Under the pieces are notes generated by a model. That model had not been told where the DNA came from and did no database searches. It saw only the letters and a list, made by a program, of their open reading frames with translations. From the NCBI GenBank assembly GCA_032358255.1, contig JAULBX010027274.1, positions 124,001-188,000 of the forward strand: 64,000 nucleotides of DNA, given 5' to 3'. Shown piece after piece: positions 1 to 64,000 of this stretch. The stretch is from Heterotrichella gracilis (Eukaryota > Sar > Xanthophyceae > Tribonematales > Xanthonemataceae). Both the position numbers and the translations under genes were made by a program. The stretch's first letter is position 1; each line of letters starts with the position of its first letter.

Positions 1-19
1 GGGTTGAGTGACCAACCAG

Positions 20-3000
20 GATGCAGCTGCCACGCTGGCACTCATAGAGGAGGCAAACATGCAGGTGCGCTGACAATCCCTAGGGTACATTATGCAGGGT
101 TTAGGGGCTCAGATTCCCTAGGGGACAACAATGTGGTGCAGGGTTGAGGAGGCAAATAAACTGATGCGCTCACAGCCCCAGGGCAGGGTCTGCGTGTGCG
201 ATGAATTCACGCAGGCGTTTGGGCTTGACATAAGTAATAAACCCTGATTTGTGTCCCCACAGGTTAAGCGGGCCCTGAGCGAGGTGTTCCGCAAGGAAAA
301 CAGTGTGGGTGCCCTAAAGCGCCTCTAAACCCTAGTACCCTTGTGCCCCCCGGTTGAACTGGCATTGCTTGCGTTAACTGCCCCTAAAATACCCACTTTT
401 CAAAATGCCAAATTGAAACATTGATTACACACCTTTGTCGCCACAGGTTGAGCTGGCGCTGAGTGAGGAATCCCGCGAGAAGACCAGCGTGGGTGCCCTC
501 AAGCGCCGCCTGACCGAGCTGCGGGACGACGTGAGCGGTGCGCACCAGCAGCTGCATGTCACCCAGCAGCGGGTGGACTGGAACCTGAGGAGGATAGAGG
601 AGCTGAGGGCGCAGGCGGTGCGTGTGTAATATAGTGGGAACACCTTGGCAAAACCCTAAACCCTTGGCAAACCCTTGGCTGTCAACGTGTGGTGGAATCT
701 AGTGGTAGCTGTGGCAGACCCTTGGCAAGTGCTTGGGAATCGATGTTGCAACCCAGTCGGGGAATGGTGCAAGGTACACAGTGGGAGCCCTAGTGGAACC
801 CTTCTAAACGCCTTAGTAGAACCCCAGTGGAAGCCCGTCCATTTGATGGTTTACTGACTGTGCTTCCACAACCCTTCCCAGGAGCGCTTGGAGCGCGTGC
901 GCACACAAACCGCTACCACCTCTGCCGTCGCCGCCGCCACCACCACCACTGCCACCTCCTCTGTTGAGGCGCAGCTGGCAGCCATGGACCTGGGGGATGC
1001 CGTGGAAACCCTGGACGGGTTTGGGGCAAATCCTAGCACCAGCGGGCGCCAGCGCCGGGGGCTGCAGAGCAGCTTGAATTTCGAGGACAAGCTGAAGCAG
1101 TTTTGGTACCCAGTTGCCTTTGCAGCGGTACGTACCCTTTGGGCGAGGGCTAGGGTTTTGTTAGTTGCATCCCAACAATACAGCCGAATGAGCAGTCTGT
1201 CTTGCACATGCGGCGCCAAGCAGTTCTGCCCTGGTGCTATTTATATCACCTTTTGATCCTGAGCTACCTGAGGTCCTGCTAGACAAGGTCAGCCCATGTG
1301 GCCCTTGTTTACCTACCCCCTTACCTCCGGTGCTCATCACTACGCCAGCACCAATCCTCCCCCTCACATCCTCCTAAACCCTAACCCACCCATAAAAACC
1401 CTCGACCTCAGTACCGCCCAATACCGAATTTTGTTTCCCCCGCCATTACAGAAGGTGGGCACCGACACCATGGTCCCCTTTGACCTCTTCAACGAGCCAT
1501 GGGTGCTGTTTCGAGATGAGGCGGGGGAGGTGGGGTGCGTGCGGGACGAGTGCGCGCATCGAGCCTGCCCGCTGTCCCTCGGTAGGGTTGTGGAGGGCAC
1601 CATCGAGTGCCCCTACCATGGCTGGCGGTTCAACCCCCACGGCGAGTGCACCAGGATGCCCTCCACCGCTTTCTGCAAGGGGGTGGCTGTGTCTGCGCTG
1701 CCATGCTTTGAACAAGATGGTGGGTGATGGTGGGGTGGGTGGGGGTGGGAATGGCTTGGCCTGTGTATTGAGGATGGGTGGTGGGGGTGGTGCCTGCCAA
1801 AAACATGCATAGATGGTGGCAATATATGGTATGTCGCTTAATCCACTTTATTGTACTGCAACAGCAGATGGCGTGACCGCATCATATGAGTGCAGCCCAT
1901 ATACGACGACATACTCATCCTCTTGGTTTACATTTACATTTACAATTACATAGGAATTTCCAAGGCAGAAATGGCAGTAATGTGGCAGTTTAGTGGCAGT
2001 AGTTTGGTAGGCCTGGAACCCGGCACGTTCGTGTAGCAGCACAACCCTAGCCCACACGCCTGGGCGTGGGCGGGAGTGCAGAACCCTGACCTACAAACCC
2101 TAACCCGGTACCCTCTTCCCGCAGGCTTCGTGTGGGTGTGGCCCGGTCAGGGCGCGCCCCCCGACATCCCCACCGCGTTCTCCACCCCCCCTGGGGTCAC
2201 CATCCACGCAGAGATCGAGCTGGAGGTCCCTGTGGAACACGGCCTGCTCATGGAAAACCTCCTCGACCTCGCGCACGCACCCTTCACCCACACCTCCACG
2301 TTCGCCAAGGGCTGGCCGGTGCCCGATAAGGTCAAGGTCCACATGGGGAAGGTGCTGGAGGGGTCCTGGGACCCCTACCCGATTGACATGGCGTTTGCGC
2401 CCCCCTGCATGGTGGTGTCCAAGATAGGCCTGGCGCAGCCGGGCAAGATCGAGCGGGTGAGTGGGGGGCGATAAAAATCGGATTAATTGAATTGGATACC
2501 CTTGGCCGAGAGGTCCGGGTAATCTTGTAAACTGCATCGTGATGGGGATATATCATTGCAATTAATAATGCAACGAGGAATGCCTAGGAAGCGCGATTCA
2601 TCAGATCGCGTTGATTACGTCCCTGCCCTTTGTACACATCGCCCTTCGCTCCTACCAATTGGATTGAATTGGGTGTAGGGGGGGGGGTGTTCTATATAGT
2701 GTGTGTGGGCTGATATGCCATGCAGACTTGGTGTGAGTATGTGTGCGCATGCCCTGCAGGCCTCCGCTGCAGGGATGCTTTCCCTGCGTGCTGCCCTTGG
2801 TTTGTTGGCACCCAATTGATACATCTTCCTGACACCAAACCCCAACAAAACCCTCGACCTGTAGCCATCATCCCTGATTGCCTGCAACACTCCGACCCAT
2901 GCCTAACAAGACCCTTCCTCTACAGGGCGCCCGCGCCTGCACAAATCATCTGCATAGCTGAACCCTACAACATCCAGATGTATAACCCTGACATAACCCT

Positions 3001-3697
3001 TAGCCCTTCCCCTGCAGGGCGCCAGCGCCGACGCGTGCACCAACCACCTGTACCAGCTGCACGTGTGCCTGCCCAGCAAAGCAGGCCACACCCGGCTGCT
3101 GTACCGCATGGCGCTGGATTTCCTGACGTGGACAAAGTATGTCCCGGGGATCCAGGCGTTCTGGAAATCCATCGCGGGCCAGGTGGGTGGCGGATGGGAA
3201 GGCTGGGGGGGGTGTGAGTGGTCCTGTGGTTTTGGCGTCGGTGGTGCAGGGGGGTAGTTTGAGTGTGTGAGCTCTGCTGGACGACGCTGCAAGGGGAAGG
3301 GTACCTGCTACAGAATGTTGGTTACCATTTAGGGGTAAGCGCCAAGGGGGACAGCAGGACAGGTTGCGCAAATGGGGGGATAACCTGGGTTCATTAACCA
3401 GCCCCCTCACTTCCCCTCCTCCCTCTCACCCCCTAAACCCTTAAAAAAACATCCCCCTAAATTCTGAACCCCATGCAGGTTCTGGGTGAGGATCTGAAGC
3501 TGGTCAAGGGGCAGCAGGACAGGCTACGCAAAGGGGGGGACACGTGGGCAAACCCCGCGCCCTACGACCAGCTGGCGGTGCGGTACAGGCGCTGGCGGAA
3601 CGCAGAGTCAGAGAAGCCCTTGGAACCCCCACAAGGGTCTGAGCCCATGGATGGGGTCACCCTGCGCAAGCAAGAGGATGGGTCGTGGCGGGTGTGA
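20..3697 (+). CDS. CAO: Chlorophyllide a oxygenase (chlorophyll b synthase), 5' partial
   Basis: Rieske-type mononuclear iron oxygenase that converts chlorophyllide a to chlorophyllide b at the plastid membranes. Exons read: 20-64, 447-617, 882-1127, 1452-1719, 2125-2456, 3018-3182, 3479-3697 (481 residues visible; all splice phases agree). The first exons give a helical, charged stretch (the regulatory/linker part of the family), then FWYPVAFAA leads into the Rieske domain. The [2Fe-2S] ligands are seen as CAH (1551) and CPYHGW (1608). The mononuclear iron site is [12 protein letters not shown] near 2255-2290. The C-terminal end has [10 protein letters not shown] and YRRWRN, typical of CAO. 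The N-terminal transit peptide and A domain lie outside the window. Introns carry decayed copies of exon edges (listed separately). Identity is strong; the placement of exon 20-64 is less certain because it is short and at the window edge. Confidence 0.93.
141..176 (+). repeat. Echo of CAO exon 20-64 donor edge
   Basis: The words GAGGAGGCAAA and TGCGCT of the exon end and its donor (about 48-72) recur here in the same order inside the following intron. The GT of the donor is lost. Short and therefore weaker than the other echoes. Confidence 0.45.
250..327 (+). repeat. Echo of CAO exon 447 acceptor edge (decayed exon copy)
   Basis: A copy of the acceptor (CCCCACAG) and the first 66 bases of exon 447-617, placed about 184 bases upstream. 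It would read VKRALSEVF...SVGALKRL and then stops, against VELALSEES...SVGALKRRL in the true exon. Roughly three quarters of positions match by eye. Confidence 0.85.
2910..2957 (+). repeat. Echo of CAO exon 3018 acceptor edge
   Basis: CTACAG followed by a decayed version of the exon start: it reads [10 protein letters not shown] and then stops, against [15 protein letters not shown] in the true exon about 92 bases downstream. The polypyrimidine run before the AG is also copied. Confidence 0.75.
3326..3392 (+). repeat. Echo of the interior of CAO last exon
   Basis: The run GACAGCAGGACAGGTTGCGC and the following G-rich stretch repeat bases about 3505-3550 of the last exon. The copy lies in the intron just upstream, in the same orientation. 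Confidence 0.75.
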
Positions 3698-4845
3698 GGG
3701 CACGCAGGAGGGGTGTGTTGTAGATGAGAATTTGCTAGGTCTTTGTTTACTTGGGTAGGGGATTTTGCCACTACACCTGCTGCTACCGCTTTTGGGAGGG
3801 GTATACAGGTGTAGGTGGCAAATTGCAGTGGCCACAGTATGGGCTATGGGAGGTGGACATCCTGTGTATGGGTGCAGTTTGCTCCTTTTTCATGGATAGG
3901 ACTTGTTTTATTTATTTGCTTAGCTGCTTTTTGGAGCACTAGCAAAACGCAATGGCCTAGCTCACAAGTGTGTGGCCCCAGAAATGGCCCATTTTGAAGC
4001 AACTTCCAAACAGGGTTAAGGGTTTAGGGGGATGGGCCACGCTCACGGGGGATTTGGTTACATCTAGGACGGGTGCTTGTTGTCAATGGGGCTTTGTGCA
4101 TCGTTTTGGGTGCCTTTTCCGTACAGGTAGAGTATTTTGCCGCTTTCCATTAGCGCAGAGAGGCGCTGGCGAAAAGGTAGTCGAGAACCCCATAGGAACC
4201 CTCGCAAGGGTTTTGGGGAAGCTGGGAGGAGGTGGTTGATCAACGTAGTATCGATATGGGGGAAGCACAGAGATGCCATCTCAGATGCGGCCACTAGGAG
4301 GTGAACTACTGTGCCAAGTTCTTAAAAAGGCAGTTGTCTAGACATGGGGTTTAACCACCAATTGAGTGCGCGAGCTGATAGATGATGGATGAGAACCTTG
4401 ATCGCTAATTCTGGGCTGGGAAGGCACATGTGGGGTGTCGATTTGAAAGTTGAAACTGGTAGTGATTGCCTGTTATAGGTAGCTCATACAGTCCCAGCTG
4501 TTGTAGATTTGAAGGTTGTTGCCAGATGCATGCATGCCAATGCTGTGCAGACCACTGACCTTTAAAGGGCGCCAGCGTTTCCAACACATCTGTCAAGTTC
4601 CCCGGTTGGTTTAACCCCAATCATACGAAGGACGTGTCTCTTTTCGCTTCATTGCCTGCGGCTTGTTCAAGGCCTGTCACAGGCCTGTCGACGTCTTTTT
4701 GGAGGTATCGTGAGTTGCGATGCGAATTGTCTATGTATAACATATTCCACTCGTGCTCTGCCTTCCCAAACTCAAAATTGAGCTAAAGTGGACCAACCGT
4801 GTACGCGAGTGGACCGCTCTACCCATGGTTGATTGACCTGAGGGC
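3698..4845. other. Intergenic, CAO to SulP transporter (tandem, both +)
   Basis: No frame here shows a recognisable protein or splice-consistent exon. It must hold the CAO 3' UTR and the promoter and 5' UTR of the transporter. One CCCTAAA-like word occurs. Nothing else is evident. Confidence 0.5.
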
Positions 4846-7800
4846 ATGCCATCGAATGCCAAGATGGCAGTGAGATCACTTGGGGTCCATCCGCAAGGCA
4901 GTCGAATTTTCCGTTGTGTGTGTCCAAAACCTCTCAATCTTCGCACCAAACATCACTCAGAACGCTTCAATAGTAACGCATTGCCTTGCAAACCACCTCA
5001 ACCACGCCTAAGGCAATGCACAGCTCAAGGTCGGACAAGGTCAAGAGTAGTGACCCCCGTAGCGTCAGGAGCGCAGGTGGTGCACGGATGGAGGGCTGAC
5101 AACCTATTGGGAGACTTGTGCGGTGGACTGACGGCAGCGGTGGTTGCGCTGCCGTTGGGGCTCGCATTTGGAGTGAGCTCAGGTGGGGTCCGCTTAGTCA
5201 TCCTGACTGCAACCAAACTGATCCCTGCTGCCTGCGTGTTGCAACACTTGTTCCTTAAGCCTTTATGCTCTTTGTATAACTGCTGTTGGTTTCAAATTCC
5301 AAAACCTTGTTTCACCACTACGGTTTTTGAGCTGTTGAATGCATGTCAAGAGGGTAATTGCCAACTCCAAACACAAACTCAACAGGTGCTGGGCCACTGG
5401 CGGGACTGTACAGCTCAGTCTTTGTTGGATTCCTGGCCGCAATATTTGGCGGCACACCTGCACAAGTCTCCGGGCCAACGGGTCCCATGACAGTGGTCAC
5501 AGCGGTAAGGGTTTTGCATAGCCCTGCACAACCCTTGTGGTCAATGACCCATAAGGTTTGAAGGTTCTGTGAGGTGTTTGGTGTTCCCATACTCGGCAAT
5601 TCTGCACTGCAATCATGCAACAAGGGGCCACTTTGATACACTTGCGAACTGCTGGATTGGGCTGTGGGCTGTGGAAGTTGGTGGCGGGGCTGGGTAGGGT
5701 AGGGTGGGGAATGCGGTGCAAAGAATGAATCTTTTGACTTGAGCGCACAACAACAAGGGTGCACATGGTCACAGAAACCCATAGCCAACCACGAGTTGCA
5801 GCCACGTTTGGCTAGGCATAACAACCTATCTCAAACCCATGTCCTGTGACTTGCAGGCAGTGCTGGTCGCCTATGCAAGCAGACCAGCTGTGGCGTTCAG
5901 CGTGGTGGTACTGGCGGTAAGGGTTCTTTCCTGTGCGCATCACTTGCTCATCTAGTGCTGTAAGCGGGAAACATCCCATTCAATATGGATCAATTGTGGT
6001 AACTGGAAACAGTGTCAGTTAAGCCTTGGCTCTAGGAGTGGGGTGAGGCATACCCAGACATGCTAACCTGGCTTCAAAGCTGGAAAGCAAATACTTACTT
6101 AATTGTTGTAAACCTTACAAGTGGGTGTGGTTTGTCCAGGGGCTGATGCAGATCGCGATGGGTGTGGCCAAACTGGGTGGATACATCAGGTGAGCGGAGG
6201 GTTAACTCGTCGTAAGTCCGGGTGAAAGGCGGTCAAGAGCAGCATACTTGTACACAATCTGCATGATGGCTGTTTTGTATCTATGTAGTTGCCTTTGCTG
6301 TACTTTGCGTGACGATGGCACCGCAATACCCTTGCCATGACAGGGCCATGAGCTACGCCTGATGACCCTACACCCCAAACCCCAAGCTGTGAATGCCTGG
6401 TTGCTGTGTCACCGGTGCTGGTTGCGCCCAGGCTGCATGCCTGATGACAGAACCTTAAAAGCCTAGAATTGGACCCGAAACCCTTGCACGCAGGCTCCAT
6501 GACTGACGACAGAACCCTTAAACCCTACACCCTTGCGCGCAGGCTGGTGCCCATGCCCGTCACCTCTGGCTTCATGACCGGCATCGGCTGCATCATCGTC
6601 ATCACCCAGCTGCCAGTCATGCTGGGGACGAGCGTGGGAGCAGACCTCCTGGTGCGCATGTGCCTGCCCAGCTTGAACATTCCAAGGGCCATGATTTGCC
6701 TATTCACATGCTCATGCTGGTGGCGTCGACGCAATCCGGCAGACACGGAGGCCTTGGTCTAGGGTTCTGCATGCACATATCGGCTGTCCACTACAACCTG
6801 TGGCATGCTATCAATGCTGTTAGAAACTGCAAATGGCTCTCTATTTTGCTCATGAGTCAGAGCAGAGTCGATTGGTTCAAATATGAACGAGCAATAGGAT
6901 GGTTCATTGAATGGAAACGAGCGTCTAGTTTGAAGATGAAAGTAGCATCCTGTTCATATGGATATGCAAACTAGGACCCTGACCCAACCCCATCGACCCC
7001 ATGCCACACAGGTAATCCTCTCCAAACCACCACAGGCCCACAAATATGCAAATGCCTAATCCTTACCCAATGCCATGCCATAGGTTGCGCTCACCCAGCT
7101 CCCATCCATCCTGGCCAACGTCAACACACAGGCTGCCATGCTGGGTGCCATGGCATTTTGCTTCAGCGCATTCACACCCCGCGCCATCAAGAATTACCTC
7201 CCTGGGTCCCTTTTGGCCCTCCTTGTGGGGACCTCTGTCTCCCTGGTATGCGGATTTGACGTCCCCCGTGTGGGGCCTATTCCCAGCGGGCTGCCGGTCC
7301 CCCAAATGCCGGTCATTCCACTGGACTTGCTCTCCCAGATGCTGCGGTCCGCGGTTGTGTTGGCCACCCTGGGTTCCATTGACAGCCTGTTGACTTCACT
7401 GGTGGCCGATACCCTGACGGGGGACTACCATGACTCGGACAGGGAGCTGATTGGCCAGGTGGGAGATCAGGATGTGATGGGCATGTGGATTGGCCTGCGA
7501 TCAGGAGGTGGGATGGGCATCAGCATGGGCATGTGATGTAATGGGCTTGCGGGGTGGCTATGCACTCCGATCCGCATGTGGGGTGGGGACACATAGCAAT
7601 CAGCAGTGCTGATTCAGCATGCGGTGGGCATGTGGATAGTATATGAGCCAACGTCACCTCTCCCTCACCAGCCACACCCTCTACCACGCAGGGCATCGGC
7701 AACACCGCATCGGGGCTCTTTGGCGGTCTACCCGGCGCGGGAGCCACCATGCGCACAGTGATCAACATCCGATCCGGGGGGAAATCGCCCATCTCTGGAG

Positions 7801-9978
7801 CATTTCACTCCCTGGTCATCATGGCAGTGGTGCTGGGGCTGGGGAGGTATGCATCGAATATCCCCCTGGCGGTCCTGGCTGGCATCCTGCTGAAATGCGG
7901 TCTGGATGTGATGGACTGGGGGTACCTGAGGAGGGTGCGCCAGCTGTCGTCGGAATCGCTGCTGGTCATGGTGCGTGGCCCTTGCTTTACCGCCCTCCAA
8001 CCCCTCAAAACCTGGAAACCCTATGTTAGGATGCAGGGCATAAAATGTAGAGTAGGCAGGGCGCTGCATTTGCATGCATTGATTATAAAGTGGTGTGATG
8101 GAATGGGGCTACCTGAAACGGGTGCGCCAGCTATCAATGGAATCCCTGCTGGCCATGGTGCATGCCTCTACCTCTCATGATGCGTTCATTTTCCCTCTTA
8201 TCCCCCATTTTTGGTCCTCCCTCATGATGGTACTTTGCGTTAGCTGAGCTTCCAAACCTAGGTCATCATTTTCCCGTTTTCCTCCCCTCCTGTCACAGGG
8301 TACTGTCCTCACCTTGACTGTTTTCTACGACCTCATCGCTGCGGTGGCTGCCGGCTGCTTCCTGTCAGCCCTCTCCTTCTTTAAAGTCATGGCAGAGCGC
8401 CAGGTGGCAGACATTCGCTTCATCGACGCGCAGGCATTGGAGACCAGCAGCCCCGCACAGCTGGGGTTGAGTGGCGAGGAGGCGACCATGGTGGCGCAGC
8501 ATCCGGGGGGTCTGGTGGTGGTGCGGTTACAGGTGAGGTTAGGAGAAACCCTAAAGAAGGGTTCAGTGTGCAGCAAAAAAAATATGTAGGGATGAGTGGC
8601 GAGGAGGCGACCATGGTGGCGCAGCATCCAGGGGGTCTGGTGGTGGTGCGATTACAGGTGAGGGTGGGAGAAACCCTAAAGAAGGGTTCTAAGTGCAGCA
8701 AAACCCTGTTTTAGGGTTGAGTGTTGAGGAGGCGGCCATGGTGGCGCAGCATCCGGGGGGCCTGGTGGTGGTGCGGTTACAGGTGAGGGTGGGAGAAACC
8801 CTGACGCAGGGTTTTGTGTGCAGCCTGATGTGGCCAAGGGGAATTACAGTAGGCCATGCACTCGATCGGCAAGAAAAAATTTGTTTGTATGCTGTGGGTT
8901 TGCGTCTGCCCACTTATGTATAGTATAGTATTCCAGGCGGTGTGATATGGCCACGGTGCGCTGACTGGCACCCATTCTGTTGACGTTTTTGCCTCGCTTT
9001 AATAGGGCATGTTCACGTCTGGTGGCGCCAGCGGCGTGGTGCGCAGCGTGCTGCATGGGTGCGCCTCCTACCGCACACTGGTGTTGGACATGAGGACCGT
9101 GGCTGTGGTGGATGACAGTGCGGTGCTGGCACTGCGGGAGATGGCTGGGGCAACAAAACGGGTGAGCGAGGGTATGGAAATGATCCATTGACAAATGCTG
9201 CTACATGCATGCAAAAGAATGGCAGTTTTGTAACCGCCGCTGCACGCTTTCATGTACCTGGATGCCACTCCCTGGCTGGGTGCCCCTGCTGCCAAACCAT
9301 ATGTTAGGGTGTCAACTCCAACCTAAGAATGCACATGGTGATGCGACCTGAGTGCCCCGCTTGTTGCACTGCAGGCTGGCCAGCACATGTACGTGTGCGG
9401 AGCGGGCCCAACAGCGGCGCAGCTGATCAGCCGGCTGGGGGTGGGAGCAGTGCTGCATGGCGACCCAACATCGGATCGACTCACATGCCTGCGCAACATC
9501 ACCAGGTGCCCCAAGGAAACAGGGTAAATCAAGGGTAATAAGACAAATATATTATACCTATTATTATCTAATTGCGCTTGGTAAACAAATTAATTATACC
9601 TGTTATTATCTAATTGCGCTTGGTAAAATGCGCTCACATGTGACACCTGTTATAGAGCACAGTGTTGCAGAGAAACTTTGGAGCATGCAATATAAGACCT
9701 TATATATTATTATTATTACATTATACATTACATGGGTACGCAGCCTGCATGTTGCGAAGTAAAGGGAGCTTGCATGCATATATTGCCAAGTAAAGGGGAC
9801 CTTGCACACATATAATGCCACACATCCATGCTGAAGGCATGTGCCATATTGCAGGGTCAACAGCCCTGCAAACAGCCCAGCCCCCGTATCCAGCAGCGGC
9901 CGCGACAGCAATGACAACGGCTGTGTGCAAGCTGCTGTGCCCCAGGACCAATCGCAAGACATGGCCATGCAGGGTTAG
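4846..9978 (+). CDS. Plastid-targeted SulP/SLC26 anion transporter, BicA-like, with STAS domain
   Basis: Anion transporter of the SulP family; the closest remembered relatives are cyanobacterial BicA-type bicarbonate transporters, so bicarbonate or sulfate is the likely cargo. Exons: 4846-5182, 5386-5504, 5857-5916, 6140-6189, 6543-6651, 7084-7458, 7692-7970, 8299-8532, 9006-9161, 9375-9505, 9855-9978 (657 residues). The first roughly 80 residues are basic and Ser/Pro rich, like a transit peptide. Then come NLLGDLCGGLTAAVVALPL, GGTPAQVSGPTGPMTVV and SGFMTGIGCIIVITQLP, hallmark stretches of the membrane domain; IDSLLTSLVAD and a later glycine-rich GGLPGAGATMRT follow. A STAS domain starts in exon 8 and includes LVLDMRTVAVVDDSAVLAL. 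The end of exon 5 is ambiguous (two in-phase donors) and the last exon is chosen by phase only. Targeting to the envelope is inferred from the N-terminus. Confidence 0.87.
8092..8165 (+). repeat. Echo of SulP exon 7 donor edge
   Basis: Repeats the last about 65 bases of exon 7692-7970 plus the donor. It would read VMEWGYLKRVRQLSMESLLA against VMDWGYLRRVRQLSSESLLV. The frame is preserved, so the copy is young or was under constraint. Confidence 0.88.
8590..8690 (+). repeat. First echo of SulP exon 8 donor edge
   Basis: Near-identical copy of the last about 65 bases of exon 8299-8532, with the donor and about 35 bases of intron (GGTGAGG, GAAACCCTAAAGAAGGGTTC). Period about 124 bases. Confidence 0.92.
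8710..8826 (+). repeat. Second echo of SulP exon 8 donor edge
   Basis: Third copy of the same unit, again with donor and adjoining intron. Together with the true exon edge this makes a three-unit tandem array with a period of about 125 bases. Confidence 0.92.
9552..9627. repeat. Tandem duplication in SulP last intron
   Basis: A 33-34-base AT-rich unit containing ATCTAATTGCGCTTGGTAAA occurs twice, about 42 bases apart. Purely intronic, not exon derived. Confidence 0.9.
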
Positions 9979-10951
9979 GCTGAGGCGGGGGCCACCATGG
10001 TGACCATGGTACGTGAGGTATTGAGGGTGTCACCATGTCATGCAAATGGGTCCTGAGTAAGCGCGTTTCTATCTGGTTTGTCAACAACATTTATTGAATA
10101 TACAAGCCTCAGGGCATTCGCCAGACGGCGGCTTGAACGGTCCAGGCGCCGACACTGAATGAAGGGACCTACCATCCACAGGCACTAGCATGAGGTTAGC
10201 TTTGATCTGTGCTTCCAGAGGGCTATGCACATGTTTTTATTTATTACCACCATTGATACCATTTCCTTGATTTTTTTGGGGTTGGATTTGCTTCACTATC
10301 CGATGGATTGAATCGGCGATATGTGGATAGCATGCTGCAGTACTGGTTTGAATTTCTTGTTCCCAGTCTGCACTTGCACTTGTTATGTAGTTACTCACAT
10401 TCCAGCAGTTCAATGCTGACCACCACCCATTATTTATCTGCTCAGCCTCTGAGAAATCTCAAGATTTGGGCCAGGCTCAGCCTTTCAACCATTATGGTGC
10501 ATGTCCAGAATCATTACCCAAAACTTTGCCAAGCGTTTTGACATCTGTTCCAATATGGAATGCTTCCCTAAGTCCTGTCACGCGATAGTCAGCTCTAGAT
10601 TTAGTAATACCTCGATAAGTGGGATTCATCTATCTTATGAATGAACCATCCTAGCGACTCAGCATGCGTAGTGTGGTGGAATGCAAATCTATGCTGCATT
10701 TGCATTGTACAACAACGTCATACAACCCGGCAATGGCGTGATAGAAACCATTGTGAGACTCCAATGGTGCGTACAAAATAGTCTGTAAGATTTCTGATGT
10801 ATTTTGATGCATTGAAGCAGGCTAAACTTCCCAACCCTCCAGCCATAAGAAATGCATAGACTGCAGCTGCGTGGTGCAGTCTAGGGGACAACCCAGCACC
10901 AGCAAGAAACCCTAAACAAGCTGGAACCCTCCACAAGGGTCAGGAAATACC
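9979..10951. other. Intergenic between convergent genes
   Basis: Holds the 3' UTRs of the SulP transporter (+) and the plastid membrane protein (-). I see no convincing exon or repeat in it. Confidence 0.5.
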
Positions 10952-12624
10952 CTAGATTGGCGGCGTGAGCGGGTTGCTGAGGTTATACAAGCCCAGCGCA
11001 GGGCCCACGAATCGGAACAGCACCCACCCCCCGCCAATAACAAACAGCATCGCATACGCAATCTTGTTGAACCAGAAGAGTAGCCCCCTCTTGCCGGTGT
11101 ACAGCTCATACCCACGCTGGAACAGGTCCATCTCCTCCCACCCATCGGGGAACAGCTGCCCCTCAGGCCACTCTGCTATCCCAGAGGGCAGCTCCTGCAG
11201 GCAGGGATAAGGGATTAGGGTTTAAGGTTTTGGTTTAGGGTTTTGGGGTATGCCTACAGCTGCCCCTCGCGCCACTCTGCTATCCCAGAGGGAAGCTCCT
11301 GCAGGCACGGATTAGAGGTTTGAGGTATGTCTACAGCTCCTGCCATCAGGGTTTAGGGTTTTGGATTCTGGGGTATGCCTACAGCTCCTGCAGGCAGGGA
11401 TTAGGGTTTAGGGTATGTCTGCAGGAGCTGCAGACATGGTGGGGGTGGGGGTGACTTTGCCAGTGGCGGAGGGAAGTATGCACCTCTATATACCTCTGTA
11501 CGCATCAAGTGTGACTAATACAGCCTGGGAAAGCAGCCCTCCATGCGACAAGCAATCCCCTATGCACTGCCCCCCGTTGCCCCCTAAAACAACTGTTCCA
11601 GGACGGAAACCTCTTGGTGCCTGCAACTCTGAATTCTACTGCTGGAGTGCTATGCCTAGTGAGAGTGTACGCAGGGCTGGGTCGTTACCTTGGTGGCCTG
11701 CGACTGCGCCACGTGCTGCTTCATCACTTGCGCGCTCCCCCTTTTCGTCTTCAGCCCCTTCTCGATAGCTGCCAGCCTGGCCTCGTCATCTTTCAGAAAC
11801 TCCTGCCCCGACCCGCTGCTGCTCTCTTCTTCCTTCTGTGCATATGCTATTCCCCTTGCGCCCCAACCTGCGCATCGCGAGGGTGGCTGGTGTCAAAGGG
11901 TGTGCACAGGACAACCGCGGCAGTCCACTCATACTGCTGATGCTGTTCCTCATGTGTGTGTTCATCCGTTGCAACTGGATGGCGACTGCAAGTATGCTCT
12001 GCCCTCGGCGCGGTTTGAAGCTTTAAAATTGTCCAGTTGTATGCATCCCAACCAAACCCCTGCTGCTAGCGTCTCACTTTGGTGGCTCCCGCACCAAGAG
12101 TGTGGCACATGAGTGGGTGCAACAGGTGGATTGTGCTTTGCGGAAGTGGATGTAGGGTTCCCAAGGCCGTTACTGCATGGTGGGTGGGGGCCATCACTAC
12201 GGATGTTAGCAGCTCAACAGCATGACCACATGCCTTTGCTTTATCATTAAATTGGGTAAAATGACTCTCCCTTCAAGCTTTATCGACAGACACTACTACA
12301 TGTTTTTGTTGCTTATGCTTCCAAGCACCCATATCAAGCTAAATAAGGAACCACCCACCCACCCACCCACTCTCATCCACCCACATAGGTGATGGTGGCC
12401 AGTGGTGGCCTATGCTTGGGCAAGATACAACACTTGGCTACTCTCCAAGCACAACCACAACATATAGTGCTTAAAAAGAGGGTTCAATACTTACTGCTCT
12501 TTGCTCTCCTGCTGACACCCAGTGCTGCTCGAGAGGGTCTGGGCAGGCCCCTTGCCACTCGTAGCCCCCCTGGCACTGAACCGGTGACAGGGCACAACTG
12601 CCTGCTGGCACACACGGTCTGCAT
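10952..12624 (-). CDS. Plastid-targeted small membrane protein, family not recognised
   Basis: Three exons: 12624-12495, 11867-11689, 11194-10952, giving 183 residues. Exon 1 (MQTVCASRQLCPVTG..., many R, S and A, no acidic residues) is a clear transit peptide. The middle exon is a charged helix (EFLKDDEARLAAIEKGLKTK). The last exon holds LFQRGYELYTGKRGLLFWFN, then one hydrophobic span (IAYAMLFVIGGGWVLFRFVG) and a short tail ending LTPPI. The acceptor of exon 2 was set at GCGCAG before position 11867 because only that one keeps the frame with exon 1. It has the look of a conserved green-lineage thylakoid or envelope protein, but I cannot name it. Divergent promoter shared with the J-domain gene. 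Confidence 0.72.
11252..11312 (-). repeat. Echo of exon 11194 acceptor edge
   Basis: Copy of the acceptor and about the first 40 bases of the last exon of the plastid membrane protein, found upstream in its intron (on the + strand: CTCTGCTATCCCAGAGGG, GCTCCTGCAGGCA). Only the boundary-proximal part is kept. Confidence 0.9.
11332..11430 (-). repeat. Shorter serial echoes of the same acceptor
   Basis: The boundary word CAGCTCCTGC(AGGCAGGGAT) recurs near 11335, 11385 and, inverted, near 11421, each next to GTTTAGGG words. These look like further truncated copies of the same unit. Confidence 0.6.
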
Positions 12625-13163
12625 GGTGGCCTACAAGAAGCAATGATATTGACTCGGAAAAACTATGAGAGTGTAATAAACGCGTCTAGTACACGCCTCG
12701 ATGGTGTGTGCCTAGCTTGACACGCCGCAGCAAGTGAGGGGGAGGTTGCGAGGGGTAAAGTGCACCCAACGACACGGCACCAGATAACGCGAGTTTGTTT
12801 GTTATTTTGGCCTTTCAACCAACGGCGGTTTTGTATCGTGTGAAGGCAAACGCATACCAAATGCATGCATGCCCCAGGGGCTGACTTTACACATCTAAGC
12901 GGGGGTGTCAGTGCCAGGTGGCACGTTATCTGATCCTTAGGCAACTTTGAACTGCAGCCGGCAACCGGGTTGGTTCATCCTAGGTATAAACGAGCAAGGA
13001 GAGGCCTTTGCTGCTCAAAACAGGCGCTACTACCACTCCAAACCCGAAAGGGAAGTGTTTGCCAGGTTGTGAGTGCCTTACACGTTTCCACATCCCTCCC
13101 TCCCTGCATGCATGCAACAGACACCACCACCTGGGCGAGGTATAGCGCGCAAACACGCCCAAA
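12625..13163. other. Divergent promoter region, plastid membrane protein / J-domain protein
   Basis: 539 bases between two start codons pointing away from each other. It must contain both promoters and 5' UTRs. No further feature is evident. Confidence 0.55.
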
Positions 13164-15746
13164 ATGAAGACTGTTCACACCATACAAGCCTCTGTAACCA
13201 GTCTGTATGCCCCGAGAGTGGCCGAAATCCGTTCGATCAGGGCTCATCAGCCAGATATCAGCCCATCAAAAACGCCTAGAGCGTTCCCCAAGTCCCATGG
13301 CGCGGCAAAGCGAGCAGGGGTTGTGCGGGCAGAGAGGCTTGGTGACGAATCAACGGCTGTTGAAGACAAGGTGTACGACACTGACTTTGTGGAAGCGATG
13401 AACGAGGTGCGAGTTGGCCCTTAGTAAGATGCCTGTTGCACAGGGTCTGTGGTATAGTTGTACCTCGCAACATATACAGTACAGGTGGCGTAGCTGAAAC
13501 ACCTGTTTCTTCCTAGAGCCTCAAACCCGAAACCCTAAGGCTTCGCGCCACACACCACTCCTACCCAAGAGTGCATGCACCTGGAGCTATTGTGTGATGA
13601 CGAAACCCTAGCGCCCAAACCCTAAACCGCACCACACCCACAACTTTCTACCCTGGTGCCAGTGTCTGCGTGCACGCGGTGCCTTCATTGATGCCTTAAC
13701 CCTAAACCCCAAAGCTGAAACCCTAAGCCCTATCACACCAGCAAGCACCCTTCACCAGGCCTGCACCCGAGAGCCTCCCGTGATGCTGAAACCCTTCACC
13801 CCTTATCCTAACCTTAACCCCCAAAGCTTAAACCCTAATCTCTATCACACCATCACACATCAACCCCCACCCTGGTGCCCATCCAGGTGTGCACCCGGTG
13901 CCTGCGTGTGATGCTGGATTCCGACGACACCGCTGCTTTTGACTTGGCCATGGAGCTCGACGACCTACGGGTGCTGGTCAACGGGGAGGGGGACAAGGAA
14001 ACTGCAAAGTTCCTGACGGTGCTGCAGGTGAGGAGTGGGCGAAGGGGGTTGTAAGTTGTGGTTGATTTTGCACTTGGTACCAAACAGCAGTGGCACGGCA
14101 GGCGTTTAATTTTGCAGGTGAACAGTGCAGCAGGTGGGCAGTAGGTGATGTGGGTTCTAATTACGTACCCATGCATTCAAACGCATTGCAGCAAGATCAG
14201 CAGACTGCATGCTTCATTCTGCTGCCCATGCTTTTCTAAGTCAGTGGTGCAAAATGAGTTGGATTCCTGCCATGTCGCCTTGCTGTTTGGTACCAAGTGC
14301 CGATGCGTGGGGTTGAGAACTCCACGTGCCGTCAGTTCTTCGGTCACAATGCTTTACTCGCATATCGACGGGCCTCTTCCATAGTCCCAAGCACCCGTCA
14401 AGTCAGGGATGGGTGGCTGATCTTACTTTATTGCCAGTAGTAATACTGCAAGTAGTAATAATAACAGTATTGCACCCGTGCATGCATGATGCCATGTGCC
14501 CCCACTCCACTGCAGGGCATGCTGAACCACACTGTTCCGCCTCGCGCCACCGAGCTGGAGGGCCCCTATAGCCAGGCTTTCAACAGGCTGTGCAACCAGG
14601 TGAGTCATGGAATATACCCCTGAGACTCTTGTTTTTTGGGCCCTGGGTTATAATGGATACATGAGCTGCAGCGGATTCGGCTAGTTGGGCTGGCTGTGGT
14701 TGACTGCGTTGGTATTAGATTCCCCAATAGTTTCCCCAAATTTCCCCAACTGTACCTTGTTGAAGTTAGGGGGTTGCTTGCTCTTGGGCATGGCCATGGG
14801 CGTTGTGGTGGGTGGGTTACTTCATCGTCGACTTCATACGGCTGCTGCTTGCGTATCACCCTCATGCTGCACCATACGATACCCCAGGTCTCCTCGTAAT
14901 TCAGGCCAGCAGCCACTGTACCTTTCTCCTGCTGCCCTTGAGCAAGGGGAATACTTTGAACATTGACATAATGTGTCTTTACCAACTCTTCGCTTTTTCA
15001 ACTACATTTCTTGTCACATGCTGGGTGAGCCAGTTCAGGCCGCCTTGTCACATTCCCCCCCCCTTCGACGACGCCACGCCAGATCAGCCGACGCATTAAA
15101 AATGAAACAATTTTGTATTATTTACACCCTTGTCCCATGTGCAGGCTCTGACTGGGTGCTCCGTGAGCCAGGCAAATCAGCCGACGCATCCAAAATGAAA
15201 ATACTTCTGTTTTATTTACATTCCTGTCAAATTTTGCAGGCCTCCGGCTCTGACTGGGTGCTGAGTGAGCCAGGCAAGTCAGCCGATGTGAAGGATAGAC
15301 AGGCCAAGTGGTCCACCTGGGATGATGTCATGGGGGGGAATGCGGGGAGGAACCAGCCGCCACCCGACTCCACTGCCACCTCCTCCACATCGGGGGTCAG
15401 GGATGACTCGTACTACAGGTGAGGAAATACTTTATCTGTCACTTCCATTGCTTAGATTCCGTTGCGACGCAATTTGTGGTCATAAACAAAATGACATGAG
15501 TAAATCACTTAAGTTTCAGGCTTATGGGGCACGAGCACAGCACTCTGATGCTTGCCTTCAAGTTGCTCCCCAACCCCCCTTTTAACCCCAAACAGCAAGA
15601 TTGGTCCATCACAGCTTGCACTCCCTGCTCTGTGCAATGTGACAGCTTTGCTGGTCAGATGCAATCGCAGCGGCACAGGTTGTTGCATGCGTTGCAACCA
15701 TTCAGACACCCATACCAAAGCTGCACACTGCACTCTCAAACAGACA

Positions 15747-15780
<34 letters not shown>

Positions 15781-17384
15781 CTCATTTTGAGCCCCCGTCA
15801 AACCCTCCGTAGGGTTTTGGGTGTGGAGCCCTCGGCAGCCGCATCTGAGATCAAGGCCGCCTACCGCCGGAGGGCACTGGAGCTGCACCCGGATGTGAAC
15901 TCACATCCACAGGCCAACCAGCAGTTTGCTGAGCTGGCGCAAGCATACGGTGCGCACCAGAGGACCCGCAAACCCCTTCATCCCGAGGAACACAAGCCCT
16001 TGGCAGTGCAAACAGGGATTCAAACAGTTGCAAACCCAACGTAGGGCACCAACAGTTTAACCTCTGCCACAGTCATACTCCCATTGCACCTCTTGCCGAC
16101 ATTTTAGAGTCCATACCAATTGAAGCACCTCGATGCGCAAGCTTGGGCCACCTGTCCTGCATTTTCCATTTACTTCCCCGTTGCATCCCGGAGCTTCTTT
16201 TCCCCCTGGCCCAGCGTTGGCATTGGCTTGAGGGGCAGATAGCTCCGGACATCAAACCCCACGAGTCAGGAAGAAGCCACCCGTGCCTGACCCAATGCGC
16301 GAAAGCGGTTCATGACTGATTCGACAGTACAAACCCCTACATAAGCCCTCCCATTGCACGGTGCAAAACCCTGCCAAACCCTTATGTTGGGACTGGGCTA
16401 ACCCTTGAAAGAAAGAGTTTCCTAAAAAGTTTGAGGATCCAGCTCTGTGCTGCAGATGTGCTGTTTGATGACAAGGCGCGCAAGGTGTATGACCAATTCG
16501 GACCAACGGGGACGGCGGCACAGGCAGCTGCAGCCAGCGGTAGTGCGGCCATGGACGCATGGGAGGAATTTAAACCAAGTAAAAGGGAGAACAAGCACAC
16601 GCGCGCAAGGGGGGCGTCACAGGCGTCCATGGATGATGAAGCGGCGGGGGATGCGGATGGGGAGGGGGATGGGGTGGGGACGAGTGCCAGGCGGGAAGCT
16701 GAGCCAGGTGAATTGTCTTTAAACCCTAAGGGAGGGTCCGTGAAGCCCTAACCCTAACCCTATACTGTGCGCGCCGCAGGTGATGTGGTCGAGTTCCCCA
16801 TCCCCAAAACCCTACGGGAGGGTTACCCGCCCGGCGTCAGCTTTGGTCTGGGCCTGCTGGTGGGGCGCAACTGCGACAGGGGGGACAGGGCCAACCTGCC
16901 GCTGCACATGCTGCGCCTGTGTGAGGTGGAGCCGCTGAGGCAGGAGAGCGAGGGGTCTGACAGGTGGGGGCTGAAGGGTGCGACGGGTGGGGGCGCATGT
17001 TCTGACGGGTGGGGGGCGCGGGGGTCTGGCGGGTTTTCTCCGGTGGTAATCAACACACGGTGCCTGCACACATATGGCTGTGCATTACATGGATTTGCTC
17101 CCTGCACCCTGCACCATAAACCCCGAACCATATCTTCTGTAGGTGGATCCCAGATATGCCTACTGAGTGGTTTGTCTTGGTTCTCAAAGTGCACCCAAAC
17201 CCTACGCACCCTTTGCAGGTGGATTCCCGACGAGCTGAGTGGGTTTGCGCTGGCCTCGCTGGACGAGCTGCGGCGCGTGCCGGTGTCCGCGTACGACCCA
17301 CATTTTGACATCTGGACCGTCACAGTGCCGCTGTCCCCGGGGTGCTCTGGGCCGGAGCTTGGGGAGGAAATTATGATCCTGTGA
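13164..17384 (+). CDS. Plastid-type J-domain (DnaJ-like) protein with novel flanking regions
   Basis: Eight exons: 13164-13406, 13887-14027, 14516-14599, 15240-15418, 15813-15949, 16456-16707, 16780-16963, 17219-17384 (461 residues). The N-terminus is transit-peptide-like. Residues about 75-155 form an acidic helical region of unknown kind (DTDFVEAMNE, LDSDDTAAFDLAMELDDL). The J-domain is split over exons 4-6: DDSYYR/VLGVEPSAAASEIKAAYRR, the essential HPD in ELHPDVN, and AYDVLFDDKARKVYDQFG. After a low-complexity linker comes a conserved-looking C-terminal part (VEFPIPKTLREGYPPGVSF, WIPDELSGFALASLDELRR). No zinc-finger or substrate-binding DnaJ domains are seen, so this is a class C J-protein. 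It would recruit an Hsp70, probably in the plastid; the client is unknown. Confidence 0.82.
13560..13800 (+). repeat. Three serial echoes of J-protein exon 2 acceptor edge
   Basis: The exon start (GTGCACCCGGTGCCTGCGTG, then TGATGCTGG) is echoed at about 13570-13610, 13655-13700 and 13745-13795. Each copy is followed by CCCTAA(A/C)CC words. The copies are short and decayed. Confidence 0.7.
15076..15239 (+). repeat. Echo of J-protein exon 4 acceptor edge, plus intron unit
   Basis: GCTCTGACTGGGTGCTCCGT and the following GAGCCAGGCAAATCAGCCG (15144-15183) copy the exon start at 15246-15285. The adjoining CCGACGCAT...AAATGAAA...TTATTTACA intron unit is also doubled (15076 and 15180), so the duplication spans the acceptor. 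Confidence 0.9.
15750..15778. repeat. (CA)n microsatellite
   Basis: About fourteen AC dinucleotides in the intron before J-protein exon 5. Confidence 0.97.
17136..17175 (+). repeat. Echo of J-protein exon 8 acceptor edge
   Basis: CTGTAGGTGGATCCCAGA followed by GAGTGGTTTG mirrors CTTTGCAGGTGGATTCCCGA and GAGTGGGTTTG at 17211-17250, with its AG acceptor, about 77 bases upstream. Confidence 0.8.
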
Positions 17385-18611
17385 GGGGATGGGGAGCGAA
17401 GCTGCCCATGCATAGAGGATGTAGTAGTACTATGTTTGACGTGCTGTTGTACAAAGTAACGAACATCAATTTCTCGCTATGCCAAGTGGTTCCTACCGAC
17501 GGTTGAACTGTGTTTAAGGATTGATAGAAATCATTTTATAACTAATTAGTAACCTGGGCATAACCAGTTGGATTGTTTTGTATAGGCGCGGTAGTGCTGC
17601 GGCTGCTGGACGCCAAACTTCCTACCGGCGTTCATATAGCTAATAGGAAAAGGTCTCACGTGGAATGCTTAACATGCTGTTGGTCTTAGAATAAGGATTC
17701 TGAATGCATAATGATCATCATTGTTGAATTGCATTGTTGTGCAATAAGGGTACCGTTTTAGCGGGTTAAAACCCGAGTCTGACTCGGGGAATTGCCTGAT
17801 TAATGATTGGGAAATCTGGTTTGCTGACATGCCGCAAGACTCCCATCAAGAGATGATTTGAGATTGTCACAATAGCTATGGTAGATATAGGTCACGGCCT
17901 TTTCAGGTTGAGCTAGCCCGGGGCGCCAACTGAGTTGCAATAAGATGGCTGGGCATGCCAAGGCTTTCTGTTTTATTGCTGGACCAAGTGCATGCATGTC
18001 AATTAAATTTGCAATTTTATTGACATGAAACAATTCACCGACGGCTTCCAGGCCTTACAAGAAGATTATTCTTCGGATATCGGATGTTTACACTCACATT
18101 TCAGGGACATGTGTGGCACTGCAGCTACACGGCGCATGCAGACACCACGCCTGCAGCTACCACTGTTGTCCCAAAACTATCTCACTGTCAGCACCGGTTG
18201 CACCCAGTCTGGTTATTTGTTTGAAGCGCTCCCTGTCAGAGGCTAGTAGCATGTGCTTAAACTTATGACACGCAGCAAGCTGAAAGGTACCAGATAGAAC
18301 TCGAAGAAAACAGCAGGGACAGGAGAGGAGGGGACATATGCATACAAATACACAAACAAGCTGTAGAATACAATGTGCTGGCTCGCATGCGCGTCATGGC
18401 CTATACATAGCGATTGGACACCCAACAGGCAACCCCTCAAAAACCCCACGAGACTCATATGCAGCTGCCATGTAGAAGGCTAGATGCTACACCGACACAA
18501 CCACCTTGGCAGCAAGCCCCTTGGCACACACTGCCTTGCCCCGTTCCACTGGATGCATCCCTTAAGACCCTGCACTAGAACCCCCCACCCACTGCCAGCC
18601 CTGCTCCGCAA
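17385..18611. other. Intergenic between convergent genes
   Basis: AT-richer than the coding parts. It holds the 3' UTRs of the J-domain gene (+) and aspartate oxidase (-). No splice-consistent exon recognised. Confidence 0.5.
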
Positions 18612-21600
18612 TCAGCCCTTGTCGTTCTTTGAGCGCAGGGACATCTCCCTGCTGCGGGTCCCCCGCTTATCCCCCTTGACAACCATGCCACCAGCAGCTC
18701 CCTTTGGCGCCCCCGCCACAAACAGCTGCGGCTTCACCCTTGCGGCCACCTGCAACAGGTATATATAATCATTTAGGTAGTATTCATAAAAACATATCAA
18801 TTTTGTATCTAAAAATAATCACCGTTGAAGCCACCTGCGACAGGCGTATGCAATCATTTAAGTGATTATTATGTAAAGAAGTCGTTTTGAAGTATTAAAT
18901 AAACCACCTTTGCATTTACCTGCGACAGGCGTATAGAAGCAAATTACTTTCATAATATTGTATTTAAAGAACACCAACCACCCTTGCAGTTCTTACCTGA
19001 GACAGGTCGTAGCGCTTCCTGAAGGAGGCCTTGATGACGGTTTCGCGGCACTGGTCGGGCGCGGGCGCGGGGTGGTCAGTGGAGAAGTGCAGGCCGCGAG
19101 ACTCCTTGCGCTGCATGGCGGAGGAGACGATGAGCTCGCCCACCGTGACCAGGTTGCGCAGCTCCGCCAGGGGGGTGCTCACGCCGTAGGCCTCGTACAT
19201 GGCCTTGACCTGCACGCCAGGGGTTGAACACATCAGAAACATCCGGATCAACACCTTGTAAATCCTGCTTGGCATGCTTTCACTTTTCCTCTTGCCTGCT
19301 GTACGTGCGATGTTTTTTGGAAACGTTGACAACATCGACAAAGGTGCACGCCAGGAACCAGTAACACCAATCCCCTTCACGCCTACTACCTCCTGAGTGG
19401 AATGGAATGATACATTAAGAGAGGCATCGCAGCTGCAGCACGCACCTCCACATAGATTTGAGCCAGGGAGCGCAGCGACTGGCGCATGGCAGCATTGCTG
19501 CGCACGATCCCTGCAGCCTCCCACAGGATGCTGCGCACAGTGGCGCGCTTGGTCGCCACCCACTGCGCGGCGGCTGGCGTGAGCTGGCGGGGACTGTGGG
19601 TATCCCCAAACTGCGCCGCCAGGGCGGTTGCGCTGAGGGTGTGTGAGGAGGTGTGCATGACGTGCTCAGCGTGCGCCACGGAGGAAGCCACAGCCCTGCA
19701 GGGAGAGGGGTGGAGGGTGGTGAGAGGGCAAGGGGCTTGGAGGTGGTGCTGCGCTGCTGTTTGTGCGCATTATCAGAGGGAATGCCAATGGCCATGTATA
19801 TTTGACAGGTAGCGCAACATCAACGGATGGTGTACTCATAGCCAGAACTGCATGGTGCTGTCTTGCAAGGCAGGCCGCTCAATCAACTGTGTTCTTATGC
19901 CATGCATATAAACTCTGTCCATTAACCCAGTTGTGGATGGATTAATCACTCTAAACAAACCATAAAAATCCAAAAAACAATTGTTTTTATTCCATTTCCA
20001 TGCACCCACCTGTTTGCCATGACAAGGCCCTCCAGCAGCGAGTTGGACGCCAGGCGGTTTGCCCCATGCAGCCCTGTGCACGCCACCTCACCACAGGCGT
20101 ACAGGCCCGGGATGGAGGTCTCGCCCATGAGCCCGGTCTGCACCCCGCCGCACATGTAGTGCTGGGTGGGAACCACAGGGATGGGGTCGCGCGTGATGTC
20201 GATGCCCATGGTGGCGCAGGTGGCGGCGATGTTGGGGAAGTGGTGCAGCACCTGGTGGGATGGCACGTGGGAGATGTCCAGGTACACGTGGTCGTCCTCA
20301 CGGGTCAGCATCTGCAGGAAGGAAGGGGGAGAGGGGTGGAGGTTAGCTACAACAGATGGAGGGGGCTCATACTGACTTTGTCCCACAGCTCGCTCCATGC
20401 TTTGCGGGACATAGTGACTTTGGCCCGCTCCAATCGCACCACAGTGTTGATCATGTGGCTTGCTCATCGCCATCAAGAAGCAAAAATGGCAACAATGTCG
20501 TCTCATTCAGCGCCAGGTACCGATACCAACAATCAATTGAATTTCTTTGATATTCATCAAGATTATTCCCAGTGTTATCTATTGCAAGGCTAGGTAAGCA
20601 CAGCAAAGCCCCCTACCTGGTCATAGATGGACCTGGCCACCACATCCCTGGGCGCCAGCTCCAGCCTGTCGTCGTAGCGCGACATGAAGCGCTCGCCCGC
20701 AGAGTTGATCAGCAGGCCGCCCTCGCCGCGCACCGCCTCGCTGATGAGGAAGGTGCGCCCGTCGTGGTGGCGCGCGCTGTCGTGCAGGCCCGTGGGGTGG
20801 AACTGCACAAACTCCATGTTGGCCATCACCGCCTTGGCCCTGAAGATATGATAAAAGCGGGATTCAGGATAGAAAAAGGGGGGTGAGGCGAGTGAGGCGG
20901 CAGCGCCAGGCACGGCATTGGCATAAACCTTGGTGAGCCCCTATCTTGATCAGCTTGTTGGCGCGCGAAATATACACGCAGCATCGCCATGGCATGTGCA
21001 TGCTGGACCGCGGCAAAGCATATGGTAAATGTGAGGCCAGGGAGCAGTGTGCCCCAAAATGCACATGACCACCTCATCACTCAGCGGGGCGCACCTGTAC
21101 GCCATGGCCATGCCGTCCCCGGTGCTGACCGAGGGGTTGGTGGTGTTGGGGTACACCTGGCCCGCCCCGCCGCTGGCCAGCATGGTGACGGGCGCCACAA
21201 AGCGGCACATGGTGCTGTTGCGCTGGTCGTACACATCCACCCCCAGGCAGTGCTTAACCCCTGCCACCTCATCCCACACAAGGTCAACTGCCAGGTGGTG
21301 CTCGAAGAAGGCAATGTTGGGGTGCGCGTGGCAGGCGGCCAGCAGCGCGCGCTCGATCTCGTGGCCCGTGATGTCTGCTGCGTGCACGATGCGGCGGTGC
21401 TCGTGGCCGCCCTCGCGGGTGAGGTGCAGGGACCCGTCCTTGTTGCGCGTGAACTCTGCCCCAAAGCGGATGAGCTCCTGCACGTACTCGGGCCCCTCGC
21501 GGCACACCAGCTCCACCGCCCTGTGGGGGAGGGATTTGGGCATCAGCAAAGGTGCGGAGTGTGGTAGAGTGGGGGTATGGCAGAGCAGGGGGAGCGACAG

Positions 21601-22580
21601 CTGCCACAGGCAGGGATGTGACATGCGAATGTCATATGCATCTGTGGGTGCATTTTACAGGCATCCAGAAGAATATTTCAGTGGCATAAAATTGTTGCAA
21701 GTAAGGCTTACAACGCCAACAGCAGCACCCAAAAGGGCGTTGCAGTGGATCACTCACATGCAGCTTCCACCATGTCATGCCATGCAGATCGCCAAACTTT
21801 TGGTTGCATTTGTACAGCGATCGTTGCCCATAAGATGCCAGGTGGTTGCAGCAACGAACCAAACGTCCTCCAAGGACAGCGTGGAGCAAGCAAAGCAAGC
21901 TGGATCGCAACGCTCTGCCCACTAACGTGGTGCTAGCTCAGCCAACCACTCGCAAACAGGGTCCAAACGACGTTGGACACCTCATAACGTGCACACTCTT
22001 TCTAACCTGATCAACTAAGCTAAGAGGAGTGCTTTCCTTTGGCAGCTGTGAACCGAATGCGATCACGTGGATCGCCATGCATGCCGTGACCGTACCTTGG
22101 GTTGTTGAGGAAGCATCCTGCCACCATCGTGTCTTGAACGTGGCTCTCCACGGAGTCGCTGCTGCCCAGAACGGCGCAGATGCCACCCTGGGCATACTGG
22201 GTGCACCCCTCGTTGGCTGCCGCCTTGGTGACTACAGCCACGGTGCCGTACTCAGCCACCTTGAGTGCGTAGCTCAGGCCCGCGATGCCGCTGCCAATGA
22301 CCACGAAATCGTTCTGGATCGACTTGGGCAGCAGAGCGTTGACGTAGCCTTCGTTGGAGGGTCGGTCACTGGGGTCGCTGAGGTAGATGGCGTGCGCTGA
22401 AACGCCACCAGTGCGGCGAGCCGTTCTGGTTGAGCCAGGGCTGCGAGGCTGGCCTGACAAGGTTGGGTTGAGGGCATTCAGCCCATTGAACGCCGTGCTG
22501 CGGCGATTCCAAGGGGCTGAACGCACCTCGGAAAAGCCCAGCCTTGCGGCTGAGGCAGTTGGCAAGACTGAGAGAGACAT
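18612..22580 (-). CDS. AO: L-aspartate oxidase, plastid (first step of NAD synthesis)
   Basis: FAD flavoprotein oxidising L-aspartate to iminoaspartate for quinolinate and NAD synthesis. Exons: 22580-22096, 21520-21095, 20839-20617, 20311-20010, 19695-19446, 19209-18997, 18749-18612 (678 residues). The first about 90 residues form a transit peptide. FAD-binding [15 protein letters not shown] starts near residue 92. [27 protein letters not shown]-type residues (here [16 protein letters not shown]), [33 protein letters not shown] and [20 protein letters not shown] are the family signatures, in order. The C-terminal helical domain covers exons 5-6. The last exon is a basic, Gly/Ala-rich tail ([17 protein letters not shown]) that looks lineage specific. 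Divergent promoter shared with the purple acid phosphatase. NAD kinase lies about 19 kb away. Confidence 0.96.
18825..18945 (-). repeat. Two echoes of aspartate oxidase exon 7 acceptor edge
   Basis: On the + strand, GCCACCTGCGACAGGCGTAT (18830) and TTACCTGCGACAGGCGTAT (18915) repeat GCCACCTGCAACAGGTATAT at 18745 with its AT-rich continuation (CAATCATTTA). Only the first few exon bases are included. Confidence 0.78.
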
Positions 22581-23937
22581 CTGGTGGGTGAGTCGACTGA
22601 GGTGAAGTTGAGGCAGTGATCAGGGTACTCTGACAACTTAACTCTCTCCGAATGACAGTGGATACTTCTTGTTGAACACCCAGCTGCGTTTGCCGCCACG
22701 GAAGGAGCTCTGCGGTGCACATCGTGGGTCAGCAGGCATGCAAGTTTGCTACGACGTTGCTCAGACGGCGGGAGGGATGGGGCTTACCATTGTGACACGT
22801 CGACGAGGGCAGCCATAAAGGGACCTGACAGAACCAGGTTTCAAAGGGTTGGAGGGCGAACTGGTGTTCTGGTTCTTGATGGCAAGCTGGTCCAAGGTCG
22901 TCGGGTTGGGTGCACCTGTTGCAGAATGGAGTTGTTGAACGGCTGTAGAAGCTTTTGTGTCTGGTGGCAGCGCTGGCAGCGGGCCTTGGGCAACATTAAC
23001 TTGAGTGAAACGAGGATGTTCCCGCCAATTTAAATTGTTTTGTTTTTTAAGGCCTTTGATTTCGAGGTGCATTCGATGGGTGTCTAAAAGCACCAAACAG
23101 GCCTTGCAGGTGGCATTCCGTCTTTGAGTGGGCTGCACACCTTGCGCAGTGGGAATAGAACGGTGCCCTGCTGTTGCCACTGTCCAGTTTCGGTTGCGCT
23201 GTGGCACACCCATCCACGAAGCAGGCTGAACTGCGTGGTTTTGTCGGTCCCAGGCCTGCCTCTTTTCTTTCCATTTGAACGGGTAACGCAACTCTGCTGC
23301 GTGAAAGCAATATTGCTTCTGGTTCCTGCAGCATTTCGCCATCAGGTGGGTGTTGAACGTGCCCGGAATGCAGGCATGCATTGTGGAAGTGACCACGACT
23401 GCTGGGTGATGAATAAGCGACGAGACCAGCGAATGCAGCAGTAGTAATATCCAGAACAATAGTGCAACACACTGCTGTTTATACAACGGTTTTGAGACTT
23501 GGGGAGCGTCATATGCCAGGAGTAGAGGTGTCGGGGAATATGCCTTGCTGCACCGAAAGCACTGGAGTATCAGCCTTGTAGGATATCCTCATGACACAAA
23601 ATTTACTACCTTGTTACCAAGACGCTGCTCTCAAGCAGTTGGTTTGTAATATTTCAAGGGGAGCTTTTCATAGCCCATGCAGCATTGAAGCATGCCATAC
23701 AACAACCATGATATCTGCCACCTGGCCTTTAGCCACACACCTCTCCAGGTGAGACACCTCTTGAACAAGACTCGCACTTTTGCAGGGGCTCCCAGCTGCG
23801 CGGAAGAACAGCTGCAAGGAAAGGCGAGGCAGCTAATAGGCATATCGCACAGCCTGCCACAGCAAGACCCACCCATTGACGCAGACACAACCAAACACAC
23901 CCACCAGGACCAAAGCCTCCTCACGCAGTCCATCACC
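22581..23937. other. Divergent promoter region, aspartate oxidase / purple acid phosphatase
   Basis: About 1.36 kb between opposed start codons. Contains long open frames without ATG or family resemblance. Promoters and 5' UTRs are expected here; nothing specific is visible. Confidence 0.5.
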
Positions 23938-26900
23938 ATGGGGTCCTCCCAGTCAGCCACCACCTTCACAGCCCTGCTCCTCACCTTGGCCACATCAGCG
24001 CTGGCCAGCCACCTGCAGCGCTCATTGTTGGTGGTCACTGACCCCTCCTCGCCACCCACCACCGTCCCCCACAACCCCCACCTGTCCCTGGGAAGCGAGG
24101 ACCTCCCTTTGGACCACCCAGCGGTGGTCAAGACAGCCACCGGCGTCAGCCCCGAGCAGGTTCACCTCACCTACTTCTCCCCAAACAGCATTCAGGTGTC
24201 ATGGGTGACTGGGGACGCCCAGATAGGCGTGGATGTCCAGCCTCCAGACCCACGCAGCGTGGCGTCAGTGGTCCAATATGGCAGGTACCCAGGGGAGTAC
24301 AGCCACCATGGAAAGGGCAAGGGGGTGGTGTACACACAGCTCTACACCCTCCCCAACTCGCTCAACTACAGCTCGGCCATCATCCACCACACCGTGCTTG
24401 AAGATCTGGCGCCAGCGACCACGTACTACTACCGCTGCGGGGACCCAGCCTTTGACGCCTGGAGCCAGGAGTTCACCTTCACCACCCTCCCAGAGGTGTC
24501 ACTGGACTCCCTCCCGGCTACCTACACCATTGTGGCCGACCTGGGCCAGACCTACAACTCCAGCACCAACATCAACCACATCCAGGGACAGAATGCATCC
24601 CTGCTGTTCATCATCGGGGACCTGACCTACGCGGACGACTATGCTTCCAATGGCAGCCTGGGACCCCCCTACCGAGGCATTCCCTCCTACGACCCATGGG
24701 GCACCTATCAGCCCAGGTAAGGCACTTACTGTGTAGGGTTTATGGTAAGACACTTACTTTGGCAACCCTCGCCATGCATCTGCATCCAGCATCCAGCAGC
24801 ATCCAGCATCCAGCATCCACCATCCAGCAGTATAGCCATACGGGCAGGCAGGCTCGCACCAACAGGCACCACTCAATTGTACCCTGGCATCGCCGAATTG
24901 ACGGTCTACAACAACCACAAGGTGGAGGAGCATGTTGGCGGTTAGGGTTTAGGCCAAAACACTGCATGCTAAACGCTGAAATGTGTCCTGGCATCTGCAC
25001 CCATCTCTGAATGCGCTCTTTTCTTCCCAGGTGGGATACCTGGGGTCGGCTCATGCAGCCCTTGAGCACCCAGATGCCCAGGCTGTCAGTCAACGGCAGC
25101 CACACACTAGGAGCAGAAAATGGCATTTAGGGACCAGAGTTTATGCCCTAGAACCTTAAAACATTGCCTTCCCATTGCCTCTACCATCTCTAAATGAGGT
25201 TTTCCTGTCCAGGTGGGATACTTGGGGCCGGCTGATGCAGCCGTTGAGCGCCCACATGCCAATGCTTACAGTCAATGGCAACCATGAACAGGAGACGCAG
25301 TACGATGGCACCCAATTTGCCTCCTACAACGCGCGGCACCCCAATCCGTCGCACCGCAGCAAGTCCAAATCAAACCTCTACTACTCCTCTGACATGGCAG
25401 GTAATGGTTGCTTGAATATGTCTGGTTAGTAAACGGGATCGGCATGTGTTTTCAGCAATGCAGCTAGATTTGCAGTCAGCCCTGTACGCCTTGAGCCATG
25501 TGATCCTGTCCGGGCAGTGCTTAAACCATTTGGGACATGGCAGGTAATGGTAGGGTGAATCATTAGACAGGAAGGCAATGCCTTTCCCTTGGCTAACTCT
25601 TACTGAACCAATGCCCCTGTTCAAAGACAGGCTGCGTAGTTATTCTCTTTAGTTATCATAATTTAAGGTATTCATTATTTTATTGTATGTGACTGTCAAA
25701 TTAATATTGTAAATCTTGTAAATATTAATTTACTTGTATATTTTATATTATTACTTTTTTTCTACCGTCCAGGCATGCACGTCATCTTCCTGTCCTTCTA
25801 TGAGTCCTACGGCAAGGGCTCTGCGCAGTACAAGTGGCTCAAGCGCGACCTGGAGCGGGTGGACCGCAGGGACACCCCCTGGGTGGTGGTCATGATGCAC
25901 GCCCCCTGGTACAACACCTACCTGGTGCGTGCCTAAACCCTGAAACGCTCGAGACAACTGATGCTTGGCGCTCTTCTTTTCCACTGCAGCCCCTTGCGTG
26001 TAATATTGTGACCATTAGTCTCATACACGATTCCATACTTGCAATATATTAACCATTATAACTGCTGCCTGCTCAAGCAAGGTAATATATCATATAGTAA
26101 ATATATTATGATTTAACTTTGTCACCCCTTGACAGTGCCAAGCTTACGCTTTAAACCCCCCTTGTCCAGGCGCACTACCAGGAGGCTGAGTGCATGCGCC
26201 AGGCAATGGAGCCGCTGCTGTACCGCTGGAGCGTGGACCTGGTGATGACGGGGCATGTGCACGCATACGAGCGCAGCAATGCGGTGTACAATTACAAGGT
26301 GAGGCGGTTGGAATCAGTGCATGTGTGCGATAGGGGGCCGTGGCTTGGGCGGTGGCAAGGGTCCATATCACAGTGGGCGTCACTAAACCCTAATCCCTAA
26401 AGCAATCTACACACACCTTGTCTGGAACCAGGGGACCTTTTGAGAAAGGAATAGCCAACCTTCCCCATAATGAAACCCAACCCTCCTCATATAATGAAAT
26501 CCAACCCTCCTCACCTAGTGAAACCCAGCCCTCTTCACCAAGTGTAATCCAACCTGGTGAAACCTTACTTATCTAGGGAAACCTTACTGATTGAACCTAA
26601 TCTTCCCCCTGCAGGCTGACGAGTGCGGCCCCGTCCACATCACCGTGGGCGACGGGGGCAACATCGAAAAGCTGGCCTCCCAGTTCGTTGACGACAAAGA
26701 CGTGCCCTGCCCCTCCCCGGGCGACTGCTACCACACCTTCAAGAGCGGCTACTGCGTGGACCGCCAGCCCTCGTGGTCGGCCTATCGCGAGCCCAGCTTT
26801 GGGCACGGGGTGCTGACTGTGTATAACGAGACGCACGCCAGGTGGCAGTGGCACAGGAACCAGGATGAGGAGCTGGCGGTTGCGGATAGCGTGATGTTTG

Positions 26901-26992
26901 TGCGGGGCCAGCGGGGGTGCGAGGGGCGGCGGGCGGCTGTGGGGGCAGGGGAGGGGGCCGCAGGCGGGCAGCAAGGGGGGAAGCTGATGTGA
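23938..26992 (+). CDS. PAP: Purple acid phosphatase (secreted metallophosphoesterase)
   Basis: Binuclear metal acid phosphatase of the large plant type, probably secreted or vacuolar, used for organic phosphate scavenging. Exons: 23938-24716, 25213-25400, 25773-25924, 26170-26298, 26615-26992 (541 residues). The start at 23938 gives a signal peptide (TFTALLLTLATSALA). A fibronectin-like N-terminal domain (about 65-185) precedes the catalytic domain. All five metal-ligand blocks are present: ADLGQ (D201), GDLTYADDY, NGNHE, VVMMHAPWYN and GHVHAYER. The C-terminal block VHITVGDGGNIE is typical. A Gly/Ala/Gln-rich tail follows residue about 515. An upstream in-frame extension to 23692 exists but would bury the signal peptide. 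Confidence 0.95.
24940..25118 (+). repeat. Echo of PAP exon 2 acceptor edge (long)
   Basis: About 80 bases of exon 2 plus the acceptor and preceding intron are copied here, 182 bases upstream. The copy reads WDTWGRLMQPL, then NGSH in place of the metal-binding NGNH, and soon stops. It is therefore unlikely to serve as an alternative exon. Confidence 0.93.
25532..25565 (+). repeat. Echo of PAP exon 2 donor edge
   Basis: GACATGGCAGGTAATGGT, the exon end with donor (25391), recurs at 25533 followed by a similar GTGAAT stretch. Confidence 0.85.
26445..26600. repeat. Minisatellite in PAP intron 4
   Basis: Imperfect tandem units of about 25 bases built on AATGAAA(C/T)CCAACCCTCCTCA, gradually diverging towards the acceptor. 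Confidence 0.85.
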
Positions 26993-27962
26993 GAGCAGAG
27001 GGGATATGTCAATAGGTTTGCAAGTGGTGAGATGTGATAGACGCCAGGTGGCAAATGGCGTAGGAACAAAACGAGGAGCTGAGAGTGCGGGCAGTGTGGT
27101 AGTTGTGAGGAAACGGCAGTGGGGATAGGGGAGGGGAACGCAAGCGGGCAGCTGGGGGGATTTTTTCAACAGTGTGAGGGGAAGAATCTCGGCGAGAGTT
27201 GGCACAGCAGTTGCTAGAGCAGCCCTGGAGGACTGCAGCAAGGAAAGAATTTTGTTTGTATGCCCTCCTGGATACGCTTTGAAGGTTTTGCACAATGCCG
27301 CATTGCAGCTCATCGAGCACTTGTCAAGCATTTGGAGTGATTTGTATGAAGTGCAAAAGTCCATTTTCAAGCACAGCACGACCATGCGTGTTGCAGATTT
27401 TCAAGATGTGCCTGTTTGGTATTGGGGTGCGTTGGGTTGCATGTGCAGACTGGCTGTGCCTTTGGGCTCAGCAGGGCTGGTGTGCTTGTGGGCATGTGCG
27501 ATAGTGTGTTTACAGTGAGTAGTGTAGGCTGAGCGGTAGTGTAGGGCTGAGAAATTGAGTTGTGAACATCATATGCGTGCTTGATGATGCAAGCACTAGT
27601 TAAGGTTGTGCGTGCACGCTGTCTGTATGTGTACTTGCCTCGCCTCGTCAAGGGGATTAACACAGTGTATTTGGAAAAGGAACTGAGGTCAAAGTCCCGC
27701 CTCCTACCCCCCCAGTTTCACCCTGATCAGTGGTTGGTTGGTTCAAAACCCTTGCAACCCCCCAATTGTCGGGATTCAGGCGCCCAAAGCAACCCGTATC
27801 GAATGGTGCTGCGCCAGTTGCTTCTGCTGTGTCGGGTACAAGCACCGGCACCCTAAGAAGCCCTGGCCTTGCACGCACGCACGGGCAACCGTAGGAGTGC
27901 ACGCATGCCATAGCATGCCACGCCGTCTGGCAAAAGAAAAGCACCTTACCTTCCTCGCCTTG

Positions 27963-28258
27963 CTTGGCTTCGACCACCTCCCGGGGGGTCTAGGATACAC
28001 ATATCCACTAGCACACACACCCTTGATCGCCAGCAGGGCGTGGGCACGTCCCGGGGTTGCCCCCTTGATCGCCAGCGTGGCTTCGACAACCTCCCGGGGG
28101 TGCTAGGATACACATATCCACTAGCACACCACACACACCCTTGATCGCCAGCGTGGCTCCGACAACCTCCCGGGGGGCTAGGATACACATATCCACTAGC
28201 ACACACACCCTTGATCGCCAGCGGGGCTTCGACAACCTCCCGGGGTTGCCCCCTTGAT
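27963..28258. repeat. Minisatellite, about 70-base unit, 3-4 copies
   Basis: Units contain CTTGATCGCCAGC, GACAACCTCCCGGGG and GCTAGGATACACATATCCAC. Copies differ by small insertions and one abbreviated unit. Confidence 0.95.
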
Positions 28259-28345
28259 CATGATCGCCTCGCCTTCGTCATCTGTACTTCTGATGTCAGA
28301 GCAAGAAAGTACTGCACCGCACCTTTGGTTTCAGAGCACCGAAAA

Positions 28346-28437
28346 AGTCGCCAGGACCAGGAGTTGAACCCTCACAACTTAACTTTCTGGTTGTCAGTAG
28401 CAATTTTCGGCTGCTCTACCACTCCCGATCAGTCTAT
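28346..28437 (-). tRNA. Possible decayed tRNA-like sequence
   Basis: On the minus strand GTGGTAGAGC resembles a D-loop end, CTGACAA resembles an anticodon loop (GAC) and GGGTTCAACTCC resembles a T-arm, in the right order and spacing. The acceptor and anticodon stems do not pair properly. It may be a tRNA pseudogene, a tRNA-derived SINE head, or chance. Confidence 0.25.
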
Positions 28438-28995
28438 CTGCGATGCGGGAATGGCATTTTTTGGTGGCCATATACTTTTGCTGCACCAGCTTTTGCCCAG
28501 GCGTATTTTTTAAGGCATGCCCGTGAGCGACAACGCAGGAAGCGTAGGAGGAGAGGCGTTGAGGCGAACCATATGGCAACCTCCTAATGCTGAGCATTCC
28601 TTTGCTCGCCGGATAGGTGGCGGTCCCCTTAGTACTACCGTTCGTTCGTTGAGTGCAACCATGTTCATATGCATGCACGCAACCTGACGCAGCTCAACTT
28701 AAAGCACTTTGTGCGTATTCAAACCAAACTAAGTACGTCAACCACGCACTAGTATGCTGCAGGGGATAGCGTACACGCTCTGAGTGCTGGTGCGTTGTGT
28801 TTGTGGGCCAGAGTGTTGTCCTGCACACATGTAACAGACAGGAAAGGAGAAGATAAAGTACGGCACAGGCTTGAATAGCCACTTTAAAGAGGCTTGAATT
28901 CAGGAACAGTATTGAGTATAACCACGGCAGTGCCTTCTGCAGTGACAGGCGTCGTCAACCGCTGTTGCACGCTACACCTCACCCCTGGCAAAAGT

Positions 28996-29215
28996 GTATG
29001 GAGTGCCACCAGCACCTCAACCCTAGCTTGGTAAACCCTAACTCCAGAAAGGTGAAGATATGCTGCCGTCCCCCCCGCCCATATCAGCCCCCACTCGCCG
29101 TTTGACAGCGCCACCAGCACCTCATCCCTCTGCAGTAGTGTCTGCACATCCCCAAGCAGCGGCAGCACCACCCCCGCCGCACGCTCCAGCGTCTCCCGGG
29201 CCCCAGCATTTCTGG
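28996..29215 (-). repeat. Echoes of the kinesin terminal exon, downstream of its stop
   Basis: Bases 29101-29206 copy about 105 bases of the terminal exon (29300-29405): minus-strand GDVQTLLQRDE against GDVQTLLQREE. A shorter fragment (CCACCAGCACCTCA) recurs at 29007. These lie 3' of the gene, so the process is not restricted to introns. Confidence 0.9.
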
Positions 29216-29284
29216 TTGGCAAACCACAATCCCAAAGAATCTAAAAAAATCCCTATTCATTTCCCCAAGAACTACAAAGAAAAA

Positions 29285-32200
29285 CTATTCATTTTCCCCC
29301 GTGAAGAGCGCCACCAGCGCCTCCTCCCGCTGCAGCAGCGTCTGCACATCCCCATGCAGCCCCCGCACCACACCCGCCACCCGCTCCAGTGCCTCCCGGG
29401 CCCCAACAGCCCCTTGGGGGAGCGCCCGGGCTACTGCGGCACACAGGTCGAGTGCAGCAGTAGGGGCGGGGGGTGCGGCGCCGTGGTGGGCGATTTGCGG
29501 GCGCAGGGCGGGCAGGCTGGCGCGCAGGACTGCCCGCTGGCGCTCTGTGTGCTGTGTGGCCAGGTCAGACTGGAGGGCGCGCACTTGGTCCTGCAAATAA
29601 TGGAATGAAAATATTTAAAAATTGATAGCAGAAAATAAAAAATTGGAAGGCGAATGTAACAAACATATGGTGGCCAGGTCAGAGTGGAGAGCATGCACGG
29701 GGCGTGAAATAATAGAAAATATTATTGTGTAAATGAACGTCAATGCAGCCTGCCACTTGAAGAGGCACCCTTTAACCTCCAGGAGGAGCCCTGGTCCTGC
29801 AGGGTGTGCAGGAAGAGCCTTGAGTTTGCTTTAGCTGGCTACGCGCATCCTCCACCGACCGCCCCCTTTACCTTGAGTCTAGCGTTCTCCCCTTGCACTG
29901 CCTCCGCCTCCGCCCGCTGCTGCTCCGCCACCTGGCGAGCCTGTGCTGCCTGGCCCCTTGCCTGCGCAGCCACCGCCACAACATAAATGTAAAGAAACAA
30001 GAGGAAAATATTTACAAAATTGCACCTCAACTCCTTGTAACGACCTTGACACTCCATGACTATATTATATTACCTCCTGGTCCATGGTTCCAAATGGGAT
30101 GCGCTGTTAGAGCCCCCTTGCTTATAGTATTTAAGCTCATGGCACAGAGAGACGACCACCATTTGCAAGTTCAACACTGCCCATACGTCACACTCCTGTC
30201 CGTGAATGGCATTGCCCTCCTATCCACTATCACCATGACAATCTCCCAGTGCCATGGCCATTGAGGTTAAAGGAAAAGAGTTTTCATCAAGAATGGAAGC
30301 TTTCTTTCTAGTGGTCTGAACCTATTGCCCCCACCTGTGCCGCCGCCACCCCCCGCTCTGCCAGCTGTGCATCTGCCGCCGTGCACCGCACCTCGGCAGC
30401 GGATAGACGCCGCAGGCACTCGTCGGCCTGCAAAATTACGCCAATAACTGTTTTGGGCAATGAGACTGACTGGTAAGTAAAACAAGTAGCATGGTGTCAT
30501 GAAAAGGAAACAAATTACTGGAGAAAATAAGGAAAGATAGAAGCAGGTAACGTTGGCATAGTTGTAGTACCAATATTAATTCCATGCTGCCTGTCCTAGG
30601 CGAGATGCGCTGATGAAGAGGCGGCCTGGGGTTTAGGGTTTAGGGATTTAGGGTTGGGAGGGAGCATGCTCAAGAAAGGTGACTGCTCCTTCTGACGCAG
30701 AGCTGGAATGCATGTAGCGAACAATAGCCGTAGCCGCAGTGGTAATTTCGCGCCCAAAATTAGACTCCGCTAATTGCGCTAATTCGCCGCCCGACGTCCG
30801 AATTAGCGGATTAGCAAAATTAAGCCTATCTGAAGCCCAATCGATCGATAGAGGACTGTTTACGACTATGTTCGCGCTAATTTTACGTTAACGTACGACG
30901 CTTATATCCCACTACGGCTACGGCTATTATTCGCGAATAATGACTACCATCACCATGCAGGTCCCATGAACCCTAACCCTAAACCCTAATCCTCACCTTT
31001 TTCTTGTACAGTTCCAGTGTCCGCTGCTGCCTGGCCATGGCGGACACCTCAGCAACCGCAGTGTCGCGCTGGAGCTCGACCTGTGCAACAATACCCATTT
31101 ACTATTATTATTGTTTTATATCAAGAACAATCATGTACGGTAAACAGCATCGCGCTGGAGCCCACCCTGTGCAAGTGAAATAAAAGGGGGTGTAAAACAG
31201 TAAACAACATAAATGCCCAGTCCAAAGTTTTCACAGGGTAACGGAGCAAGAAATGACTGTTACTCCTTGTTCTGGAGCATTGAGAGGGTGCACATGGCTT
31301 ACCGCGATTGCACCACATACCACCCACACCACCAACCACCAACAGTACTCACACCCACCAACAGTACCCACCCCTCACCTTGCGCAGCAGCCTCCGCAGC
31401 TGCGCCACCCGCCTCCCCTCCTGATCCGCCTCCCCACCTGGCCCCCTCCCTGCCGTACCCCCCCTTGGCGCCATCCCGGAGGGTCGGCCCATCGCCTCCA
31501 AGTCCCTAGCAAGGGTTAGGTTGGCGTCTGTCAGCTGCCGGTTCTCTTCCTGGAGATGGAGGGAGGGAGGGTTCAGGGTTCAGGGGCTAGATAGGGTTTA
31601 GGGTTTAGTGGTTCTGGGCGAGGGGTTGAGGCACATGCACATCAGCAGTACAGTCAATGGGCAGGAGGGGCGTGCAGCCAGGGAGGCGCCCTGGCAAAAA
31701 CAAAAGAGGATATGCCAGATACGACCCAGGTGGCAGACGCAGATTGGCTGCTGCACGAGGAGGCTCCAGAAGCAGATAGACCAACCCCCCAACCTGGTTG
31801 GGGTTTTGCTGCCCCACAAGCTCTCAAAGGTAGTCAAATGACAGGATACCTCCACACGCTTAACCCTACCAGCAACCCTCCCCATGGCCTTCCCGGTCCC
31901 TCACCCCACCCACCCACCTGCAGCGCCGCCACTTCCCGCTCATACCCCTCCACCACCTCGGCCATATCCGCCCCACCCCCCACCAGCCGCCGGCGTGCCC
32001 TCTCCCCCTCCAGCTCCCCCCGCACCTCCTCCAAACGTTTCTCATGGGAGGCGCACACAGCCACCACCTGGGAGGGGTGGGAGGTTTGGTCATCAGGGGT
32101 ATATTTTGGGCTGGGGTTGGGTGAGGTGGGCAAGGAGGATTGGGCAAGTGGGGGTGGAAAAGGGTAACAAGATAATAATGAGACCTATTGTTGCCTTTAT

Positions 32201-35200
32201 CAGCCTTGGGTTGGGGAAGTCACAAGGTTTTTGTTTTCACAACCATTGAGTTGCGAGAGTGCCGTCGGCACCCACTTCCTTTTGGGTCTTCCTTAGCACA
32301 AACAAAGATAAACAATGCTGCTAAAAAGGGCTCATTTGCACCGCTCTCATCGAAAAGTAGGACAGCTGTCAACGCTACTTATTCAGAGAGAAAATACAAC
32401 AAATAATGCTTCACACACCTCCTCCTGCGCTTCTTTTAGCCGTCTCTCCAGCCGCCCCACACACAGCCTCTCCATCTGCAGCGCTTGAAGCAGCACATCT
32501 ACATCGTTGCTCTGGGATCCCAATGACAGCCCTTCCTCAAATTGGGATTGCAATTGCAGCATCTGTGGATCGTCGCCAGGTGGCGCACTTTGGGCCAGGG
32601 TGGCATCGGACGGTGGGTCGCACACACTGCCCCCCTCCCATGCGGCCAACTGCAAGGTAGGAAAATGGCTGGTTTTGCGTTGTTGGTTAAAAACGTTATG
32701 CAAAAACAATCCAACTAAATTGTATTGCATGCATTCATTATTACAGCAGTACAATCAGATGAGCAGAGGACAGTGGAAGCCATTGAGTTGGTCCTTAAAT
32801 ATCGAGTGGCTTTAGGATCCAAAATTGGACAGCCGTGCATCAGCGACGTCAGACATCTCTGTCAGGCACCAAAAATATCTCTGAATAAAGCAATGGTTGC
32901 CCTCCCCTGTTCCCGGAAAAACCACAAAAGCATAAAATTCACCCACCCACCCACCCACCTGCCAATCGCCAGCCTCCCCCTCCCCGTCACACGCCCCTAC
33001 ACCCTCCACCACCCGCCCGCACCCCGCATCGCCACCTCCCGCCGGCGCATGCAGCACCGCTGGCGCAGCACTATCCCCTGCCAAGGCAGACGAGGCACAT
33101 CGGCCATGCCCACCAGGCCCATGCGCTCCCGCCATGCCGATATCCGCTGATGTGCCGCCCGGTTGGCAGTCATGTGGCGGCGGGGCGGGGCGGGCTGGTG
33201 CCGGGGCGGCGGTGGCGAATGAGGGTGGTAAGGCGCCCGGCACCAGGGTGCCGCATGCTGCTTCGCCACAAGGATCAAATGTGGATGTTGGCGGTGGTGC
33301 GGTACCTAACTGCGCATCTGTGTCGCCATCCTGTGGCCAATGATGGGACACAGTATAAGCACAAGCTCTAGTGGGGGATGCATTGCTAATATCTGTTGGC
33401 AAAAATGACAACAGATATGCAGCAGATTTTGTTTGTTTCAGGGAAGGTACACAAATAATTAAGTAAAGAAAAGAATTGGAATAAGCAGTAGGATGCATGC
33501 ATGTGGAAATGGTGGTTTTGGCAGTGCCCTGCTCATCAGTTCCCCCACCTCTTCATGTTGCGTCTGGCGGTACGCCTGTCAGGGATTGTGCTACAATCAT
33601 GGCTGTAAATAAACATGCTGAATAGAAACGTAAGAGCACGAGTCAGAACTGGCCGCTGCTGCCATCCCCCTTCTACTCACCGGCACTAGGCCCTCCACCA
33701 ATGCCTGATACAGCTGCTGGAACTCCTGCTGGATGGCAATCAGGGGCCCCGAGTCGCGATACCCTACGCTAGGGTTTGAGGCGCCCCGCGCACGCTGTGC
33801 TTCAGCTCTCAGCGAGCTCTCGCCCCATTCATAGCCTGGCCAGGAAAGAAGCAGATGAGCAATTGTCAGGACTCGTAGCTTTTGATGATGATGATGAGAG
33901 CCATTGTGAAGGTTTCACAATTTCCCAGACTGCTCATCAGAGAGTCTCCTTCATCAGTGATTGTAAGTAGTAGAAGCTGAGCGGTTTTTATGATCATGCA
34001 CAGATGGGCACGAGGGGCCCATGTGGGCAAGGGTGGATAGAAAGCGGCGTTTTTAGAAACCTCTTGATGCGAGTGTCATGATGATAAGAATGATGATGGG
34101 GTGACAATGATAATGATGATGTGGATGTGGATAAGGAGACGCGACAATGCTGATGCTGCTGATGCTGCTGATGTGACAATGCTGATGCTGTTGATGTTGA
34201 TGATGATGATGGTGTGGACGTTGATGTAGGGCTCACCAGCGCTCATGGGGGTTGCCACATGCTGCCCATCCTGCCAGAAGCACACAGCAGGGGGCGGTGT
34301 GGCGGTGGGCCTCGCCCCACACTGTTCATCCCCTTCCACCCCTGCCTCCCCATCGGTGTGCACTGACCCTTGGTGGGGGATGTGGTGGGGGTGCGCGCTG
34401 TCCCTGGGTGCTGGTTTGGGATTTTGGGGTGAGGGTGTTGTGGCTGGGCGAGGTGCGTTGATGCTGCGCTCTGCCAGCACTGAGCTAGGTGGCCTAGGCC
34501 TGCAAATGGGGAGACATCTTTTATCATAAAAGTAACTGACAGAATAAAGTGGGGTGTTTCGCCATGCACCTCCTCCCCGCAAATTGGGAAATGATAGGTA
34601 AACACACAGAATACTTTGGTGGCAGCAACCCTAAAACTAAAACAAGGGTTTTTGATTACGACAAACCCTAAACTGTCGCCCATGTACCTGGCCGGAGGCT
34701 CAGCCGCTTCCTGCATGGCTGAAGCTTCCAGCAGCTCCTCCGTGGGTGCCCACTGCAAGGTTTTGCCTGTCACGCCTGGCGTCCGCATGCAGGCCACTTG
34801 AATGCCCTTAGCCTTGGCGGCAACCCTAAGGGTGTTTAGGGTTTCCGCGCAGTCTGCAGGGTCTGCCGAGGCGGTGGCGATCGTGAAGGTCTTGTGGTTG
34901 GCAGCTATGAGCGGTCCCAAGTGCTGCACCAGCTTTGACCCTCGGGTGCTCACTGGGTGTGGGTGCCCTCCCGATGCAAAGCCTGTGGCTGCTGAGGTTG
35001 ATGTTGAGTGTGAGAGCAGGGTGAAAAAGTTGCTCAAGCTGAGGAGTTGTTGGTTCACCAGGCGCTGCTCCCGGTATGCCTGGCTCAGGGTGTCGTTTGT
35101 GCCAAACAGCCGGGACTGGTGGGACTCTGTGAGGCTCCCCGCCAAATCTGCAAACGTCAGGCAGCTGAGCCACTGCTGTCGCTGGTTGTGGATGTGTATC

Positions 35201-36199
35201 CGGACGAACAGGTGAGCCCTGTTGGGTGCTGACATGAGGTTGCCTTTGCTGTCAAGCGACCAGTTGGAGCTCCCACACAGGGCGTGCTGCAACAGGGCTT
35301 CGAATTCTGAGAAGGACTGGATGTGGGCTGTGGAGGGGTCTGCTTTTGTGGTTGTCCGGTTGGTGGGCGCCTTGGTTGGTGCTAGCAGGTCAACGCTGCA
35401 GGTTGGGAGGACCTCCCACACCGAGAGGCCAAGCGAGAGGGGCTCCTCCCTGTGCTGAAACAGGCTGTGGGCGATGGCCAACACCAGCGGCTTGTGTCCT
35501 GACGTGAGCTGGCAGCTGCTGCCAAACAGGCAGGAGGTCTTCCCTGTACCCCGCCGGCCAAGGGTGTGCACCACTGCGCTGAACCCTCCCAAAACCCACT
35601 CCTGTATCTCCTGTACGCACCACAAGGCACCTTTGTTGCAAGGGAAGGGTTGAAAGAAGGACTCTAGGCAAGGGAAGGACTGGGAAGTTGGTGGGAAGGG
35701 AGCCTTTATCAGTGCTTACCTGTTGTAGGTCAGAAAGTCCACTCCCTTGCAGGCCAACCTGGCTTGCAAGGCTACATTTCCTGGTCGTGTGGTCCCCAGG
35801 CGATGTTACCACAATGCGGCCTTGCTTGCCCTGGCTACTGCTGGGGTCTACCCGGATGATTGAACGGATCGAGGGCTTGATGAGGCATAGAACGCTCAGG
35901 TCCGCTACACGTGTGTCTCCACCACCTCCCAGCTGCTGCAATTCCCTCTCTAGCGCTTGCAACTGAAGCCATACACACATCTCAGAACCATGGAAAGTCT
36001 CATATGTGACCAGACGATAATACTCAATGCAAATCAAGTTGTGATATTGCCTTCTTAAGCGCCCTTCATATGTTTGAGACTATTGCCAATAGTATTGGGC
36101 ACGGTAGTTACTTGCATATGATCACCAAGCTGTACATCGACTTGCCTCAGGATCTCGTTGTATATATTCAGCCACAGGAGGCTTGACCTCGTCCTCCAT
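29285..36199 (-). CDS. Divergent kinesin-like protein with long coiled-coil tail
   Basis: Fourteen exons: 36199-36146, 35962-35720, 35610-34688, 34499-34237, 33835-33681, 33575-33549, 33330-32959, 32649-32419, 32067-31918, 31549-31379, 31080-30997, 30427-30335, 29961-29872, 29590-29285 (1053 residues). Motor-like part about residues 20-390: P-loop GRRGTGKT (about 117), LTFADLAGS (switch II, about 255), LVNQQLLSLSNFFTLLS and KLVQHLGPLIAANHKTFTIA, then ETLNTLRVAAKAKGIQ, which match the order of kinesin blocks. Switch I (normally SSRSH) is replaced by APNRAH, and the DLAGSE glutamate is leucine. The rest is Pro/Ala-rich linker then heptad-rich coiled coil (RRLLRK, ARQVAEQQRAEAEAVQGENARLK). The first intron uses a GC donor (GAG/GCAAGT). 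Probably a microtubule-associated protein with weak or no ATPase. Confidence 0.8.
29667..29725 (-). repeat. Echo of kinesin terminal exon acceptor edge
   Basis: GTGGCCAGGTCAGAGTGGAG and the AT-rich AATAATAGAAAATATT continuation repeat bases 29560-29620, in the intron upstream (in gene sense) of the true exon. Confidence 0.85.
30717..30934. mobile_element. MITE-like element with 26-base terminal inverted repeats
   Basis: GCGAACAATAGCCGTAGCCG at the left end and its inverted counterpart at the right end (24 of 26 bases agree by eye) bound 218 bases with no ORF. The interior has nested inverted repeats (TCCGCTAATT / AATTAGCGGA). Lies in a kinesin intron. No clear target-site duplication. Non-autonomous DNA transposon relic is the best guess. 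Confidence 0.75.
31147..31178 (-). repeat. Echo of kinesin exon 31080 acceptor edge
   Basis: CATCGCGCTGGAGCCCACC and CTGTGCAA repeat GTGTCGCGCTGGAGCTCGAC and CTGTGCAA at 31061-31089, including the acceptor. Confidence 0.75.
34080..34215. repeat. GAT/GCT-rich simple repeat in kinesin intron
   Basis: Imperfect trinucleotide-like array (TGATGATG, TGCTGATGCTGC). Low complexity only. Confidence 0.9.
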
Positions 36200-36970
36200 A
36201 GCCCATGTCACTTCGGACCGAGCTGGTTACAACTGCATGCAAGCAACCGAAGCTTTTGCCTCAGTGTTCCATAGTTCACTGGCATCGTCCAACGAAAGAC
36301 ACGACGACGCTCGACAAGCTTTCAAACTGCCCACGATTGAAAAAGTACGTTTACAGAGTGTACCTATTGGCTGCAGCCTGCTGGACAAGACTGAAAACTT
36401 GAGAGCTGCAGCCATCTGACGAAGATGCCTTCAAAAGTTTGAAAAACCACCCAAGGGAGCGACAAGTGTGCCTGCAACCGGGAGGCAAAAACAGTGTCGG
36501 AGCGCGGGAAACGGTTTCACGGAACCACTCTTGATATCAAGGTGCGTTAAGCGCCCACAGCAAACCCAATGCGCGGAGACTATCATAACCTAGACATACC
36601 GACTTGCGTTCAACGAGTGCAGACACTGCCTACTTGGCCAAACCGCAGTATCGGCAAGTAACTCTTTGCAGGCAGGTGCTAGCAGGTGCAAGTTTCAATA
36701 GTAGCGCGCTACATATGACTGCATTGAAGCTAGAGTAGATTTAACCGCTGCATATGTTCGACATTAGCCGCTATACCCCTCAATCACTCCTGCCCCCCCT
36801 ACCGGGTACCCACTTCTTGAAATGGGTTACCGGTGTACCAAGGCCTTTATATGGGTTTGCAACACCTTGCGACAAGTCCTACGATGCATCGCAAAGCAGT
36901 CACTGCATTGTACCACCTCCGTTGCACTCAATCGCACCACTTGGTGATTTGTATATGCCCAGAGCCATTC
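36200..36970. other. Divergent region, kinesin-like gene / small ORF gene
   Basis: Expected to hold both promoters. Nothing else recognised. Confidence 0.45.
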
Positions 36971-37308
36971 ATGGATGTGCCAGCTTCCAATCGCAAGCTG
37001 CAAAAGGTGGGCAGCGGGAAAACCCACTGCCCTGCTGAGGTGCTCGAGGCCATTTATGGCTCTACCCCCCCTGATCAGAAAAAGGCACAACTTGAGGAGG
37101 CTTTGAAGCACTTCCAGCGTGTGAGCTCCCGGGTACGTTGCAGGCAAACCCTAAACCCTAAAGACGCCCCTGGAGTGCCAAAATTTTAGTTCAGGTGCTG
37201 TCGCAGTTGCAAGTGCATTCCGCACCTTCCAAGGAACCTGGCTCGGCAGTGTCAGAGACCATGAAAGGTGACGAAATGCGTTTGCAGCCGCGACAGCACT
37301 TGAACTAA
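36971..37308 (+). CDS. Small hypothetical protein, 91 residues, two exons
   Basis: Exons 36971-37132 and 37195-37308, joined at a consensus donor (CGG/GTACGT) and acceptor (TTCAG) in phase 0. The product is charged and helical (THCPAEVLEAIYGSTPP, KKAQLEEALKHFQRVSSR), with no signal or membrane segment. The start is the first ATG of the helical part; the open frame extends further upstream without a better ATG. No family recognised. The intron is only 62 bases and carries one CCCTAAACCC word. Could be a real small protein or the 3' part of a longer gene. Confidence 0.45.
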
Positions 37309-39122
37309 AAGGTTGGCGTGCCAAGGCGTTCTGTAGATATTACACCCTACAGGGTATGTTCTTCAGCAACCCATCCTATGTGGCCTGGGGCGCGCCATAT
37401 GCCCTTCAGGCGTCATGACGGCGTGAGCCACAGTGGAGAGCCTACTCACAAACATCGACCCATACCTTTGCCCTGGAGTGTCATGCACGCGCTGTCCTAC
37501 ATAGCGGATGACATCAACAGCAACCCCAGATCTGTTTGTACTCTAGAGTGCGCTCTACTGATACAAAATACACCAGTAGATGGGCTACAGGGGGGCTGCG
37601 TGCTCAGCGGGCTGGACCAGGGCCTGTTTAGGGTTTTTAGGGTATCCCTTGTACCAGTACATGAATCATCCTCACTGCCATCACACACACTGCTACCATG
37701 TTCTATGTTACTTGGCTGGTCAGCATGGTCTGGGGTTTGCCCCTACTACAGCCAGTGCAAAGGCATGGTCACGACTGCAAATTTGGCACTGCTTTCAGTG
37801 AATCAACTGAGCATGCTCTGAGGTTGCATCCCCTGTGATGAGAGGACTGGATGAGCGCATGTATGGCTTGGTTGCAGGGTGTGGACAAGGTGGCTTCCGT
37901 CAAGGATTGACAGGCATGGGGAGCTCTGAACAGCGTTGCATGGGCACCTACTGCAGTTACACACATTCAGTCACTGTCCAGTGACCACTGGCCAGCACAC
38001 TATGGAGTGACAGGCATGGGGAGCTGAGCTGGGTGCACAGCGCCATACAGGCGACTACTGAAACTGCACACATCATCAGAGTGTGGCCACTGGCCAGCAC
38101 ACTATGGAGTATTAAGGGGCGTCCAGTCTATGACCCATGGTGCCCAATGGCGCCTGAAGTAGCGTGCAATGAACTTTTACGACCCTGTGCATTATAAATG
38201 CGCTCTCCTAACATGTCCACTATTGCATACCTGCCTCATTTGAGCAAGCTCTTTTCGTGGCCATAAAACATGATTGATTTGGCATGGCTAGCCTGACTCA
38301 ATTTAAACACATGCATGTTTCCTTCCAAATCTCTGAAAATCTGGTTAGTTTTCTTTCATGCAATGTCGACATTGCATGATCACATCATGATGTCACAAGT
38401 CGACTGTCGTCGAAGCATGCACGCAGTACCATACATGCCCCATGCCCCTCCATACAGCTGTACTACCAAACATTGCAATGGCAGATATTGTAGTACTACC
38501 TAAGCTGCATGTTTGCTGCCCACTGGGCATTGCATCACAGCAATGATCCCTGCAGCCGCTTGGCAAGTGCCCTGCAGCGCTGCGCAGGTGGACACCATCG
38601 ACATCGCAAACTGCAACGCCATATGCACCACAGGGCCACAGGGGTGCAAATTGAATGCATGTGCAAGGTCAAGTACTTGATGATCAGGCTGTTACAGGTC
38701 CATGGAGTGGCGCTAGCAGTGGCATTTTGTTGGAATGCCTGGAATGAGTGTTCAGAACACTCAGAATCTGCTTCCGCAGCAATCCACTTGGTGAGCCAAT
38801 GCCTTGGATGCACCCCGGGAGTCGAATTTCATGGCACGGTGCCATTTGGCCATGATCACCCAGCAGTATTGCTTTTAAAGCAAATTGCATGAAAAGAAAA
38901 CCAGCACCATGACGTGCAGAATAAGAAGGCGGCAGAACACTGCTAGCAACTTGCACTGCATACTGTGAGTATGTAAAGCTATGAACAAAAGATGAAAATC
39001 AGTCTGCAACAGACCAAGTGAATGTAAATCACTCTGCAATTCACCAAGGCAAAGTCCTGTCACTGCTCTGGCAGCGGCTGCCAATGGCAATCAGCTCTGG
39101 ATCCAGCGGGCACAGCAGTGCA
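37309..39122. other. Intergenic between convergent small ORF gene and FKBP gene
   Basis: Contains a local duplication (37905-38112). Open frames at 37318-37821 and 38509-38892 lack family resemblance or splice support. Nothing else recognised. Confidence 0.5.
37905..38112. repeat. Local tandem duplication, about 104-base period
   Basis: TGACAGGCATGGGGAGCT occurs at about 37908 and 38009, and CCACTGGCCAGCACACTATG at about 37985 and 38089. The intervening bases are diverged. Confidence 0.9.
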
Positions 39123-40997
39123 TCACTGGCGCTCAATGGCCACGAGCTCAAGCTCAATGTTCACGGTCTTGCCCGACAGCATGTTGTTGGCATCCAGCAC
39201 CACCGACTCCTCATCCAGCTTCACAACCATGGCGCGGCCCCCATTGGCAAGCTCAATCACCAGACCCTCTGCCAACCCGCCGACGCTGCATGGCAGGGGG
39301 TGAGCGGGGTGGGGTCAAGGGGCACATTGGTGGATGTGTGTGCAATCAGCGGATTGGTGCAACCATACGTGCATAAAACAACACTTTTTGGGGTGTCAGC
39401 ATGTCTCCGTGCACTTCAATTGAATGGAAGAGGCACTCTGATATTTGAGGGTGCCAGCATGCAACAACCCTACAGGGCAAGAACTTGCACAAAGGCCATG
39501 CAATCAGGTGAGGGGTTATGCATACACATTTGGAGAGATCCCGGGGATTCACGATGGGGACATGCAAGAGCCATTGGCATTTCCCTCCATGCGAAGCAGA
39601 CTTGATTGCAAGCCAAACTCGCTTTTTGGTATCTATTTTAAAGCCGCACCACTTCCTCGTGGTCAATGGGTTTAGGGTTTAGGGTTTAGGTTCGGGCAAG
39701 CCCTAAAACCCCAAACAAACTCACTTTTTGTATCTGCCTTGTAGCCGCACCACCTCCTCGTGGTCAATGGGCACACTGAACAGCAGGTCCTTGTTCCAGT
39801 CCCCGCCGGATGCCTGGTCAAGGGGAGATATTATACTATACTATCAGGACAGGGTGTGCAACAGGTAGACAATCAGTCAGCGTTTCCCGCATGCTAGGAA
39901 GCCTTCGACGGTAATACAAGCACTATTGGAGTAATTGCATAAGATTTTTTTTTCCCGACAGTACAGGCAGCTCAGTAAATCTGTCCATCTTGATTGCGCA
40001 AGCCACTTTGTACAAAGAATTCTGACCTCATATGTCTCCACGAGTACGCCATGCCATTGGGAATCATTGCTGGACACAATGGACTCATTTGTGGCAGGAA
40101 TCAGTCCATGTTGCTGCAACTGCCTGTTTTATGGGGGATTGCGTTACCTGGATGGTGACTTTGTCCCCCAGGGCTAGTCCCCGCACAGCCTCATCAAACG
40201 CCTGCAACATTGCATCCACCTCAGTTTTGAGGAGGCGTGAGATAGCATACCCGCCAGGCTGAATGGCTGACCAATAATAGCACCATGAAAAACTTGACTG
40301 ATGGCACGTTCAAGGGACATCAATGAGCGCTTGACTTATAAATCGCCCAGAGGGCGCAGTAAAGATTATTGAATAAACTGCATAGCGGGGCTGTGCTGTG
40401 CTCACCTGGAATAGTGGGTTGCCAAACAGCTCTCCCGCGCCCACCTCAAATGTTGTGGGGACATCGTCATCACGGCTTGAACCCAAGATCTGTGACACAA
40501 ACACAAGATACTAGCTTGAGAGTTGGCCCCACATGGCCATAGTTAGAGAGCAAGGTGGACATGACTCACCTCACCGTCCTCCCCAACGATTTGAAAGTGG
40601 ATCTCCACAAGGTCACCCTCCACTGCCACCATAGGAGCGGGGGTTGTTGGCCCTGCAGTCCAGCGTTTAGCCAGGTTTCAGATGGTTAGGGTTTATAGGG
40701 TTTGCCAACTCGAGGCATGCCATCACCAATGCATGCATGTGGTGGCCTGCTGGATGTGGGCATAGTTGATAAGCAAGCAACCGTACCTTCAGCAGATTTG
40801 CATACTATGCTGGAGCATGGATGTTGTTGCTGCCGCCGGAGAATGTGCTGACATCTGGCTTGTCGATGCACTTCTTTCCTCAACCGGATGCCAATGTGTG
40901 ACGCACTGCACGGTACCAGCCGTCCAGGTTTGCCTGTGAGGCATTCCTGGTTGGTTTGGAACCTTTTAGTACGCTGCAGGCTACTTGCTAAGCTCAT
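39123..40997 (-). CDS. SlyD-like FKBP-type peptidyl-prolyl isomerase, probably plastid
   Basis: Six exons: 40997-40787, 40652-40570, 40489-40406, 40201-40148, 39813-39725, 39285-39123 (227 residues). The first exon is basic and Ser/Cys/Gln-rich, transit-peptide-like. The start is the ATG at 40997; a GTG further out was not used. After it, VAVEGDLVEIHFQIVGEDGE, TFEVGAGELF, AFDEAVRGLALGDKVTI and the C-terminal VVLDANNMLSGKTVNIELEL follow the block order of SlyD-type FKBPs (the last matching the family's NHPLAGK-like block). It would act as a prolyl isomerase or chaperone. The canonical NHP is replaced by NNM. Exon 5 ends at GTGAGT (39724) because only that keeps the frame. Divergent from NAD kinase. 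Confidence 0.85.
39610..39672 (-). repeat. Echo of FKBP exon 5 donor edge
   Basis: GCCGCACCACTTCCTCGTGG and the preceding CTTTTTGGTATCT stretch copy 39719-39770, with the donor changed from GT to GC. It is followed by three GGGTTTA units. Confidence 0.9.
39667..39690. repeat. Interstitial telomere-like repeat
   Basis: About three TTTAGGG units in a row (GGGTTTAGGGTTTAGGGTTT), directly beside an exon echo. Similar shorter runs are at 30630-30655, 31590-31610, 48425-48448 and 48528-48545. Confidence 0.92.
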
Positions 40998-41708
40998 GGC
41001 TCCCTTTGCCACCAGTGGTGTTGGATAGATGTGGGCACTGGCCTGATGACTACCAAAGTGGACAGGTGGTGCAGTGAGTGAAACAGGTAGAATGTGACAA
41101 CGCGTTGCTATGTGTGGAACTCCTACAACTAGACACGGCCACTACAGTATTCTGGACCTGTCAGCTTACATAAGGTGTTAAGCCTAGCATGGGCTAGCCA
41201 AGGACCTTGGCCCAACGACGGTACGCAGACACACGAGGCAGCACTGATACCAATGTACGACCTATAGAAGACCCAAGAAACAAGAACCAGGGCACTCTTG
41301 CCAAGCACGGCTTACAGAGGCCATGAAGATATCTCTTGGGTGTTTGAACTAGGGCTTGGACGGGGTTCCCAACTGTGGCCCCGCCCTGTGGCGAAACCCG
41401 GCATGCCGCTGTCTTCCTCGACATGGCACACCCAAACCCCAATTGACTACAAGCTCGCCCTGGTCCTGCCCAGCAGCTGCCTGGATTTTAATCTCTTTTA
41501 TAGTTGTCTACCACCGCTCGTGAAGCTCCACTCATATTGTGGGTTACTTGCGTCGGTTCTGAACACACTGGGTCTAGGTGTTGGGGAAGCAACATTTGCT
41601 GTATTGACGCAGCGGGCACACTCCTCGATGGACACAACGCAACCCTTGCCGTTGAACTCATTCTTCCTGCTCCTGTCAAACCCTTTGTGAGCTTTCCCAC
41701 CTCCAGTT
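40998..41708. other. Divergent promoter region, FKBP / NAD kinase
   Basis: About 0.7 kb between opposed starts. Open frames here use non-ATG starts. Nothing further recognised. Confidence 0.5.
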
Positions 41709-44700
41709 ATGTTGAAGGGAGCCACCAACGGTCAAGGCCAGTACCCTTTGGGGGCCATGCCTCCATTGCCAGGTATGCTTCAAGCCGCTGCAGTGTACTT
41801 TGCGGCCTGAGTCTGCACCAAATTGAGGACTGTTGCAGCAGTGCGTGAGGGTGAGGATGAGACCAAACCTGGGTGGGCGGTTGCACTGAGTTCTGCACCA
41901 CATTTTGCAGGTTCCCAACATGGGGCTGACCCACAAGCGGAGAAGCTGCAAGCTGAGCTGGAGCTTTGGAAACACAGGTGAGAGCAGCAACTGAATTAAA
42001 GCCCTACACATACTACTGGCTGCCAGCTGCACACAGCAGCACCAGTTACCAGTGACATGTGTGTCCCCGTGGCATGAGGAAGGCACCTCCATGATGTGCC
42101 CACAGGAGTGCCACACACCTGTCCTTCACCTGTCGCTTTGAAGTGCTAGTACCATATACCCTTCTACCAACAAGGTTCTTGTTGCTGCACGTGCACCCAC
42201 CCAGCCCTCTGCGTATGCCCTTCTTCGTAGTTGCAGTGGTAATACTCGACAGTGACCCCAGTGGAATGCACTCCCCGCCAAACCACACCCACCACGCAAA
42301 GCCCTGTCTCTTGCGACCCGCTGGCAGTGCACTCAAGTGACAGCCCCATGCACGCCTCTGCCGAAAAGCAAGGTCCCTCATGCTGCATATGCACCCACCA
42401 AGCCCCTTGCAATTCCCCCTGCAGGTATGACCAGGAGAAGCACAGGGCTGACAACTTGAGCAGGCTAGTGGACTCCCTATCAATCTGCAGCAACAGCGTA
42501 CAGCAAGCCTACCAAACACCCAACGGGCAATACAGCAAGGGGAATCACAACAACGGGAATCACAGCAACGGGAATCACAGTAACGGGGCAGGCGAAGACC
42601 CCCAATCCAATAAAGCCAACCCCACATACCCGCCCCAACCCCAGGCGGCGCAGCCTCCCCTCCCCTTCTCAGCCAAGGGCCTCCCCATCCTCCCCTTGCG
42701 CCGGTCCTCCACCCTCCCCACCTCGGGAGGCTCCCGCAGGCGGTTCTCGGCGCCTGTCACCGGGATCCCACCCAACAACCTCCCTGGTGGCGCCACCCGA
42801 GTGGGGAACCGCCCCTTGGCCTCGCTAACCTCCCTCCTGCTAGCCTGCAGGTGCGTTTTTTTCATTCTATTCTGGCTGCCTCTACTGTACCCATAGGCTG
42901 GCACAGCTCCAACCACAAACCCTGAACCATAACCCTTAAACCCTAAGCAACTGTGGTCCTGTGAGCTTCCTGTCAATGCGTCTAGGATGGGAGCTTTGCA
43001 TTGAGCGTTCGTCAAGGGGTGTGCTGAAGGGTCACATGGGATCTCATATCAAGCGTACCAACGTTGCTAATCAACGTATGCTGCTGCTTTGGCGCAACGC
43101 CTAGCCTGGAAATATTCTGACATCTGCATTGCTGCGTGATAGTCTGCTAGAGCTCGACTCAACCTCACAGCTATTTTGAAATAAATCCCACAATGCAGCC
43201 TGCTACAGGACCAGCAGGGCCTGCCTTCGCAAGACACCCCCATGAACCAACCATGCATTTTTATACTCACCATACACAGTTCTTATATCACTGCAACGAC
43301 AGCAGTGATAGTCTGCTAGAGCTTAACCCAACCCCACGCCTCAGCTATACTTACATAAAACACACCATGCAGCCTGCTACAGGACCAGCAGTGCCTGCCT
43401 TCAGGGGACACCCCCATGGGTGCAAACTGCGACACCCATGCAGCAGTGGCGCTGGACGATGATGGCGGCTCGGGGGTGGGTGCGGCGGCGGCCACCGCTG
43501 TTTCTGTAGCGATCGCCCAATCATGGGCTGCCATGGCGCGGGACAGGTGGGTTCTTGCTGGGGTCCCGTGGTGCTGACAATCAGTATTGGCAGTTGAGTG
43601 CCCCCTTGCTTGTACATGTGTGGGCCACAGGGATGCATCCTCAGCAGTGGCCACACGCCATGCGTTCCCACCCTCCTCAAGCTATCAGGTACTACCCCAT
43701 GTCATCTACCTATAATTGTGCAATCATGGGCTGCCATGGTGCGGGACAGGCAAGATTAGTTAGTTAGCTAGCTTGATTAGCAGCCAGCCTTGCGCATGCA
43801 ACGCCAAGTAATATGGTCCCGGTGCTATTTGACGTATGTGATTCTGTTCTTGCCGGCCCCATGGGTCTCAAATGTTGCCCGGTGTCTTTTGCCATGTGCC
43901 TGTACCATTGGGAGAGGAATCCCAGAGGGTGACTGTGGCATGCCGCCTTGGTAAACAACTCTTGCCTCTCCTTCACCACCACAGGCAGAGTGGCATGCAA
44001 GCCAGGGGGGCGAGCGCGGTGCACACGGGGAGGGCGGGGTTTCGCCTGGTGGCGGCAGTCCCCAAGAACCACCGGCGGTCCACAAAGGTGGGTGCTGGGC
44101 ATGTGCAAGGGTTTTGGGTTTAGGGTTTGGATTTTGGCTTAGGGTGTAGTGTTCACACTGCGGTCCACCAAGATGGGTGCTGGGCATGCGCAAGGGATCT
44201 GGGTTTAAAGTTCATGCGGAGTTGCCAGCAAATTTGGTCATCTGATCGCGTATGCCCCCGCCTTGGTTGCGCAAGCTGTGCAAGGGTTTGGGACTTATGC
44301 GTTGGCAAATCCTTTCCATCATTGGTCTGTATGGCTGGCGTTTCATCATTGCTATCATAGCCAGCCCTGTCACAGCCCTCCAAAACCCTTGCAGAGCCAA
44401 GGCCTCCTCCAAGACAGCCAGCCACCAGGCATGCCAGCCAGCGCCAGACCTCACTTTTACCAAACCCTCTAACCCCCACCAAAAACCTGTTACACACCCT
44501 ACCAAAACCCTGCTCAAAACCCTGCAGAGCCAAGGCCTCCTGCAGGACAGCCAGCCACAAGGCATGCCGGCCAGCGCCAGCGGCCAGTCGCTGCTGGGTA
44601 CCTCCCCTTCATCCTCCTACGGCTCGATTTCACCCCTTGACTGGCGGGGCAGCGCATCGGACCTGGCGGCGCATGCTAATGGGGCGGGCAGTACAGATCA

Positions 44701-47700
44701 TGTGGGGGGCGCTGCCGGAGGTATGTGAAACTTGCAATTAGCTTGCATGGATCATGCACTTGATTTGGATGGATCATGCACCTGATTTGGATGGATCATG
44801 CACTTGATTTGGATGCACATGCCATGATGTATCATGATGGTTCATGTCAAACACGGGGTGGAGGGCAGAGGGATGAATCTTGGGAAGCCATCGAAAGGGA
44901 ACCCAGCGTGTAAGGAGTATAGCAATTGCATAATCATGTGCCATGTGATCCATCACGCACATGCCATAGACTAGACAATTACACATCTATCCAAGTGACC
45001 CCATGGTCCATACTCCCAAAGTGGTTCGCATTGACCGATAGCACATCATTTGCCCATGCAGAATCGCCCCCCACGGTGGGCACAGATGGACCCCTCTCCA
45101 GTGCCCTGTCCCAAGCCCTGCGCGGCCCCACACCGCCACCGGCCCCCTCCACAGCCCCCGCCAGCCACGCACCCCCCCTCCCCACCCCCGGCTACCAGCT
45201 CAAGCTACAGTGGCTGTCGCCACCCCGCTGCGTGCTGGTGGTGTGCAAGCAGTCGCAGGAGGCGCTGCTGGCACTGGGGGAGGTGGTCAGGTGAGGTCGA
45301 GGAAGTTCAAATTTAGGGTTAAGGGTTGTCGCCCTTATCGATGTAACATACGCGCCCCGAGGTTTGCTCACTTCCAGGGTTTGTATTTTATGTCTCGATT
45401 TCAAATTTGAATCCAATTTAGGTTGATTCTTTGTGCTACCTTGTCAAGCAGTCGCAAGAGGCGCTGCAGACACTGGGGGAAGTGGTCAGGTGGGAGTGGG
45501 GGCGAGGGGGTTGAAACAACAAGGAATGCAATAGCAACAATTCATTGCAAACTTGTGGGCTGTCCCTTCCCATATGCGTTGGCAAGAAAAGAGGAGTCAA
45601 TACTCTGTGGCAGGGTCTTTACAGCAATAATGCGGTAAAGATCCTTGGGGTACGGGGCAGCCCAGGAGGCCACATGGTTTGTGTGGGTGGGCGGTTGAGT
45701 CCGGGTGCCATGCTCACTTTTATTAACACCCCCCTTACATAACACCCCCTTAACTTAACACCCCCCTTAAATTAAGAACCCCCTTGCTGCAGCTGGCTCC
45801 ACGACCAGAGCATCATCGTCTATTTGGAGCCCTCGACTCACCAGGAGCTGACAGCTGGCGGTGCGGGGGCCAAGGGGGTCAGCGTGCGCACGTGGGGGGC
45901 GCAAGGGGAGGTGCACGCAGTGCCGCAAGAGGTAGGGAGTGGCGCGAGGGTGGTGGCGTGGGCTGGATAGATAAACAATTCCATCATCATGGCCACAGCC
46001 ATTTCAATGCGCCTGGGACTAAATGACAGAGTAAACGGAATGATGATGAAACGCTTGCCGCAGTCCATAGACAAGTCCAGGGTGGAGCGATTCCCGGTCC
46101 CAAGGAGGGCGTGCAAGAGCACCTCGCGCCCTAACAGTGTGGGATTGTGCCCTAAGCCATTTCTCTCAAGAGGCTGCTTTTGGTATTTCTTGCAGGGGTC
46201 GTATATCATGCACCTGTCGTCTGTCGTACGCATACCAGGGGAAATTAATGCAAATATGTAGCTGCACCAGGCTGCTCTCAGCTGCACAAAAGCAGAGCAA
46301 TTGCTTTTCAAGGGTTTTGGATGGACCCTGGCTTACATCAGTTTCCAGTTGAAAGCTGAACAGCACCACTGGTTTCTTCCGCTTGCAGGTCGCCTCCAAG
46401 CTCGATCTAGTGGTGGCCCTGGGTGGCGACGGCACTGTGCTGTGGATCTGCCTATCATCTTGCAGCAGGCACCATTGGCCATCTGTCACATCTTATGAGG
46501 GAAAATGCATACAAATTGAAAAGTTCCAATGCAATCACTCAGAAGACCTTGAACATTATCTTTGTCACTCATTTTTCCCACGCGCAGGTCGCCTCCAAGC
46601 TCGATCTGGTGGTGACCCTGGGTGGCGACCGCACTGTGCTGTGGACCGGCTCATCATCTTGTAGCAGACAGCACTGGGCTTGTATCACAGCTAACATGAG
46701 GCAAAATGAACCCAAATTCTAAGGCACTCACTCAAATGAATCTGGACCAAAACCAGATTTTCCACCCGTCTCCTTCACTTGCAGGTTGCGTCCAAGCTCG
46801 ACCTAGTGGTGACCCTGGGTGGGGACGGCACCGTGCTGTGGACCTGCCTCCTATTTGGCACGAACGCGGTGCCCCCCCTGGTGCCATTTGGGCTGGGGTC
46901 CCTTGGTTTTATGACCCCTTTCAGCATGGACCACATGCAGGCTGTGTTGGCGCGCGTCACCACCCCCTCCACACCCATCCCCCTCATGCTGCGACACAGG
47001 TGCGGGGTGGGGAAGTAGGGGGTTGAGACTGCAGGGAGTGGTGTGTACTGGTCATGTTGTTGGCTTGCATCCTGATAGGCAGCAGCGCGGTGCCCATCGC
47101 CTTCATATGAAGAGTTAATATTTGAGTTTCAAGTCAGATTTGCCCACCCCTCCACTGCCATCCCCGTCATGCTGCGACACAGGTGGGGACAGGGTTGGGG
47201 GTGGGGATTGGCAGCACGCAAGTGGCAATGGCCATGCACTGACCCTTGAGTGCACCCAATCATGCGCAGCACTCCCATGCCTCTGAGCAACCCCCCTTTT
47301 TGTCACAGGCTGTGCTGCAAGATCCTGCGCCATGTCCCCGCCGGCCCCCACTCCCAACCGCCACCCTTGTCCTCCCTTCCACAAGAGGAGGAACACCTGG
47401 TGCTGAATGAGGTGGGTGTTGATTGAACATATAATAACCGTCAGATCACGGTAGTGTAGAATTGTGTGACGGGGAAGCAAGGACACATGCAAGGCGGTGG
47501 TTGCATACATGCCGCCACATGGGTGAAGCGTCCATGCGCAAGTCCATATCCATAACACATGCATCCCCATGCTGGGCGGTGCCCCAGCCAGCTTGTTTAT
47601 GACAGTGACAGCCAAGCTGCCCTGCACATGGTTGCAGAGGGGGTCCAAGTAGTGTGCACTAAACCCCTTACCCCTTACGTTAAGTTTTGTAGCTAATCCA

Positions 47701-49202
47701 CACCCCTTACGTTGTCTGTCAATAGGTGGTTCTCGACAGGGGCATGCGCGCCTTCCTCATTACTCTGGACCAAACTCTAAATCCTTAAAACCCTAAACCT
47801 TACATCCCCTTGTCCCCTACAGTAGGCGCTGCTTGACAAAGGCATGAGCACCTCCCTCACCAGCCCTGGACCAAACCCTAAATTCAAAACCCTAAAACCC
47901 CCTATGTTCCATCCACAGGTAGTTCTCGACAGGGGCATGAGCGCCTTCCTCACCAGCCTGGACTGCTACTGCGACGGCAACTTTGTCACGCATGTACAGG
48001 GCGATGGGCTGATCATCGCCACGCCCACGGGGTCCACCGCCTACAACCTAGCTGCAGGGGGTTCCATGGTGCATCCACAGGTAAGTGGGGATGGGGGGTG
48101 GGGCGTGTATGGTAACGGATGTATTACGTCCATGTTAAAGATTGTCAACACCTCTGCTCAATTTATTCCTCAAGAAGCAATTTTATCCCAAACAGAATCT
48201 TGAAAACCGGCCACAACGTGCCAAAACCCAAAAAACTAATCGTAAACCCCAACTCCCCCATTTTCCCCCAGGTCCCCGGCATCCTGTTCACCCCCATCTG
48301 CGCCCACTCCCTGTCCTCCCGGCCCCTGGTGTTCCCAGAGCACATCCAGCTCATAGTGCAGGTCCCAAGGGACAGCAGGTCAGAGATTTGGTGCTCCTTT
48401 GACGGCAAGGTGAGGAGCCACATTGCGTGCTTAGGGTTTAGGGTTTAGTACAGGTGTCGGGGGACAGCAGGTCTAAGATATGGTGCTCCTTTGACGGGAA
48501 GGTAAGGGTGGGGGCACATGGGTACTTAGGGTTTAGGGTTTAGTCCAGGTGCCGGGGGACAGCAGGTCAGAGATATGGTGCTCCTTTGGCGGGAAGGTAA
48601 GAAACGGACTCCCATGGTTCAGACCTTTCCAAAAGGCGTTTCATGACAGTTTGGTGCCTGGCACAAGGTGAGGGGTGGAGCCACATGCGTGCTTAAGCTC
48701 TGGCATGACGGCATGGTAGTGCACATGATGCAGTGGCCTAAATATCCCTAAAAATGGACTTTAACAATACCTTTCCTCACCCTCCCCCCAGGACCGCCAG
48801 CGCCTGGGCCCCGGGGGTACCACGGTGGTGCACATGGAGCAGTGGCCCGTGGCCCAAAAAATCTTTTCGAATTGTCCAAAAATCCCCTTAAGCGCCCTCC
48901 ATCGCCGTTCCCACAGGACCGCCAGCGCCTGGGCCCCGGCGACGCCATGGTGGTGCACATGGCGCAGTGGCTCTGCTGCACAAAACACCACCCTAAAATC
49001 AACCCTCATTGGTTAACCCTACCCCTTGCCTCCCGCCCAGGACCGCCAGCGCCTGGGCCCCGGCGACGCCATGGTGGTGCACATGGCGCAGTGGCCCGTG
49101 GCCACCGCCTGCCGCATGGACGCCTCCCACGACTGGTTCCTGGGCATGTGCGAGGGCCTCAACTGGAACGTGCGCAAGCGCCAGGCGGGGGCCGGGCTGT
49201 GA
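41709..49202 (+). CDS. NADK: NAD kinase
   Basis: ATP-NAD kinase making NADP. Exons: 41709-41772, 41911-41977, 42425-42850, 43985-44087, 44528-44720, 45062-45290, 45793-45931, 46785-46999, 47309-47411, 47919-48080, 48272-48409, 49041-49202 (666 residues). The first about 330 residues are a variable N-terminal region with a short coiled coil ([14 protein letters not shown]) and a low-complexity [10 protein letters not shown] run. The kinase part starts at [29 protein letters not shown] (exon 8) is the GGDG ATP-binding motif. [12 protein letters not shown], then [31 protein letters not shown] (exon 10, written here in family order) and [17 protein letters not shown] are the conserved NAD-binding blocks. 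An extra exon near 43401-43543 may be used (see findings). Nearly every exon edge from exon 4 on is echoed. Confidence 0.94.
42530..42590 (+). repeat. In-frame 15-base repeat in NAD kinase exon 3
   Basis: Three tandem GGGAATCACA(A/G)(C/T)AAC units encode G-N-H-N/S-N blocks. Length is likely to vary between strains. Confidence 0.95.
43137..43435 (+). repeat. Tandem duplication in NAD kinase intron 3
   Basis: TAGTCTGCTAGAGCT and GCAGCCTGCTACAGGACCAG each occur twice, about 177 bases apart (43140/43312; 43195/43371), with diverged bases between. The second copy abuts a probable exon, so the first may be its acceptor-side echo. Confidence 0.9.
43716..43752 (+). repeat. Echo of a probable exon end at 43543
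   Basis: CAATCATGGGCTGCCATGGT followed by GCGGGACAGG repeats 43517-43545. By analogy with other echoes this points to a true donor at 43544. Confidence 0.88.
44157..44205 (+). repeat. Echo of NAD kinase exon 4 donor edge
   Basis: GCGGTCCACCAAGATGGGTG and CTGGGCATGCGCAAGGG copy 44075-44115. The donor GT is changed to AT. CCCTAAA-type words lie between the copies. Confidence 0.9.
44379..44452 (+). repeat. Echo of NAD kinase exon 5 acceptor edge
   Basis: TTGCAGAGCCAAGGCCTCCT and the following about 45 bases copy 44521-44576 with its acceptor, 136 bases upstream. Confidence 0.93.
44749..44814. repeat. 22-base tandem repeat, three copies
   Basis: GGATCATGCACTTGATTTGG plus AT, three times head to tail with a single difference, in NAD kinase intron 5. 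The freshness suggests recent slippage or amplification. Confidence 0.97.
45437..45500 (+). repeat. Echo of NAD kinase exon 6 donor edge
   Basis: AAGCAGTCGCAAGAGGCGCT and GGGGGAAGTGGTCAGGTGGG copy the end of exon 6 and donor (45247-45296). Confidence 0.93.
46375..46480 (+). repeat. First echo of NAD kinase exon 8 (GGDG active-site exon)
   Basis: Acceptor and about 65 bases of exon copied: [17 protein letters not shown] is intact, after which the copy diverges. About 398 bases upstream of the true exon. Confidence 0.95.
46575..46680 (+). repeat. Second echo of NAD kinase exon 8
   Basis: A further copy, about 200 bases after the first: [13 protein letters not shown], with the catalytic glycine changed to arginine. 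Shares its 3' continuation (CTCATCATCTTG) with the first echo, so the two copies share an extended unit. Confidence 0.95.
47132..47190 (+). repeat. Echo of NAD kinase exon 8 donor edge
   Basis: CATCCCCGTCATGCTGCGAC and ACAGGTGGGG copy the exon end and donor at 46976-47005. Confidence 0.9.
47718..47880 (+). repeat. Two echoes of NAD kinase exon 10 acceptor edge
   Basis: TTCTCGACAGGGGCATG-type copies at 47727 and (more decayed, GCTTGACAAAGGCATGAGC) 47824 precede the true exon at 47919. Each is followed by CTGGACCAAAC(C/T)CTAAAT, so the exon word is joined to a telomere-like word. Confidence 0.93.
48451..48602 (+). repeat. Two echoes of NAD kinase exon 11 donor edge
   Basis: GGGGACAGCAGGTC and GATATGGTGCTCCTTTG occur at 48460 and 48553 with working-looking GTAAG donors. 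They are separated from the exon and from each other by TTAGGGTTTAGGGTTTAG. Confidence 0.95.
48789..48980 (+). repeat. Two echoes of NAD kinase exon 12 acceptor edge
   Basis: CAGGACCGCCAGCGCCTGGG begins near-identical copies at 48790 and 48914 and the true exon at 49038. Periods are about 124 bases each. The copies keep about 60 bases of exon ([11 protein letters not shown] in the second). Confidence 0.96.
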
Positions 49203-50512
49203 GGCAACCTGGCGGTGGCTGGCTGCAGCACGCGGGGTTGCTGGGCGTGTGGTCAATCCCAGGGGGGCATTGACCTGGACTGTGAGCAAAGGGCCAGGCG
49301 GGCTGTGACTGGTTGCATGGGCGATGCCCGATGGGTTCCTGGGTATGGCGGCAGGCCTCAACTGGGAGGTACTCAAGGGCCAGTGGGGTCCCAGGGCTGT
49401 GACTAGCAACTCATGTTTTGCCAGGCCGCCTGGCTGCAAGAACGCCGCCCACCACTGGTTGCAGGCCATGTGGGTGGCAAGGCATTGGCATGGGTGCATG
49501 GGCTCGGCATGGCTCGACGCAACCACCGCATACATATAATTTATTCTTCCTGTACACTTTTGGCTTGGTAGGGGTTTTGGAGCCGGTATTCTGTGGTCTC
49601 AATAGCGCAGGATGCCATCGTTATTGCCATTGTGACCCACATCCACTTAGGCTTTGTTGGGCATTTTTGTGTGCTGTTTTTGGAAGATCTCTGCCCCTGG
49701 CTGCAGTTGTTGTCAGATAGTTGCTGGTGCCAGACCTTACCAGCAACCTTAAAGTTGAATTTTATCTAATATTCTTTTGTAGTGTGCTATTGCATTGCCA
49801 CCACCAAAACCAGTCTAGCCAGGGCTACAGGTTGGCAGAGGTATTTTCCACAGGGTTAGGGTTGCCCACCCGTTGGGTTGCAAGGCACAGCACCTTGCAA
49901 GTTATCGCTGTACTGGTATCGACCCCTTTGACACAGCAAGTCTGCATTGCTGCGTGCAGACAGGGCGGTTGCAGTCCAGGGAGTGGTGGACAGTGCTTGC
50001 AAAAGCCTGCAGCGGTTGGTTATGCCCCTGGACTTTCCAACATTGAGGCGCGGGGTGTGTGGGCGTGGAAAATGCTGCTGACTTCCACAGCATCATTTCA
50101 AACTGAGGTTTGAACTGGGCAGTTGCTCCCCCTCCCATCTTTCCCCCCTTCTTTCCCCTGAGGCGGCGTTTGAGTTCTCTGAGTACGCCACGCGGGTTCT
50201 GAGTCAGCCACCTCAGCTTTCTCCCCGTTACGTTAGTCAGCCATTTGCGGGCAAAAATGGCATTTTTCCCCTTGTCAGGCTGTGAAGATTTGGAGGAAAC
50301 TGTGTGCGGGGACATCCAACAGCTGGCCCCGCCCGCCACTTTGAACTTTTTCAAACAGGGAACTCGAAGGTCGCTAACCGCTGCAGCTGCAAAAGTGCGA
50401 CACCTTGGCCGTTGTGCGCGGATGTTTTTGGATGTTTCGCTGCAAACCCCATGCATGCGTGCCCTTCGCAACCTTGGCGTGGGTGTGGGCGTGTAGCTAA
50501 GCAGAAGCAGCC
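49203..50512. other. Intergenic, NAD kinase to RRM gene
   Basis: Starts with decayed copies of the NAD kinase last exon (49320-49475). The rest should hold the NAD kinase 3' UTR and the promoter and 5' UTR of the RRM gene. Nothing else recognised. Confidence 0.5.
49320..49475 (+). repeat. Echoes of NAD kinase last exon after the stop codon
   Basis: GGTTCCTGGGTATGGCGGCA and GGCCTCAACTGGGAGGT copy 49134-49170, and CACCACTGGTTGCAGGCCAT (49450) is a second, weaker version. Confidence 0.8.
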
Positions 50513-51771
50513 ATGAGTAAGCAGGATTGCAAGGTCTTCATAGGGGGACTTAGCTGGGAAACAACTGACGAGAAACTGCGCCGGTACTTTGAAAACTATG
50601 GCCCGGTCACGGAAGCCTTCGTCAGCTACGACCGCGTCACAGGGCGACCTCGCGGTTTTGGTTTTGTGGTATTCGAGGACGCCGGCGTTGCGGACAAAGT
50701 GGTGTCTATGCAGCATACCATCGACCGCCGAGAGGTAAAACCCTACGCGTGCAAGCTCGGGTGGATGTTTCGTCCCAAACATCCGATTTTCACGTGAGCC
50801 TTGTGTTTTTGCAGGTTGAGGCCAAGAAAGCAGTGCCCAAGGAGGAGCACCCTAGCAGCAGGCAGCCCAACGGGCTCAGCCAGCAGCGGACCAAGAAAGT
50901 TTTCGTGGGGGGGCTGGCACCCACGGTGGATGAACAGGCGTTTCGCAGCTTCTTTGAGCAGTACGGCAGCGTGGAGGATGCGGTGGTCATGTACGACCAC
51001 GACAACAAGAGGCCTCGGGGCTTTGGCTTCGTGACTTTCTTGGAGGAGCAGTCCGTGGACAACGTGTTCACCAAGGGTGTCATGCAGACGCTACACGACA
51101 AGCAGATTGAGATAAAGCGGGCGGTGCCCAAGGACCAGATGCCCCCCTCCAAGGCCAAAGCGGGGATGTATGGCTACGGGAGGGGCTTCCCCCTCAACAA
51201 GGCAGCGCAGCACGCGATGCCTATGCAGCTGCTGGGCGCCCAGGGCATCGGGGCCCGTGGGTATGGGGGAGTGGGGCAGGGCCAGTTTGGTGGCAGCGGG
51301 GGTGGCTACCCTGGGGGGGCAACAACAGCAGCCTACATGGGCGGGATGGGGCGACTGGGGGCTACCGTGGGGCAGCTGCAGCAGCCCAGCTTGGCCACTG
51401 GGATGGTCAACCTGCCAGCCACGCTGGGGAATATCGGCGGGTCGATGTCCCACGGGGCCATGGGAGGTGGTGTCGGAGAGGGATTCCACATGGGGGGCGG
51501 GAACATGGGTGGGGCGGGGCTGGGGCCCTCCAGCTCGGCCATCGGCGGGGAGTACGGGCTGGAGATGCACGGCCAGATGAGGGCGCCGACCAGTTTGCCG
51601 AACAGCTTCGAGGGGAGTTATCCCTACTCGCAGCAGCAGCAGCAGGGCCACATACAGGGCCACGGGGAGGGTCAAGCGCTGTTTGGGGAGGGAGGGAACA
51701 TAGGGCCTGACTTCTCCACGGCCTTCAGCGGCAACTATGGCCAGAACACGTTAAGCAGCAACTGGGGCTGA
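50513..51771 (+). CDS. Two-RRM RNA-binding protein (hnRNP A/Musashi-like)
   Basis: Two exons, 50513-50734 and 50815-51771 (392 residues). RRM1 has RNP2 VFIGGL and RNP1 RGFGFVVF; RRM2 has RNP2 VFVGGL and RNP1 RGFGFVTF. The pair is joined by the typical VEAKKAVPKEE linker and followed by IEIKRAVPKDQMPPS. Residues about 195-392 are Gly, Met and Gln rich with no charge pattern, a disordered tail typical of hnRNP-like proteins and plausible for phase separation. Expected role: binding single-stranded RNA in splicing, transport or translation control. It is the only multi-exon gene here whose intron (80 bases) shows no exon echo and no telomere-like word, apart from CCCTACG. Confidence 0.95.
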
Positions 51772-53494
51772 GGTTGGGTTTGGCGGGCATTTTCAAACTG
51801 GGAGGTTGGCACAGCTGGGCAAGGCAAGCCACACAGAAAACACAGACAAACTTGAGACCCAATTTGTGTGCCCAGCTTAATATCGGCATAGTGCTTCTGT
51901 GCTATGTGTCCTCATAGAGCATAAACGCATCCAACGTTGCTCTCACAGTAGCTTTGCATAGTAGGTCCCTTGTTTTCCAGCAGCAGACCCATTCTTAGTT
52001 AACCACCTGTTTTCCTAGATATGTAGGCTTATCAAGTTTTGCATCCAGACAACAGAGTTTTTCAGGCAGCTCGGTCTGCATGACCTGTGACAAAATACTC
52101 TTTGACTATAGCACAGGCTGTTTTAGAGTTAGGCTACCCACCAAAGTGTCGTTTCCCACCACTGAACTGCAAGCTTGCGCTCGTCACAGTGCCCAACGGA
52201 CATCCACACCATGTTTGAACGTAGTACCTTAGTGTGGCGTAGACTGTACCTGCTGCACTTTGGCGCAGGGTCTTGCAGTGTGCTTGAGCGGGGTGCTAGA
52301 CAAATATTCCTTGTTTTGGGGCCCTTGTGTGCAGCGCGTTTCCACCTGCCCACGGGGGAAACCGTTTCAGCTGCACTGCTTGGATAATTTGAATTGCACA
52401 GGTAGCTACGTCCTGCAGCTGTTCACGCTTGTTGCAGCATAACGCAGGTTTTGCCCTGCTGAAAGTACCAATTCCCTAGGTGGGTTAGGTTTATGATTCT
52501 TTTTTAAATTTTGCTGCTTCCTGGTTGCAGACTAGGCCCAGCCCATATGGCACGATGGTCCAGCCCTTTTTCATGCTTTGCAACCAGCGAACTGCTTTCC
52601 TGGTGCGCTGGCCAGTGCCCCTGGCTGCTAGTCACCTAGTGCAACCACTGTACATTACTCTTTCTGTTGCCAGTGCTCTAGCAATAGTACGGGCGCTGTA
52701 GGAGTGTCAGGGCGTATTCTAAGTTAGGTTGTTGCTCAGGTTTGCCACAACTGCAGCAGTCTTGCGTTGTGCTCGTCCGTACTCGTGTAAGCTTGACCTG
52801 CATTTGAAACAATTGTGTCTCTTGGCAATCCTTGCAGCACACTGCCAGTGTGAGAGCTTTGGCTCTAAGCTTGGCAGGTGCAGGGCCTTTTGCATAGGCT
52901 GTCAAAATCTTGAAGGGTCCAAACCAGCCACTCCACCAGCCTGGCATGGTACCATGTGTCGGGTTTAAACAGAGTGCTGAGCTGCTGGGCAACAAAACCC
53001 TATGCTACATGAACTACTGCAGCCAGCAGGTCAACCCAAGTAAACTTCAGGCGAGAAAGGAATGAAGCATGCCTCCACAGGGGGCTTACAAACCGACTAT
53101 GGACTACACTGAAGCTCTGCCGCCTGGTCTCTGTAATAATTAGTGTAAACTAAGACATCTGCCGTGCGGCGGCATGGCCAATTGACTTGGACTGCAAGCT
53201 GCACACCTTGCACACTAGTAATGCCACTATTGAGTGTTCGAGTTTCAGATGGATTGCAAAAAAGCTTTCTGGTAACGTGTGATTGCAAACTAAATGGCAA
53301 AAAAACAATCAGTTCTACAAGTCCCAGCTCAATATGGTGCGCATTAGCGATAAGGTGCCAACTTCTACACTATCGCACGCAACTGGGGTTTGCAACAATG
53401 CAGTTGACAGTAAAATGGTATGTGAGTCACGACTCACACAAGGAGCACATACAGAAGAATCGCAGTTCTGCACAAGAAAAATAGCAATACTCTA
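51772..53494. other. Intergenic, long
   Basis: 1.7 kb after the RRM gene. I searched by eye for the missing upstream exons of the epimerase fragment and saw none. No gene recognised. Confidence 0.5.
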
Positions 53495-53692
53495 ATGTCC
53501 CAGCGCATGCGTGTGCTTGACAAAGACCCTAAGCTAGGGGCGCATGGCAACCCCGTGGTGTTCCTGCACCCCAAGGACAACCAAGGGGTGCTAATGGAGC
53601 TGGAGGAGGTGAAACCAGTGCCCAGTACGGCAGAGCGCCCGCAACTCGGCACTGGCTTGAAGCCAACAGAGCCTCCCAATGGGGTGGCATAA
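53495..53692 (+). pseudogene. Orphan 3' exon of methylmalonyl-CoA epimerase
   Basis: 65 codons reading RMRVLDKDPKLGAHGNPVVF, then LHPKDNQGVLMELEEVK and a short tail. This is the C-terminal block of methylmalonyl-CoA epimerase (glyoxalase superfamily; LHPKD..GVL.ELE). The upstream three quarters of the protein, including the first metal ligands and the HxxL-type start of the fold, are not found before it. CAG before CGCATG (53500) could be its original acceptor. Most likely a gene fragment left by duplication; alternatively its first exons lie beyond an unusually long intron, which would have to span the RRM gene. Confidence 0.6.
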
Positions 53693-54178
53693 ATGTGCAG
53701 TGTTGAACATGACAATTCTTGACTTGTGTACATTCAATATTTTGCAGTGATTTGGCTGTCGTTACCGCCAAGGACCGCAACAAGTTGGAATTCAATGAAG
53801 ACATTAGTTGATGGTACATGTGTTGCCTGCCGCACGGCTGACGCTATTGTGGGCTAGTTGTCTCCTGCAAAGCAGAGTGGGAGTCAGACGATCAGCACCA
53901 GTCAGGAGAGAGGCATTTTGGCACCAAAAGCGAACCCCACCTTAGCACATGCCACAAATTGCCATGCTGCACGTCCCGCGCCACCTGAAAGGCTCCAAAC
54001 AGCATGTGCACATCACCCAGCTTGTGACCCACCACGCCTAGCTAGCCTCGTGCCACAGCGGCAAGTGCACCCCACCCACCATTTCATCACCAATCCCCTT
54101 TCATGTGCAGCATGGGCAACCACCGTAGGCTCGCTGGCCGATGCAGCATGCGCACCCCACCCACCATTGCGCCACCAT
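53693..54178. other. Intergenic between convergent fragment and Mpv17 gene
   Basis: Mostly holds decayed copies of the last Mpv17 exon towards its right end (54055-54178). Nothing else recognised. Confidence 0.5.
54060..54165 (-). repeat. Echo of Mpv17 last exon, downstream side
   Basis: CCTTTCATGTGCAGCATGGG and GGCTCGCTGGCCGATGCAGC copy 54225-54272. Flanking CACCCCACCCACCATT words recur three times. Confidence 0.88.
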
Positions 54179-56875
54179 TCACCCTTTCATGTGCACCCCA
54201 CCTCCCATTGCGTCGCCACTCACCCTTTCATGTGCAGCATAGGCCACCACCGCAGGCTCGCTGGCCGATGCAGCGTGTGCCACCAGCCCGGCAGGCTGCA
54301 GCTCCTGAAGGGCCTCCTTTGCGCTGCGCACCCGCTGGTCAAAGCCAGTCTGCATGGTGCTCAGCACAACGCACCAGGCGAAGGACAGGCCAGCCACTGC
54401 AACAGGCACACAGGAGGCAGGCTTAGGGTTGGAAAGCGTGTCTAGGGTTTGGGGTTGGGGACCCTAAACCCTAAACGGCTCTTGGAGCACCTCCTTGGCG
54501 CTGCGCACACGCTGGTCAAAGCCAATCTGCACGGAGCCCAGCACATGGGGTTGCCTGTCCTTTGCCTGGGCCTGCCACTGCAACAAGTGCTCAGCGACTT
54601 AGGGTTCAGGGTTGGAGAGTGCCTGCAGGGTGGGGTGGAGCAACGCGCCCAACCTCTTTCACATCCAGAGCAACCTGAACTGCTGCACCAAGGAGAAGAG
54701 AATGACCAAGCGCTGCTTCACGGCAATGGCCCGGGCTGGTGAAGGTGATTATAACCCAATGCAAGAAAGGGATATGCTATGCCTGGGTTCGTGTCCCTTC
54801 GACAACGTCAAGTGCATACACGGCATCCCCGTGCCACCACAACCATACCCGCACCACCACGATCACCAGCCTGTTGACATTAAGCTGGTGGGTGCTGTGT
54901 CATATGCATGCATTGCTTCCAACACCATGCATTGGTGCATCACCAGCCCACCACAAGCCCGTTGCATGCACCAAATGGCACCCGCAGATGCCGCGGCTTG
55001 GGTGTGGAGTTGACCAGCTGAACCCTACACCCTAATACCTAAATCTTATATTCTGCTCTGGCTGAAATATGGGACACCATAGCATGCACATGCGGACACC
55101 CCTAGCCCAGCAGGAGCTGGGTGGCACTGCTCCTAAGCCCAAAAACTTGCGGGATTAGGGTTTCGGGTAAGGGATTACAGTTTACAAATTTAGGGTTAGA
55201 AAATAGGGTTTAGGGTGTGGAGCAATCAATTACCCCAGCCCACCCACCGAATGGCACCCGCAGGTGCAGCGGCATGAAGGTGAAGTTGAGCAGCTGAACC
55301 CTAAACCTTGAACCCTAAATCCTGATTCTGCTCCGGTTGCAATGGACGCGCCATAGCATGCACATATGGACACCGTTGGCCCAGCAGGAGCTGGGCACAG
55401 ACCCTAAACCTACATTAACAAGGTATGGTCTTAGGTTCGCATTTAGGGTTTAGAGGTTTAGGGTCGGTCACTGTTACCCCAGCCCACCCACCGAATGGCA
55501 CCCGCAGATGCAGCGGCATGAAGGTGAAGTTGATGAGCTGACCCGGCACCCACAACATCCACATTGCCTTGTTGCACTCGAAGAATTCCGACTTGTAGCG
55601 CTGCAGGCCGTCCATCAGCGCTCGGCCCTCCACCCAGGCCTTGGTCATGTAGAAGCAGGGGTAGTACATGAACGGGTTGCTGCAGGGGGTGCAATAGGGC
55701 AGCGCTGTCAAAAACGAGGATTTGAGGTAACTTTGGTGTTCCATTTTAGGGTTAAAGGGAGTGCAGCGAGCAGCGGGCAGTGTGAAGACCATTTAGGGTT
55801 TAGCTATCGGTAAAAATCAACAAAACCCTAAAAACCTGCACTGCCTCAGTTTAGGTTTGACACTGGCTGAGCGCCATGTCCAGAACCACGTATGCCATAG
55901 CAGTTTCACAAATTAACCCTGAGCAAGATCACCCCAAAACCCTCCATTGCAACAGTAAAAAGGTTGGACACTTACTGTTGCCTCATGTCCAGCGCCGTGT
56001 ATGCCAATGGCAGCCCCTAAAACCCTAAACCCTACACTAGATCACCCTAAAACCCTCCATCGCAACAGTTCAAGGTTGGACACTTACTGTAGCCCCATGT
56101 CGATGGCCGTGTATGCCAGTGGCAGCCCCCGCTTGCCCACAACCCGCGTCAGTGCGGGTGCCCATCTGGGGAACTGCTGTGCGTACAGCCAGTACTGGAA
56201 GCCCCCCAGGTATGTGAAGCCAAAGGTTGTGAACACAGCGTGCTTGCTCCAGTCCATGTGCTCCCGCTTCTCAACCACCTGTCAACAGATAACCAACCAG
56301 GTTTACATTTTGGTCAGAAAGTGTGGGATCACACCTGCCATTCACATGGTGATCCGCTCAGCAGGTGCACACAACACCACTGTGAGAGTTGGCGTTGAGG
56401 ACTGCTAGTTCCAGTGGTGGGAAGCCTTGGCTTGGTGCATAGCCTTGGTACAGTAAGTACCTCAGCAGTGCACAGGTGCCAGGTGCGAATGGCTACAGTT
56501 GGGATTTGTTCCCACATGTGCCAACTGTGCAGTGCTGTACAGGGAGTCTGGTGGACGTGCAGGGCAATTGAATTGGCGCGGTGGTGATGCTACTCAGGTT
56601 TCCCAGTGTGTGAATACAGTCTCACCTTTTGGGCTACCGTATCTGCCGCACTTGTCTTGACGCCTGTGGTGATCACAGCAGTGGCAAAGGGGCTCTTCTC
56701 TGCTGTCTTGTTGTACCTGGTGTGGTCAGAAGGTAGCGAGGTTACACCATGTACCAGACAGCCTATATTACACTAGGGAAGGAAAATTTGAGAGGCAAGG
56801 AGCAGCCACCTACCAGGTAGCAACACCAGTGACGGGGGACAGCAACACCTTGCCATATCTGGCGATGTTAGTCAT
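54179..56875 (-). CDS. Mpv17/PMP22 family membrane protein
   Basis: Five exons: 56875-56814, 56716-56626, 56278-56088, 55679-55492, 54396-54179 (249 residues). Four-helix membrane protein of peroxisomes, mitochondria or plastids, thought to form channels. Seen in order: MTNIARYGKVLLSPVTGVAT/WYNKTAEKSPFATAVITTG, DTVAQK, an exon with HAVFTTFGFTYLGGFQYWLY, IDMGLHNPFMYYPCFYMTKA, and the family signature MWMLWVPGQLINFTFMPLHL followed by RVPF. The last exon has AGLSFAWCVVLSTMQ and an acidic/Ala tail. The last stop could be replaced by a further splice (GAAAGG/GTGAGT) but no further exon was seen. Exon edges are heavily echoed. Divergent from chlorophyllase. Confidence 0.92.
54473..54595 (-). repeat. 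Echo of Mpv17 exon 5 acceptor edge (long)
   Basis: About 110 bases copy 54302-54405: GCGCTGCGCACACGCTGGTC and GCCACTGCAACA match, including the acceptor. The copied frame is shifted by indels. A CCCTAAACCCTAAA run lies between copy and exon. Confidence 0.92.
54940..55030 (-). repeat. Far echo of Mpv17 exon 4 donor edge
   Basis: CCAAATGGCACCCGCAGATG and GAGTTGACCAGCTGA copy 55492-55545 in decayed form, followed by CCCTACACCCTAA. Confidence 0.85.
55225..55310 (-). repeat. Near echo of Mpv17 exon 4 donor edge
   Basis: CCCACCCACCGAATGGCACC and GCGGCATGAAGGTGAAGTTG copy 55483-55535 closely, donor included. The AGCAGGAGCTGGG intron word is also doubled (55110, 55385). Confidence 0.94.
55855..56025 (-). 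repeat. Two echoes of Mpv17 exon 3 donor edge
   Basis: GGACACTTACTG...CATGTC...GCCGTGTATGCCA(A/G)TGGCAGCCCC is found at 55968-56018 and, more decayed, at 55858-55905; the true edge is 56078-56130. AAAACCCTCCAT(C/T)GCAACAGT is doubled as part of the unit. Confidence 0.93.
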
Positions 56876-57766
56876 CCTCGTGCGATCTTGAAAAACGTGA
56901 AGGCCAAAGGATATCAGTTTGCTGGCGAGGAATGGTATATGTGCGCAACAAGCTTTGAAACTCGAACAGGCTCTACAGGCAGCTGCCAGTGGTGCAAACC
57001 GACTCTGGCATGGGACAGGGCGCACAGGGTATAACATGCAAGAGGTTTCAAAGTGGTGGGCACTGCCCAAAGCTCAAATGTTTCAACCAAGCAGAGGAAT
57101 ATTTGCCGTGAAATTTCTATTCATACCTGTGCACTTGGCGCCGCTGCAGTTCGTGGACTCGACGACCAAGGTCACGCCAACCCTGGCTTTGAACGGTGTG
57201 CGTTAAGACTTAGCCCTAAATGGTCTGGTGGTCAATGCCCACAAGTTGTGCACGGGTCTCCACTAGAAGGTCGTGTCAGAACGTTATTTACCCTTTCCCA
57301 AAGCTGTATATCGACCTGCTGCGAGAACTGGACGGTGCTAGGGTCGATCCAACTCCGAGGATTATTAGTCAGCAATCTGAGCAATAGCAACCCAAGCAAA
57401 GAAGTCGAGGAGGAACGCCAGCAACGCTCACAACAGGTACACGGGACAAAGGACTTTCTAAGCTTTAGACGAAGGGTCAGGGCACGGCTGTGTTCCTGGC
57501 TGTCTTCAGACCATTTCTCTTTGGTGCTTTCGGGGTTTTGGCGGGAAGGATTTAAAGCAGGTATTTCAACCAAGAATAAGTTGGGAAATGATCGGCCATT
57601 TTGAGCATGCATTCACGCATGCATCTTCGACACCAGTAAGTGCCGTACAAGGCACAACAGCCATAAACCCACTTGCAGGAAACCCACTCAGCTACTTCTG
57701 CCTGCGTGCGTCTGGTCTACAGCCATATTCTGGAAACGGATATTGGTGCAGTGAATATGTGATGGC
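56876..57766. other. Divergent promoter region, Mpv17 / chlorophyllase
   Basis: 0.9 kb between opposed starts. Two overlapping long frames exist but lack support. Nothing further recognised. Confidence 0.5.
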
Positions 57767-60700
57767 ATGCCTCTGGCACCTTCACCTTTGCTCGCGGTCA
57801 TGAAGCCCCGTCGCCGCACTGGGGCAGTAGCAGCTTCTCTTTTGGCAATATCGTCGTCGTTCATCGCGATACGAAACGCAATGTGTAAGGGTGTGGCAAG
57901 CCCTCCCGCTGAAAGCTACGCACAGCCTGGACCTTTCGAACACGGGACCTGCCATGCAGCCATACACTCCGAGATAAGCTACAGGAACGCCAAGGGCTGT
58001 GTTGGGTTGCAAGACGGTGACAGCACCAAGTTGAAGCTCTCGGTGACGTTTCCGACCAACGCCACCGGTGGAGACGGTGCAGAGCAAGCTGCCAATGGGT
58101 TGGGCCCGCCCTACCCACTTGTTTTGCTGTACAATGGGTTTCAGGTGGGTCCTAGAGACGTGTGTGCCTGGCCACTTTGGTGTGTACTCAGTATTTATTG
58201 AATGTTGTAACTCACAACCTCCAGAACTGTAGGAGCCACAGTGGCATGTTCACCCCATGCTCCGACACTTGTGGCTGAGCACATACAAGGTTACAAACAC
58301 CATATGTCCCTGTAGGCTTGCAAACACAGCCGTCAAGCACAGAGGAGGCCTGAAAGCGGGGAAGCCTATGTATGCGTGCGCTGCTCTCTATTCCAGAACC
58401 AGGAACTTTTCCTACCCCACCCACACACACACCCCTCCATACACCAGCATGCATGCCTAGTTATGCGCCCAACCCTACACCCTACACCCACACACCATAA
58501 ACCCCACTGTTAGGGTATCCAGCTCTTAACCATGGCTCCCCGCTGGTGTGCAAGTGCGTTCCCCCTGTTGTCCTCTCCCGGAACAAAACGCAAAACCTAC
58601 GAATGCTCCCCTGGTCCAAACCCTAAACCCTAAACGCCGCCCCTTGCATGATACCCACAAACGCAACCCTAAGCAGTGGCTCCTCCCCTTTTGCAGATGC
58701 GCTCTTCCTGGTATCAGATGTACGCCACTCGCCTTGCCAGCTGGGGCTTTGTGGTGGTGCAGTACGACCTCCCCTCCACATGGGTCGTCTTCCGTAAAAT
58801 CATCCCTGACATTGCAGAGGTAACCCTTGGTTGCACGAGGCGCTTGCTTTACATCGGTCTTGCTAACTAGTCCTCGACTGCCTGGGTTACCTGATATTAA
58901 ATACGTCTGCACTACTGGCACCGACTGGATTCAACCTACAGCCTACTTCCGGCAATGAAGTATATTGGGCACTAGGCATACGCGCTGCTATTATGACCGC
59001 AGTTGGAGTTTTGCCTGCAAATTTTGATAGTAACCTCCCCCACCTCCATTACCACAGATAGGATTTTGGGACGACATGCGCGCCTGGCTGCAGCAGCAGA
59101 GCAGCAGCCCTGGCAGCCAGCTGTATGGCAAGGTGGACCTGGGCAGGGTGGGGGTGGCGGGGCACAGCAGGGGGGGCAAGCTGGCGGGGCTCATGTATGC
59201 AGGTGGGGCGCCATGTAAATCTCAGGATCGGCATCATTAAATTACGTTTCTCAAAATCAGTCCCGCTGTTCCACACGTCCACTGTCAACAATATATAAAC
59301 AACAGAAGCACAGCTTAGTTTAAATTTCTTGCAGACCACCCCAAGAAGATATAATTTTCCAATCCCCGCAGGCCATCCCAAGGAGATACAGGCCGCTTAC
59401 CTGATTGACCCCGTGGATAGCGATGGCAAGTACGCGCCAGAGAGCATCCAGCGCCCAAGTGCGGTGCGCGCGCTGCGTGAGGCAGGCAGGGTATTTGGGC
59501 TATCAGGGGCGGGTGTGACAGGCAGCTGCAATCCAGATGGGGGGAACTGGAAGGTGCGTGTGAGCAGATTTCCATCTAGATATGCTGTTGGAAATCATAG
59601 GAGAATTAACCACCCAATAACCACCCAATCTACAACAGTTGATTTCATCCCTGCACATTTTGTAAGATACGAGGATATCATGGTTGCACGCCATGGAACT
59701 GCGATATGGTAGGCTTATATGTGGTGCTCATTTTCCAACCGGCTTGTATCTGGTGCTCATTCATTGAGATGAGAGTATGCTTTCTTACCAGAATTGCTTT
59801 TATGAAGATGTATTACCATGCATTGCCTGACCCTGGGTCCCCACGCGCATGCACAGGAGTTTTGGAAAGCCGCGCCACCTGGCAGCTGGTTGGAAGAGAT
59901 CCCTCAGTCGGGACATGCGCAGTTTGAGGATGCAGGGGTTCTGAATGGCCCGATGAATGCGCTGTGCCACAAGGGGAGCAACACAAACCAGGTGCGCTGG
60001 GCTGGAAAGGTTTAGGGCTTGAGTGATTGAATGGCATGATGAAGCGCTGTGCCACAAGGGGAGCAACACAAACCAGGTGCGCAGGGCTTTAAGGGTTTAG
60101 GGTTTGGGTCTTAAAAGTGGTTGATTGGCGTGGTGAATGGCCTGTGCCACACGGGGAGTCCCTTGATCTGGCGCAGCATTGGTGTGTGATGAAATGTGAT
60201 TGTCACCTCAATCTTGGCGCAAGTGATGATTTTGACCACTGCACGCCTCATACTAGGTGCTGGCGTGGCCAAAATTGTCATCAATTTGATGACATTATGA
60301 GAGTTACAGCACAAGTCCTCATTATCCCATGCTGAAATTGCGCACTATGCAGGCAACCATGGAGCTTGCGGCGGCCCCCCTGGTGGCATGGATGCAGCAG
60401 CACCTGCGCTTCGCATCACCACTGGGTGACACCGCAGCGCACGCGCTTGCCATGTTGTCAGACGACGGGGCCGGCCCAGCGGGCCAAAACGGCGCGTCAG
60501 CGAACGGCGCCAGCGTGGCACGTGCGCTTGCCACGTCAGCAGGCAACGGTGCCACATCAGCGAGCGACAGCGTTGCTGAGTCAACAGGCGACAATGGCGC
60601 GCCAGCTGGCGACAATGGCAATGGGGCGTCAGCAGGTGACCATGCCAGCTCAGCAGGTGACATCAGTGCCAGCTCAGCAGGCGACAGGCGCCTGGCTGCC

Positions 60701-60823
60701 TTCTTCAACTGGGTGCGGGCGCAGGAGGGCGAGGGTTCTATCTCCTTTTCGGTGAAGCAGGCACCCGAACCGGTGGCCAAGGAGGGGCAGCGCAAGAGGG
60801 AGACGGCAATGGCGGCAGCTTAA
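57767..60823 (+). CDS. CLH: Chlorophyllase with low-complexity C-terminal extension
   Basis: Serine hydrolase removing phytol from chlorophyll. Exons: 57767-58144, 58697-58819, 59058-59202, 59372-59553, 59857-59991, 60353-60823 (477 residues). The start gives a hydrophobic/basic targeting segment (residues 1-40). YPLVLLYNGFQMRSSWYQMY and ASWGFVVVQYDLP form the alpha/beta-hydrolase start, and VGVAGHSRGGKLAGLMY holds the nucleophile in the GHSRGG lipase motif of the family (about residue 204). YLIDPVD is a candidate acid and SGHAQFED the catalytic histidine region. The last exon starts with MELAAAPLVAWMQQHL and then has about 100 residues of degenerate SAGD/NGAS repeats before FFNWVRAQEGEG. That insertion is unusual. 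CAO lies at the other end of the window. Confidence 0.9.
59328..59352 (+). repeat. Echo of chlorophyllase exon 4 acceptor edge
   Basis: TTGCAGACCACCCCAAGAAG and ATATAA copy the exon start GGCCATCCCAAGGAGATACA only 43 bases upstream. It reads DHPKKI and stops. Confidence 0.85.
60018..60180 (+). repeat. Two echoes of chlorophyllase exon 5 donor edge
   Basis: GCGCTGTGCCACAAGGGGAG and CAACACAAACCAGGTGCGC (60042-60080) copy 59960-59997 almost exactly. A third, decayed version (GGCCTGTGCCACACGGGGAG) is at 60139. Confidence 0.95.
60540..60690 (+). repeat. In-frame low-complexity repeats in chlorophyllase
   Basis: Degenerate 12-21-base units built on GCGACAATGG(C/T)GC and TCAGCAGG(C/T)GAC encode Ser/Ala/Gly/Asp blocks. 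Confidence 0.9.
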
Positions 60824-60888
60824 GAGGCCAAAGCCAGGTTCTAGAATATCGTCAACAGGGCCAAGAACAGTTTTGGGAGGTACTAGGA

Positions 60889-61050
60889 CAATTACAGTAT
60901 GATACAACAGGTCACCAGTAGTAGGTGATGTTGTATCATACTGTAATTGTATCAATAAGTCAAGTTACCCCACCTATTAACTTGGGTAACTTGACTTATT
61001 TCTATTTCGGTGAAGCAGGCAATAGAAATAGAAACCTGTAAGGTACAGGT
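60889..61050. repeat. Chain of four perfect inverted repeats (hairpins)
   Basis: Arms: 60889-60909/60929-60949 (21 bp, plus a 5-bp inner stem); 60954-60970/60984-61000 (about 17 bp); 60999-61008/61025-61034 (10 bp); 61034-61040/61044-61050 (7 bp). They lie end to end, 66 bases after the chlorophyllase stop. Confidence 0.96.
60996..61020 (+). repeat. Echo of chlorophyllase last-exon sequence inside the hairpin chain
   Basis: ATTTCGGTGAAGCAGGCA matches the coding CTTTTCGGTGAAGCAGGCAC at about 60747-60766. It forms the loop of the third hairpin. Confidence 0.75.
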
Positions 61051-62249
61051 TCTATCGTTAACAGTTTTGTGGGATACTAGGGCGATGATAGTACGGTAGA
61101 ACAGGTCAGCAGCAGTTGGTGAGAGATGGTTTTTCGTAAGGTGTTGTGCCCCATGCAGCAGCTGCTATGTCAGATGCATGGCAAATGCTCTTCTTGTTTT
61201 GGCGAACAAGTCTTAGGGTTTTTCATTGTTGACCCAATGTTGTGAATAACAAATTTATTGCAAATGGATTGTAGTGTAATAGGCCACCTGTTCTGTGTGA
61301 AATCGTTGAACAGCATGGAATGGGGTGGCTATGCATTGTTGCTATGCTGCCCTTGGCGTTGCAACCCCGGGTGTATTTTTCTTTGGCATGTAGTCATGTG
61401 AACAACTACTTGCAAGTGTCTGACCATACATGCTTAGTATACTGCGTCTCAGACTGGACTGGGCCACGAGTGCTACCAGGCTGGTTTGAAGTCACGTGCG
61501 ATACAGTATCGCATTTCACAGTACTGCAATTCATTGAATCAAGATCATTGGATCAGATCAATGATGTTTGTCTGCCCATGTGTACACATGTAAATTCGGA
61601 TACATTTGAAATAACGTATTTCATTGAACGCTATTTACTGTGTCCGTATGTACGTATTAGGAGTCAGCACTCAGCACGCAGGCTGCAACGCCGCTTGCCT
61701 TGTCTGACACTGTCAGTGACTTCTGGCCCACATGCCGGTCAATGTCACATAGTGCTGCAGCAAGGGAACAGATCCCGCAAAGACGCATATCATACTATTA
61801 AAAATTTGAGCGCTTCCAGCAGTGGAACTGGCAGTTATGCGCCGCATTTCGATACTTGTTGCCGCACTAGGCGCATCCCGAATGCCGCCAATGTCTCATG
61901 ATCACATTGATGTCCACCTTCTCGAGCCGCCTAACAGACCACAGCTGTAGCATGGTTGCCGCCACGCAGATGATTCAGAAGATGGAATAACTAGTGCATA
62001 TTCACCACGGCTGAGGGCAACAGCCCATGCAAGAAAGCAGCGTCAAAATTAGGCGTTAGCAATTTATCAACTTAATTGTTGCGCAACTTTTTGAACAAAA
62101 CATGTGGGAACCTAGGCTCACTACAGCTTCGAACGTGATGTACCACACGATTGGGGGCTGGGACATGATCACATTGCTTCAGAGACCATAAAGTTCCTGG
62201 CGGTACGCACAAAATAGAATAACAAAATGAAAACAACTGGACACAATCA

Positions 62250-63650
62250 TCAGGAAGATTGCTCCCCATCGCTCGCTGACTCATCCCCGCCATACGCCCC
62301 CAGCAACCCCAGCAGCGCATTGCCTCCCCCATCCTCTCCATCACTCCCCTCCCCTTGCCCCGAGGACCCTGCCGCACCCACATCGCCAACCCCTTCCTTC
62401 CCACCTAATGCGCCCCCCTGCGCCACCACCCGTTGCCGCTTTGCCGGCGGCCGCTGCCCCTCCCCGCCTTTACTCCCTTCCCCCCCTTGTGCGTCCCACC
62501 CTTGTGAGCTGCTCGCTGCTGACCCCCTGGCCGCCCCGCCAGCCGCGGGTTTCACCACCACCGCTGGCTTCACCCCACCCACCTTCCCCCGGGGCCGGGC
62601 CACTATAGTAGGCTTGGGGAGCAGGCTGGGCTTGTCCCGCTTCGCGATCTTCGGCAGCTCCGGGATCGAGGCCCCGCCATCGAGCCCCGACTCGGATTTT
62701 GCGCGCATTACCGCAAACCGTGATCGCTCACTGTCCCGCAGCTCCATCTCCGCATGTCGCTTCCTTTCCTCCTCGTCCCGTAGGTATAATAGGTCCCCCT
62801 TGTCGAAGGCGCCCCGCCCAAATAGCCAGCCCACCTGGGGAGGGGTTGGTGGTGGTGGTGGTGTGTGGGGGAGAGAGGGTGGTGCGATGTGATCCAGGGA
62901 AGGGGGATAGGGGAGATGTGTGGGTGGTGCGGTATGATGGCAGTTTTGTCCAGGGGGCCGTGTGGCATATCCCAGGTTGCCGCAACACTGCAGGAGGTTG
63001 TGGATATGCGCAGAAACCACCGCCTCATACATGGGCGACTGCCCCAAATGCAATGCACAATGGAAGAAAGGATAATGAGTTAAATGGCCCAAAGCCGTGG
63101 CTATCTTTGGGTAGAGTACGCACAGTAGCAATCGCCCTACTAGGGTGTAAACCACACCTGGCTTTGCTGCGCGTCCTCTATGTCCTGCACTTGGCGCATG
63201 TAGTCAGCGTCTTGCTGCCCATCCTCGGACAGGAAGTCGAATGTTCGGTACTTGTTTGGGTCTGGGGCGCGCAGGCTGCCAGGCTTGGGCTTGGCCTTGC
63301 CCAAGCGGTTGATGCCCTGTATGAGGTGGGGCGTGGAACCAATTCAGAAAACACGCAAGACTGGCTTGTGCCATACTTACCAACAAAATATGTAAGGGCT
63401 TCATAGGATTCACTGCTCCAAGTTCAGCTGCAACAAAGGCGTGAGTTTCAAGCTTGACCCAAATAGCCATGTGCATGCATATACATACTGGGCTGCATGC
63501 ACAAGGACCCGTCTGTCAGACGCACATACTCACCGCCATGGAAGTGTTCCTCTAGCTCCAGGTGTAACTTTTCAGAGCAGCAGAGCCAAGCCCACTTCAC
63601 CTCCTCAGGCTCCCTATGTAGTGCTGGTTTGGCTTCCCTCCTTGCTGTCA
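62250..63650 (-). CDS. Unrecognised nuclear-type protein, 5' end unresolved
   Basis: Exons read on the minus strand: about 63650-63534, 63427-63381, 63316-63158 and 63038-62250, with consistent phases. Content: EPEEVKWAWLCCSEKLHLEL, NPMKPLHILLGINRLGKAKP, APDPNKYRTFDFLSEDG, SPMYEAVVSAHIHNLLQCCG, then VGWLFGRGAFDKGDLLYLRD and a charged EEERKRHAEMELRDSERSRF helix. The C-terminal about 130 residues are Gly/Ser/Lys rich with a KRQR basic patch and end in acidic repeats, suggesting a nuclear protein. I cannot name the family. A Pro-rich stretch around 62840-62960 may be an unspliced intron. The start codon was not found; the in-frame stop upstream of 63650 means another exon, perhaps beyond the window. 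Confidence 0.55.
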
Positions 63651-63659
63651 CTCTTTGTC

Positions 63660-64000
63660 ACTCTGGCTGAGTCCACAGCTACGCCATCCTTTGCAATATC
63701 CGCTGCATTTTAGACTGAACGAGTCTAAACGAACCTCTCTACGGCAGTGGTTTTGGTTTGGCAGTAACCAAAATGCATGCATGTGCCACCAAGTTGAAAG
63801 ATGCATGCACACCAACAACTACTCTCTTAATGTCTTGCTGGCTATAGCTGGAAAAATCTAGTTGGCCGTTTGTATGTTAAGACAAGAAACAGTTCTTCAG
63901 TTGCGGTTAAGTCGTATTGATACCACAGTGGTACATGCACGGCGATAAATATGGCGCCAAATATTCACTGCCACTAGCCAAGCATATATACCTGTCGTCT
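63660..64000. other. Window end, no gene assigned
   Basis: May hold the first exon of the unknown minus-strand gene. A short ATG frame at about 63714 (MQRILQRMA) is a candidate but its splice phase does not fit. Confidence 0.3.

What the first reader, a model, noticed from the sequence alone, without database searches (positions are those of the whole stretch)
1..64000. Exon-edge echoes: introns systematically contain decayed direct copies of the neighbouring exon boundary
In ten of the eleven complete multi-exon genes, or their partial neighbours, I see one to three copies of an exon's first or last 20-105 bases together with its AG or GT, always in the same orientation and always in the intron or flank next to that boundary. 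Acceptor echoes sit upstream and donor echoes downstream of the true exon. Periods are often 100-200 bases. This fits repeated short tandem duplication across splice sites, with the copy nearest the intact exon kept in use. The density (over 30 cases in 64 kb) suggests a genome-wide mode of intron growth, and leaves many decoy splice sites that could affect transcripts.
Basis: partly seen in the sequence, partly recalled or inferred. Interest (0 to 1): 0.92.

Follow-up and report, generated by a model that had tools for sequence, protein, structure and literature searches.

The report
Telomere-bridged duplications at exon edges
In this green alga, short pieces of DNA at the edges of exons have been copied next to themselves again and again, often with telomere (chromosome-end) repeats sandwiched between the two copies, which suggests that broken DNA is patched with the chromosome-end machinery and that introns grow this way.

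Summary
The window, from a green-algal contig, holds 35 non-overlapping local direct-repeat loci against 2 inverted pairs. In my sample of the same assembly 34/240 donor and 21/240 acceptor edges have a copy in their own intron; reverse-complement controls 0/240 and 0/240, foreign introns 1/720 and 0/720. Other stretches have none (0/192 edges), so density varies.

Fillers up to 60 bp carry the plant-type telomere repeat in 13/28 cases (2.5 expected). Of 40 interstitial telomere arrays taken without regard to exons, 20 have directly repeated flanks (19 without one telomere self-match), 9 abutting the array; random controls 273/3000 and 41/3000. Long arrays show a fusion polarity: TTTAGGG then CCCTAAA at 36 loci, the reverse at 7; short blocks do not.

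Best reading: staggered breaks repaired with telomeric DNA added at the ends, fill-in and joining, giving X-telomere-X. Where X spans a splice site the copy joined to the exon keeps the mRNA intact; the other stays as an echo. Known parts, new combination. Exon-edge preference, long non-telomeric fillers and uneven density are unexplained.

The parts
252..323 (+). Acceptor echo of the chlorophyllide a oxygenase exon that starts at 447; true copy 436-507; tctaaaccctag directly behind the echo
8094..8164 (+). Donor echo of exon 7692-7970 (sulfate-permease family), true copy 7907-7977
8589..8824 (+). Two donor echoes of exon 8299-8532 (true copy 8464-8574), period 125
11256..11386 (-). Acceptor echo of the exon with edge 11194; telomere repeats in the spacer
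15080..15184 (+). Acceptor echo of exon 15240-15418
25001..25102 (+). Acceptor echo of exon 25272-25400 (purple acid phosphatase)
39614..39670 (-). Donor echo of exon 39725-39813; true copy 39716-39771
39671..39715 (.). Telomeric filler between the copies, TTTAGGG on the left and CCCTAAA on the right
43136..43244 (+). Acceptor echo of exon 43373-43546; true copy 43305-43418
43721..43750 (+). Donor echo of exon 43373-43546, 97% identical, filler of 173 bp not telomeric
44160..44207 (+). Donor echo of exon 43985-44087; telomere-like filler 44123-44159
44381..44447 (+). Acceptor echo of exon 44528-44720
45445..45492 (+). Donor echo of exon 45062-45290 (NAD kinase)
46367..46650 (+). Two acceptor echoes of exon 46785-46999 (NAD kinase GGDGT exon), period about 199
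   Evidence: exon choice
47147..47188 (+). Donor echo of exon 46785-46999
47720..47871 (+). Acceptor echoes of exon 47919-48080, C-type telomere motif behind the echo
48446..48601 (+). Two donor echoes of exon 48272-48409; the motif cttagggtttagggttt precedes the echo
   Evidence: exon choice
48777..48971 (+). Two acceptor echoes of exon 49041-49202
   Evidence: exon choice
54062..54153 (-). Donor echo of exon 54202-54421
54969..55300 (-). Donor echoes of exon 55492-55679
55825..56017 (-). Donor echoes of exon 56088-56278, telomere motifs in the unit
60028..60158 (+). Donor echoes of exon 59857-59991

Best explanation
The echoes are scars of break repair. A break with long staggered ends (segment X, 18-81 bp in the clean cases) arises near an exon edge. 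Telomeric repeats are added to one or both ends, the single-stranded overhangs are made double-stranded, and the ends are joined. This leaves X-(TTTAGGG)n and/or (CCCTAAA)n-X. If X contains the splice site, the copy continuous with the exon still splices correctly, so the event is tolerated; the other copy stays in the intron as an echo and decays. Repeated events, or ordinary expansion of the new repeat, give arrays of three copies. SHOWN: local direct-only duplications at splice sites; telomeric filler between copies well above background; fusion polarity of long arrays; identical young copies around pure telomere filler. INFERRED: that the repeats were added in the same event, that telomerase and a CST/polymerase-alpha type of fill-in do it, and that the breaks are staggered.
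For: Direct-only and short-range: 147 direct and 6 inverted pairs of at least 36 bits within 700 bp in 256.6 kb. Edge test 55/480 edges against 1/1440 foreign-intron and 0/480 reverse-complement tests. TTTAGGG is the organism's telomere: seven-unit arrays occur on 11 contigs, on six within 200 bp of the contig start in CCCTAAA orientation, on five in the opposite orientation (contig lengths of those five not fetched). Three-unit arrays match 901 times in the assembly, reversed-pattern control 0. The first 40 distinct interstitial loci of that capped list: flanks directly repeated in 20, reverse-complemented in 1 (L083, a telomere self-match counted in both), both copies within 18 bp of the array in 9; random positions 273/3000 and 41/3000. 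Clean cases: L093, X 64 of 64 bp identical around aatcctaaaccctaaaccctaaaccct; L040, X of 39-40 bp identical around gggtttagggtttagggaccctaaaccctaaac. Polarity: GGGTTTAGGG-N0-30-CCCTAAACCC 46 hits at 36 loci, opposite order 10 hits at 7 loci (loci counted by me). Motif in fillers of 8-80 bp 20/38, in equal-length outer flanks 6/76. Motif on the junction side of the echo 31/55, on the other side 18/55.
Against: Short 7-mer blocks in the sampled stretches show no polarity (TTTAGGG-first 9, CCCTAAA-first 13 below 15 bp; 4 and 3 at 15-40 bp), and one short filler runs CCCTAAA then TTTAGGG. 15 of 28 short fillers lack the exact motif; fillers of 101-250 bp have about background coverage, 5.3% against 4.45% of these introns. 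In 12/42 echoes the filler itself is duplicated, i.e. plain tandem duplication. In 8 of 16 clean cases the exact motif also lies in one outer flank, in 11 of 16 with one mismatch, as expected if an existing motif was duplicated. Of 35 fused arrays only 10 have repeated flanks and 7 abutting ones (8/36 with a stricter core). The motif is also raised near splice sites in introns without detected duplication (19% and 13% of windows against 9.9% inside). No enzyme was tested; no reads, relative or population data were available; detection favours copies whose partner is a conserved exon.
Confidence: 0.62

Rival explanations
1. Plain tandem duplication of short segments (slippage or ordinary fill-in repair). 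Telomere-like motifs were already beside splice sites, perhaps as splicing signals, and were simply copied along with X.
For: 12/42 echoes have a duplicated filler; 8 of 16 clean cases have a motif in an outer flank; the motif is raised near splice sites also in introns without detected duplication; near acceptors it is almost only C-type (41 against 6 of 194 introns).
Against: Fillers of 8-80 bp carry the motif in 20/38, equal outer flanks in 6/76; in 8 of 16 clean cases no exact motif is outside; fused arrays in one polarity, 36 against 7 loci; X of 64 bp identical around a pure telomere tract.
Confidence: 0.25
2. Target-site duplications of a telomere-associated retroelement that inserts little more than telomere repeats.
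For: Variable-length duplications around telomeric inserts would also arise by nicking and reverse transcription at a target (recalled from general knowledge).
Against: The nine abutting fillers and the fused ones hold telomere repeats and short unique bits, no element body that I recognised; no dispersed repeat of at least 40 bits in the window; copies of 18-81 bp vary widely. A retroelement library was not searched.
Confidence: 0.07
3. Assembly artefact or mixture of organisms.
For: Bacterial contigs are present and echo density differs between contigs; no reads could be checked.
Against: Copies are diverged to many degrees, keep reading frames in the true exon, and two eukaryotic families each match only one contig.
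Confidence: 0.03

Closest known systems
Short interstitial telomeric sequences inserted during double-strand-break repair in mammals (Nergadze et al. 2007, PMC2246262; passages seen)
   Same: Telomere repeats inserted at a break; a minority with duplication of the target (Table 1: 6/130 rodent loci, 4/25 primate loci)
   Different: Here direct repeats flank about half of 40 unselected arrays, head-to-head fused arrays occur, and many events lie at exon edges of a green alga
Small tandem duplications by CST-guided polymerase alpha-primase fill-in at 3' overhangs (Schimmel et al. 2021, PMC8355091; abstract, passages and Discussion seen)
   Same: Duplication of a short overhang by fill-in on both ends and end joining, by a complex that also fills in telomere ends; 43-bp overhangs used there
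   Different: Nicks induced in mouse and human cells; no telomere repeats at the junctions in the text that I read
Natural tandem duplications in rice attributed to patch-mediated break repair (Vaughn and Bennetzen 2014; seen only as a citation inside PMC8355091)
   Same: Short direct duplications ascribed to nearby nicks in opposite strands
   Different: Paper not read; no telomeric filler recalled
Intron gain by tandem duplication of an exon segment holding AGGT (recalled; review PMC3488318 seen only as a search listing)
   Same: Exon sequence repeated within an intron
   Different: Here X holds an existing donor or acceptor and the intron is lengthened; no echo ends at the far end of its intron (0/55)

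Membership tests
Interstitial telomeric sequences from break repair | Insert consists of the species' own telomere repeat | tested here: met
   TTTAGGG arrays at contig ends and in fillers; 15 of 28 short fillers lack it
Interstitial telomeric sequences from break repair | Empty site in a relative or allele shows insertion in one step | not testable with these tools
   The assembly has no relatives here
Fill-in tandem duplications at staggered breaks | Short, direct, neighbouring duplication | tested here: met
   147 direct, 6 inverted pairs; spacing peaks 80-140 and 180-200 bp
Fill-in tandem duplications at staggered breaks | Copies directly abut, as in the published product class | tested here: not met
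   Telomeric or other filler separates many copies: 71 loci with a filler of at least 8 bp; some arrays do abut
Fill-in tandem duplications at staggered breaks | Dependence on CST/polymerase alpha and end joining | not testable with these tools
   Needs genetics
Intron gain by tandem duplication | Duplicated segment makes the whole intron, so the echo meets the far splice site | tested here: not met
   0/55 echoes within 10 bp of the other end of the intron
Introners or other dispersed elements | Same sequence found in many introns | tested here: not met
   No dispersed pair of at least 40 bits in the window; three fillers searched together in the assembly gave one 69-bp relative

The most novel reading that the evidence does not exclude
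In this alga telomerase and the telomere fill-in complex act routinely on ordinary staggered breaks inside genes: ends are capped with telomere repeats and fused, and this is a major engine of intron growth. The inserted CCCTAAA repeats then serve as branch-point and pyrimidine-tract DNA for the neighbouring acceptor, so that chromosome-end sequence is recruited as splicing signal.
Probability: 0.3. Interest if true: 0.87.

Novelty: new variant of a known kind. Interest (0 to 1): 0.7.

Why it matters
It would be a natural, genome-wide record of telomeric repair of breaks inside genes, with the duplicated overhang still readable, and a concrete route by which introns lengthen and gain decoy splice sites. 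It joins two literatures, telomeric repair insertions and fill-in tandem duplications, that share an enzyme complex, and it can be tested directly in laboratory algae.

Tried and rejected
A first gene finder without length and transition penalties predicted 2206-2718 mostly tiny exons and was discarded. Two organisms in one assembly as the cause of echo-rich and echo-poor stretches: NadB has one close match in the assembly, the next best being 43% in a 528-residue open frame; Nic96 and RPS19e each match a single contig; codon usage correlates 0.97-0.98 between groups, 0.97 within the echo-poor group and 0.99 within the echo-rich one. One eukaryote is likely, with bacterial contigs beside it. 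Intron gain by duplication: 0/55. Dispersed introner families: not found in the window. Priming register of the repeats at the X ends: looked at by eye, no firm rule, not claimed.

Groups: A (C476 window and flanks, C110, C20, C560, C695, C425, C605) and B (C65, C155, C200, C245, C290, C380, C335) were formed after seeing repeat counts; L014 (bacterial), L015 and L018 were left out of the edge test. Without grouping 55 of 672 edges have echoes, and telomere-motif count correlates with duplication loci over 24 stretches (Spearman 0.68, p 0.0002; L014 and L018 left out); part of that follows from the motif lying inside the duplications.

Splice-site targeting: 61 of 87 loci of group A span a splice site (33.7 expected by random placement), intron-only 6 (21.0), intergenic 4 (13.0), mixed 16 (13.4), both copies exonic 0 (5.9). 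Among arrays chosen by telomere sequence and having repeated flanks, 15/29 have a predicted splice site in a copy, random fragments 75/300. Conservation of exons inflates both, and echo exons called by the gene finder inflate the first, so the preference is only suggestive. The two array samples share one neighbourhood (L025 and L075, both on C9 near 147.5 kb).

Literature: ten searches listed no title or abstract about tandem duplications bridged by telomere repeats or telomeric filler at exon edges. This covers only that open-access library, as capped listings, plus passages of three papers (PMC2246262, PMC6410037, PMC8355091).
Full report
WHAT IS THERE. The window is bases 124001-188000 of contig C476 in a 68.5-Mb, 903-contig assembly. 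It holds intron-rich genes of a green alga: chlorophyllide a oxygenase (best named hits chlorophytes, 62% to Gonium), a sulfate-permease-family transporter, an FAD-binding gene that I read as L-aspartate oxidase (NadB; name recalled), purple acid phosphatase, kinesin and NAD kinase (Pfam; NAD kinase). I trained a small gene finder on the window and 192.6 kb of other stretches of the same assembly (404 exons, 51 genes; donor CAG/GTGAG, acceptor TGCAG/G). Some calls are imperfect: the oxygenase and the transporter are fused into one model, and some echoes are called as exons (46389, 46588, 48549 and others).

CHECK OF THE OBSERVATION. Local direct repeats are abundant and inverted ones are not: 42 direct pairs of at least 40 bits, spacing 85-520, none inverted; over 256.6 kb, 147 direct and 6 inverted at 36 bits within 700 bp. 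Aligning each exon edge to its own intron gives 34/240 donors and 21/240 acceptors, against 0/240 and 0/240 reverse-complemented and 1/720 and 0/720 in other introns. In another 96 introns from seven stretches there are none. The two groups were set up after seeing repeat counts, so this contrast is description only; pooled, 55 of 672 edges have an echo. By eye and edge test I count at least 21 exon boundaries with echoes in the window. In NAD kinase, homology supports the innermost copies as the used ones: with all echoes left out, the protein aligns without interruption to structure 9cr4 over residues 43-377.

The space between copies is often telomeric. The motif class TTTAGGG (all rotations, both strands) covers 4.45% of introns in the echo-bearing group, against 0.98% for the next highest of 20 same-composition classes, 1.26% of intergenic DNA there and 0.88% of introns in the echo-free group. 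Runs of seven units occur on 11 contigs, on six within 200 bp of the contig start in CCCTAAA orientation and on five in the other orientation (their contig lengths not fetched), so this is very probably the organism's telomere. Fillers of 8-60 bp between duplicated copies contain the exact motif in 13/28 cases; length-matched segments of unduplicated intron give 2.5 on average and at most 8 in 500 draws. The motif is in 20/38 fillers of 8-80 bp but in only 6/76 equal-length outer flanks.

TESTS STARTING FROM TELOMERE ARRAYS, NOT FROM EXONS. I took the first 40 distinct interstitial three-unit loci of the capped list for the whole assembly (901 matches in all) and fetched about 200 bp on each side. 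Left and right flanks are direct repeats in 20/40 (19 without L083, a match between telomere tracts) and inverted repeats in 1/40 (again L083). In 9/40 both copies lie within 18 bp of the array. Random positions in the echo-bearing stretches give 273/3000 and 41/3000, in the echo-free stretches 47/3000 and 3/3000. Examples: L093, a 64-bp segment repeated without a difference on either side of aatcctaaaccctaaaccctaaaccct; L065, L079, L085, L088, L090, L092, L094, L103 similar with some differences. A second sample, arrays in which TTTAGGG is followed within 30 bp by CCCTAAA, gave 10/35 repeated flanks, 7 abutting, 0 inverted (with a stricter core and the copy in L008 added, 8/36); in L040 a segment of 39-40 bp is repeated identically around gggtttagggtttaggg-accctaaaccctaaac. 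Arrays of the opposite order gave 0/6, one of the seven loci not having been fetched.

POLARITY. Two capped ends joined head to head must read TTTAGGG then CCCTAAA. In the assembly this order is found 46 times (36 loci by my count) and the opposite order 10 times (7 loci). Against this, single 7-mer blocks in the sampled stretches show no such bias. I take the long arrays as the better witnesses, but the conflict stands.

HOW IT MOST LIKELY WORKS. A staggered break leaves complementary overhangs X. In mouse and human cells, fill-in of 3' overhangs by CST and polymerase alpha-primase followed by end joining gives X-X tandem duplications, and the same complex fills in telomere ends (PMC8355091; abstract, passages and Discussion read). 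If telomeric repeats are first added to an overhang tip, the same fill-in yields X-telomere-X. In mammals telomere repeats inserted at breaks are known, with target duplication in 6/130 rodent and 4/25 primate loci (PMC2246262, passages). Addition by telomerase, the identity of the fill-in enzymes and the staggered nature of the break are inferred, not shown. Where X covers a splice site the mRNA can be preserved; events inside exons would be removed by selection.

SPLICING FILTER. On the junction side of acceptor echoes the motif is C-type in 12 and G-type in 2 of 21; of donor echoes G-type in 12 and C-type in 8 of 34. In introns of the echo-bearing group of at least 150 bp, the last 60 bp hold C-type in 41 and G-type in 6 of 194, the first 60 bp C-type in 29 and G-type in 37. 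CCCTAAACCC resembles a branch point plus C-rich tract, so only that orientation would leave a working acceptor. This is inference from sequence. In the echo-free group the last 60 bp hold C-type in 6 and G-type in 0 of 78, so part of the bias is a general property of these introns.

WHAT DOES NOT FIT. Many fillers are long (101-250 bp, 23 of the 68 fillers up to 250 bp) and hardly more telomeric than other intron; three searched together in the assembly were unique except 69 bp with a 90% copy on C713. In 12/42 testable echoes the filler is itself duplicated, so plain tandem duplication or expansion also occurs. Half of 16 clean cases have a further exact motif in one outer flank, 7 on the right and 1 on the left, pointing to serial events or to duplication of an existing motif. 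Spacing has a second peak at 180-200 bp. Duplications fall on splice sites about twice as often as random placement predicts (61 against 33.7 of 87; 15/29 against 75/300), which conserved exons being easier to detect may partly explain. Density differs strongly between contigs for reasons unknown.

VERDICT. Observation confirmed; interpretation partly supported and extended. The parts are known (repair insertions of telomere repeats; fill-in tandem duplication). Their routine combination, often at exon edges, in one genome was not listed by ten searches of one open-access library.

Noticed in passing
assembly contigs C470 (L014), C1, C893: Bacterial contigs in the algal assembly: L014 has GC 37% and bacterial-looking ORFs; C1 and C893 carry long open frames matching the NadB exon.
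   Followed up: partly
L005, L007-L010, L012 against the window, L004, L006, L016, L019: Echo and telomere-motif density differ strongly between stretches with similar codon usage and splice signals; the cause is unknown.
   Followed up: partly
window 27949-28259: Tandem array with periods of about 70 and 114 bp outside predicted genes.
   Followed up: no
window about 45329-45397: A 69-bp part of a long filler has a 90% identical copy at C713:13749-13817, minus strand; possibly a templated filler.
   Followed up: no
all sampled stretches: Spacing of duplications is bimodal (80-140 and 180-200 bp, few at 140-180); the second peak may be two rounds of about 95 bp or reflect chromatin.
   Followed up: partly
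window coordinates 67576-69281 and 70226-72542 (in L002, right of the window): Neighbouring gene models with similar starts (MAAHLESFPFHSLPEPLLQEVLG, MADHPAPVPFPLHSLPEPLLQEVLG), a tandem gene pair at 2.6-2.7 kb spacing.
   Followed up: no
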